The notes under the pieces were generated by a model. The model worked only from the letters and a program-made list of their open reading frames with translations, was not told the DNA's origin and searched no databases. Of a DNA stretch of 64,000 nucleotides, positions 1 through 64,000 are shown one piece after another. This DNA comes from Heterotrichella gracilis (lineage: Eukaryota > Sar > Xanthophyceae > Tribonematales > Xanthonemataceae), in assembly GCA_032358255.1 (NCBI GenBank), contig JAULBX010000448.1:1-64000 (forward strand). Reading direction: 5' to 3'. The translations under genes were made by a program, and so were the position numbers. Position 1 is the stretch's first letter. The number at the start of each line of letters is the position of its first letter.

Positions 1-3000
1 CCCACCCCTCCACCCCACCACTCACCCTCCCGCTCCACTCCGGCAGCGCCTGCAGCTCCGCTATACACCGCGGGATGGCCTCAGGCTCAGCCAGCTCGAT
101 GTATGCAGAGCACCCATCGGGCAGCATGGTCACTCGCACCCTGCCCAGCCCCGCGCTGGTGCACTGCTGCAGGATGTCGTTGAATCGGGTGCCGGGGCGC
201 AGGGCGGAGAGGTGGAAGAATCGGGAGCGGTCGGGGTGGGCGTCGGGGCCGAAGAGGGACGCGTAGGGGATGTCGGTCCTGGAGGGGTGGGGGGTTGGGG
301 GGTGGGTGGGGGAGGAAAGGAGAGGGGGGGTGCTGGTGGGGGTTTTCATGCTGTAATGAGGTGAGGGGTTTAGGGTTTGGACGGGATCCCTGAACCATAA
401 CCCAGTGCACAATGCACAGAATCCAACGTCAAAGGGGCCAGCCAATTAGAATTTGACTCGACCATTAACAGCCCAGTTAGGGGAATTCGACTCGCCCCAT
501 TGATTCACAGACCATTCAGCCAACCAGTGACTTCATAAGTGTCCCTCCAACAGCCTTGTGAGTCCGGGTTGGCACCCTGAATGTGACTGACAAATAAACC
601 TTGTAACCTTTTGTAACTGACCCACCTCGACATGTTGAGCCTGCCATTGAACTCCTGCACAGCCTCCAGCGAAGGCGGGACACTGGCATCCCCTTCCCCC
701 CTGCCCTGTGTTGCCTCCCGTAGCCTCAGCATGCATGCAAACGCCGCTCCCGTCATGTATGCGTCAAATCCCGCCTCGTGCGAGTACTGGTCCACACTCA
801 CGCCCTAGGGATGGGGGACAAGGATTCAGCATATATGCAAATTGCAAGTTTCATATTTGAATTTAAAAGCTGGAAACTGAAAAATAAAGTACGGGTCCCA
901 TTAATGTTCTTAATTTCAATCAAACACAGCCTGTCCTTAACATGCAAATGCTGCTCCCATCATGTCTGACTCGAAGCCTGCTTCTTGCGAGTACTGGTTC
1001 ACACACACACCCCGGGACCAGCGGTACGCAAGGCAGGGATGAAAAGCAGAAAGGGATGTACAAACAGCACATTTCCAACAGCATTCCCAAAAACGCATGA
1101 AAACGCATTCCACGTGCATCCATTCACGGCCAAGGCATGAACCTACACCCCCCCTTGCAAGCAACCCATGCATCTTCCTGCAAAGCTATCCCCTAACCCC
1201 CAAACCCTGAATCCCCTTCCTTCCCTGTCACTCACGTCATATCGCTCGTACCCCGCTGCATGCCCCACCCCCGGCAGCTGCTTTCCCTCCCCTCCCAACA
1301 CCTCCTCCACCTCCTGCTGTAGCCCCCCTTGGAGCAGGCCCTGGTACACGTCCCCCAGGGTGGTGTTGTTCTGCGGGGCCACAGGGGGGAAAGGGGTCAC
1401 AGGGGGAATGGAATCAAAGGGGTGGATTTCGTCACCAGGAGAAAGGAACTTTGGGGGGAAAAAGGGTCACACAAGGGGATCCTTGAAGGGGTGCATAGGG
1501 TATTTGCAAAACACCACACCAGTCAACTTTGCAGTGCGATTGTCCTGGAGGTAAGGCGTAGAAAACACGACACTCTCCGCCCTCCACCTCACCCCCTACA
1601 CCCCCCAAACACCTCCGACAACTGGTACGCCGGTCCAGGAAGGCGTACAATACCCTATCCCCCGATACTCTAGACCCTGCACCCCCCACCACTCACCCGG
1701 AACACCTCCGGCAACTGGTACGCCAGGTACTTCGTATCCAATAGCCCCCCTGGGAACCACTCCTGTGCCAGCGCCTTATACATCTGCCACGTCAGCGGCA
1801 GCGGCTCCGCAAACGACTCCAGGGAGTATGCCAGGTCGTGTGCCAGGTTGTGCCCCACACCGGGCTTGCCGCTGTCCCGCATGAGCTCAAACACTGCTGA
1901 AAAGCCTACGATGGTGGGTGGTGGAGGGGGTGGGGAGTGGGTGCGGGAGGGGGAGTGCTGCGCATGTGATTGGGTGGTATATGTGGGGTTTAGGGTTTAG
2001 GGTTTAGGGTTTAGAGTTTAGGGTTTAGTGAATATGCGAGGTCGTGCGCCAGGTTGTGCCCCACGCCGGGCTTGCCGCTGTCCCGCATGAGCTCAAACAC
2101 TGCTGAAAAGCCTGTGGTGGGAGACTGGGTAAGTGGGGAGCCAGGGGAAGAGGCATGCGTGTGGTAATGGGATTGCATGAAATTGGAACCGGGGCTGCCA
2201 CAACTGCGGTTTGCCTGCAGAGCAGCACCATGGTCGTGCCCTGATGAAACCCTAACCCTACTTTCCAAAGGAGGCCACCCACCCGTCGCATGCCAGGCAG
2301 CCGTTCCTTGTGCCTCTAGGGGCCACATGCGCACACCACTCCACCCACCTGCCGAAACCCTAGCCCCTAGATCTAAACCCTAAACCCTCCACTCACCGGC
2401 CGCCTGGTGAATGTCATCCACCCGCCGCTGCCTCTTCTCCTCATGGTGTGCTGCAACCTCCTCCGGGGTGGCGCGCACCAGCGCAAGGGTCTGGTACCCT
2501 GCCTCATTCAAGGCTTTCTGCAAGGGGGATTTAGGGTTTAGGGTTTTGTAGCCACCTGGTCGGGGGTGGCGCGCACCAGCGCAAAGGTACCCTGTGTTCC
2601 CCTCCTTGCGCACTTACATACTCCCCCCCTCCACCCAACCCCACCTTGATGTAGAACCCTGGAGGGTGTTGCGCCCCAAACTGGTCCTTGTCCAGCTGCT
2701 GGTACAGGATGGCGCGCTGGTACGAGTTGACGCTCTCAAGCACCAGCTCAGGCTCGTCGCCCTACAGGGTTTGCAAAGACATGTTAGGGTTCTCGATAGG
2801 GATTTAAAGGTGGTGGTGCCACTTGACACTTTCAAGCACAAGCTCCGGCTTGTCACCCTACAGGGTTTTTGCAGCGACACATTAGGGTTTCTCATAGGGT
2901 TTTTATGCGACACGTGGTGGTGCCAGTTGACGCTGTCTAGGTCTGGCTCGTCACCCTACAGGGTTTTGCACCATAATGCGCCGGGAACCTAAGGAAGAAC

Positions 3001-5395
3001 GCCGACAAGTGCAGGCTACCCCCCTGGGGTTCAGATCCTATGTGGCCTATATTCTCACAGAAACCCTATAGGGTTCAGCACCATCATTTTCGTGCTCAGG
3101 GTATACACCAAACCCTACAAAAATGGCGCACACATTCAGGAAAACCTAGCAGCACACCTACTGTGGCCAGGCGTTGACCGTGGTCCCCACAATTGCCCTG
3201 TAGGGTTTGACGACACACCACAGGAAACCCTACGTAGGGTTTGGTGCAACCCTCACCTGCAGCCACCTGCTGACTGTAGCCCTCATCTGCTCTGCAAAGG
3301 CCACATCCTCTGCCTTGCGCAGCAGGATCTCACGGAACTCGCGCTCGTCATCAAGCTGCGGGGGCAAGGGGTGCGCAACAGCATGATTAGGGTTAAGGGT
3401 TTGAGGTTTAGAGTTTTGGACATCGCGCTCGTCATCAAGCTGTGGGGGCAAGGGGTGCGCAACAGCATGCTCAGGGTTAACGCTTTAGGGTTTCAAGTTT
3501 GGTGTTTATGACATCGCCCTTGTGATCAGGTTCAAGGGGTTTAGGGTTTAGGGTTTCAAGTTTGGTGTTTATGACACCGCCCTTGTGATCAGCTGCGAGG
3601 GGTTTAGGGTTCAGGGTTTCAAGTTTAGGGTTTCTGACACCGCCCTTGTGATCAGGTGCGAGGGGTTTAGGGTTTAGGGTTTGAAGTTTAGGGTTTATGA
3701 CACCGCCCTTGTGATCAGGTGCGAGGGGTTGCGCACAGAGTTTGTCTCTAAAAATGACTACTACGGCTCACTTGTGTGTGGATATGATAGGGTATGCGGC
3801 TGCGCATTGGATTGTGCAAGATATAAAACAGAAAAGAAGACAGGGTTTTACAGGAATAATGATTACAAGGGTACTGAGCACTGGTTCCTGATACAGTCCC
3901 TAATGATGACTCATCAATAGGAACTGTATCGGAAAGAACTGCACAGTACACTTGTAGGCATTACTCCTGGAAACATTGACAACTACAACATGTGTGGTCA
4001 CGCGCAATGGAGGGGCACACGGAACCACACCACGCCACCGCGCGCACCTGCGCCAGCTTAGCGTCTCTGAGCGCCACCGGCATGAACTCCATGCCCTAAA
4101 CCCTAAACCTAAACCCTCGACAGTGCATGTTGGCCACCATGATACTACGTACCTGCGCCAGCTTAGCGTCTCTGAGCGACACCGGCATGAACCCCACACC
4201 CTACACATGAAACCCTAGACCCTCTATCCTAAATCCTAAGCAGTCCATGTTGTTCCCCACCTGCGCCAGCTTTGCGTCCCTGAACGACACCGGCATGAAC
4301 CCCACTCCCTGCCTGATTGCCTTGTTGAAGTCAAAGCCCTGGCTGGCAAGGAAGGCAATGGAGGAGGCCTGTGTGACAGACACGCCAAGTTATTTTATTG
4401 TATTATCCCTATTTTGAAGCCATGCCGAGGTTGCGACAAGTGCTGCGGAGAGGGTGCGGATTTTGCGGTGCAGGGTTTTGTACCTATGGTGTCCACATTC
4501 ACGGTTTTAAACTCTGTACAGGGGCTGATGCCTGGAGCAACCAGAGAGGCGATGCATGGGAAGTGGGTATGCCATGAACCTAGGGTGCCCATGTAACCCT
4601 GTGTTAAAGTTTCCAATGCCTGTGCGAGGTGGTGCTGGATGCAGGCGCTGTAAAACGAAATGAAGGTTGGAAAGGATATTGAATCTTGCCACGAGGATGG
4701 TTCCTGCGATGCGTTTGCACCTGTCCCAAACCCTGGGATGCGCACCTGGGACAGGAAGCGCTTGTCGTACTTTTCAAACGGCCGTGGGAAGAGGTAGAAG
4801 TTAAATGTGCGCGCTGCATAGCGGCCCCCCTCCCACACAAAGGCCGACAGGCCAAACTGGTTGATCACAAACTGCTGAGAGCTGTCCAGCATCTGCAAGC
4901 GGGGTGTGGTGTGGCGCTGAGACTGACTGGCATATATGCGCGAGTGGGTGTGGGTGGCATATATGCGCGTATGGGTGTGGGTGGGGTTGGGGTTGAGAGA
5001 GGGTCTAGGTGTGTGTCGATGTGGGTGTGGGGTGGGGCGAGGCGCTGTGAGCTGCAGGCTGGTGATACCGGTCCTATATATCGTCCATGTAATCGGATTT
5101 CTGTACCCCAAACGCTAACCCCAAACCCCAAAACCCGCACCTGCTGGTAGCGGTCCTCTATCTCGTCCAGATAGTCCGACTTCTGCTCGTCCACGTACAG
5201 CCCGGTCATCTCGCAGTCAAATGCAAAGAACTGGCACTGCTGCAGCGCCTCGTGCACCAGCGGCAGCGTGGCCTGGAAGTTGTCGAAGGTGACCTGGAGG
5301 GGTGGGGCACGGGGCTCAATAGGTGGCGTCATGGTCGCATGGCGAGGACGTTTAGATGGCATGGCGAGCCCGGTGATGAAGAGACTTGCTTGCAT
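1..5395 (-). CDS. PARN: PARN, poly(A)-specific ribonuclease (3' end missing at window edge)
   Basis: This DEDD-family 3'-5' exoribonuclease shortens mRNA poly(A) tails. Exons on the minus strand: 5395-5141, 4892-4746, 4368-4261, 3355-3257, 2761-2645, 2517-2397, 1905-1697, 1370-1236, 804-626, 278-26, then off the edge. They give about 541 residues; the human protein has about 639. All junctions are GT-AG and in phase. Catalytic motifs are visible: FAFDCEMTGL (Asp and Glu), then IEDRYQQ, LSAFVWEGG, FNFYLFPRPF and FLASQGFDFNKAIRQG, then GKPGVGHNLAHDLAYS, and HEAGFDAYMTG with the last His and Asp. The 278-26 exon starts the RNA-binding RRM-like part. The start is uncertain: the ATG at 5395 or 5332 reads straight into the first conserved exon, but a polypyrimidine-AG just before 5293 could instead be an acceptor with an unseen upstream exon. 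Several introns carry partial copies of flanking exon edges. Confidence 0.93.
940..1015 (-). repeat. Copy of PARN exon edge (804-626 exon start)
   Basis: This intronic stretch repeats 731-808 with scattered substitutions. It covers the acceptor region and the first part of the exon carrying the catalytic HEAGFDAY motif. The copy still reads EAGFESDMMGAAFAC-like residues before it degrades. Confidence 0.8.
1986..2115 (-). repeat. Telomere-type TTTAGGG run plus copy of PARN exon start
   Basis: About six TTTAGGG-like units (1986-2035) run directly into a near-identical copy (about 2028-2115) of the 5' half of exon 1905-1697, including its acceptor AG. The copy ends exactly where the telomere-like units begin. 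Confidence 0.88.
2545..2593 (-). repeat. Copy of part of PARN exon 2517-2397
   Basis: It repeats about 2461-2502 (the segment GGTGGCGCGCACCAGCGCAA) upstream of the exon in the transcription direction, and is joined to TTTAGGGTTTAGGG at 2528-2545. Confidence 0.75.
2810..2970 (-). repeat. Two copies of the PARN exon 2761-2645 start
   Basis: Segments at about 2819-2872 and 2926-2966 repeat the exon start and acceptor (about 2722-2775). Each ends in CCCTACAGGGTTT, the same sequence that forms the real acceptor. Confidence 0.75.
3341..3740 (-). repeat. Tandem array grown from a PARN exon start
   Basis: Six units begin at 3341 (inside exon 3355-3257), 3425, 3516, 3579, 3642 and 3705. The spacing is 84, 91, 63, 63 and 63 bases. 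The first copy is close to the exon edge; later ones are decayed and separated by GGGGTTTAGGGTTTAGGG tracts. This is a minisatellite seeded by an exon-intron junction. Confidence 0.85.
4039..4205 (-). repeat. Two copies of the PARN exon 4368-4261 end
   Basis: Copies at about 4039-4095 and 4147-4203 repeat the exon end and donor (4255-4305, CCTGCGCCAGCTT on the plus strand), with CCCTAAACC-type sequence between them. Confidence 0.85.
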
Positions 5396-6575
5396 GGTGA
5401 GCCGGGGTTATGTAGCACCATGCATAAAGGCTTGGGGATTACCATTGCGAGGCTGTGTAGGTGGCATAGTCATGGTACAAGGTATGGGTATTGGAGGTAT
5501 TTATGAGAAGCAGATTGGTGGGTTGCACGCCAGGGTTAGAAGAGAATAAAATAATCCTGTTGACACTGCATGCAAAGGGCGCTGCACCTCACCCGTGACT
5601 AGGGACAATGGGGTGCATGGTGTTGCTGTTTCTATACCTATACCTAAACATAGCATACATGCGGTTTGCGTCGTGTTGGTTGGACGCACTACGAGAACTT
5701 GGTGGCAGCTTTTGTTGGGCTGTGAGTGTGGCACGTATGCATGCATGCATTGCACATACACCAGTGGCAGTCCACAGTACCTCCATATCGACGGTTGCGT
5801 CAGCTGCAGCAGCGCAGTAGAATTTTCGAAAGTGTGTTTTCACTGCCGCTCTTGAGGTCGTGAAGGCTTGTCGACACTGTAATCGGCGGTGCAAACGTAA
5901 TCCAACGTCTGGCGCCCCTACGCGTACTGTCGTGCAGGTTTGCCTGTGCGATGCCAACATAAAGCTTCCTGACAGTGACGCAACCAGGCGAGCCTTTGAC
6001 AGAGCAAGCATGTAAGCCTGCGGCTTTACTGCGTGCCAAAAGCCCCGGCATGCATGTTCAAGCTGTGGTGGCAACTGGCGGCATGGAGATGGTGCACTGG
6101 CGTTGCGAGCTCAATTGAAGAGCTGCAGTCTACGTCAATTGCGCTGCTGTTATTTTGCGCCACAGCTGCGATGCAAAGAAGGCTTTACCAGTGCTTGTCA
6201 AAAAACAAAACATAGAGAACTTTTGTAAACATGCATGCTTCTGGGCACTCGAGTTGTGGGCATTGGCGTGGCTGAGCATTGGCTCCTGATACCTTGCTTC
6301 TCCAGAAGCCTGCAACTTGATTGCACCAGGGTTGGTTGAGCACGCAGGAACGCTGGGTGTTTCTAATAACTGTTGCAGTCTTTTTCGCAGACTTGTCGGG
6401 ACATGGCATGTCTCGTAATGCATGCATATGACGCTTTCCCTGCCGTTGCAAGCACCTACATCTCCAGGCCAGTCTCGAGGTTAGCACAGACACATACACG
6501 TTGGGTGTCAATTTGAGCACAGATAGGCATGCGTTTTTGCTCCGGCACGCCACTGCACGGCCCAGCTGAGCGGTA
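5396..6575. other. Divergent intergenic region PARN / LIP1
   Basis: About 1.2 kb between two divergent genes. I see no supported coding region. It contains TGCATGCATGCA palindromes near 5738 and 6413 and is lower in GC than the exons. It presumably holds both promoters; no TATA box is clear enough to call. Confidence 0.5.
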
Positions 6576-8859
6576 ATGGTCAGCTTGCTTCACAACTTGA
6601 CTGCAGAAACCAACCCGGACCGAATCGGCCGGGTCAAAGTGGTGGTACTTGGCAACACAGGTGAGCTACATACTACCCACGTCACTCGCTTTCGCCTGTG
6701 GCATCACCATGGACGGAATCTGTTGGTAGGGCTGGGACCACCCCACTAACCAGGCTGTTTGTCTCTCACCCCTGTCTGTTCCTCAAATAACACCCTACTG
6801 CATCAGGTGAGGCCGATTGTGGTTCGCAGGCTCGGGCAAGACCACGCTTGCCCACCTCATCGCACATGGCAAGCCCCAAAAGGGGTCGAGCCACACAGTG
6901 GGGTGCAACATCTTTGTCAAGGTAGGGTTCAGGGTTTAGGGTGCTTGCCATACTGCACCCATTCCTTGCAACCACCGTGGATGGGCTTACATCGTTCAGA
7001 GTGCTTTTGAACTACCTGGTAGAGCTACTGGCTGTGCTGTGAAGCGGACCGAGGCGAAGCTTGTGCTTTTGTGTGTGCAGTTGATAGAGACCTTTGACGG
7101 GACCGGGACCCAGCCCCGCTTTGTGGAGCTATGGGACGTGGGTAAGTACTGCTTAGGGTTCAGGAGTTGGGGTTTAGGGTCGAGCTACAGTGGTAGCCAC
7201 AGCCTCACCCCACCGGGCCTCACCAGGGTGCTCCCGCATTGCAGTGCACTGCACGCTCACAGGCTCATGCATTCACTCGTACCTTGCCGCAGCTGAGTTC
7301 ACCCCAGGTTGAAAATTTTCTTGTGCCGGATGAGGGTTTAGGGTCTAGAGTCTCATATATTGCCCTTGTGTAGGGTCATGGTTCAGGGTTTGATGCATGG
7401 CCCTTGCGCAGGTGCCCACGAGCGCTACGCCAGCATGCGCAGCCTGTTCTACTCGCAAGTGAACGGGGTCATTCTGGTGCACGACATGTCATTCACAAGG
7501 TGAGCACGCAAAACCACCCTAAAGCACCACCACACTACACCACATAACACCACACAACACAGCACCACCACCCCGCACTTTCCACAACCCATGACGCCAC
7601 GCCACGCCACTGCCCCACCCTATCCCATCACATCCACCAAACGCCTCCCCTACCTGTCTTCCCTCCCCTCCACCCCCACCTTGCCACCACACGCAATCAT
7701 CGCCTGCTTACCACCCCTCTTCCCACACAAAGCCCCATGCCCTGGACCCTCTCCTGCAGGTCCCAATCCAGCCTGCACAAGTGGGCAGTGGAGGTGGCCC
7801 AGAAGGGCAGCTTCCAGGCGCCCTACAGCGCTGACCTGGCAGGTGGCAACCTGGGGGGTCTGCCTGTGCCCTGCCTGGTGGTGGGAAACAAGGCGGACCT
7901 GCTGGGGGCAAGGCACGCACACAGCAGGTGAGGGCACAGGGTTTAGGGTTTAGGGTTTACAACAGGCCAGGGAAATGGAGATAGATAATGCATGCATTGT
8001 TTGCAGCAGGTGAGGGGATGAATGCAATGCTCGGTGGAGCACCTCTGCAACCATATGAACCGCAGCCAGCATAGAATGGAACGATGGAACAATGCATTGC
8101 TGCAACACTTTGTGTATCAGTTGCAGGCAGTTCCTGGACGGACTTGCCCCCAACCACTGAGCATGTGCCCCCCCCTATAATCCATCCCCCCTACCACGCC
8201 CCACACGCTTTCCAGCCCTCTGACCCCCGTAATTTACACGCAAGGGCGCGACGACGATCCCTGGTCTCCCATTGGCTCGAGCGCCTGGCCAGCCTCCTGC
8301 ACCTGCAGCAGTAAATCATGCACATTGTGCTAGGTCTCGTCCTGCACGGCAAATGCATCGCAAAACTGCTGTGTCATCACCCCCTCACCCCCCATGCCCC
8401 GGATGCATCCTTTCTAGCTCTCTGACCCCCCGTATTTGGCATCCCAGGGCGCGGCGGCGATCCCTGGTCTCCCACTGGCTTGAGCGCCTGGCCAGCCTCC
8501 TGCACCTGCAGCAGTGGATGGTGCGCCTGCACGCCACCATGCAGCGCATAAAGTCGCTCCCAGACGTGGGCAACGGGGCGGGTGGCATCACCGCCGCGGC
8601 CCTCCACGGGGATTTGGACACCGAGGCGGTGGATGCGTTTTTTCGGGAGCTGGTGGAGCGGCGGTTCCATCCCATGGCGGGTGCCGGGGGTGGGTTTGGG
8701 GGCTCGCTGGCGGGTGGGGTGGTGGGTGGTGTGTCCCTGGGGGGATTAGGGGCGGGGGAGGTGGCGGGCATGTCGCCTAAGCGGAATGCGAGTGGCGGGG
8801 CGGGGGGTGCGTTTTTGTATGGTGAGGGGAGCGGGCGCATCGACGATGCTTATGTGTAG
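6576..8859 (+). CDS. LIP1: LIP1/RABL3-like small GTPase
   Basis: This Ras-superfamily GTPase resembles Arabidopsis LIP1 (light-insensitive period 1) and animal RABL3. Exons: 6576-6660, 6830-6921, 7081-7141, 7412-7499, 7760-7927, 8448-8859. They total 906 nt, 301 residues, with every phase consistent. The P-loop GNTGSGKT is at residues 26-33. The G3 region reads ELWDVGAHERY instead of DTAGQE, which is characteristic of this subfamily. Then come LFYSQVNGVILVHD, SLHKWAVEVA, and the G4 motif GNKADL after GLPVPCLVV. The C-terminal half matches the family's RIKSLPDVG and AFFRELVERRF blocks and ends in a Gly-rich tail. No C-terminal prenylation Cys motif is seen, as in LIP1/RABL3. Arabidopsis LIP1 affects the circadian clock; a clock role here is inference. 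A copy of the last exon's start lies in the final intron. Confidence 0.95.
7355..7413 (+). repeat. Duplicated acceptor region in a LIP1 intron
   Basis: ATTGCCCTTGTGTAGGGT (about 7362-7379) resembles CATGGCCCTTGCGCAGGT (about 7396-7413), the real acceptor of exon 7412-7499. TTTAGGG and TTCAGGG motifs lie between. Confidence 0.5.
8178..8311 (+). repeat. Copy of LIP1 last-exon start with acceptor, ending in a stop
   Basis: About 130 bases repeat 8390-8518, including intron, AG acceptor and the first 67 exon bases encoding RARRRSLVSHWLERLASLLHL. In the copy the reading continues to CAGCAG and then TAA. Splicing to this copy would therefore truncate the protein, unless the GTAAAT that overlaps the stop acts as a donor. 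Confidence 0.88.
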
Positions 8860-10142
8860 GGGGCGCAATAATCCTTGGACAGCCCTCGGTGTGCTGCTTA
8901 TTGTCAGTGGGCCAGTGGGGTTGTTAATTTTCAATGCAACCTGCCAGCATGTCGAGGTCGCAGGGTGCGTAATCAACAGTATACAGTTTGTGCTCTCAAG
9001 ATCAGCTCGTCCTCCTGCAATCCAGGGTCGGCGTTTTGGCCCCAGGGATCGCTCCAAGTTGGTTCCTGTGCATGCAATTACTACAAGCATATTTATTTAA
9101 TTACAAGCAAAAACAAATTCCTACATTGAATGCTTAAAATGGTTATCGCCACAGCAACATTGATGTGCATTCAGTTGCTGTGGCTGTCAGATTCTGAATT
9201 GCCCAGTTCATTGCCAATGGATGGAACAATTGGTGATCGGTAAATTAAATTAATCATTGGCAGTGTCTGAACCCACTCGACATCGATGGTGAGGCAGCAG
9301 GCACTGCACCCAAACATGCTCTCTGCCCATTGCCTGAATACGAGCACTGCTACAATCAATTGACGACTGAAGTGGCGGCCATGAAGCAGTCAATATGAGG
9401 CGTAGCCTGTGGAGCACACGGCAAATCGCTTACGCCATACAGCAAATTCGCGAGCTGAGCATGGCCGACTGCTGTGAAGAAGAATGCACAGGGTTGAATC
9501 CATAATCCAAGCACTATTATTATAATAATACCAAAAAAAACGAAACCAGGCACCCCTGCCAGGCCCCCCACCAAGTATGAAAAAGGTACAATTATACAAG
9601 GAGCGCGTAACCTTATACCCTCAGGGTAATCCACCAATCCCTGCATATGCCATGCATGGTAAGCTGCAGCAATGTCACCCACATGCCCTGCGTAGCGCAA
9701 CCCCTCACACAGCCAACTACCCTGCCGCGCTACCCTCAATGCCCCACGCATGACGGGGTAAATGGCATGAATCCCCACACGCCGCCCAGCAACGCATCCT
9801 TTTGCCCCCCCTCCCCTCCCTCTCTCCGCCCCACCCGCCCCACCACTCAGCGCCCCATGCGCGACGGCGTAAAGGACTTCGCCAGCTCTTAAGGTTTAGA
9901 ATTGACCCAACCTCAGCCTTCAACCTGCCACTCCATCCCTCAGCGCCCCACGCACAAATGGATGGAGAGCGATCAGGGTCTAGGGTTTTGACCCAAACCC
10001 TAAACCCTCAGCGCCCCACGCACAAATGTATGGAGAGCGTAAGCAGCGCCACATCCCACCCCGCGTCCCCACAGAACCACACCTCCCACGTTCCGCCTTG
10101 AGCGCGATCAGGGTCTTGGGTTTTGACCCAAACCCTAAACCC
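8860..10142. other. Convergent region LIP1 / RAMA-CW gene
   Basis: 3' flanks of two convergent genes. About 8860-9720 is AT-richer with no supported gene. About 9722-10064 holds four decayed copies of the RAMA-CW gene's last exon end. A further 3' exon of that gene cannot be excluded. Confidence 0.5.
9722..10064 (-). repeat. Four copies of the RAMA-CW last-exon end
   Basis: Segments at about 9733-9760, 9846-9885, 9944-9968 and 10009-10062 each repeat the exon end around 10140-10190, with the shared core CAGCGCCCCACGCA. Two are followed on the plus strand by the same GATCAGGGTCT..TTTTGACCCAAACCCTAAACCCT-type linker (about 9969-10010 and 10104-10144). Confidence 0.8.
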
Positions 10143-12074
10143 TCAGCGCCCCACGCAGGAGGGCGTGAATGGCGTCAGCAGCGCCACGTCCCAGCGCGCG
10201 TCCTCACAGAACCACACGTCACGCGTGTCTGCCTCCACCCCTGGCCAGTGGTCGTCGGGCACGATGCGCCAGGTGCGGCACCTATCGCACTGCACCCACT
10301 GGTCGGTGCCGGTCTCGGCGATGGGCTCCTCGGGGGGGGGCTGGGGGGCGACGGGGAGGAGGTCCGTCTCGTCGTCCAGCTCAATGTCCTGCATGGGGAG
10401 GGTTGAGGATTAAGGGTTTAAGTATAGAGTTTAGGGGTTGGCTCGAAGTCCTGCAGGGGGAGGGGTGGGTGTAGATGCGAGGGGAGGTGCTAGTGCGTGT
10501 GTGTGCAGCATTGAGTACCTGCATTGCCTCTCACTGAAAACTGGGGCATTTTACCACCTTGCCCACCACCTCAAATTTCACATTTTTCATGATACATCAA
10601 TTCAGATTGATTCTGTAGATGACCCACTGAGGGTTGAAATGATTCCACTGCGGCAATGAGAAAATCTGGATATTCCATGAGATTCTGGATATTTTGGACA
10701 GATTCAGGAGGCGATAAGAGAAGCATGATGCACCCAGCACCAAGCGCATGCTCTTCCACCACCCCGCCGCCGCACCTCGTCCACCGCCGAAGCATTCTTG
10801 CTTGGCTTTGCCGTGCGCACGCGCTGGTAGTACTGCTTGCGGTAGTGCTCCAACGGCTGGTTGTCATACATCACGCTCTTCCACCCGTCATCGCCCTGCT
10901 TGTTGGGGGTCTGTAGGCGTTTGCAGTGGATGGAGAAGGAGGTGGCGGACTGGAACTTCTTGCCTGGGGAGGTGGTGGAGTAATTAATTTAATGCGACAA
11001 TGCGGGTGCAGTGTGCTAGAACTCCTGGCCTAGTATGCATGCACCTGACAAGCCGAGAGTACCGCCAGGTGTGCCATGGATGGTCCTTGCGGCCTGCAAT
11101 GACAGCCCCGCCCACCTTGGTAAATGATCATGCCCTCCTTGGTGAGGTTGGCCAGGTAGGCAGTCCCCTTGTACACCACGCTGATCTTGTTCTTGCCGGG
11201 AACAATCACCCCCGCGTCTATCAGGTCGGCCAGGGTCATGCTGCCGCGCCCCTTCTTGATAACATTCTTCTTGGCCTTCTTGCCACCACCGGACTGCGGC
11301 TCCATGGGCGTGGAGTCATCCAGCGCATCTGCAGGCGTGCATGGGAAGGTTCAGGGTTCACGCATTAGGGTCTACGGTTTAGTAATATGCTGGTGCTCCG
11401 GCCCTTCTTGATCATGTTCTTCTTGGCCTTCTTGCCGCATCCAGACTGCGGCTCCATGGGCGTGGAGTCGTCCAGCGCATCTGCAGCGTGCATGGGAGGA
11501 TTTAGGGTTCAAAGTGTGGGGTTTAGGGTTTGGTAATGTGCGCCCTTATTGATCACATTTGTTCTTGGCTGTACTGCCCCCTCCTGCATCTGCATGTATG
11601 CCTTGCGCTCAACTCGTAGGGATACAAGGTAGGTGTGTATGCGTGCCCCAGTAGTGGGATGCATCCACCAGTGGCCGCCACAACTGCCTTTGTACGCACC
11701 CGGCCTTTGCACATACACCATCTCTGGGTGACAAACAATTTCATCCCTGGGGGACAAACAGTCTCAGTAGAGTACAAGCTTGTATATTGAATATGTACAA
11801 TATGTGCAATATGCGTTCACCCTTGCAGGCAGGATGGGCCCTGCAGGGACGTTTGCAATACCCCTCCTGAAGTGCTGTTCTTACCTTCCGAGATGCGCTG
11901 CCCCAGCTGCAGTATCCTGTGCGTGGTGCCGCTGATGAAGGGGCCCTGCCTCAGGGTGGACAGCGCTAACCGGGGGGGCGGGGCAAAGGACACGCCAGGC
12001 AGGTGCTGCTGGTGGTGCTGCTGCTGGAACTCGTCGATGCCGCTGAAAGCCACAGTCTTGTGCTTCGTGGCCAT
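10143..12074 (-). CDS. RAMA-domain plus CW-zinc-finger protein (putative chromatin reader)
   Basis: Exons: 12074-11885, 11328-11116, 10963-10776, 10388-10143; 278 residues if the stop at 10143 is used. The ATG at 12074 begins MATKHKTVAFSGID. Residues about 97-175 match the RAMA fold: TLADLIDAGVIVPGKNK, the YKGTAYLANLTKEGMIIYQ strands, then FQSATSFSIHCKRLQ and DDGWKSVMY. Residues about 228-276 are a CW zinc finger: WVQCDRCRTWRIVP with paired Cys, then WFCED and a late Cys. An acidic and Pro-rich linker joins the two. CW fingers read histone H3K4 methylation in known proteins; RAMA is found fused to DNA-methylation and JAB/MPN enzymes and in the mammalian 6mA-linked protein MPND. The role here is inference. 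The final Cys sits at the exon end with a possible donor (TGC|GTGGGG), so one more exon may exist. Confidence 0.82.
11400..11500 (-). repeat. Copy of the RAMA-CW exon 2 start
   Basis: It repeats about 11240-11336 (first half of exon 11328-11116 with its acceptor) at high identity, flanked by TTTAGGGTT-type motifs at 11500-11530. It sits upstream of the real exon in the transcription direction. Confidence 0.88.
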
Positions 12075-13529
12075 GGCTGCGCTGCCAGGCTAGGCTGTCA
12101 GGCTACTGGTGTAGTCTACAGGTGCTTTGAGGCTGTGACTGTGCTGTGAGGCTGTGTTGCCGGGCTGTGGGTGCAGGATACCGGCGTTCTTCCAGGCTGT
12201 CACTGACAGTGCAAGGAGACCCTATGGCCAGTCCCTCCCGCTGTCGGGCTGGGAGCTTGACGGGTTGTCTTTACACTGCTGTTGTACAAGTCGAAGCTGC
12301 ACCCGTTCCGTGGCTGTGGGCTGTATAGTGTAGACTGGGCCACGTCTCGAGGTCAACAGTTTGCACCCACACCAAACCCATGTCAGCTCTGTCCCAACCC
12401 TTGTTGTGACCCCAGCTGCGAGGTGGCTTCACCACCCACCTGCAAGAGGAACTCGACATGTTGACATCAACAAACACACTGCTTCTGGCGATTGAACCCT
12501 CATCTTTCCAGCAAGGCCATGCTGCATGAACCCGGTTGAAGAGTGACACTTTAAAACCCAGTAGACACTTGAACCCTGCAGCAATCGTGTCCCACAACAA
12601 AGACACCAAGGCACTTTTCGACGCTGTCAGCCTCTCGACAAGAGAACTTCGAGGGCAAAAGAAGGACACAACCACGTGAAAACGGATGTTACAATGCATG
12701 CATATATGACACGAACCGGCAAAGTTGGTGGATGGAGATGTAGACTGACGTTATCTTCCAAAGACCCCGGCGAGCCAAGCTAGGGGCGTCTACTTTCGTG
12801 CACCGCGCAAAGTGACGAGTTGGAACCTACTGTGCTCGAGAACGTGAGCACGAAAGGCAGTGGCATGCGGTGGTTTCAAAAGCGTTTGAACAAGTCGCAG
12901 CACGATTCACAACCAGAAAAGACACGGTTGACACAGTGTGACGTTGTGCCAACAGCAAACATCCTTATGCACTTCAGGTGAAATCACTGAGGAACCCGCC
13001 TTTCAAAATGGCGGTCGGCGGCGCACCCGCCGTTTCAGTTTGGCATCCACCCAAAACCGCTGTAACTTCACTAAACAGGAGCATAGTCCCCACTAGTTAA
13101 ATCCACCACTCCTCTGTTCGTGTTTCTTTCTTGCAAGAGCACCTGCCTCCTTTGCATGCCCTTCAAAATGTGATGCATGTAAGTGGCACCGCCCACTAGG
13201 CAACCGGGCTACTCCCAGTGTCTCTCCCGGAGACTGGTTTCCTGAATACTTTGTTAACAGCCTCAACATGAAGCAAACGAAAGTCGAGTGGGTGGTTTGC
13301 TGTATGCACCACTGGTACTTGACACCAGCCATATGCATGTATTCTATATTAGTACTACAACCCACTTTGGGTAGTGCCTTGTAGGGTACCTTGCAGCGCA
13401 GCACGCTTTCATGACATAAAAATGAGATCAAATACAGAGCTATAAAGCCTGGCCAGCTACAGCTGTTTCAGTTATCACAGCCCCCAGATAATCAGCCATC
13501 AAGCGGCCCCTCTACAGGGGACCGGAACC
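12075..13529. other. Divergent intergenic region RAMA-CW / DDX20
   Basis: About 1.45 kb with no supported coding region; minus-strand open frames at 12271-12699 and 13093-13431 have no recognisable domain. It lacks TTTAGGG motifs. It presumably holds both promoters. Confidence 0.5.
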
Positions 13530-16500
13530 ATGCGGTCCCGACGGCACCGAACCGCCGACGTGCACTCCACCGCCGCCTCGTTCTCGGAGCTGCTCCTGCC
13601 GCCGGCCATCCTCCGCGGCCTCACGGACCAGGGGTTGGTGCAGCCCTCCCCCGTGCAGCAGCAGGCAATACCGTTGGGAAGGGTTGGGGTGGACCTCCTG
13701 GTGCAGGCGAAGTCGGGCACAGGGAAGACCCTAGTGTACACCGTCATTACCCTAGAGAAGGTCAATTTGGAGGTGCCCATCCCCCAGGTGAGCCGCACCC
13801 CGTGCAGACAGTGGTTTAGGGTTTAGGGTTTAGGGTTCACTATACCCTAGGGTTCGCCACAGCTGGGCTCCTGCGCCTGCAGATCAGATATGTATGTACC
13901 ACAATCATCTTTCAGAATGACCGGGGTCCATGGTCCAGTCACCTCTCTTACCACCCTGGCAACCTCTTGCCAGCACCTAGTGGCATCCACGCCATGGCTC
14001 TAGAGCTCCCCTATGCAGGTGCTGGCCCAAGCACCCATCCCAAGAGATTGCCCTGCAAACCCTATTCATCCTCACTGGAGGTGGTGCTCATCCTTGCCCC
14101 CAACCCAGGAGATTTTACTGCAAACCCCTGCTGCAAACCCTATTCACCCCCACCGCAGGTGCTCATCCTTGCCCCCACCCGGGAGATTGCCCTGCAGAGC
14201 GCCGAGGTGATGGCCACCATAGGCTGCCACCTGGCAGGGCCTGAGCTGCGCATCGGGGTGTTCATAGGAGGGTTCCCGATCGAGGATGACATCCAGTACC
14301 TGCACAGGTGAGGTCAAAGGGCATGCAAATCGCAACCTGCATGTGAGGTGTCTGATGAGGGCCTGGGGGGGATGGCAATGCAGCAAGGTGCACGTGCTGC
14401 CGCCGTTGCGCCAAGGGCATTGCAGCAGCACAACAGGAGTCTAACCAGGCGCATGCAACACTCAGTGCATGTCATGCTTGCGCGCCCATGTGGCCTCTCA
14501 CCTAGGCGCACCCCTTGCCCGCATCTTGGCACCCACAGCCAAAGCTTGGCAACACACACCTGCCCCCTTGGAAGGAGCTTGCATTGTCGAACTTTTTCCC
14601 CCATCCCTCAGGGGCTGCCACGTGGCGGTGGGCACCCCCGGCCGCCTGTGCGCGCTGCTTGAGTCCGGCGCCCTGTCCACCTCGCGCATGCACACCCTGG
14701 TGCTGGATGAGGCGGACAAGCTGCTGGGGGAAAGCTTCAGCCCCGATGTGACGTGGATACATGGCTGCCTGGCGGAGCGGAACCGACAGGTGAGGCTTTT
14801 TTGCAGCCCGGCAACGACAATGGAATCCAGGTGTATGTCAGGTTGTACTCTACATATATCAGTTTTTAATATCAGGGTTTTCGTGGTTCAAGTGACTCTT
14901 GGCGGCGATGGCCTGGCCTTCAGGGCCACCTACTCGCCTGGGACCCTAGCCCTGGCTAAACCCTTAGGTTTTAGGGTTTAGGTGACCCTAAAACCCCCAT
15001 TCATCGTGGGGTGCATCTTGCAGGTGATGGCCTTCAGCGCCACCTACACGCCCGAGACCCTAGCCCTGGCCGAGACCCTAATGACCCGCCCCCACCGGGT
15101 GATGCTGTGTGGGGACACGGTGTCGCTGGTAGGGGTGAGGCAGTACTACAGGCTGGTGGCAGGTGGGGCGGTGGGGGTGGTGGGGGGTGGGTGGGGGGCA
15201 GGGTGGGTGGCCATCGGTATCCTTGTGTGCATCGGAGCTTTGGGTTCCACATAGAGCAATTCTCAATGCAAAGGAAGTTGGTCCTGCACTAGGGAGGCTA
15301 GCAAGGATCTGGATCAACTCGGGAATTGAGATCATGAGCGCAACCGGTGCATGGGCCTGCTTGCATTGTTGCCTCCTGCCCTCAAATTTACCCTCCACTC
15401 CCTTCCAACCTTCCTTCCTCCCTTCCCCCAGGGGCTGCCGGCACCCCCGAGGGCTACCTGGACCGCCTGCCCGCCCTGCTGCACCTGCTGTCCTCCCACC
15501 CCTTCCACCAGGCGGTGGTGTTCTGCAACAGCAAGCCAAGGGCGGAGTGGCTGGCAGGGGAGCTGAGCAAAGCAGGTGGGAGGGGAGGGTGCGCGCGAAT
15601 GGTCAGGGGGGAAGTTGTATTATAGTCCCTTGGAATGGTGGTGGGAGGTTTATGTACCTGCCCCCGCAAACTAATGGTAAAAGCCCCAGGGAGTAAAGAA
15701 GCAAGCAACAACTTTTCCCCCATCTTTTGCACAAGTTCTCAAAACCCTAAACATAAACCATAACCCCTGACCCTCCAACCCTACACCCCCATTGGCGCAG
15801 GCTACCCTTCCGCCCACCTGTCCTCCTCCCAAACCCAAGTGGAGCGCATCGACGCAATGGAATCCCTGAAAGCCTTCCGCCTGCGGGTGGTGGTATCCAC
15901 CGACCTGGTGGCAAGGGGGGTGGACCTGGAGAGGGTGAATTTGGTGGCAAATTTGGACCTCCCGGTGGATGCGGCCACCTACATGCACCGGGTGGGAAGA
16001 ACAGGGCGGTTTGGCACCAGGGGGGTGGCGGTGACATTATTGAATGGGGAGGAGCTGGAGCGGCTGCGGGGGTACCTGGTGGATGTGGCGGGGGGGGAGG
16101 TGAGGGGGGAGGTGAGGGGAGAAGGGAGGGGTGTCTGAGGGCTGTGGCGGGAGGGGCAAAGAGGATGGTGTGATTTGATTTGTGATGGGCGGTGTCAGGG
16201 CAGCTTGCTGCCTTGGGATCATGGCAATCCCAAGACGGGCGGCTGGGTAGGATGGGGCTTGGGAGTGATGCCCTGATATGCTTGTGGTGGGGCTGCGGAG
16301 TGCGCAGAGTAATCGAGTGTTCTTTTAATTCCTTTTGCATCACACGCATTTCATGCAGGCACTCCGCGTTTGAGGAATTCTGCAAGGTCTAGTGTTGGAA
16401 CTGCGACCCTGTAGGAAATGTGGCCATTTAAAAATTATGTGGGATTTTGGTGCCATTTGCTTTCCCCATGTGCCTCAGGTGAGCCCCATGCCTGACCGCA

Positions 16501-18068
16501 TCCCGGAGGAGTACTACCACTACGAGCTGGAAGGGGAGGATAAGGGCGAGGGGCAAGGGGAGGAGTCAGGGGCACCGGAGGGAGGAACCGCTGCAGGCCA
16601 GCAAGGGGGTGATGCCGTTGTGCCTCCGCCCCCACCGCCATTGTTACCCCCACCCCCACCTCCACCCCCACCCCCACCGCCTCCACCGCCTGAACAAGCA
16701 AGCTCGAGCAACCCTGCTAATGGTACGCCCTTCCCCACACATCCGCCACCCCTCTGCCTGTCTGCTGCCCAATGGCCAATCACTACTCTGGCTGCTACGG
16801 TACTGTGGCTGTTCTGCTGGGATGCATGGTACAAGTACAAGAAAGGCCACAAAGCGCCGGCATATGCGTCATACTTTGGACAAGTAAGAACTCACAACCT
16901 GTGTTGCACATGCCCAGGCGTTCCCGGAGCCAACCCCAGCACACCCATCGGGGCTCGCCACAAGGCCGCCAAGCCGCTGCCCCAATGGACCGTGGCGGTG
17001 CTAAACCCTGCCGAGGGTTTGCCCCTTGCCAGCTATGCCAGCACGCCACCTGGCAGCAGTGAGGCGGATGGGGCGGATCCCTACCCAGATGACGGGCTGG
17101 AGGAGTTTGCATTGGCAGCCCTGGGAGGCAAAGGCAGGGGGGAAGAGGAGGCGGGAGGAGGGGAGGAGCAGGGGGCAAATGGTGCAGGGAAGGGGAAGGG
17201 GGGTTTCAGCCCCCCTTACTATGCAGCTTCCCAGCCTCCTCCTGTGTGGCAGGGGGGGGAAGGGGGGGAGGAGGTTGGTGGGGTGGAGGAGCGTGAGTAT
17301 ACCGACGAAGGGTACTACGCGCAAGGGGAGGAGGAAGAAGGGGGTGAGACTGGGGAGGAGTCTCAGACAGAGTGGGAGGGCTTCCCTCCCATCCTCGTCT
17401 CCAGTGGGGTACAGCCCCCGCCTGAGCCTTTCGCCAAGGCCCTGCACCACCACCACCACTACCTTAGGGACCAGGCACCTGAGGCAACACCCCTCTCCCA
17501 GCCCCAGCCCCAGCCGCAGCAATCAGGGCAGCGTGAACCCGAGAGCAGAAACCCTAATGTAGGGTTGGGAGCCGAGCACGCAGCGCAGGATGCGCCGCCA
17601 CCACCTGACAGCACTCACTGGCAGCAGGACGTCAACGCTGGTATCCCATATGCGGGGGAGTGGCCAGCCGATGCGCAGCAGCAGCAGCAACAACAGTACC
17701 ACCAGCCGTATGCGCCCACTTGGCATGGCGATGCGGCGGCGGGCCCAGCGCCATGCGCCAGCGGTGCGGGCCTGAGCCCGGAGCAGGTGGCCACATATGC
17801 CGCGTGGGAGGAGTGGTACCGCCAGGGGGGGTATTATAATTTCCAGGGGGCGGCACCAGCCGCCACCCCCAGCATAGGCGGCGGTGGGTATGGTGGGGCG
17901 GGGGTGGCAGCGGGGGGTGGGCATGGCGGGCCAGCAATGGTGCCTGTGCCGATGAGCCTGCTGCAGCGCTATTTCCAGCTGGAATGGGAGGATTGGAACC
18001 GGAAGTACGAGGCGTGGTATTGGCAGTACCAGGGTGGAGGTGGGGCGCCGACGGGCGCTGGGGGGTAG
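13530..18068 (+). CDS. DDX20: DDX20/Gemin3-like DEAD-box RNA helicase with long W/Y-rich tail
   Basis: Exons: 13530-13787, 14159-14307, 14612-14789, 15024-15162, 15432-15575, 15801-16099, 16479-16722, 16918-18068; 853 residues, all phases consistent. The N-terminal part is a full DEAD-box helicase: Q motif [12 protein letters not shown], motif I AKSGTGKT (60-67), Ia APTREIA, TPGR, DEAD at about 168, [15 protein letters not shown] and HRVGRTGR. The phrases [31 protein letters not shown] and VRQYYRLV fit DDX20/Gemin3, the helicase of the SMN complex that assembles spliceosomal snRNPs. Residues about 390-853 are low complexity: acidic, poly-Pro, a short CAG-type Gln run, and Trp/Tyr-rich ends ([26 protein letters not shown]). 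A 195-base intron (16723-16917) is in frame and stop-free, so the exon could be read through. Orthology is by recognition only. Confidence 0.9.
14014..14158 (+). repeat. Two copies of the DDX20 exon 2 start
   Basis: Segments about 14014-14075 and 14077-14150 repeat the acceptor and exon start (14156-14200). They keep decayed forms of CTCATCCTTGCCCCCACCC and GAGATTGCCCTGCA. The real exon follows directly. Confidence 0.85.
14885..14985 (+). repeat. Copy of the DDX20 exon 4 start ending in TTTAGGG
   Basis: It repeats about 15018-15080 (GATGGCCTTCAGCGCCACCTAC and CCTAGCCCTGGC; here split for brevity) with substitutions and ends in CCCTTAGGTTTTAGGGTTTAGG just before the genuine intron end. It is missing an exact SAT motif. 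Confidence 0.85.
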
Positions 18069-19810
18069 TGTGAAGTGCAGGGGGGGGGTAGCGAGCGGAG
18101 AAGGCGAAATGGGCGGAACCCATTGAGTGTATCACCCGGTCTTCTGTCTGTGTTTGCTACACAGCATTTGCAACTTGGGTCTGCGGCGACAATGGCTTGG
18201 CCCGTAGGGGTATTGGGGGACCCTAGGCAGATGCTGCACCATATCGTGGTATTTTTGTTTCAACGGTTTTGGAATTTCAGTTTTGGTGGTTGTGGTGCTG
18301 TACAGCCGGTTATTTTGATAATGCAAGTGCTGGTTATGGTCCAAACCCTGTCCTCCCTGTGAATTCATATGCATGCATGTCAACCCTGAATCCAGAAAGA
18401 AAAAACAGAGGCCCGGCCCTGTCTTGCGCCGTGTGTCAGGCATATCGTGTGTCTCCCTGCAAACCGTGTGTGCTGCAGGAGAACTGCCTGCGAGCAGTTT
18501 GCCGGGCAGCGGATGAACTGCGCCGCCAGTGGTGATTTGTGCGCATGAGAGAGCAACCCTTGCTATAGAGTGCGTGCTTGACGAAGCTCCAGGATAAAAC
18601 AGTGGTGCACAAAGGTTGCGTGTGGTGAAGAGAAGGTTGCAAGCGCTTCGTGAACCTTGAGAATCACCTCTGGGCATGGGTGTAGGATGTGACGCATGCA
18701 GCAACGCACTTGTATTAACACACTAAAGGAACAAGTATGGACACTTCCAGTGTCAGCTGGCAAGAACTGCGCAGCGTGATGCAAGCGTGCAGCCCACTGG
18801 GCAGTAGTGGGAGTGGTCCTTCTGGATTGGGGTCAGATTGGATAGGTGTGCCAAGCGTAACAAGAAGTTTGGGGGGCACACCCGTCACCTAAGGAGGTGA
18901 ACGTTCCGCTCATCATATGTATGAACCAGAAGGATAAGGGTGCAAACCTCCAACTGGCGCTTATGTACCACAGCCAACTTTGCCAGCATCAGTTTGCAAT
19001 GAGGTAAACACCCCGTTAGTTTCCCACCAACTCCTCACCTTGTTGGTTGACCAAATTATTTGCAGATTTGCAAAATAAAGGACACAAACGCCCCTTTGAT
19101 TATCACCACCGCCGGTGCTTTGAGAAAACGATGAAAAGCACAGTGCCAAAGTACACTGCCTGCCAACGGTTCATTTTCTGCGGGCCCGGAATGCCCCCTG
19201 GCATGTCTGCAGCAGTTGACTGATAACAGCTACGGTCTACCACGTCGTGGGTATAGACTTTGTGTCACGGCAGCGGTCTGTGTAGTGACCACTTATTATA
19301 TCACTGATCAATCGGGCTGAGCGCACTGAGTGCTTGCTGGTAGCCCATGGACCAGCCAATGATAGCTAATGTGGCTCTGTGCTAAACAGCGACTCAAATG
19401 ACGAGCGTTGCCAGTGTTGAAAGCTGCAGCGGTTACAATTGGTAGAGAAAGCACGAGGACAAAGTTATGCGGTAGAAGAGGGGTTGCTGAACTGGGGCGG
19501 TTGGCTGCTGGGCATGTTGCACAACCCTCCAGGGTCACAAGCGAGGACTCATGCTGTCAGTACAGGACGCAACGGGTACTGTGTCACAGTCTTTTGGTGC
19601 CAAGCGTACAGAAAAATGTAACTTGTTTGGCTAAGTCTCTGAGCAACAAGCTCTTTCCCTGCTACCTCTAGGCGCCAAGATCTAGACAGGGATTTGCCTA
19701 CCGATGCTAAGTGGATGGGCTGCACGCAGTGAAAGTGCATTTATCCTACGATATAAAATAGCAAGAAATTTAAACAACTAAAATTGGCGCTCCTGGTGTA
19801 CATCCTCAGC
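18069..19810. other. Convergent region DDX20 / CDC45
   Basis: About 1.7 kb of 3' flanks. A 190-codon minus-strand open frame (18132-18704) has no family resemblance and was rejected. I see nothing else supportable. Confidence 0.45.
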
Positions 19811-22800
19811 CTACACCACACGCTCACCCGCCCGCACTGCGATGAGGGCTGTGACGAAGCGCGAGGCGTTGTCTTTCTTGAACTGCAAGCCACAAACCAC
19901 CCATAAAAAACAGCAGGTGCTGGCTCTGTGTGCGCGCCTGGGTGCATGGCTGCACACCAATCCATGGCTGTGCCCTCATGACGCAACGGCATGTGCATTT
20001 ACCACACCACAGTGCAAAGTCATAGCCACGTGGGATCAATAGGTGGTTCAAACACTGCCAGGAAAGAGCTGCTTGGCGCAGCATGTGCAAGACTGACTGC
20101 CATTCTGGCTGCATTGTGAAATGCATGTAACTTACTGACACTGCACAGTGGTCCATGAGGAATGCTCACCTTGACGATGTTCTCATCAAACGTGGGCTGA
20201 TACTCCATTTCCAGGTACTCCATCGCGCCCTCAAAGGCGGTGCCCCATGTGTTGCGCTGCGACACACACACACACATCTGTCAGGCCATGCGCACCTCCC
20301 CCAAATCAAACGCTACACATGGTGCACATGTAGCTTGAGGACCAAATCGATTAGCATCAGTAATCAGCAGTAGCCCATTTGCAATGCAATCCAGACGTAC
20401 ACTCTCCTTGGGTTGCCTGGAGAAAGGTGCCGCGTGATAACCAGTGCTGCAGTCGCCAGGCCCTACCTCGTTTGGAGTTGGGATGCCAACGGCATACACC
20501 ATGCCATCCTCAGTGGCTGGGCTGATGATGACCACCGATTGCAGCTTGGATGTTATCCTAAAGTGCGCATACTGGAAGAAGGAGGCCAGTCGGGACAAGG
20601 ACTGGCCGTTCAGCTGCACAGCACATCGAGCAAGGGTTAGCAAGTCAGCCATGTTGACTATTAGTTAATCAATTGCAAGCATACCAGCAGTACAGCGAGG
20701 GTAGCACATTTTCACCCTTGTGCAGCTTGCACCACTGAGCTGTGTCTTGGCAGGCCCTGCCAGCATGTGCAATCTGAAGATCCGTGGTGACCAGGGGCAT
20801 CCGTGTCAGTGACATTCCATGAATGACTTGGGCAAGACAGGTACCACACCAGCAACGCTCATGACAATGCGCCCCGGTGGTTTGCAGGCTGCACACAACT
20901 TCCAAAATTTGACCCATACGGGGCACCCAACATGTTGCATGCACTTCCCGCCAGTGCAGGGGTATCCCTGGCCATCGTACCAGCAGCCTGGCAGCGGTGA
21001 CATTTATACGACCAAGCTTGCACCCATAAATCCCCATAACATGTGGGATAGAGTGGTCGGACATCCATGTTCACTTTTTGGCACTGGACATGGCACGCGT
21101 ACCAGCAGCCTGGCGGTGGTGAAGTCCTTTGCAGACAGGTCATACATGACCACGTTGATCTTCCGCTGGTACCTCCCCATGGCCCCCAGCAGCACCAGGC
21201 CCCCGTCCAGCATGAGCGCCTTCTGCATCTTCTTGGCCAGCTGGATGCCAGTGGACAGCCAGTCATCGGGGTCCCGGGGGTTCAGAGCCGCGCACGCGTT
21301 GCTGCAAAGAACCAGGGCGGGGTGGGTGTCAGTGGGTGATTGTTAGTGGATGCTGAAGTGCACATGAAACGCGGGTTCTGCGCCGCGCAGGCGTTGCTGC
21401 AATGCAGCGCAGGGTGGGTGCCAGTAGGTTGTGGCCAGGGTGGTTGTCTGTGAGTGTCGAAGTGCAGGAACGTGAATTGTGCGTAGGGAATGCATCGCGA
21501 TACGATGCAGCTTGAGGGAGACGGGTTGATGGGTGAAATGAGTGTTTTTGTTGCTTACACGTTGCTATAGGCTACATGCTGTAGAGTTTCGCCACCAGCA
21601 AACAGTCTCAGGGCAGCAGTTTGGCGCAAACCCCATTTAAATGCGCCACCTGTATGGTGCACATTGGCACAAATCCCCAGTGCAAACTGTCACACTTACT
21701 TGAACCTCTCTGCAGGCAAGCCGTTCATGCTGTCTGATGAGTCCAAGATGGCTGTGACAGCCATGGCCACGTCCTGCGCCATGTACTTGCAGGAGTAGCC
21801 GTCCTGCATCATGAAGGACTTGAACATGGCGTCGCTGATGCGGAACTGGGGCCCGTACTCCTGCAGCCGCTCAGCCAGAACAGACTTGTGGATGGTCTTC
21901 ATGGTGGCTGCACCGGAGGCCAAGCAAGTGCGTGTCAGTAACAACCATGGTGGCTGCGAGGGAAGCCAAGCAATCGCATGTCCGTAACCGTCTCCAGTGC
22001 TCCAGATAGTTTACTGCGCTACCTCCATGACTCTGAAACCATCATTGCTAAGCAATTTGGTGATGGCTAGTTTTGCTGTATTCTTTTCATGCCTGTTTTC
22101 ATACTTATGAATTTGATGGGATTAAATTTCCAATATTTTGAGGTGTACTTTTTCAAATTGCTCAAGTTGACAGTTCCTTTAAGTGTAGGAACTCAGGTCT
22201 GTGGCGATTTGGTCAAGGCTGTGAGCACATGTAGCTGTGGTATCTAGCTGCTGACTCACCCCATGGCCCCTTTGCCTGCTGTATGGGTATGCCCATCATG
22301 GCCATGAGGCACTCCACGTTGCGCTTGCCCTTGCCCGTCCACGTCTGCAGCCTGGTGCTGACATACGTGCTGTTGATCATGGCGTCGAACAGCGTCCACT
22401 CCCGCAGCAAAGGGAACCTAAAGTCCTCCTCGGGGCTGCACGAGGAAATGCCATGATTAGGATTCAGTGGTAGGGTTTAGCACTGGCCACGCCAGGCACT
22501 CCAGTAGAAGGTGCCTCCCAAAGTGTCTACTACAGTATGCGCCCAAATACTACCTCCAGCCCAGGTGCACGTACCAGAAGTGGCCATACACAGCCTTGTT
22601 GATGACAGTGTTGTCCTCCAGCACCTCTGTTGTTTCTTGGTCAGCATACCCCGAGCTGATGATCTGCAGGGAGTGACCACGCGCCCACTTAGCTTGTGAA
22701 TGTGCACTGCAGGACGTGTAGGCCAAGAACGAGGTTTGTGTGCACCATACCCTAAACCCTACCTCGCGTTCAATCTCCTGCCGGTACTCCTCGTAGCGCT

Positions 22801-24112
22801 CCTCATTCAGCTGCTCATGAAGCAATTGGTCTGTGACGCCAACAGCAACCGCCCTGCAAGCGCATGGCGTGCACTGAATGTGGTTTCAAGGGTTAAGGGC
22901 TTTTTTACCCAAGCCAACTAGCTGTTGACAGGCTTGCAGCCACTGCCCAACCAAGCTTACCATAGGAAGCGCGGTCCTTCCAGGTGCAAGGCCTTTGCCC
23001 ATAGGTGCACCAGCCAGGAGGAAGGAGGACCCCAAAACTGGCCATCCCTGTAGTACGCCATGATGGCTGATAACCGCTCCTCTTTTCGCAGCACCTTTGA
23101 CAGGCTGGACCCTTGGCTTTGGCTGCCCTCGCCTGCCCGCCTCCTATGGGGAGATTACACCCGTGTTTGCTCTGCAGTGGTTAGGTTGGTGGCCACACAG
23201 AACGAGGGCAGAAAGAACTGGTCCACGCGTACCTTTTGTTTGGTTGCTGGTTCTCTTCATCGTCAGAGCTGCTTGCATCCTCTGCAGGCAGAAGCAGATT
23301 TTACTTGCCAGCAGAGTACAGGTCAGGACAGTGACAAGCAGTAGCTTGCAACAGGATGCAGGCAAGGTGGGCACTTCACAGCCTCCCAGCACCTTGTTTG
23401 TACACTCTGGGTACCACACATACCTGGGTAACTCCGCCCATGCAATTCCCCCTGAGACTTCAAGACACGGTACTCCTCGTTGTCAACTGCCACATACACT
23501 TGCTGGCATGCAGCTGACTCTGTTCCCCAGAACAGGTCATGGCATACAGGCCGGTGGCTGTCTATGATGAGGATTCGGGCGTATGGGTTGTCTTTCAGGT
23601 CCAGCTGTGCCAAAGTCTCGTTTGCGCCACAGTTGATGAACACAAGAAAAGTCTCAGCCTGCAGCGGCAACACTGTTGGCCCAACTGGGTTTCGAAGCAA
23701 AGGCAAAGCGAAGGGAACCCAATACCAACTGCAAAGGGCAGCCCTTGTTCCCCTTACCGTGTATGTTGCCAGCTGGGTGTTGCATAGCAAGTACAGTTCA
23801 TCACTGTTTGCAACGGGAAACAAAGAGTATGGTACAGTGTCAACCTGGAGAAGGGCCTGCAGAACCGTGGTTGTTGGTCAATGAAACTGTATGTTGCACT
23901 TGCACATCCCTGGCTCAACCCATTCTCATAGTAGAAGGCAGTAAAGGATCCCTGACCCCCACTAAACCACTCACCAGAAGGATTTTGGTTGCGCATACAG
24001 AGTCGCAGCACGACGCAGCAACAAAGATTGACAGTGGGCGACGGTCGTCTGTGAGGAAAGTCTTCTTGATCTTCTGATAGATAGCTGGGATTTCGTCCGC
24101 TGGGATTATCAT
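19811..24112 (-). CDS. CDC45: CDC45 replication initiation factor
   Basis: CDC45 joins MCM2-7 and GINS to form the CMG replicative helicase. Exons: 24112-23975, 23856-23758, 23658-23424, 23281-23233, 23143-22961, 22853-22763, 22663-22554, 22435-22260, 21907-21700, 21301-21103, 20613-20467, 20256-20170, 19882-19811; 597 residues against 566 in human, all phases consistent. Diagnostic blocks: IFVAASCCDSVCATKILL, FLVFINCGANETL, IIDSHRP (DHH-type core), an acidic Ser/Asp/Glu stretch in exon 4 (SSSDDEE), WAVAVGVTDQ, EWTLFDAMINSTYVSTRL with TWTGKG, MAMMGIPIQQAKG, FKSFMMQDGYSCKY in the region where other CDC45s read FGFKHKFLASDVVF, YAVGIPTPNE, and the C-terminal FVTALIAV. The ATG at 24112 gives MIIPADEIPAIYQKIKK. 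Three exon edges are duplicated in introns. Confidence 0.95.
20970..21010 (-). repeat. Copy of the CDC45 exon 10 end and donor
   Basis: CGTACCAGCAGCCTGGCAG at about 20977 repeats CGTACCAGCAGCCTGGCGG at about 21099, which is the exon 21301-21103 end plus donor. Confidence 0.65.
21366..21470 (-). repeat. Copy of the CDC45 exon 10 start
   Basis: It repeats about 21283-21360 (acceptor and first exon bases, GCGCAGGCGTTGCTGCAA versus GCGCACGCGTTGCTGCAA) and continues into a similar intron tail. Confidence 0.7.
21901..21990 (-). repeat. Tandem duplication at the CDC45 exon 9 acceptor
   Basis: 21901-21943 and 21944-21988 are about 44-base tandem copies (ATGGTGGCTGCACCGGAGGC versus ATGGTGGCTGCGAGGGAAGC) spanning the exon 21907-21700 start and its acceptor. 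Confidence 0.75.
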
Positions 24113-25832
24113 GGCTGCCCCTTATGCTGCAGAGCTCCACCCACCCTTGTCGTGTTGAACCCCCAGAGTGCACCCAGAACCAGCCCCCTGTCGGTGAACA
24201 ATACAAACCCAGCGACTCCTTCCTGCTTTGCCCGCTGGTGCCTGACTGTCAGATTGAACGCAGTTCTGTCATACACGACCAGGTCTTTGATTGCCCTGCT
24301 GTCAGCAAGAGTGTGGCAGTTGCCACGGCCAACCCTGCTTAAAACGGTGGCTTCGTTATCACGTTGGCTCTGCGTAGCCCGAACGCAACTTGGTCGCTAG
24401 GGTAGGGGGAACTTGGATGTGTTGCAGTTGATGAGGTGTAGTCGCTGGCGTTCAGTTCGGAGCAACTGAGACAGACTGTAGTGTTAAGGCGCAACAAACG
24501 GTGCCGTTAAACGAGTCTACAACCCTGACCCACTGCTGCAACTTGGAGGGCAAGGTCTGACGACAACCTTTGTTTTGCGGAGTGAGCTGTCCCACCAGTT
24601 TCGGAAACAGGGGCCATTTTTCAAACTTTGCAGGTCAAAGCAATTCAAAATCCTGATCGTGAACAAATGAGGCTGGGATCAGGTTTGATTGCAACAATTA
24701 TGTGATTACATATGATCACAAATGATTGTGTGGCATATCTCTTGGGTTCAAAAAGTTCAAACCATGACTGCTCATGAAAGGTGGGAACCCTTTAACTAGC
24801 CAGGACAGGATGTCAGTAGTTGCAAGAGTGAAGTTCTACATAGATATTTGACGACGCCATGTTAAGCAAGCACTGTGCAAAGTTCCAGAATCTTGCACCT
24901 ATCCTCATGGCTTCAACCGCATTGGACGAGGACCCGGTTGCAAACCAAGTAAAATAGGGGTGTTAGGTTTTACCTCCTCCTTTGTTTCTCATAATACCGG
25001 AATTTAAAAGCCCACTGTGGGCAGCAATACACCAGGCAGTGCAGGCAGATATGATTGATTTCTGCAGCGGGTTGGTGTGATGACGCCACTCAAACAGGGA
25101 GAATAAGCTAAGGGGGGGCGGGCAACACCATACTCTAGTGGGAGTAAAACCGGGGCAACCTCAAGCACACGCACAGGGTGGCACGCAAACAAGGGTGCCA
25201 CAAGCAAAAAATACCAAGCTCGAAATTAGAGATAGGTGTGGATATTAAGTAGCTGCGCCAGCCCTGGCCACAACCCTTGCAGCAGTCACAAGTGAAACAC
25301 TTCTGGAATGTTTGAATGCCTGCCCAAAACCACAGTGGGCTTGCTGAAAACAGTGAGCCCCAGAAAACAACCACAGGTTGACTACCAAGACAGGCAGTTT
25401 CTAGAAAAAGCCTTGTTGCACCCCCTTGGAAGCGTGTTACTACCAAACAGAGAGACTACAATAAACCTGCAACCACTGCTGCCAGGCTGCCCACACACCA
25501 TAACCATCAGTGAAACATGGCACAGGAAGCGACGTACACGACACAACAGCCCAACAGGCGTACAACTCAAGCTGACCCTCCCACATGTGCGTTGTGAGTT
25601 GGCAGAGGCAACAACCCGCCAAGTCATCTACCAGACTGTGTCCCATAGAGGTGATGTGAAACTGTAGGTACGGAGGGTTGCGGCAGGTACATTGACGCTC
25701 GGTGCAATAGGCAGCACATGTATCAATTTTATTGCTTGACCCAGCTTGACCCCATATTCTCCATCTAAAACAGAGATGCTCGCAGCTCTAGTTTGTCTGT
25801 AATGGCATCCGTAAATTGTGTCCTGAGGGACC
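24113..25832. other. Intergenic region CDC45 5' side / bZIP 3' side
   Basis: About 1.7 kb, AT-richer than the exons, no supported gene. It should hold the CDC45 promoter (near 24113) and the bZIP 3' untranslated region. No TTTAGGG motif is seen. Confidence 0.45.
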
Positions 25833-27677
25833 TCAAAACGCCGTTGTCCTTGTGCGGCGCAGCAGCTGCCCATCCACTACCGCCGCATACTTGTCTGGCG
25901 GTGGTGGACACGCGTCAATCACCTTCTTGCGCAGGTCAGCGTTGCGCTCCTTCAGCTCATTCACCTGCGTTAACAGGAGCACATCCCACACTTCAGCGCC
26001 ACACGCCATTTGGCTGCTTGTGCTTGACTGCAGGTTCCCACTGCCTGGCGCGCCACAGTCCAAAAATGCCATTATGACGCGCTGAAGGCCATTGAACATC
26101 TGGGATGTCTCGTCACAACCCAAAGCCATTTTGGCAGTGCATGTCCGCACAGAACCAACAGCCCAGACAGCATGTGCAGTGGCTGCACCCACCTTGGTTT
26201 CCAGCTCCTCTGTGTGCGCCTGCTTGCGCTGCCGGGACCGCGCCGCGCTCTCGCGGTTCTTCACCATGCGCCGCTGCAGCTTGGCGGTCTTCTCATCCAC
26301 CACCTCCACCTCCTTGCGCTTGCGCTGGCGGGCGGCGCGCGCGGCGGCCCCCGTGAGGGGCTTGGACTGCTGCGCGCCGCCGTCGCCCGCCCCCTCGGAC
26401 GAACCCCCCGTGTTTCCCGATGGGTTGGTGGTCCGCGTCCCCCCCTTGCTGCCACCACCCTTGCTGGCACCACCTGCAAGGAGTGCAAGGTGTTGCGTCA
26501 GGGGTCAACTGTTCAAGGGAGGATGCTCAGAGCGGTTCCTGTCCCTCTTTCACAAAAGTGGTTGGAGAAATCCCACACAAAAGTGCACCAGGCTGTACCC
26601 ATGCTTGCAAGTCACAGTCTAGCATTGCGCGCACCTGCAAGGGGGCTGCGAGGCAGCCTGCCGTTGAATGCAGGCGGACCCATTCTGCTTGCATCAGGTA
26701 GTGTGCCCGAGCCGTGCCGCAAGTGGCCTTGTGCGTCCATGCCTGCGTACTCGGAGCTCCTGACCCTGAGGTGGTGGGCTTCAACGGCCTGCGATACACC
26801 CAGGGCACAAAAGCTTACTGAGGCGCCCAACCCTCACAGCCTCGCCCACATGTCAAAGAGTGGTTGGACTATACCCTCTGCTGCTTTGTAAAGGGCCATT
26901 TTGAATGGGACTCGACACAGGTTGGGCTGAAGGTGGCTGGTGCTGGTTCGCTAGCCTGCAGCAGCTGTGTGGGAAAGTCACACCACTGCGCAACACTCAC
27001 CGCCATCCGCTGTTCCAGCAAATGTGGGTCACTGTATGCTAGGTGCCCCCCCTCGGGTGGCAGGCCTTCGTGTCGGTAGTCTGCATAGCCGGCCATGGCA
27101 GGCCTGTGCGCATAGTCTGCTAGGGCATATGGGTCATGGTCCTGCATGGCCCTGTCCGCTGAGGGCCCATGGCCGCCCTCAAAGTGCCTTGGGTCAAGGC
27201 CCAAGCTGCCTGGCCCCGGGTAGCCTCCAATGTAGCTCTGCAACGACCTGTTCCTGTGGATGTTGCGGTTGGTTGTGAGAATGCATGCATAAGGAATGGC
27301 CGATGGCAGCTGAGATGGAAGCTGCGGAAACCAGGCGTGTGCAGATCCAAACCGTTGAGGTCACAGGTCTGGAGGCTTTTTCAGCTGTTTGCCTGCTACC
27401 TACCCTAGTGGGCCTTCGAGCCTCGGGTCATCCTGGTGGCTGTACCGAGAGTCCTGGTACATAGGAGGGGGTTTCAACGCGTCCCGCTCCCAGCCCATCC
27501 CACTGTGCTGGCCCTGCACGTTGCACCCAGGCAGGTTCAACGGCAAGAGGGCATCGTACGGATCGGTGAGCTGCTGACACAGGCCCTACTACAGACAGCA
27601 CACAGGGGCAGCACACACTCCTCGCAATGCCACGAACTCACCAGGGCCCCGCTCCCGTAGCCTCCCGAGTTATACAT
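25833..27677 (-). CDS. bZIP transcription factor (plant group-A-like basic region)
   Basis: Exons: 27677-27642, 27570-27404, 27247-27001, 26788-26635, 26473-26193, 25964-25833; 338 residues, all phases consistent. The basic region RRMVKNRESAARSRQRKQ starts near residue 267 and carries the invariant Asn-x7-Arg (N..SAARSR). It is preceded by RKRKE (nuclear localisation) and followed by HTEELETK and a leucine zipper (VNELKERNADLRKKV) that crosses the last splice junction. RESAARSRxRKQAxTxELE is the signature of the plant ABF/GBF4 group, whose members bind ACGT elements in stress responses; the target here is unknown. The N-terminal 250 residues are disordered, rich in Gly, Pro, Tyr and His. The short zipper (about three heptads) suggests heterodimer formation. 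The introns lack telomere-like motifs and exon copies. Confidence 0.92.
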
Positions 27678-28387
27678 GGAGTCCAGCAAGCCACCACACA
27701 CGAGTTTTCAGCACGAAAGCCAAACAGGACAACGCAGTTTGGGCGTTGCAGAGCACACCAGGGAATTTTGGAAGCTGGGCTTTGTATGCAAACTTTGGCT
27801 TGAAGGTTGGAGCTACCTAACAACCGACAGCTTTACTGTGCGTTAAGAACCGACTGATTTGCTGCGACACCTGGAGGGCAGTCAGCATGCACGAGCATCA
27901 ACCAGTTAGAAAAGTTCATCTGCCAACAAACTTTTGTTTTCGGGAAATCCTGCTTTTAAAGATTTCCTGGGCCACTTATGCATTTTGTCAAATGGCAAGG
28001 GACCAAAAATATTGCCCCCCTGCCTTGCCAATCAACGATGCTTGAAGGCGGCCAAAAAGGCCTCTATGTTATGAGATACTGTGCAGTTGGAACGTTAGGA
28101 AACGTGCATCGGCAAGCTGAACAGGACAAACCCTGCGAATGGTATCTGTGGCACATGTAATCCGCTCCTTGCCGTCGGGCCATCAACCGTGGGTTTCTTC
28201 CTGCATACTGACAGTTTGACAAGGGTTTCTTATATGCGTACGTTTCCTTGAACGTTTTAGCCTCTTGGTGGCTGCCTGGCATATCACCAGCCCTTGATGG
28301 CCTGCATGCATTGGGGATGAAGTGCATGCATATAGCTTGAGGATTTCATACAGCCTCAGCAAGGGGTAGGCCGCAGCAGTGAGCAGC
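27678..28387. other. Divergent promoter region bZIP / PRL1
   Basis: About 0.7 kb between two divergent start codons, with no coding support. This is the shortest divergent spacer in the window and a natural candidate for shared regulation. Confidence 0.5.
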
Positions 28388-31300
28388 ATGGCAGCTACAG
28401 TGACTGACCTGCCAATAGAGGGAAAGACCGTGAAAGCACTGACCCTGCTGTCCCTGAAACGCACGTTCGATTTGTTCGTGGCCAACCATGGCCAGAAGGT
28501 ACCCCTGGACGAAGAGAGGTGGGTGAAAACCGCTGTGGCTTGGATATTAGTGCATTGTTCCTGCTGCCACGGGCTCTCCAAGTGGCAGTGACATTGTCCT
28601 GTGCAAACCCACATCATAGTGTTTTGTACAAACCCACATTTATGCGCCTGTCACTGAATGGAAGACTAACCCGTTTGGAACGTGTCTTGGTGCAGCCAAA
28701 AAGTGAAGATCGCTTGCAAGGTGTGTGTACACACGGGGCAGTATAGGCGTTCACGCCCACACACCATCACGCTCACCGGCACAAAACACGCCAATGCATG
28801 CATATGCTTGGCGCCGCAATTGTGCACTAAGTTGTGGCATCTTAGTGGCTGAGCATGCGCGATGAACACCGCGCACAGGCATGAACACTGCCCATGTTCT
28901 GCACGCACACTGCCCATTCTGCACGCATTCCACCCTGACACTCACCATGCCACCTGTCAGCCTTGCTCTTGGACTTGGTCTTCCACCCTCTCATGCACTG
29001 CTGTAGATCCGCGACGAGTACGAATTTGTGCGGGACTACAAGCCAGCCACCAACCAGCCGCAGGCTGCCGTCACAACCCTAAGCAGCGCGCCCGCAGGGG
29101 GTGAGGGGGCGCGTGCCGGTGCGCCGGGCCAGGCAGGCCCCTCCGCACCCCCTGGCGCAGCAGCAGCGGCGGATGTGCGCAGCGCCACATCGCGGCTCAT
29201 TGAGAGCGTGCCCAGCGCAACTGACAAGTACGTGGGGGGGGTCGCCAGGGAGCCAGGCACATGATTTTTGCCTCGCCATGGCATCTGTTCCCCCCCCCTT
29301 TTTGCCCGCGGTGCTAACTATCCAACATACATACACTGCCATCTTGTGAACCGCCTGCATGATCCGTCAGGCCATGATTACGCCCACCGCTGTCACTGCA
29401 TACTGCTGTACTGCCCTCCCCGCTGCCCCTCCTTGTGCCCCCCCTTCAACCAGGGATCGAGCCTGCACTGGCCGAGCCCTCCACCGGTAACTCTAGCACC
29501 TGCACCCTACACCGCGCCCCACTCTCACACCCCCTGCCCCCCTCCCTCCCCAGGGCCTCCCAGCATGCCAGGGCTCAGCAGGCGCTGGTGCTGCACAAGG
29601 GGGGCACCGTCATGGTGCCCACAGCAGGGGGGGGAAAGAAGGAGTACACCCCCTCTGCTGCGATCATACGCCGCTTGCCCAGCAAGTGGCCGCGCCCCGC
29701 GTGGCATGCGCCGTGGAAGCCCTACCGCGTCATCAGCGGGCACCTAGGGTAGGGTTTGCACCTAGGTTTAGGGTTTAGGGTGGGCTGAGGCAGGTCTCAC
29801 TATGGAGCACCTAGGGTATGACAAGCCCTACCACGTCATCAGCAGGCAACTAGGGTAGGGTTTGCAGCAGGGATGTAAAGTAGGGGTTGCAATAAGCAGC
29901 TGATGCGCATGCGTTGCAGCGTGCAAATGCCGCGCGCGCAGCTCTGGGTGCATTGGAACGGCTATTGTGCATCCCTGGTGCATGGCAAGCTGTCGAGCGT
30001 TGAGCAGCGATCAAGTGGCTAGAAAAGCATCAAGCGTTGTGCACGTGCTTCACAGTGCATGCCACACGCCGCCACTACCACCCGTTACCCGCATACACCC
30101 CGCACCAGAACGTGCATTGCACACCAGACGCGTGTACCAATAGCCAAGGCGGGGCGTGACCCACCGCCACCGTTTGTGTGCGCAGGTGGGTTCGGTCCAT
30201 CGCCTTTGACCCCAGCAACGAGTGGTTCTGCACGGGCAGCGCCGACCGCACCATCAAGATCTGGGACACTGCCTCGGGGCAGCTGAGGCTCACGCTGACG
30301 GGGCACATTGAGCAGGTGCGCAAACACAATGTTCACATCGTAACACAAACTTTTCATGCGAGCACGTGCCATCCCTGCACGTTCTGCACCCAAAGCGCTG
30401 TACCGGAAATGCTGAACCCTGAACGCTAAAACCTAAACGCCACTGTACCACGCCCCACAGGTGACTGGCCTTGCCGTGAGCACGCGCCACCCCTACATGT
30501 TCTTCACCCTAAACCCTTAGCTCTAAGCCCTAAACTTCACCCCACCTCGCCCCACAGGTGACTGGCCTTGCTGTGAGCACGCGCCACCCCTACATGTTCT
30601 CGTGTGGGCTGGACAAGATGGTCAAGTGCTGGGACCTGGAGTACAACAAGGTAGGGGAGGGGAAACCCTACAGCCAGGGCTAGGGTTCTTTGTCAAGAGA
30701 TGGCATGCGCATGGCTAGTGCGCTCAGCTTGACAGAGGACATGGGTGGGGTTTGCAGCCCATTGCCCCCTGGGGTGTGTGGCAAGGTTTGGGGCCACTCT
30801 GGTTGTGAGCAAGCTGTGGCAATGGCCCGCTATGGGTGGCTCAGGACCCACACACCACCATTAAACCGCAACACAAACCGGCCATCCCACATTAATCTTC
30901 CCCCTACTCCCCACCCACTCCAACAGCTCCCACCCTCAAGTTTTCGATCGATAGGTCACATGATTTTTTGATGAGTAAGGTTAGAAAAAAAATTAAAAAA
31001 GTTTTCCTTTGAAGTCTTTCTTTGAAAACTAAAGGGTCGTCATCCGTTTTACTCGCAGGCCATCCGCAGCTACCACGGCCACCTGAGCGGCGTGTACTCC
31101 CTTGCCCTCCACCCCACGGTAGATGTGCTGATGACGGGTGGGCGCGACAGCGTGTGCCGCGTGTGGGACATGCGCACCAAGGTGCAGGTGCATTGCCTGT
31201 CGGGGCATGAGGACACCGTGTGCTGCATACTGGCGCAGGGCAGCGACCCGCAGGTAGGCAGTGACTCCAAATGCCGTGATCTGCATCCACTGCCCATCAA

Positions 31301-32325
31301 CACCTTGTGCAGTTTCCAATGACAGTCATTTGACAATACCCATGCAATTGCCCCATCTACAGCCTGGCCCCCCCTGGTATTATTGCCACCCAAGCAATCG
31401 CATCATGCACCCATGCCACCCATGCACCCCCTGCCTTTGTCCAAGTCATCATCGGCTCACACAATGTAACCACCCACCTGTGGGACGCGCGGACTGCCAA
31501 AAGGCTTGAAATGCATATCTGCATGTTTTTTTCTTGGCACACAAATGTGCCAGAATTTGCACAGGTCACAAGAGGGTCAAAATCCCCTCCACTACTCCCC
31601 TTGCCCAGGTCATCACTGGCTCGCACGACAAGACCATCCGTCTGTGGGACCTGCGCACCGGCAAGACCCTGTCCACGCTCACCTACCACAAGAAGTCGGT
31701 GCGCGCCATGGCCATGCACCCCACCGAGTACGCGTTTGCCTCTGGCTCGGCAGACAACATCAAGAAATTTAAGCTGCCAGATGGCGAGTTCCTGCACAAC
31801 ATGCTGCAGCAGCAGAAGAGCATCATCAACGCCATGGCGGTGAACGAGGACGGGGTGATGGCGTCGGGCGGGGACAACGGGTCCATGTGGTGCGCTGCAA
31901 ACCCTAAGCTGTGACTTCTAAATACTGCACCCTAAAGACTAAACCCATTGACTGGGTGGCAGAGTATGGGTAGTTCGGTTTCCATTATTATCATGCTTCT
32001 GTTAGCCCAGCTATCATGGCGATAACCACTCACGCGAGCCAGATGATGTACCCCACTGTTGCTGCACCCTAACCCATCCGCCCTCTGCTGCAGGTTCTGG
32101 GACTGGAAGAGCGGGAATAACTTCCAGGCAGGCAACACCATCGTGCAGCCGGGGTCCCTGGAGGGTGAGTCGGGCATATTCGCAATGTCGTTCGACATGA
32201 CCGGCTCCCGCCTGGTGACGTGTGAGGCGGACAAGACCATCAAGATGTGGCGGGAGGACGAGACTGCCACGCCCGAGACCCACCCGGTCAACTTCAAGCC
32301 GCCAAAGGACATGAAGCGCTTCTAG
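28388..32325 (+). CDS. PRL1: PRL1/PLRG1, WD40 subunit of the spliceosomal NineTeen complex
   Basis: Exons: 28388-28518, 28696-28720 (25-base microexon), 29007-29227, 29554-29748, 30186-30315, 30558-30650, 31059-31253, 31609-31889, 32094-32325; 500 residues, all phases consistent (Arabidopsis PRL1 has 486). An optional 33-base in-frame exon may lie at 29454-29486. The WD40 half is very close to plant PRL1: [117 protein letters not shown], and the ending [15 protein letters not shown]. The microexon gives QKVKIACK, joining the N-terminal helix to [14 protein letters not shown]1 acts in the Prp19/CDC5 complex activating the spliceosome. Four introns carry copies of neighbouring exon edges. Confidence 0.96.
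29812..29875 (+). repeat. Copy of the PRL1 exon end and donor
   Basis: It repeats about 29718-29760: AAGCCCTACCACGTCATCAG versus AAGCCCTACCGCGTCATCAG, then the same CTAGGGTAGGGTTTGCA donor, after TTTAGGGTTTAGGG at 29766-29780. Confidence 0.88.
30345..30535 (+). repeat. Two copies of the PRL1 exon 30558-30650 start
   Basis: A close copy at 30455-30510 (acceptor CCCCACAG plus GTGACTGGCCTTGCCGTGAG) and a decayed one at about 30355-30395. Both end in CACCCTAAACCC-like sequence. Confidence 0.85.
31440..31506 (+). repeat. Copy of the PRL1 exon 31609-31889 start
   Basis: GTCATCATCGGCTCACACAA and CTGTGGGACGCGCGGACTGC correspond to GTCATCACTGGCTCGCACGA and CTGTGGGACCTGCGCACCGG of the real exon. It is preceded by a weak acceptor (CCAA instead of CCAG). 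Confidence 0.85.
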
Positions 32326-34526
32326 GTAGTCCCAGCGTGAAGCTGTTCCAGGGTCACAAGCATGGAGCGGTTGTACGGTCAAACATGTTTCTAGGGTTGT
32401 GAAGCAATTCCTGGGTTTGGAATTAATCCAGGGTTGAAGCCTTTAGGGTGCCTAGGGACATGAAATGGTTTTGATGGGGCTGCCCTGGTTGGCTGCCGCT
32501 GCGCCATAGGGTGACCATGCAGCGTCAATGACATGATGTGACAATGTGGCCTTGCCTGCATTATAATCTACCTCAGTGGGCGGGAGTTCTCTGTGTGATA
32601 GACATAGTCCACCCGGTGGGCCACATGTACGAGCAGCATGCCTCTTTTGGAGATGGTCTGCAGTCGAGCGTATATGCAAGAAAAGTGGATTCACAGCTGT
32701 TGTTACAAATATGAGGCCATCCTCCTTTCATTTTGGCAGCCGGCAATTTTCAAAATTGGCAAAACATTATGGTGGTCATTGATCCCCTGGGTCAGCACTG
32801 CGTATGCTGAGGAATGGTTTGAGGTCTACGCTGGTTTTGTTACCGCCACGTGCACAGGTATCACCATGAACGCCACAATTAATTGAATATTCAATTGGAA
32901 ATCAAATTGTTGGTGTAATTGCGGCAGTACCTCAAAGTTTGTAACCTGGTGAAATCGATGGAATAATCTTTAAGTTCTTGCAAGTGGGCAGATGAATGCA
33001 AGCTAGCAACCCACCAAAGCGAGTTCCCAAACTACTACACTTAGTCTACATACACGCTACCTCATGGCCACTGGTGCCGTCTGCCCCCCTCAACCCCAGC
33101 CTCGCCACCCTACCAACAGTCACGATGCCCGCCCTAGTGTACCCCAGCCTCTGCAATCCCCTGGTCCGTCCGCTCAGCCTGCCCAACCCCCACCGCCACC
33201 CCTCGCCACGTCAGCCCAGCCTAATAATTCACGCCGCACCCGTCCCCGCTTTACCACCGCCAGCTCGTACTTTGCTCCCCGTGACTCGTACACTGACAGA
33301 CATTAATCGGGGCTATGCTTAGGTGCTATGCCCTTGTTACCCACGCCATGTTCCACTGGTTGCTGCCCGGCTTGTCTGTGTTTTTCAACATTGGTGGTTG
33401 TGGTTTGCTGCCGTGTGTGGGGGCGTTCTGTTTCTTTCTTTCTTCTTCTTTCTGCATAAGAAACCGCTGATCACGGTAAGGGTCAGGTGGTTGTTGATCA
33501 TGTGACACAATTCCCTGTAGCCTAGGCAGAAACACGTTCATTGCTGGGACAGGCAGGTATCAGCGGCGCCTGGGGCCAGAACAATGTTCATGTATGACAT
33601 TGTATGCATTTAGATATCATAATAATACAATCAATAGTGCGAGACCAGGTCCTGGTCTGAGGCATGTGGCATGCTGCTTGCCAAGACAGTGACACAGCCG
33701 TGCTGCTGTGCTAGACGGTGACAAAATAATGATGATACGTGAAAGTCAGTGGCTGCAATTCGCAAGGCTTGGAGGTGTTGGACTTGTGCTGGCGCTTGCT
33801 CAGCTTTATAATATATTATGCCTTGTTCGTATTGGAGTGCTAGACCGTTCCAGGCTGCCAACATGGCATGGTGCCTGTCACAGGTACATGCGTGATGTAG
33901 CCTAAGCAGAACTGGCTGCAACAAAACATGAAAATCGAGTCATATTGTGGTGGTGGTATTACGTGGGGGGTACCTTGAATTGACACTGTGTAAGCTGATT
34001 GCAATTGTGGCAGTTGTCCACTCACATTACCATTCCTATTCCTATTCTTTCCTCCAAAGAAGGCATCTTGCTTCAGCCTTGGCGGCCAAGGCATGTTCAA
34101 TGATGCAGGATCTAGATTCAGCCCAATTTGCTGCCACCAAATGAAGTGCCACCCATTGGCTGTCCGAGTGTCCTGGACCTGCGCACTTGGAGCACTACAG
34201 CGGCTGTCTGAACTGCTTTGTAAATCATTGCAGACCTCCGGAACCCAGTGCACATGCCAACCTGGCTAGGGTCTGTTGTCCAATGTCTCCACGCTACACG
34301 TGTTGCACACAGCTACCGACAGACCATCCAGAAGGGTGCATCTCAAAACCATGCTCACGCTGTGTGCCGCAGCCCTCCTGCCTGTAACACCAGCTTGCCG
34401 GCTGGGAGGGTCTCCTGTCACCACTGGCCCTTGCCTTAGCGCCCCTTGATACTGCAACCAGTGCCTGAACCTCAGTTGCGCTCCCCAGCCATTGCTGGCT
34501 TTGCCTCAGTCGGCTTTGCACTCCTG
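32326..34526. other. Convergent region PRL1 / MYND gene
   Basis: About 2.2 kb, low GC in parts. The Pro-rich plus-strand open frame 33064-33306 is unsupported. I see nothing further. Confidence 0.4.
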
Positions 34527-34873
34527 CTAGTGCTCCTTCCAGTGCTTCTTCTGGCACTCCTTGGAGCAGTAGTACACCGTGGGGCAGGCGGAGCACTTGC
34601 GGTGGGCCTGCTCCAGGCAGTACTTGCACAGGTTTACATAGCGCTGGGGTGGCGGCATGCCTGCTCTGGAGGATATCTGCATGTAGTGCTGCTTCAAATG
34701 TTCTTTGATGGTCCAATGGCACTGGGAGCCTGGCTGGCACATGGGAACCGCGTGCTACAGGATCACGGGCTGCGCTTGGTTGAGGCTTATAAGCACATGT
34801 GGTGTACCATGGTCGTGGCTGGCTGCCCGCACTCCAAGCAGCGCCATGGCTTGGCTGCAAAGACCTCGTCCAT
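34527..34873 (-). CDS. Small MYND-type zinc finger protein
   Basis: Two exons, 34873-34808 and 34754-34527, give 97 residues starting MDEVFAAKPWRCLECGQPAT. The C-terminal half is a MYND finger: CKYCLEQA, KCSACPTVYYCSKECQKKHW, ending KEH. An upstream Cys pair (CLECG and PMCQPG) forms a second possible metal site, as in algal and fungal MYND proteins that begin KPWRC. MYND fingers bind proline-rich partners; no enzyme domain is attached. The stop TAG at 34529-34527 falls exactly where the family usually continues with an x-QECK tail. The next codons do read QECKAD before a TGA, so the last finger residues seem to have been lost to a recent stop or to an assembly error. Upstream exons are possible. 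Confidence 0.75.
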
Positions 34874-36067
34874 GTGAGCCACTTTGCAACGTGTTACAAG
34901 TTGCGACTCTGCTCCTGGCGACGACCGGGCGCCAGCCAGCTGGTCAGGACAGGGTGCATGAACACCTTTTTCCACTCCTGGATCCCGTCATATGCGACAA
35001 GTGGCACTTCACAGCGACTGGTTCACTCATTGGTGGTCCAGGGCCCAGGTGCGTGACGGGTGTTAGCTGGCTGTATCACCAATTGGAACGGGGTACCTCT
35101 ACCCAAGCGCTGTGCTTCTTCACCTGAGCGTTGGGAGCACTGTCTTGAGGTTAGTGTTTGGTTAGCCTCTCAGAGCGAGCAAAAAAAGGATGCGTGTTGT
35201 ATCGAGCGGAGTTTGATTGCTACTGAAAAGTCGACTTTGATAACCAGCCAGGGAGTGAGATAGATTCTCGTGGTGCGTTTGTATGCAGTGTGCATGACCC
35301 TATATGACCCTTTAGGACACACACGCACCAACCTAGTAAACCGTGACCGCGCACACCCACCAGAGAACAGGAGACCAACGCATGGCCCGCGACAGCACCC
35401 TTCTCAAACGCCCTAAAACTTCCAAGTTGGCCAAACTTGCATGCATGCATCCGGCGATCGCACAAGGTAAGGACTGCGATCGCACTGTAAGGACAGCCTC
35501 AACTAAGCAGTGTTGGGCTGAAGTCCGACGATGCTTACCGAGTGCACAAGTGGGCAGCTCGAACCCCCGTATTACGTCCTGTTCCCAGATCACAGGTTCC
35601 TGGTGCTACGGCCGGTGGGGTTCCGTCCTGAGTGGCCGGCGGGGTGCGAATTGGGTTGATAACCTTAGAAGTTTGATTACCAAGGCTGTGGCTCAAAGTG
35701 TGAGCCATTTATGCATGAGATCCTCTGGTAGCATGCTATAGCACGAGGCAGGACCCGGGTGCCCAGCACAACCCGTCGAGTCTTCCACGTTATCTCAACC
35801 TGTGTGTGCCCCTTTGGTTGAAAGGTTCTTTTCCGAGTCTGCAACCACTCTTTTCTCCTTTCCAACGGGCTGGCACCCTCACATGCCACGACGGCCGCGT
35901 CAAAGCACAGCCTGACTCCTTTACCACCCGTGGGGCGTGCCAGGGGTTGAAAGCACGCCTCATGGTAACCCCACTCCACGGCATGCAGTCGCACGGCAAA
36001 CACTTCTAACCAGGATAAGCTGCGTCAGCGACTGCTAGCAACAACTGATACTAAGGGTTCGAACACG
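34874..36067. other. Divergent intergenic region MYND gene / SEC10
   Basis: About 1.2 kb. A minus-strand open frame at 35812-36003 has coding-like composition but no ATG and no recognisable domain. Otherwise nothing is supported. Confidence 0.45.
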
Positions 36068-39000
36068 ATGAACGCCACCCTGCAGCTTAGCGCTTTCAAA
36101 GGCGATTTCAAGCTCGAAGACTTGATCTCGCAGCTCTCGGCGTCGGTGCTGGAACGCAAGAGCGGTAACCTCTCAGCCTTTCTGCCCAGTCCAGGCAAGA
36201 AAGGCCTCCCAGAGACGACATCAAGCAGCAAAGAGGTCGACCAGCTTTTGAAACTCTTTGAGAGGTGGGCGCCACGTTCCATTTTTCGATTTGGCTACAT
36301 ATGCATGCATATGACTCATGGGCGCCATCTCGAAGTAAACAGGGTCATTATGCACCCCTCTGCAACCCATAATGCCTGGCACTTGCTGTAACCATTATCT
36401 TCCACTGGTTGCGCTCTTCTGAGGCAGTAAGAGCTTCACAAAAACCTTGCCATATATCGTTTTTTAGACACGAGTTGCGTTCTTGCACCCAAACGGTTGC
36501 CTTTGTGCATGCAGTGCCGAGAAGGACTTGAGCAGCCTCCAGGAGCACGTTAGCACTAAGGCACAGAAGCTCAAGGGGGAGGTGGGCAAGGAGGAGGAGA
36601 AGTTCCAGGTGGGTCAGTAGGGAACCCTGAGGGGAATCCGACCAAGGGTTTTGGGACGTAAACCCTAGACCCTAGACCCCGTCCACGTCGGTACAGAAAG
36701 CGGGGAAATCACACCCAGGCCTCTCGTCACAATTTTCTTCATGTAGCTGGGGTTGTCAACACCCATTGCGCGGCTGCAGACACCACTGCATTTCCCTTCC
36801 GGGTTGCAGCGTTGTGTTTTTGCCCAGAGGCGCCTGTTCCCGCACATGTCCCAAAGCGCCTCTCCCACAGGCAAGCCTGCCAATAAATTCATCTAAGCAG
36901 CTCACCCAAAGCCACTGCAGGAAAAAGATTTCAAAAATAGCACCAGACAACGCACGCCTTCCTCCCCACCGGACCCACCCCACCCCACCCCCGCACCCAC
37001 CACCACCACGTCACTTCCGGCACTGCAACCATGTACCCACTCCACCCCTCCCCCTTCTTCTTCCAGGGCCAGGTGGCTGTGCTCGAGCGGCGGCTGGACA
37101 GCGTGCAGGAGTCCTTCCAGCAGCTGACCTCACGGATGGAGGTGGTGAGCCAGGCGACCACACGCGCAGGGGACCGCCTCAAGGTGGGTAGCTTAGTCTG
37201 TGGAATGTCATGCATTCCATCCTGCAGAACTGGTTGCGTGTGGGGTTGGGGTTCGACCCGACAGGAATTGGATGGAGTTTTGCATGAAATCACCTCCCAG
37301 CGAAATTAGCTCACGAAGGATGAGCGGGAGATGCACCTATTCCTAGGTTAATGCATTCCAGCAATTTCATGGCCTAGGCATGGGCTGGCTCAATATTGGC
37401 TGTTATATGTGGATGATCAAATATCGCAAGCTAGCTAACCTGTGTGCCCAGGTGACATGCATATGGGGTGGGGGGGCACATGCCTCTCACTTGACAATTT
37501 CCCTGGTAATTGACAGCAGCCGAGGGCGCCAGGAGCAGACCTGATGCAGCGCCCAACCCTCACTTTAAAAACCCCTGCTACCCTACCATGCTGCATGTCT
37601 CAACTTAGAATCCACGCCTCCCTCCTCTGCATGCCTCCCGCACCCCACTCACACTTCCCCTGCAAAGTGCCGAGGACTATGGAACAGGCACACGCCTCCC
37701 CTCCCACTGCACGCTTCACGCAACCCCAAACCCTGAATCTAAACCCCAAAAAACCTCCTGCAGAGTGCGGAGGACTACCGCAAGCGCGCGCTGGATGCGG
37801 TGGACGCCATCACCTACATGCAGGAGTTCTCAACCAACGACAGCTTTGAGCAGCTGTCAGCGCTGTTCCAGGACGACGCGCGGATCGCCGAGGCCGCGGT
37901 GCGTGATGGACAAACCCTAAATCATAAACCCTTGAACCCTAACGAGGTGTCGGCCCTGTTCCAGGACGATGCGCGCATTGCCGAGGCCGCGGTGCGTGAT
38001 GGAGGAAACCCTAAACTCTTAAACCCTTAAAACCTAACGAGTCGTCGGTGCTGTTCCAGGACGATGTGCGAATTGCAGAGGCCGCGGTGCGTGATGGAAG
38101 AAACCCTTAACCCTAAACCCTTAAACCCTAACAAGCTGTGCTGCTTGCCATCTCTTGCATGCTGGTCCCCCATTGGCCACATGGTGCATTTCATCATCAC
38201 CGTCCATCATTTTCCACCGCGCCATTGTCCAGTACGGTACTACCGCCAACCTTCCCCCTCCCTCGGTGTGCAGGGCATGATCCGCACCCTCCTGACCCTG
38301 TGCCAGGACCTGACTAGCGCCAAGCAGCGGGTGGAGCTGGCCACTGGCAAGGACAGCACAGCCAATGGAAGCGCAGCGCAGAAGGTGCGGGGCTGTGGAG
38401 GTGGTGGTGGTGTTGTGTGAATTATGGCGAGGAGATGGTGGTGCGGTGGTGAAGGTGGTGACGGTGGTATGGTGTGGTGGTGGAGACCTCGGCATGTAGG
38501 AATAGTGCTCAATACGATGATGATCTGTATATTACCAAGCATTAAATTGGATAAAGCTGGGTACAATGGTGTTCGTGGAGGCAGATGTGGGGCACCATGG
38601 GGATCAGACTGAGGCCTCAAATTTACATTCACAAACAGCACCTTGAACCTAGCCTGAAACCCCCGCCTGAATGACCCCCGCCTGAAACCCCACCAGAAAC
38701 CCCGCTTGAAGCCCTGTGAAACCCTATGCAGGGCACCATCGAGTACGCACAGATCCGGCTTGAGGAGTACAAGAACGTGCTCCAGAACCGCATTGTGTCG
38801 CGCTTTGACGAGGCTGCTGGCCGCGCCAGCATCGGCACCATGGCGGAGTGCACACGCGTGATGGCGGAATTCACAAGGGGGGAGACGGTGCTCATGAATG
38901 TGAGGGGAGGGATGGTGGGGGGGCTGAGAGGGGTGAAAGGGGGAGGGGAGAGGGGTGGGATGTTGGGGCAGCAATTGATGGCGGGGTACTCCAGTAGGGG

Positions 39001-42000
39001 AAAGCAGTGCTCATGGAAGTGGCTGGAGAACAGTCTTGAGCACACTCACGCACCCCATGCGGAGGACTTTGCCTTGCCACCTTGCCACCGCTCATATCAC
39101 CCCGGTTCTCTGCGTTATGTTGCCACGGACCATTGCCCACCTTAGTAATCACTCGCATGCATCATCCGCATGCAATCTTGGCATTGCATGACTCCCACCG
39201 ACCACCCAGCGCACCTCCCGTGCACAACCACCCGCACGCCCCATGGTAGCACCCCACCCACCACCCTCACAACACATCCATCCCCGCCGCCTGACCCCCA
39301 CCCCCCACTGCAGCGCTTCATCGCCACCCGCCCCATATTTATGGAGGTACAGGAGCTGGCGGATTTCGGCCCACCACCGGACGCCACCGCCACTGCAGCC
39401 ACGGCTGCCGCCGCGGGGGCCGCCCCCCCCTCCGCCGCCCCCCACCTTGCCCGCCTCCACCAGCTGTTCAAGCACCTGTCAGATCATGTGCGGGAGGAGG
39501 CGAAGGTGATGCGGCGGGTGTTCACCAACCCCGGGCAGGCATTTGCCATGCTCACGCAGCGCGTGTTCGAGCAGCGGGTGCAGGTGAGGGAGTAGGGGTG
39601 GCCGTTAGGAAGGGGTTGGGGGGGTTAGGTAGTGGTGGCGAGTGAGGAGTTCACTCCCGCCTTTTGTGCTTTGGCAACGGGAAGTTTGGTGTTATACCAA
39701 AGTGATGTAATTCCACTGAGTTCGTCCAGGGCTGATTGCTGATCTGGCCTTTTTTTGCCAGAATTGCAAGTAATAACACTGATGATGCAATATCACTGAG
39801 TTCTGGTTTTCAGGAGATTCGAAAAGTGTACTTTCAATCTGGTCCCCTAGCTCAATCCATATCTTTACAATGGTCTACAATGCACATATTAACCCCACCC
39901 CCCTTCTCCACCCCCCACAGGTCGCCCTGGACGGCATGCTGGTCCCCCCGCCCCCCTCCGCACCCCCCGAGGCGGTCCAGGCCTACCTGCGGTTGCTGGT
40001 GGAGGCATACAAACTCACAGCCACCTTTGCGCAGGGGCTGCAGGGCCTGCTGCCGGACGCGCCCAGCGTGATGGTGGGTGGAGGGTGGTGGCTGTAACGG
40101 GTGGTGTTATTTCCATGGTCCGCAAGCAGAGAGTTGTGAAATTGTCTGCCCTGCTTTGAGTGGATGGCTTTAGGGATCAGGCACCTGCCTTGAGAACCCA
40201 AAATCTATAACTGAGGATATAGCTCATGAGCTACAATTGGCGCCGCCTTTTCCACCCACAGCGCCGCCTTTCCCGCCCCGCCCTAAACTGACTACCTAGG
40301 CTAACCCTAAGCCGGTTACTCTAAACCCTAAACTCCACCTGTGCAGGACGACGTTGACGCCGCCTTCTCCGCCCACCTGGCTGACTACCCTGATGCCGAG
40401 CTGCGGTTCCTGTCGGGCATGTATGAACAGGTGGGTAAGGGAGGGGAAAGGGGCCCACTGGGGGTTTCAGGACATGGCTCAGGGCTTCACCTAGGGTTTC
40501 TGACGCCGAGCCGAGGTTTTGGTGTGCATGTATGAGCAGGTGAAGGGCCCATGGGGAGTTTCAGGACATGGGTGTAGTGTTGTCCATGGTTTTGGATGAG
40601 GCAGGGTGTTGTTACTCAGGCTGATTGGACTGTGAGGAGGGTGCCACCTGGGGTGTGTGGATCCCATTGAGTCTGTTGCGTAGGGTTTCTGAATGGAAGG
40701 GTAATTGGGCAGGAGCGCAGGTTTGCCTGGGTAATGGGACACCCTCCCCCACTCCTCCTCATCCGCTCACCGCCCACCCTGCATGCAAACCACCACCCCC
40801 ATAAGGATGAAGAAAGCAATGCATAAAACATGTAATTACTTATAGTCTAGAAAGGAACCCAACAGGTTAGAAGCCAGATCCCGCAGCCTGCGGGTGGGGG
40901 CCAAGGCGCTGGCGGAGATATCCAACTCCAAGGCAACCCCTCACCCCAGCCCCTACCCGCAGGCCGCCGCGCGCGCCCCCCCCGCCCGCCCCATCTCCCC
41001 CGAGGCCGTCTCCCTCTTCTTTGCATGGAGCGCAGAGGCGGTGGGCAGGTGCTGTGTGCTCTCCGCGAAGTCCTCGCGCCCATCCAACGTGCGCCACCTG
41101 TTCCATGCGTCGACGGTGCAGAGCGCAAACACGGGGTGCCTGCTGGAGCAGGTGGGTGTGGGTGGTGGTGGTGGTGGTGGTGGCGGGTGGGTGGTAAATG
41201 CAGGGTCCCCTCGAATGTGCGCCACCTCTGCATGCATCGACAGTGCAGAGCGCTGTCACAGTGTGCCTGGAGCAGGCCGGTGGCGGTTGACTGGAGTAGG
41301 GGCCCTTGCAGCGCACCTGCTAAACACAACCATGTGCACCATTCCGTGCAATCAAGGGGATGGGCCGTCATTTCACGCGCAAAGCGTGAAGCCCGGCGCC
41401 CCAAAATCCTTCCACCACTTTCAAACCCTGCGCTGGGTTGCCAGCAACAGCACATGTTGCCTGCACGCACAAACCCCCCAAAACCCTCCATGCCCTTACC
41501 CCTGTGTAAGTGGCGAGCGCCACCATAGGCGGCCTGCGCGCGCAAAAAGTAGGCCGCCTGCAGGCACAAAAGAAATAAGACCCTAAAACACGGCTTCAAC
41601 CCTGGCTCCGCCCCTGCGCAGGTTGCCAGCCACACAATCGGCGGCTGGGCGCGCAAGAACAAGGCCGCCTACACGCACGAAAAACCCTAAACCTTAAAAC
41701 GAAGCTTTGATCTTGGTTTCACCCCTGCGCAGGTTGCCAGCCACTCCATCGGCGGGCTGCACGCGGTGGTGGACGCATGCATGCACTAAAACCCGTTTCC
41801 CTAAAAACGGTTGACCTAAAACCCTAAAACCCGGCTTTTTACCCTAGTTTCACCCCTGAGCAGGTTGCCAGCCACACCATTGGCGGGCTGCAAGCGGTGG
41901 TGGACGCCTGCATGCACTCAAACCCTCAAACCCTAAAACCCCGCTTCAACCCTGGCTCCGCCCCTGCGCAGGTTGCCAGCCACACCATCGGCGGGCTGCA

Positions 42001-44574
42001 CGCGGTGGCGGACGCATGCATGCACTAAAACCCGTTTCCCTAAAAACGGTTGACCTAAAACCCTAAAACCCGGCTTTTTACCCTAGTTTCACCCCTGAGC
42101 AGGTTGCCAGCCACACCATTGGCGGGCTGCAAGCGGTGGTGGACGCCTGCATGCACTCAAACCCTCAAACCCTAAAACCCCGCTTCAACCCTGGCTCCGC
42201 CCCTGCGCAGGTTGCCAGCCACACCATCGGCGGGCTGCACGCGGTGGTGGACGTATGCCAGCGCCAGTGCTCAGCCAACTTCACCTACGCCATGCTGGGG
42301 CCCCCGGGCAAGGGCGTGGTGGCGCGCGCAGCACACGCGCTGGCCCTAGAGGGCCCCGGTAGGGTTTTGGAGGCGGTCAGCGCCACTAATAAGATCATCA
42401 AGGTAGGCTTTGGGAGTTGTCAGGCTGTGCGTTAGGGTAGGTCTCAGTTTAAAGTGCTGGAAGCGGTCGGCGCCACAAGAGACCATAAAGGTGTGTTCCA
42501 GGGTAAGCGTGTCCCGGTAGGGGTTTGGGACAGTACTGGAATCCCGAAGTAGGGTTCCATGATGGGGGCTTGGGGCAGCGCTGGGTACTGGAGTGTCCTG
42601 TGGGAGGGTACTGAAGGCTGTAACAGCCACCAACAGCATCATTAGGGTGTAGCAGTGTGCTTAGGGCATGGTTCCAGGGTTTAGGTGGTAGGGTTACAGG
42701 GTTGTGATGCCTGGGTTGGTGTGTCCCGGGCTGCGTGTTGGGGCAGCATTGGCGCTGGAGGTTCGCGGTAGGGTTTTGGGGCAGGGATGAATCCTTGAGG
42801 CACGGTATCCGATAGGGTTTTAATGCTGGGCAGCAACCCTTGATTAGGGTTCTCCGTGAGTTTTAGACTGGTTTTCTCCTTGGTTTTCTCCATGATCTCC
42901 CATCTCCCCTCCCACCCTCACCCCCCTCCTCCTCACCCCCAGGCCCTGCATGCCCACTACGCCTCTGTCATCGCTCCCCCTGTGGCCCCCTCCCCCACCG
43001 AGGCCATGGCGTGCAACGTGGGCCTCACAGCGCTGTCCCGTGCCGTGCAAGCCAATGTGCTCAACGCAATGCAGCGTGCACTCAACGCATACTCAGCACT
43101 GGTGGACCGCACGCTGCAGGTGTGTGGTGGTGGGTGGGTGGGGGATGGAGGAGGGTTGTGCCATGTGGTAACTAGTGGATGTAGAGTGCGGGGTAGGTAC
43201 TGGAATGCCCTTACAATAAATCTTGAACAGACAATTGGCAGTACCCTCCTCCTCTACTCTAGCGCACTTCTGTTTTAAGTCACAGTCACTCCTGCACACT
43301 TCCATTCAGTCATCAATCCACTCACTCAGGCATCCTCTTGCATTCTGGTTCTCAGCTTGTTATTGTGTTCACTGCTTTCATCGGTTTCATACACTGCAGA
43401 CGGAGCAAAAGGCCGCTGATTTCCGACCGCTGGATGGCGCCTCGCACTTTGAGCAGCCCACCGACGCGGCAGTACTTGTGCGGCACCTGCTGGCGGGGGT
43501 GGTCAAGGTGGCGGAGGACAACCTGGTGGGGGGGAACCTCAACTCGTTCCTGGGAGAGGTGAGGGCTGGGGGCAAGGCTGGATCTGAAGCGAGGTCACGT
43601 GCTTGGCTGGCTGCAAAGTATCCGAGCAAAACCCTATGTGTTTAAGCCCAGTACCAAACCCCCCGCGGAGAGCGGGGCTCGGCGCGGGCGCGGAGTTCTC
43701 CTGCAACATTTCCCCTCCAAAACCCTCAATCTAATTGGCTCGTATGCAAGCGTGCCTCCAGGCGCTCGTCGATTACAACCTCTAGCCCTACTGCTGAAAC
43801 CCTAAACCCTATCTCAATCCCTACCTTATACCCTGACCCCACCTTAAATCCTACCCAGGTTGACCTCCGGGCCCAATTGCTGCTCCAGGCGCACATGCAG
43901 CGCTACCTAAACCCTATCCCAGAACCCTAAACCCTTCTCTGAATCCCACCCAGGTTGGCCGCCGTGCCCACAAGCTGCTCCAGGCGCACATGCAGCGCTA
44001 CCGGTACAGCGCTGCGGGCGCCCTGCGGTGGAAGCGCGACGTGCAGGAGTATTGCGAGGCGCTGCAGCCGGTGCCGGGTAGTGCGGAGAAATTTGAGCAG
44101 CTGCAGGTGTGTGGGGAGATGGGGTAAGGGGATCTTGGGTAGAGGGGAGTCGGAAGGGGATTTTGATGAGGAGCTGGGATTACAGGCAGGTGTGTCAGCG
44201 GCTGCCGGGATGGCGGAGCTCTTTTGTGTGACGTGTATCGACCACCACCACCACCGCCGCCGCCCCGCCAAACTCCAGCTGCCACCCCCGCTGATCAACA
44301 TATGTGGCGCTAATAAACCAAGAATTCCACAACAACGAATAATAACACCATAATAATAGACATTCGGATAAGGTCTTGCCTCACCCCCCCAACCCTTCAC
44401 CCGCAGGCCCTGATCAACGTGCTGGTGGTCCCCCCCGAGTCGCTGCTTGGCCTGGTGGACGGATCCCTGCGCATGAGCCACAAGGCGGCGCTGAGGTACA
44501 TTCAGCTCAGGGACGACTTTGCGCAGGCAAGGGTGGGGGGCAAGGCGCTCGCGCAGATTTTTGCCTACGACTGA
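36068..44574 (+). CDS. SEC10: SEC10 (EXOC5), exocyst subunit
   Basis: SEC10 helps tether secretory vesicles to the plasma membrane. Fifteen exons: 36068-36264, 36515-36608, 37067-37183, 37764-37898, 38274-38384, 38732-38899, 39314-39583, 39921-40073, 40347-40434, 40871-41151, 42211-42402, 42943-43119, 43400-43558, 43954-44106, 44407-44574; 820 residues (plant SEC10 about 825). Blocks matching plant SEC10: FKGDFKLEDLI near the N-terminus, DAITYMQEF, LSALFQDDARIAEAA, LQNRIVSRFDEAAGR, TMAECTRVMAEFTRG, RFIATRPIFMEV, LTQRVFEQRVQ, AYLRLLVEAYKLT, ALRWKRDVQEYCEAL, INVLVVPPESLLGL, RYIQLRDDFAQA. It is predicted to be mostly alpha-helical. The exon 9/10 junction is the weakest: it needs donor GTAAGG at 40435 and the acceptor TTAG before 40871. 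Exon edges are duplicated in many introns. Confidence 0.95.
37905..38105 (+). repeat. Two copies of the SEC10 exon 4 end and donor
   Basis: Copies at about 37945-37998 and 38040-38097 repeat 37852-37905 (CTGTTCCAGGACGA, GCCGCGGTGCGTGATGGA), each followed by AAACCCTAAA-type sequence. The period is about 92 bases. Confidence 0.9.
40495..40545 (+). repeat. Copy of the SEC10 exon 9 end
   Basis: It repeats about 40388-40440 with substitutions and keeps GCATGTATGAGCAGGTGA in place of GCATGTATGAACAGGTGG. The downstream intron sequence (GGGCCCA..TTTCAGGACATGG) is copied too. Confidence 0.8.
41161..41187 (+). repeat. GGT microsatellite
   Basis: A run of GGT triplets just after the donor of SEC10 exon 10. 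Confidence 0.8.
41211..41275 (+). repeat. Copy of the SEC10 exon 10 end
   Basis: It repeats about 41087-41152 (TGCGCCACCTGTTCCATGCG versus TGCGCCACCTCTGCATGCAT; GTGCAGAGCGC; TGCCTGGAGCAGG). Confidence 0.8.
41510..42210 (+). repeat. Array of SEC10 exon 11 starts, with an exact 239-bp higher-order unit
   Basis: GTTGCCAGCCAC starts at 41622, 41733, 41864, 41972, 42103 and then at the real exon, 42211. A decayed copy lies near 41520. Spacings of 131 and 108 alternate, so 41733-41971 and 41972-42210 are each 239 bases. By eye they differ at only two positions. Each copy carries a good acceptor (GCGCAG or GAGCAG). Most copies read into TAA or into CCCTAAAACCC sequence. Confidence 0.95.
42445..42655 (+). 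repeat. Two copies of the SEC10 exon 11 end
   Basis: Segments about 42452-42495 and 42604-42650 repeat 42363-42408 (GAGGCGGTCAGCGCCAC and AAGATCATCAAGGT), decayed, with GTAGGGTTT motifs between. Confidence 0.7.
43853..43930 (+). repeat. Copy of the SEC10 exon 14 start
   Basis: CCTACCCAGGTTGACCTCCG and GCTCCAGGCGCACATGCAGC repeat the real exon start at 43948-44000. The copy ends in CTAAACCCTATCCC. Confidence 0.9.
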
Positions 44575-44636
44575 GGCGGGCAGGGGATGGTTTAGGGTTT
44601 AGGGTTTGGGTTTGACTGCGCAGAGGGGTGTGTGCA

Positions 44637-44750
44637 AGGCCCTAGGGTGGGGGGCAAGGCGCTGGCACAGATATTTGCATATGACTGAGGGGGCAGATAT
44701 TTGCACACACAAGTGGGGACGCACATGGTTGCATACGACTGGAGGAGGGG
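44637..44750 (+). repeat. Copy of the SEC10 last-exon end, downstream of the stop
   Basis: GGGTGGGGGGCAAGGCGCTG, ATATTTGCATATGACTGAGG (about 44645-44693) repeat the last codons and stop at 44529-44580. A weaker third trace (TTGCATACGACTGG) lies at about 44729. The same sequence resembles the start of SEC10 exon 10. Confidence 0.85.
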
Positions 44751-45390
44751 GCTGGGGTGCAGGCACTCGAGGCCACGTTGGCTAGGGGAGGATTCAACCT
44801 GAGGGTTTAGGGTTTGGCTGCGCTGAGGTGTGGGTGAAAAACCCTAGGGCCGATTGCTCCCGTGCGAGCCAGGGATGTACTCCATGTGGGGTCCAAGGGA
44901 TTTGGCCCCCCTGGCTATGTATCTGGGGGTTGTTTCCTATGACTGAGGGGTGGGAGTGGGTGGAGGGTGGTGCAGTGAATACATTGTAGTGGGGCAGGGG
45001 TGGGACTGTTTGGGGCAACATCATGTGCGGCGGCGGCATCATTTGAGGCGTTGAAGGCGTCAAGGGGAGGGCGTAACAAGGGCTTATGTTGGGGGAAAAA
45101 TTGACGTGACCGCGTTAGGTCGCTGCCAAGACTTGCATGCCTATTATAGCCCGGGTCAAGTTCCTTTCTGTCAGAACCCGCATTGATACTGTTTGCTGCA
45201 GTAACCTGATTGAGAAGTTGTGGCTATGCCGCTGTCATTGCAATGCCTACTGATCAATCCAAATCAGAGGCAAATTCTGTAATATTGCTATGACCCTTGC
45301 ATACCATACCTGGTCAAGGCATGCCTGACAGGTGATAGATTACAAAATCAATTGATTGTTAACGTCGTCACCCACGGTGTCCAAATCATG
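44751..45390. other. 3' flank of SEC10
   Basis: No gene seen. It contains one TTTAGGG motif near 44806 and a LINE integration site at its right end. Confidence 0.45.
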
Positions 45391-45849
45391 TTAGTTAGTT
45401 AGTTAGTTAGTTACATGCATTCCAGCAAATAGCCAGATTAGCAGTCAGTCTTGCACATGCGGCGCCACGCAGCTCTTTCCTGGCACTGTTTGAACCATCT
45501 ATTGATCCCACGCGACTTGAGGTCCTGCTGGAGTAGGTCAGCCCACGTGGCCCTAGGCTTACCTACCCCCTTTGCCCCCTGTACCCTACCAAACACCATA
45601 CATTTAGGAAGCCTTTCGTCTGATAAACGTCCTAAATGTCCCAACCAGCTTAGCCTAATGTCCCTGAGTTTGTCACTTATGCTTTGTTGCCCACACTTCC
45701 TAAGGAGAACGGAGATAGGGGTGTGCACCAACCTTGAAACCCCACATAGAGCCCTTAAACAATTATTTTGAAAGACCTCTAATCTAGCAAGTTGAGGCTG
45801 CCTAATAGCCCAGCCGTCAGCCCCATATAAAAGGGGGCCCCAAATCATG
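45381..45849 (-). mobile_element. 5'-truncated LINE (non-LTR retrotransposon) with target-site duplication
   Basis: The insertion 45391-45839 is flanked by perfect 10-base direct repeats CCAAATCATG at 45381-45390 and 45840-45849. Read on the minus strand, it begins inside the C-terminal part of a reverse-transcriptase ORF (GPLLYGADGWAIRQPQ, FQNNCLRALCGVSR, LSWLGHLGRLSDERLPK, GKPRATWADLLQQDL) and ends with stop TAG at 45438. A short 3' untranslated region and a tail of TAAC units (TTAG units on the plus strand, 45391-45411) follow. The ORF's apparent Met lies in the target-site repeat, so it is not native. The open frame and perfect repeats suggest a fairly young, dead-on-arrival copy. The family is RTE- or L1-like; which one is unclear. 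Confidence 0.93.
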
Positions 45850-46502
45850 TGATGTGTGTATTATGCAATTGCCACCCATGGGCCATGCCAATTGCTTGTC
45901 TACATCCTGCAGCTGCTCCTACGTCAAGGTAGGTGCTATCAAATCACATACATGTATCATGCATATCGAGCAAACTAACGAAGAAATGAAGCAGAAACAA
46001 AAACAGAGTTCGGCGTTTACGCATGCGTTCCCTGCTTTGCTGGGTCACGAGCCTAATCAACAATTGATGTACTACGCCTTTGTGCATTCCCTTTCTCTCT
46101 TCTTTCTTTCTATCATTAGCCTAATGAATACATTGACAATGCAGCCTGCTTACCGAGCCTCCCCTACCCCCCACCCCTCCCCAGGCTTTGGCCAGGCTGA
46201 GCAGCACAAGCCAGCTCATACTGACAACCCCGTTCAGCGTCAATGCATTCCCCTATTAGTAAATCCTAAACTGCTATGCACTGAGGAGGCTTGGATAAGC
46301 CTTATAAAGTCTATACAAAAATATCTCTACAAGTCGATAGCGGGTTGATAACCGCTCACGCCATGCCCCAAGCTTTCAAGAAGCATCGCCCCCACTCCTG
46401 CCAGGCCCTGGCTATGCCTAGACCTCTGCATGCCAGTCTCTGCCCCTGCTAGAAGCTGTGGCTTGGCCATTTTAAGAAAATCCCACGCCCCCTCACTCAA
46501 TT
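45850..46502. other. Spacer between LINE and TFIIB-related gene
   Basis: AT-rich; nothing supportable. Confidence 0.4.
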
Positions 46503-49500
46503 CTATAGTTTCTCCCATTGCCCTTCGTGGATCGCCTGCACCATGGCAACCTCCCGATCGGTCCTGATGTACTGATCGATGTCATCATCGTCCAGCAAAT
46601 GGCTGTCCACGTCAGACCCGGAATCCAAATCCCCACCGCTGCACCGTCCGCCATCCTCAGGCTGCTCTGGGACCAGGCGCAGCCTCAGCTCCTCCTCAAC
46701 AAATTCCTCCACGCCGCCCGAAATGTCGCAGAAATCTGCGCATTCCAAGGTGCCCGGTGGCAAGCTGAGGGGCGCACCGCTGGGCACCGCCATCGCCATG
46801 TCATGGTCAGAGGGTGCTGATTTTGAGTTAGGGTTTAGGGTCCCGTTGGGCGACAGTCGTCTGCTCCTGCGGGTGGAGGGGGGCGAGGAGGGAGGCTTCG
46901 CCTGGCCCGATCCTCCATTGGCGGCCCTGTTTCGCCTGGCGCGGGGGCTGACCACGGCAACGGAAGGAGGTTCCGCCTGGCCTGATGTCCCCCCGGCGCT
47001 GCTTCGCCTGGCGCGGGGGCTGACCACGGCAGGAGCTTCCGCCTGGCCCGATGCGCCGCCTGCGGCACTGATTCGCCTGGCGCGCTTGCCTGTCCCTGCT
47101 GGCTGCTGCTGTGCGGGTGGTCCAAGGGGTGGTACTGGTGCTGGTGTGGGTGCTGGTGTGGGTGAACCCTGTGACCTGACAGCGGTGGTGGGGTGTGTGG
47201 GGTAGGCGGTGGGGGTGTCCTCCCCTCCCGCGCTCCGTCTCCGCTTGCGTGCATTCCCCCCCTGGCTGGCCCCGGGTGGGGCGCTCGCAAGGACCGCCCC
47301 CCCACCTTCCCTCCCGTCTGCCTCCCCTGCATCCTCCTCATCGCTGGCACCCACCGCCCCCTCCTCCCCACCCGCCGCCACCCCCACCGCCGCCGCCACC
47401 CCAGCTCGCGCGCGGTACTCCAGCGTCCTCTGCACGTCCACCAGCCGGACCACAGTGGGCAGGAAATGCACCACATTTTGGCGGGAAAGGGGCCCCAGCC
47501 ACGGCAGGCGGGGTGCCGAATGCACCAGCATTTCCTTCACCCGTGGCACCCCCCCGGCCACTGTGCGGGGCCCCACCATGCACACCTGCGCCACGTGCTG
47601 GTATAGCTGGACTGCGCACCCCTTGGCCAGGCCAACCTGCAATGGAATAAACGGGATTTAAAATAAAGACGATTATGATTGGAATGAAACGCTTAATACA
47701 AAATCATGAAGGATCAGTGAAATAGAGCAAATAAGATACCATAGACCAAAATTGGACTCTGATGAAATCGGTCCACATAGCTGGGGAACACGTTTCTTGA
47801 TCTGGATGTGCAGCATATGCAGGGATTCGATTTCACATGTGCGCCAGCGGGGCCCTCACACCCCCCATCCGCTCCTACCCCCCACCCACCCACCATACAC
47901 AGTCCATACACCCCACCACACCCACCCACATCACCCCCCCACCCACCACACCACCACTCCTACCCCCCCCCACCATACGCACCACCCCCACCACCCACAT
48001 GTACCCCACCACCCCACCCCACCACCCTCCCCTCCCCCCACCCACCTGGTGATGTTCCGCAGCCAGCGCCAGCACTGTAGCCAACACGCCCTGCCCGTAC
48101 CGAAACCCCTCGTCCCACTTTTCCAAAAAGTCGTACAGCAGCAGCGCATCCCCGGTGACGCGCTCCCGGAAATCCGCCACATTTTGCGCCACATGACCCC
48201 CGCCGATGGGCTCCATTTGTGCGGCAAACCGGCGGATGACGGCGTGGGCGTCCACAGGGGGTGTGCACAGGTCCAGCTTTGCACCCAGGACCTACGAGGG
48301 GTGGGGGATGGGGTTGGGGGTTGGGGAGGGGTCAGTTGAGGAGGGTTGAGGTTTAAGGGATTGCACACAACCTGACAGATTCCCGAAAGGGTTTCTCCAG
48401 GGTTTTCCAAGGGTCCCTGGAACCAGTGCCCCAAGGTTTGAATTTCAACGTCTCCCAAGGACCCACAGCGCACGTGAAACCATATTGTTTAGGTCTTCCC
48501 CAGGTTTCCATGGCGCACCTGAAACCAGTGCCCGATGGCGTGCACGCCCCGCTGCACCGCCGCCGCCACATCCATCAGCGTCAGCGGCGCCCCGTGGCGG
48601 CGCGCAGCCAGGGCAGCCACCGCACCCAGCAGCGTGACCCTTTCGGTGTTTGTGGGCATGCGGTGGACCTGGGCCAGGATGCCTTGTGCGTCTTCGCAGG
48701 CGGGCTGGGGGAGGCGCAGCGCGCGGCACACCGAGGTGAGCTCAAAGCGCGCCTTGTCCTGTGGGGTTCGGGGTAGGGTTTATTAGGGTTTAGGGGCTGT
48801 GGCGCATGGTGCATCAGACCGCGGCGAGGCCTTGTGGTTTTGGCTATGAATTTGGGGTATAGGGTCTAAACCCTAAGAAACTGCTTAACAGGGATTACGG
48901 GGCGGCCAGTTTGTGCTCAGCATGCGCATTTGCTTTTAGATGGATTCTGAACACATGCTCAGCCAGAGAGAACGCATGGCCATGCACATGTGCACTGGGA
49001 AAGAAGTGCCAAAACCCTTAACCCTTCCCTAGGGTGTTACCTTGTTGCTGTACTCAAAGTAGCGCTGCTGGTGCCCCGTGCGCATGTGCTGGGCCCCTGC
49101 AGGTGCAGAGGGGTAGGGTCAACGCGTGGGGCGTAAGGTATTAGGCGTTGGGGTTTGAGGGTGTAGGGTTCACAGGTGCTTTGCCCCTGCCGTGGGAATG
49201 GTAGCTATATGGGGGTTAAGCTTGAGGGTTTGCCCTACAGTCGGCCCTAGGTTTGAACAAGCGTAGAGACCGCTCCCATTGCCACGCAGGTGTGCGTGCA
49301 GTGGCCAGTCCACAAGTGGGTGCTGTGGCTGGTGGTGCGGGGGTGGGTGCAGTGACGTTGGTGCAGGGGTGGGTACAGTGGCTGGTGCTGGAGTGGATGC
49401 AGTGTCTAGTGCAGTGGCTGCTTTGCCCGTGGGTGCAGTGGCTGGTGCAGGGGTGGGTGCAGTGGCTGGTGGAGGTGTATTGCCAGCAAGCACCCCAAGT

Positions 49501-50078
49501 AGAGGAGTGGCCGGGGTCCGATCCCAAACACTCTGAGTGCATGGACGGCAGCGTTGCCCCTCTGCCACGCCCCACCTATGCGGTTCTATGCAGAGGGTTG
49601 GGCTGGCCATGCAGGCAGCGCCGTGGGTCCTGTGGAGGCGCTATCGGCGCCGCGCGCGCACAGATATGCATGCAAGCACATACTATCGAGGATCTACACA
49701 TGCAAAACCCTGTTAATATACACCTGTGTGGAAGGAGCTGTGCAAGTGCGACTGCTCTTCTGGTGCAGTCAGTGTATGCAGATAAAACTAACGCATGCAT
49801 ATAGCGCACCATGGACCACCAAGCAGACTTTGTAAGGTCTTAGTTAGCACCTGCAGGCCCTGATCACACAACCATTCTATTTCCTAAGCATCACCAAGTG
49901 CCCCACCTGCGATGTGGCCCTCATCCCCGACAAGCACCGGCACTGTAGGGTTGGTTTGGTGCACCAGCGCCACCTCACCCACCACCAGCCCGCAGCTTTG
50001 GCACACCACCAGGCCAGAGACGTCGTCGCGCTCCACCGCCGCCGCCCCACAGCCGGGGCACAGCGTCACCGCCTCCAT
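46503..50078 (-). CDS. TFIIB-related transcription factor (BRF/PTF2-like)
   Basis: Exons: 50078-49907, 49096-49041, 48758-48519, 48291-48046, 47636-46503; 615 residues, all phases consistent. The ATG at 50078 gives MEAVTLCPGCG; upstream in-frame codons are GTG only. Residues 7-29 form a TFIIB-type zinc ribbon (CPGC and CQSCG). Residues about 75-300 look like two cyclin-fold repeats (LTSVCRALRLPQ, VTLLGAVAALAARR, ALLLYDFLEKWDEGFRYG, VLATVLALAAEHH). The long last exon has an acidic stretch, a KRRR nuclear signal, three 22-residue repeats, and near the end DDDDIDQYIRTDREV, which resembles the BRF-homology motif of the Pol III factor BRF1 and of plant PTF2. It probably recruits RNA polymerase III or a plant-type paralogue; which one is not settled by sequence reading. 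Confidence 0.8.
46900..47085 (-). repeat. 66-base coding minisatellite in the TFIIB-related gene
   Basis: Three in-frame units of about 66 bases begin near 46906, 46972 and 47038 (TTCGCCTGGC..GAT and CGCGGGGGCTGACCACGGC cores). They encode a Ser-Gly-Gln-Ala-Glu/Lys and Ser-Pro-Arg-Ala-Arg-Arg repeat. Confidence 0.85.
47860..48045 (-). repeat. C-rich / G-rich intronic simple sequence
   Basis: An almost pure CCACCC/CACCCC tract fills the intron between exons 48291-48046 and 47636-46503. The sense strand is therefore a GTGGG-rich stretch with G-quadruplex potential. Confidence 0.8.
48395..48518 (-). repeat. Two decayed copies of a TFIIB-related exon end
   Basis: CCTGGAACCAGTGCCCCA (about 48415) and GCGCACGTGAAACCATAT (about 48468) resemble the exon 48758-48519 end plus donor, GCGCACCTGAAACCAGTGCC (about 48513). 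Confidence 0.6.
49097..49906 (-). other. Intron of the TFIIB-related gene with GTGCAGTGGCTGGTG repeats
   Basis: The 810-base intron contains about ten loose repeats of a TGGGTGCAGTGGCTGGTG-like unit (49300-49480). These also give open frames on both strands that I do not take as coding. Confidence 0.7.
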
Positions 50079-53000
50079 CGCTGCCACCGCCGCCACCCAG
50101 GGTTGGTTCAGTCAGTGTTCAGGGCGCCATGGCATATGCATGCATGGACCAAAGCCGCCCTTCTGTAACCCGGCTGATGGGGTATTGTATTGCTGTCAAA
50201 ACTGATAACTGCAGACGAAATTCTGGAGATCAGCAGTGATAGGCCTATGTAGGGTTGATCACTGTGATAGAAAACGGGGTTAACGATTACCCTACAAAAC
50301 CCCCCACCCTTTCCTGGAGTAGGCGAACCGCCATGAAGGGTTTACTGACGCTGCTGCTGCCAAAGTAGCACCACCTCAACCGGTGCTAGCTCATCGGACC
50401 TGCTGTTTTTTTGATGGCCACACCACCCAAGGTGTAACACCAAGCACACACAACGCGCAAGTGCGACCTGTAACGAGGTGAGCCTCAACACGATACAACC
50501 TTTGCCGTGGTGAAAGCGGTGTCGGTTGGCATGATAGGTAACTTTTTAGGCCAGTTTGGCAGACCTTGCCTGTTGGCCTTGCGCTGCAACTTGCGGATTA
50601 TTATTCATCAAATTTATTCCATTTAAGACGCTCTTGATTATTCAATTGTTCATCAGATCTAATCGCATGTGCTGAATTGCCTCATAAACTAATTGCATAT
50701 GATCAAAGTTGTCATGTTGTGCTTGTACATTCTGATCAAAGTGCTGATGCACCGCGTCCCGCCGCGCGCCGCGGGGGCGGCCTGCGCCCAGACAGCGCAC
50801 AAACACCCTTATGGGCTACTGGGTTGGCCAGCAACAGCAGCTGAACAGACGTAAAGGGACCAAATCGTATCCTTTAGACAATCATGCGTACACTGGATGG
50901 GTTGGCAAAGGCTCAGCCACCGCTCCATACCCATCTTCTTGCCCGCGCGCCAACCCTACTGGTGAATCCCACCGCATAGCTTAGAGCCAAAAGGCGCTGC
51001 TAGCTGGAGCTCTAGGGTGTCCTGCCTGTTGCTCTACACCCTTCAAGATAGTCCCTATTTGGACTATTAGGCGTACCCTTAGGCCACAGGGGTAATGAGT
51101 ATGCCTGGGGCCTGCTCAGCTAACGCACAGCGCTGCCCATCAGAGTTGGTCCGACAAGTACGGTACTTGGCTATTCGCCTGCACAGCTATCGTTCGGAAG
51201 CTGAGAAGAGGAAGTGCGCGTCTCAGCGGCGCCGGTGTCCGCCGAGTAGCCTGGCGCGTACCGCCGCGCACCACCGCGGCAACCGTTCAACTTTGAAGTT
51301 TGGGATGCGGCATGTGGGCGGTCTGCCTCGACCGGGTGGGATAAAAAGCAGAACAGACGCACGCACCAATTATCGCACCGGCCAAAGGGTCAAGAGGTGC
51401 AAGTACCCTAGGCAGGACTGGCGGATGTGGTGGTGGCATGCGTGCATGGCTGAGCAGCCACTCCCTTCTACGCACCTGTTCAGATAACCGCCATAAACGA
51501 AACGGTATTGCAACAGGTGTGGATAACTGCGTGTGCGCGTAAACTCTGCGCAGTCAATTGCACTCTGTACCGAGTGCCACGTGCGCCGCTTGGTGACCAA
51601 TTCATGCCTTACGGCAGACCACCTCTCATAAGCAGGACTTGGACTTCAAGCTGAAGACGCCTTCCCCTCAGGCGTTGATACATTCCTCAGCGGTAGTGCT
51701 GCAGCATGTTTGCACACCCAACTGAACCGTGGTGAACAGCCCGATGTGTGATGTCTCACATGTACCCTTCCTCACACCTTGTGACTCACAAACAAGACCA
51801 GCAGCAGCCTGGCAGTGCATGGTTTCTCCACTAGTAAGACCCACTCGTACGTACACAGCTACCCAGCATGCAACTCAACTTTGCACGAGGTCTTGATACA
51901 GTAGTACTGGCCCCCGGGGGTAGATCTCATGCACAGACTGCAGTGAGGCTTGGGCAGACCAATAATGCCCTGCCTCCTTGCCTTGCACACTTTACACACT
52001 GCGGTACTTGCGGTTCCAGCGCTAGCGGCTTGGTGACCTGTGGATGTTGTACACATGCCACTCTGGCGTGCATATGGCCACTGGTGAAAGTGATATTAAT
52101 TGAAATTTACTGGCGTGTACCTAGCGCTTGCAGACTCCCGCAACAAGTCCCGAATGGCAAAGCTGTCAATTGCAAAACTTTCATGAGTGAATTATCTGTT
52201 TTCAATCACCTGTTGAAAATTTATCTGAAATAGCACTCAGGCCAAAAGCGCTCATTGGCCCAAGTGCTTTTGGGGTTTCTGAAGCTGCAGCAGGTTTGGT
52301 ACTTGATGGGTGTACACCAGCATACCCTGATAGGGATATACAAGCCTGGGGCCTAGTCAACCTCTTGTCACCATAGAGATGTAGCCTATTCCACCACCGG
52401 TTGCACTGGTACCAAGCGCCTGTGGACTGCTTTGCTGTGACGCACACTACTGCACATACTTATCGTGGGCATGCCCTATCCCTGGGAAACGCACCAACAA
52501 TGGCGTGTCCACAGCTGTTTTGAAGGAGCAGAAGAGTTTAATCAAAGCCTGCGGCAGGCCCCTTAGGGTCACCTGTGTTGCTATGGCCCAGCACTAGTGC
52601 CCCATGACACAGCTGGCGACAGGCACACTGCTGGTCCAGTGACACTTGGCCTCTAACCTGTACTAGGAACTTTTGGGTGGCAGACTAAATGACCCAGTTC
52701 TTGACAACAACCTAACCACACGCCCACTCAACCGGTACCGCTGGGCCTGCAGCATGCTACCGATGGCTGGTTCATGTGGTAGTGGTTGTGGTTGTGAACG
52801 CTGCCAAGCAGCGAGGAAAAGCTCAGTGGCTCACAAACATCCTGGTTGCCCTTGCCCTTGGCCAAGGTACTGTAACACTAGTGGTGGGCCTGCAGCTGCC
52901 TCCGCGCCTGGCACACGTTGCACAGCATGGTAGTGAAATCCCGTGCCAACATCGGCTGCAGGGAACCTTGATGTGCCCGTCAACACTAGTGTCATAGAGT

Positions 53001-54183
53001 AGTCTGTGCCTTTCAGCTATTTTCCAGGAAAGTTTAAACTTCCTCGAAGCCCACCCATGGCCAGACCAACGGTCGTCAAGCCGCGCGCGGGCCGCTGTTG
53101 GTCAGCGTGCTGCTCCTGTGTAACCTACTACGAGAACCTTAATGCAAGCATTAGCCTTTGTGCTGCCTTTTGGCTGCTTTCGTACCCTGTCAGAATAGGG
53201 AGGAACAGCCTCGTGTGAAGCGCACGGGCACCGCGGGGGTCAACAAGTGGCTGATTTTAGCCGAACCCTAAACCCTAATTGTTTTGAGTCATAATAGATG
53301 CACGCATCTTGACAGCAGTGCAACCACACCTGACAACACTGCATTTGCTTTAAATCGTGTAGACTCTTGCTTTGCATATGCATGCATGTGACAAGTGTTC
53401 AAATCACGAATGCCATGGCATGCGTCCATGCACGCGCAAGTTCCAAGATATGCATGCGTGGACAACCTGCGTGCAGCTTTCAAGTGTCCCATGTTAGCAC
53501 TTCTTAGCGTTGGATGACTCCATAGAAAAGCCACCTAGTGGGAACCATGCCGGCAACCCACTAGACCACGCCGATTGGCTCCCTGAGGGGCAAAGGATCG
53601 CAGTGGAAAGGAACCCGACCCAGGTTATACACGAACTGTGGCAAAGGCCTGGTCTTGGTTACAGTGTTCACTTCCTGTTGGGCTGTAAACTTTAAGCATG
53701 CATCTGGCGCGAAACGTCCTCCCCGTTTTTCCTTCACCTCGGGAGAAACGCATGCATGCATAAGTTGAGCAGTCTTGTGCTCTTAATGTGGACCACCCCG
53801 GTGCCCAGCCACCTTATTAGAATACAACCCAAGTACGTTTGCGTTGCTTAACGTACATGAGGCCATAGATATCGCCTTACGCCAGCTCCAGTTCTTGGTA
53901 GTCCAGTGGCGGCAGACGCCACTCTTAGGCGCCACTACCACACCAGTGCCACCTGAGACAAACAACCTGAGACAAACAACCCATACTGACAACTAGAAAA
54001 TCCACTACCTTGGCCCTTATAACGGACCTGCTGCAGCAGCCGCAGCAGCACGCCTTGCCTTGCTACCCACCCAAACGCACACCTAGAGCGAGAAGCACCC
54101 AGTATCACCCAGTGAGACCCCAGCCCCCAAAACGTGCCCGTATACCAGCTTCAGAAGCACGGTTTCACCTGGCCTTGGCCACG
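50079..54183. other. Divergent intergenic region TFIIB-related gene / PRMT3
   Basis: At 4.1 kb this is the longest gene-poor stretch. I found no recognisable ORF, RNA gene or element. It has TGCATGCA palindromes (50140, 53385, 53750), an 8-bp inverted repeat at about 53538-53567, and one CCCTAAACCCTAA motif at 53264. An unrecognised gene with short exons cannot be excluded. Confidence 0.45.
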
Positions 54184-59966
<5,783 letters not shown>

Positions 59967-62340
59967 CTAGGGTTCGGGCAGGGTTTTTGGGGTATTTTTT
60001 GCTGCTGTGCACGACTGGCATGACCTGAGCTCAACTAGGGTCCAGCAGGAGCCCTCGGGTAGGGCTTTCCCCTCACCCAGCTCGTTACACGAGACCCCAG
60101 GGTTTAGGGAGGGGTGCGCGCACAGTGCGCGGCGGCGCAGTGAAAGTAGTTTTTTTTCCAGTCAGTAGAGTGGAGCAACGCAAGGCAGCGCAGCGGGAGG
60201 GGGACCAGGTGGGGGTGGGGGGAGCACGACAACCTTTGGGAAAACCACAGAACTGCAAGTCTCACCTGACACAAGGGAGGTGGATAGACCCACAGGGAAC
60301 GCACTCCACAAGCCCCCACCAAAACCCCATGAAATGGTCCAGTCACATCAAGCGGTGCAGCCATATCAAAAGCTGTGCAGCTGGTCAGACAGGAAGAGAG
60401 AAAGGAATATGTCCTGGTCAGCGTAATACACTGACAGACGCATTGACTTTCAAGTCAAACACGGGTTTATTTTGCTCCAGGTCACTGTGAGCGTCTGGGC
60501 CTGCATTGCCCCTCATCGCATTTTCAGCACTGTTGTAGTACTCTTTTTCCTCTGTACTGCACTAGTCCAGCGCATTAGTCCATCATCTGCAGGCCAGGCC
60601 AGGCCACCTTCAGTGAAGAGTTTACCATGTGGTGGTGTGCATAGCACATTGATGTGACGTGCACGGCTGGGCAATGTCCTGAAGTCCAAAGTACTGAGCA
60701 GAGCTGCACTCCAGCACCTGTTAACACAAGCCTGGCCAGTAAGTGGCAAGTCTCTCCAAGTCAAGACTAGTAACTGTGCTGAGCACTTGTAGTCTCTGGG
60801 CCCAGCACTTGTATACAGCTATAGCCCCTGTGCCTTGCTAGCAGTCATTTGGACTGCTTGTTCCCTTCACCACAGTGCACAGCACTGGATGTGCTACAAC
60901 ATGTGTGCAAGAAGGTGCTGGCAATGGTTTTCCATAATTTTCAGCTGGACAACCACCTCCGGTGGCAGCCAGCAGGAGCAGTCGAGCGAGAGCGCTTTAG
61001 GGGTTACAAACCATGCCCAACACATGCCAACCAGTGTTGTATGTGTACAACCAGTCCATGGATAATAATAAGGGATGGGGTCCGGTAATACTATATTGAA
61101 ATATGTGATAGGTGGCTTTGAGACACACAGGCCAAGCAGTTTGCCTGGCCCAATGGAAAAACGTCATTCGCACTCCAGCTTGCAAAAGTAAATGAACTGG
61201 AGTAAACACACATGGGCGAGAGAAACAGCCAGGCTGCTATTATTGCAGGGTTGTCAAATCTACCCCAATAAAACCCTGATGAGCATACATAGGCCAAAAG
61301 CAGTGGACTAACCCACGCCAGCACTGGGGCGCTATGCGGTACATACAAAGCTGTGAACTGTTCATGCAACCAGGCAAGGTTGCGATGCGCAACCCACCGC
61401 ATAAGCACAAACGTAACAAACAAAAATATAAACAACAAGGCGGCCCACACAGCAGCCGGGCTTGACGGTTGGGCCACTCGAGAGCCTACCCAGCAACGAA
61501 GGTCAACAACCTGTTGCCGTCAAACTAGGCTTGGTAAAAACGTTGCAATACAGCCAGACAACTAGTAAGTGCGGCACCTCTGCACACCTAACACTGTAAC
61601 AACCTACCAAAAATCTACTTTCGAACTTGCAAGTTGCTATGCGCAAGCAGCACCCAGAAAATCAGGTGTCTGCTAAAACAGGTCATTGAGGCTTGCACGC
61701 CCCACGTGAAAAGAACATTTATTGAACTTTGTTCACATACCTGACGAAAGAGCCACCAGATAACAGCCCTTGACACCGCTCTTGACAGGGTAACAACCAA
61801 GATATTGCTGACTCAACCGCCAAAACCCAGCAAATCCCAATAGTTGCGTCCCAGAAAAACTAGCAAAAGGATGGCAACAAACGGTTAGGTCACAAAGAAT
61901 AAACGCACCAACGACTATTTTTATTTGTCTCACACGTTCAGAAACCACACAGAGTATAGCTTCTCCAGCAACACCAACCCAATACTGGCACACCGCCGCG
62001 CAAACTGGGGGGCATGCTCAACCCATAAAACTGAAACCAATACATACCGAGCTTCATGCGCTCAGCTCGAGCATAGCGGCAGCAAACTGCCGGTCCTGCA
62101 AAGAAATTCCAGAGCACCAACGTGCTCAGCTCACCTCAGCAAAGCCTAGAGAGGCTCTACAAAGCCACCGACCTTTCCACAACAAAGAAAATTGCAATAC
62201 AGTTCTTGATAAAGCAAACCTAACTCCAGGAGACCAGCTTTATTGGCGCGACGTCCATGAAGGAGTTGCCGCGCTTGGTCAAAGAAGTACAGCACTCGAT
62301 TAGGTGCTGGCTGACTGGCACAGCAGCCCTCCCTCAGAAC
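59967..62340. other. Convergent region PRMT3 / right-edge gene
   Basis: About 2.4 kb. A minus-strand open frame with hydrophobic segments (61091-61477) lacks an ATG start and homology, so it is not called. Otherwise nothing is supported. Confidence 0.4.
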
Positions 62341-64000
62341 TCAATACGACCACTCTGCTGGCAGTCCACCAGTGGTAGGTGGAGATGCAACACCTGCAGG
62401 AGGGAGGCAAGCCACTGTGAGCCAACCATGGGTTGGTGGGTTGTTAAGCAGACAGGTAGTCACTCGGTTGTGCCTGTGTTCAACCAATACACATATAGAA
62501 CCCTGACTTGGCCACTTGTCACCCACAGCCTCCACCAGTTGTTAAGCAGACAGGTAGTGACTCGATTGTGCCTGTGTTCCAAACAATGTACATATAGAAC
62601 CCTGACTTGGGCAGTTGTCACCCACAGCCTTCACCAGCTGGCAGTCCCTGCCACCTGGCTCCCACAATCAACAAGTGCAAACAAACGACCAAACACCTAA
62701 AAAGAGCCCTTACCAGCTTCCTCCTCCGCCTCTGCTGCCGCGCCGCAGTCAGACAGCGCCGAGCCAGACCTGCTGCTGGTCAGGGACTCGATCGTGACGT
62801 GGGACTCGGCAGAGGAAGTGCTGGAGGCGCTGCGGGAGCGTCCGGGGAGGAACACGCCCGTGCCCCCCTCCACGGTCGACATCGGCTTGGGCACGGGGGG
62901 TGTCCAGCTGGGCGCACGGGTCATGAGGGGGCTCTGGTGCTTCTGGGGCACCTGGTGCACTGGGCGGGCAGGGAAGGCGCCTGACGGAGGCTGCGGCATC
63001 GAGCAGCTCCTCATGTCGGGCCCCGGCTGGGGACGCCCGGTGTTGGGCCTGATGCTGCCACCACGAGACGGCCTCCTGGTGAAAGCATCGGGCCTGCGAG
63101 ACATGGCAAGGATTTATTAGTCCGGTGCCAGTGAAAGTTGAATTTGGAACAATGCCCTGTATGTCCTTGGAAGCGCACAAGCAAACCACATAACCATAGC
63201 GAGACACAAGCGAGCGAGTCAACGTTCGCAAGCAAGAGCGAGTTTGAACTAGGCGGTACTATGGGAGAGCTGCACTATCGGCAGTCGGCTTACGTGAGGC
63301 ATGCCGGAACCCCGCAGCGAGACACGACATCTAGCCACTTTGGGTCAACCACCAACCCTCACCTGTAGTCGAAGTTGGCAGAGGGCCGCCTCTCCGCGTG
63401 CATGACAGGCGCCACCTGCTGGTACAGGCTCTGGTAGTAGCTATTGTGGGGCTTGTCCACAGCGTAGGGCGATGGGGTGGGTGCAGGGCCCCCATGCTGG
63501 CGAAACACTGGCTGCTGCAGAGGTGGGGCAGGGGCTGGGGCTGGTGCCTCGCCAGGCGCCATGTAGTTTTGGGCGATCTGATGCAGCGTTGCCGATTTGA
63601 GGTTGTCGAGAAGGTCGGCCAGTAGGATGAGGCTGTGCAGCGAGTTCTCGGGTGCCTGGAAAGCCAAAACGCCGACACGCGTGAGGCCATGCCAGCAGGC
63701 AGGGAATAACACGTTGCGAAGGGCAACCCAAGCGGTTGGCAGCAAGGATGCAGTGGGTGGCGTGCAAAGGCGTGACGCCGCCACGCAAGCTCATGGCAGA
63801 AAACTGTGTGCAAACACACGGCTTGGCCTGCCCTCAGCGTACCTCTACCCCAAGCTCCCGCTGTTCAAACCCAGCCACGGGCGCCACCATAGCCGCAGGA
63901 GCCTGTATGTCACACACAGCAGAGCGTTAGCAAGGTGTGCACCAGGTCTGCATCCAGGTACAGGGCACACGAGACAAAACGTGTGTAGGATGGCCCCTAC
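62341..64000 (-). CDS. Unrecognised protein, 3' part (5' end beyond window)
   Basis: Exons: 63902-63843, 63655-63363, 63093-62714, 62393-62341 (stop TGA); 261 residues visible, all phases consistent, with more exons off the right edge. The only ordered-looking part is one amphipathic helix pair (SLHSLILLADLLDNLKSATL). The rest is low complexity: a Pro/Ala run, a Tyr/Gln-rich YYQSLYQQ, Arg/Pro-rich sequence, then a Ser-rich stretch (SRSASSTSSAES) that may be phosphorylated, and the end GLPAEWSY. I do not recognise the family. Coding support comes from matching GT-AG phases, GC-rich third positions and the long open exon. No exon-edge copies or TTTAGGG motifs are seen. Confidence 0.7.
62441..62640. 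repeat. 98-bp tandem direct repeat
   Basis: 62441-62538 and 62539-62640 both begin TTGTTAAGCAGACAGGTAGT and contain ACATATAGAACCCTGACTTG. They lie in the last intron of the right-edge gene and differ by a few substitutions and short indels. Confidence 0.92.

Follow-up and report, generated by a model that had tools for sequence, protein, structure and literature searches.

The 64,000-nt stretch of DNA analysed here (the window) carries genes that were named PARN, LIP1-like, RAMA-CW, DDX20-like, CDC45, bZIP, PRL1, SEC10, TFIIB-like and PRMT3, together with a gene at its right edge. When one exon from each of ten genes was compared with Pfam, seven agreed with the name given (CAF1 nuclease, RAMA, helicase C, CDC45, bZIP, WD40 and Sec10), and nothing was hit with the exons of LIP1, TFIIB and PRMT3. 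Alignments of the spliced PRL1 and PRMT3 models to PDB homologues ran unbroken over three duplicated edges (29748, 30558 and 57608); the best-scoring PRL1 homologue was 8xi2_T, which we take to be a Chlamydomonas entry. Together with a telomere repeat of plant type, this homologue suggests that the genome, which is rich in introns, is probably that of a green alga.

Local duplicates in the window and in sampled loci

Exons were predicted with a purpose-written gene finder in the window and in 18 further loci that were chosen by position, none of which contains an N, and duplicates were clustered with lags of up to 450 bp permitted. This sample holds 85 local duplicate clusters, some of them in 13 of the 18 loci; the pattern is real and is not limited to the window. 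A coding edge is joined to adjacent non-coding DNA in 53 of the 85 clusters and only three are exon-exon, and among the 79 that are neither exon-exon nor intergenic, 61 touch an exon. The lag is below 260 bp in 84 of the 85, i.e. the source sequence lies nearby. Copy identities range from 69 to 99% (median 84%), and the copies therefore differ in age, as a preliminary description of this DNA had held. Approximately 15% of confident splice edges have a duplicate (34 of 207 donors and 28 of 217 acceptors). In an extra 40 kb that was sampled later, only 3 of the 11 clusters overlap any predicted exon, and these loci hold few exons (34). A second allele was looked for in the genome itself for one gene region and was not found.

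The window contains 28 non-overlapping clusters, of which 21 consist of a coding edge with a non-coding partner, three are mid-exon/intron and four are non-coding only (Table 1 lists 26, leaving out 49316 and the pair 55804/56020). This pair is 99% identical, adjoins a gap of 100 N and may be a scaffold artefact. Exon-edge copies had been claimed for nine genes, and all 24 window clusters that touch a confident exon lie within eight of them; the clusters of the ninth, the TFIIB-like gene, were classed as non-coding, with 46895 touching an exon scored below the cut and 49316 being of low complexity. Of the two genes that had been described as free of tracts and copies, the bZIP stretch indeed has no duplicate or exact motif, but the right-edge gene has an intronic tandem. 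Likewise, the copied edges had all been taken for exon edges with splice sites, which homologue alignment backs for the three named above, but some are predicted stop-codon ends (44530 and 9965).

Table 1. Duplicates in the window by gene, with the spacing and identity of the copies.
Gene	Feature	Span	Strand	Lag (bp)	Identity (%)
PARN	Exon start 734-805 with a copy at 941-1012	734-1012	-	207	81
PARN	Exon end within 1663-1724 with a copy at 1568-1631	1568-1724	-	95	77
PARN	Exon start 1821-1907 with a copy at 2027-2113; (TTTAGGG)n at ~1986-2028 between	1821-2113	-	206	94
PARN	Exon piece 2453-2490 with a copy at 2551-2588, TTTAGGG between	2453-2588	-	98	87
PARN	Exon start array	2718-2967	-	96	76
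PARN	Exon start array containing telomeric units	3339-3730	-	periods 84 and 63	82
PARN	Exon end in three copies, telomeric seams	4043-4310	-	105	79
LIP1-like	Acceptor and exon start within 8410-8515 with a copy at 8208-8312, no motif	8208-8515	+	202	88
RAMA-CW	Coding end with predicted stop codon (9965) duplicated	9937-10234	-	135	84-97
RAMA-CW	Copy 9937-9971/10005-10039, TAGGG...CCCTAAA seam	within 9937-10234	-		
RAMA-CW	Exon start, telomeric motif	11239-11569	-	152	78
DDX20-like	Exon start, plain tandem	14053-14196	+	78	83
DDX20-like	Exon start copied upstream; seam TTTAGGG...CCCTAAA 14970-14992	14914-15070	+	114	91
CDC45	Exon start, no motif	21275-21429	-	95	81
PRL1	Exon end 29717-29748 and 12 intronic nt, repeated at 29823-29866; TTTAGGG seam 29767-29780; edge backed by PLRG1 alignment	29717-29866	+	106	93
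PRL1	Exon start copied upstream, CCCTAAA	30412-30600	+	97	86
SEC10	Exon end in three copies, CCCTAAA in every unit	37852-38139	+	93	87
SEC10	Exon end, no motif	41079-41282	+	128	78
SEC10	Exon start multi-copy array, CCCTAAA units	41498-42258	+	112/241	89 at lag 241
SEC10	Exon start, CCCTAAA	43830-44002	+	94	84
SEC10	Downstream copy of coding end with its predicted stop codon, TTTAGGG seam	44530-44696	+	114	89
TFIIB-like	One copy in weakly scored exon, no motif	46895-47084	-	140	82
PRMT3	Exon end in three copies, CCCTAAA	54343-54576	+	75	85
PRMT3	Exon end (68 nt) and 7 nt of intron copied at 57661-57736; CCCTAAA seam; edge backed by PRMT alignment	57541-57736	+	120	91
PRMT3	Exon copied upstream, no exact motif	58227-58482	+	203	81
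PRMT3	Exon start array, ~4 copies, CCCTAAA	58754-59205	+	115	79
Right-edge gene	Intronic tandem 62440-62541/62538-62640, no motif, no exon edge	62440-62640	-	98	90

Telomere motif and spacing of the copies

TTTAGGG is the plant-type telomere repeat. The window contains 82 occurrences of TTTAGGG/CCCTAAA compared with 6.7 (sd 2.7) expected from dinucleotide-preserving shuffles, and the genome contains 834 exact three-repeat matches, overlapping ones included (406 forward and 428 reverse; control 0). An exact motif lies inside the span, or at most 10 bp from it, in 16 of the 28 window clusters, and the claim that most copies start or end at such tracts was thus too strong; the CDC45, LIP1-like and TFIIB-like clusters of the window have no exact motif. 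The association itself holds at confident edges: donors are duplicated in 14 of 25 cases with a motif within 60 nt compared with 20 of 182 without (p = 1e-6), and acceptors in 7 of 20 compared with 21 of 197 (p = 0.007). Among new donor sites picked solely by CAGGTGGGT-N0-15-TTTAGGG, 11 of 20 are duplicated compared with 34 of 207 overall (p = 0.0003), and in the extra 40 kb 4 of 11 motif clusters lie inside duplicate spans, with 1.1 expected.

A strong hugging of donors by the motif was considered and rejected. Genome-wide, overlapping matches included, CAGGTGNG-N0-15-TTTAGGG occurs 658 times and the same pattern with CCCTAAA 504 times, compared with 12 and 5 for reversed controls, which are unfair because reversal destroys both motifs; the non-coding motif density alone gives ~336 for either (scaled from the sample), an excess of 1.5 to 2-fold at most.

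Copy spacing is bimodal, with classes at ~108 and ~204 bp, and the telomere link is confined to the short class: 29 of 57 spans at ~108 bp contain the motif (5.9 in the matched expectation) and 28 have no exact motif, compared with 5 of 27 at ~204 bp (3.0 expected). Lags in the extra 40 kb are less clearly two-peaked (3 of 11 fall at 143-173); with these pooled in, the p-value for one mode is 0.0055 by Silverman's test, which is the figure to quote as the Rayleigh test has a very broad null. A period near 105 nt was looked for in intron lengths, and none was clear. A negative correlation between copy and gap length within classes was set aside as partly built in, the class being chosen on the sum; over 49 pairs it disappears (rho -0.14). 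Some long-class fillers look by eye like diverged tandem halves (loci L018 at 9445 and L022 at 9695). The existence of two spacing classes offers a quantitative clue, and every proposed mechanism has to account for it.

In simple pairs of the short class, the motif makes up 17.6% of gap bases and 1.8% of copy bases, a position between the copies that resembles filler at a junction. It lies within 8 nt of a copy boundary in 15 of 23 cases (11.6 expected), which is not clearly above chance. In one clear case (locus L011, 3735-3877) part of the filler is the upstream flank copied in inverted orientation; relative to the flanks of other loci, 5 of 28 short-class fillers are in the best 5%, and most have no match to local flanks. 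The position of the motifs in the gaps gives no clear signal of a polarity set by telomerase, the concordant half holding 14 of 25 sets.

Placement at exon edges and alternative explanations

The preliminary description had suggested a process aimed at junctions, for example through R-loops. As it had predicted, edge copies exceed mid-exon copies in the sample: over the 10 exon bases that precede donors, coverage by copies is 0.11, compared with 0.038 in mid-exon and 0.056 in mid-intron. Selection predicts such an excess too. Edge targeting is mostly not needed, as under a neutral model harmless random duplications of such size already span an edge in 50-67% of cases. Breaks or template switches directed to coding/non-coding boundaries (by R-loops, spliceosome-linked nicks or chromatin edges) are nevertheless favoured by the fall in coverage just past the donor (to 0.06 from +10), by a partner peak at +80 to +110, and by the breakpoints of donor-type pairs with gaps of at least 20 nt, 13 of 17 of which lie within 20 nt of the edge, with 7.5 expected under uniform placement (p = 0.005; one exon-exon pair dropped, three of the 17 being predicted stop-codon ends). 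The copied intron part at donors is shorter than random placement predicts, and all seven donor-type pairs of at least 89% identity stop 2-13 nt past the edge. A modest breakpoint excess near donors is therefore left after neutral placement, but nothing comparable is clear at acceptors (4 of 8 within 20 nt, 2.9 expected, p = 0.31), and few clusters of the exon-poor extra 40 kb are on predicted exons. Predicted stop-codon ends are also duplicated (7 of 54 duplicated edges), and splicing is thus not required. Overall, we consider edge targeting unlikely.

Telomere tracts could instead have come first and acted as fragile sites that led to local duplication. The strong association between motif and duplication, the presence of the motif in both units of locus L023 and the known instability of interstitial telomeric tracts (PMC6410037) are in line with this, but a prior tract would be expected in both copies or flanking the pair, and the motif is found mainly between them, which makes this order of events quite unlikely. 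The motifs could also have been retained as splicing aids, CCCTAAA serving as branch site plus pyrimidine tract, with the duplications being incidental. All 20 motif-bearing acceptors have CCCTAAA and none has TTTAGGG alone, and the genome-wide excess of the order TTTAGGG..CCCTAAA over the reverse order (200 compared with 71 matches, overlapping ones included) is what an avoidance of TTTAGGG near acceptors would produce; because acceptors lack TTTAGGG, such a splicing constraint is an alternative to reading this excess as fused new telomeres, which we dropped. Donors, however, show both orientations (11 and 14), both are tied to duplication (5 of 11 and 9 of 14, compared with 20 of 182 without a motif), and the motif excess sits in short-class duplicates, so that retention for splicing is very unlikely as the explanation. 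An assembly artefact, which the near-identical pair beside the N gap might suggest, is extremely unlikely given the median copy identity and the occurrence of clusters in most of the N-free loci.

Proposed origin and known systems

The best explanation, which we consider probable, is that breaks were repaired through tandem duplication with telomeric DNA as filler, so that introns became longer. Repair of breaks with telomere-like filler was the first option of the preliminary description, and it fits in that the motif lies between copies, the association was replicated, and one filler is in part an inverted local copy. A staggered break or template switch would copy local sequence in tandem, from a few tens of bases up to roughly a hundred or more, and short TTTAGGG or CCCTAAA DNA would in many cases be put into the seam, leaving copies at spacings of mostly ~108 bp, to which the telomeric seams belong, or ~204 bp, where a seam motif is mostly absent. 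Some duplicates would later grow into arrays. Selection would remove events within exons, and intronic events or those with one coding edge would survive; edge duplicates would be recognisable for longer because one copy is still exon. The outcome would be introns that carry decayed copies of their own exon ends. The copies, how often they occur in the sampled part of the genome, their association with the motif, its position between them and the two spacing classes are observations; that breaks were the cause, that the filler came from telomerase or captured telomere DNA, and the order of events are what we infer from them. More tentatively, and with some doubt, telomerase or captured telomere DNA may be a routine partner of break repair that seals tandem duplications with preferred spacings of ~108 and ~204 bp, often enough that approximately one splice edge in seven would bear a recognisable scar and introns would lengthen as exon ends are copied into them.

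The component processes are known, and it is their frequency and pairing that are unusual. If they are coupled and common, the duplicates would be a natural record of break sealing, intron lengthening and spare splice sites beside exons; they are also an annotation hazard, as array copies can be mistaken for exons. Introner elements represent intron sequence gained across many genes of an alga, whereas the units described here copy each gene's own edge and do not appear to belong to one family. A 6-kb stretch of PRMT3, the one region compared with the rest, gave 16 matches (14 at the low-complexity 59284-59453, one to the second 55804 copy and one to the exon holding the 57541 copy), none of them at the seams.

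Intron gain by tandem genomic duplication, as presented in PMC3296678, is similar in that parts of genes, splice signals included, occur as tandem copies, but here the partner copy usually lies inside an existing intron, which grows. Two copies serving as donor and acceptor of a new intron are not what we found, with exon-exon clusters in only 3 of 85, and the earlier idea of new or sliding introns gives way to the observation that the copies enlarge existing introns. Insertions in rice have been attributed to tandem duplications from asymmetric nicks (Vaughn and Bennetzen 2014, as described in PMC7407515); such tandem or patch duplications are likewise tandem or partly tandem local insertions, some of them compound, but unlike here that description mentions neither telomeric filler nor spacing in two classes. 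Both the presence of telomere repeats at repaired breaks and short duplications from repair are known, though in the accounts cited here as uncommon or separate events. At mammalian breaks with inserted telomere repeats, flanking duplication is given for 6 of 130 rodent and 4 of 25 primate loci (Nergadze et al. 2007, PMC2246262). These interstitial telomeric sequences resemble ours in being short telomere-repeat tracts at internal sites with some flanking duplication; among the loci reported there duplication is uncommon, whereas here 14 of 25 motif-near donors are duplicated, and many of the tracts are degenerate and lie inside genes.

Exon-edge duplications in the window and beyond

The source assembly is eukaryotic and comprises 68.5 Mb in 903 contigs; the window is bases 1-64000 of its contig 7. 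Of 20 further loci of 10 kb chosen by position, 18 entered the analysis; loci L014 and L009 are not among them, L009 being left out because of its foreign base composition (35.7% GC). A gene finder written for this analysis and trained on the window, the 18 loci and L001-L008 predicted 249 confident exons. The donor consensus was CAG|GTGAG/GTGGG and the acceptor consensus YGCAG|G, and introns had a median length of about 331 bp (n = 158 introns with both flanking exons confident). These models are predictions from the DNA sequence, as are the gene-end stop codons. The spliced PRL1 model could be aligned with PLRG1 over almost its whole length (692 bits), the PRMT3 model matched arginine methyltransferases from residue 201 onward, and both homologue alignments were continuous over three duplicated edges.

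Duplicates were detected by self-BLAST (E ≤ 1e-4 in the window, E ≤ 1e-5 in the loci). Matches of at least 30 bp with a copy spacing (lag) of up to 450 bp were clustered, and those with at least half telomeric bases were removed before counting. This resulted in 85 clusters, 28 in the window and 57 from 13 of the 18 loci, of which 53 pair a coding edge with a non-coding partner, 8 pair a mid-exon segment with such a partner, 18 are non-coding within genes, 3 are intergenic and 3 are exon-exon. The copying of exon edges into introns reported in the preliminary description is real, and it is widespread beyond the window. Uniform scoring in 800-bp windows (E ≤ 0.01) identified duplicates at 34 of the 207 donors and 28 of the 217 acceptors predicted with confidence. 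Because copy identity in the window and the 18 loci ranges from 69 to 99% (median 84%), the process seems to be spread over time.

Coordinates of individual features, with their suggested reading
Feature	Position	Description	Reading
Duplicated edges	window 29748, 30558 (PRL1), 57608 (PRMT3)	Spanned by homologue alignments	
PRL1 seam	window 29717-29866 (+)	Partial additional copy (by eye); TTTAGGG at 29767-29780	
L011 seam	3735-3877 of this 10-kb locus	Compound, includes an inverted local copy	
Donor-plus-motif sites	e.g. contigs C23:72994, 73106, 73218; C45:109992, 110096	Recur every 104-112 bp, among the genome-wide matches listed	
Pair at assembly gap	window 55804-56204	85-bp pair, 99% identical, adjoining a 100-N gap; one more copy (86%) on contig C24	Likely duplicated contig ends
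Mini-exon	window 59036-59065	PRMT3 array unit called as an extra exon by the gene finder; gapped in the aligned PRMT homologue	Possible exonisation or model error
Inverted pair	window 20029-20139 / 45402-45512	87% identical, 25 kb apart	Perhaps a dispersed element
L009	contig C1:20001-30000	35.7% GC vs 50-61% in other sampled 10-kb loci; C1 is the largest contig seen (894 kb)	C1 may be foreign

Telomere-type motifs and two spacings

TTTAGGG/CCCTAAA is 12-fold more frequent in the window than expected from shuffling, and 50 of 126 non-coding motif clusters lay inside duplicate spans, where non-coding coverage would predict 14.3 (no more than 25 in any of 2000 random draws). Duplication affected 14 of 25 donors that have a motif no more than 60 nt away, compared to 20 of the 182 other donors; for acceptors the figures were 7 of 20 and 21 of 197. 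The proposed link was upheld in new data: the first 21 listed of 150 CAGGTGGGT-N0-15-TTTAGGG matches, taken as 20 regions of 800 bp, had a duplicated donor edge in 11 regions, and of the 11 motif clusters in a further 40 kb added afterwards, 4 fell in duplicate spans (1.1 expected). All 20 motif-bearing acceptors (≤60 nt; window and 18 loci) carry CCCTAAA and none TTTAGGG alone, as if the AG-containing TTTAGGG were excluded ahead of the 3′ splice site.

The lags of the first 84 clusters were described by two normal components of 107.6 bp (sd 20.1) and 203.8 bp (sd 17.6) better than by one (BIC 860 vs 902), and a single mode was rejected (Silverman p = 0.003; 0.0055 once 11 later clusters were added and 0.007 minus the pair at the N gap). 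Three of these 11 have lags in the trough between the classes. The recurrence of donor-plus-motif sites agrees with the short class. Spans with lags up to 160 bp contained the motif in 29 of 57 cases, against 5.9 in matched unduplicated spans, compared to 5 of 27 against 3.0 for the longer class (difference in motif content, p = 0.008). Among simple pairs of the short class, 268 of 1525 bases in the gaps belong to the motif, compared to 56 of 3177 bases in the copies, the position expected of a junction filler. Nucleosome-scale nicking would be our guess for what underlies the two classes.

Edge placement and origin

The preliminary description read the edge pattern as an ongoing process rather than chance. 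Copy coverage does exceed that of mid-exons, at 0.11 just inside donors compared to 0.038 mid-exon (n = 197) and 0.056 mid-intron (n = 158), and 61 of 79 clusters touch an exon (exon-exon and intergenic clusters excluded). However, neutral placement of units of the observed size that leaves exons intact already gives 50% edge-spanning pairs in present introns, and 67% if introns are shortened by one unit. Because one copy is constrained, edge pairs should also decay more slowly. Predicted stop-codon ends, sites without splicing, account for 7 of the 54 duplicated edges. In favour of a donor effect, the copy ends no more than 20 nt from the edge in 13 of 17 donor-type pairs with gaps of at least 20 (expectation 7.5, p = 0.005) and 2-13 nt beyond it in the seven youngest; acceptors had no clear short-end excess (4 of 8, 2.9 expected). 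The short non-coding part at donors could be a true preference or an alignment-end effect. Targeting of edges is thus largely unnecessary as an explanation, the pattern being mostly a product of selection and unit size.

A route to new introns through duplication was not borne out, because the partner copy lies within a pre-existing intron. An introner family is probably not involved, judging by the sequence of the one region examined, the 6-kb PRMT3 stretch, for which we found no seam matches in the rest of the genome. Assembly artefact fails as a general cause since the 18 loci contain no N, the 55804/56020 pair being the exception.

Probable repair scars and their precedents

Probably, offset nicks at a break or else template switching would copy a local segment in tandem, and the ends would be sealed with telomere repeats plus other bases. 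Compound seams such as those in L011 and PRL1 point towards copying-type repair, and the L011 seam and the motif in the gaps fit the suggested break repair with telomere-like filler. Telomerase would be a possible agent; its polarity did not emerge in the gaps, where the motif orientation (14 of 25) was no better than chance.

Telomere-filled exon-edge duplications were not described in the titles and abstract openings listed by searches of open-licence PubMed Central, which is weak evidence of novelty. Two types of repair scar, each already known, are coupled here in an unusual way; the coupling is real and widespread, and the spacing comes in two sizes. Telomere repeats at mammalian breaks, with flanking duplication at 6 of 130 loci in rodents and 4 of 25 in primates (PMC2246262), provide a precedent for telomeric insertion with flanking duplication. 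For the duplication part, a precedent is found in the tandem repair duplications of plants, as described in a review (PMC7407515).
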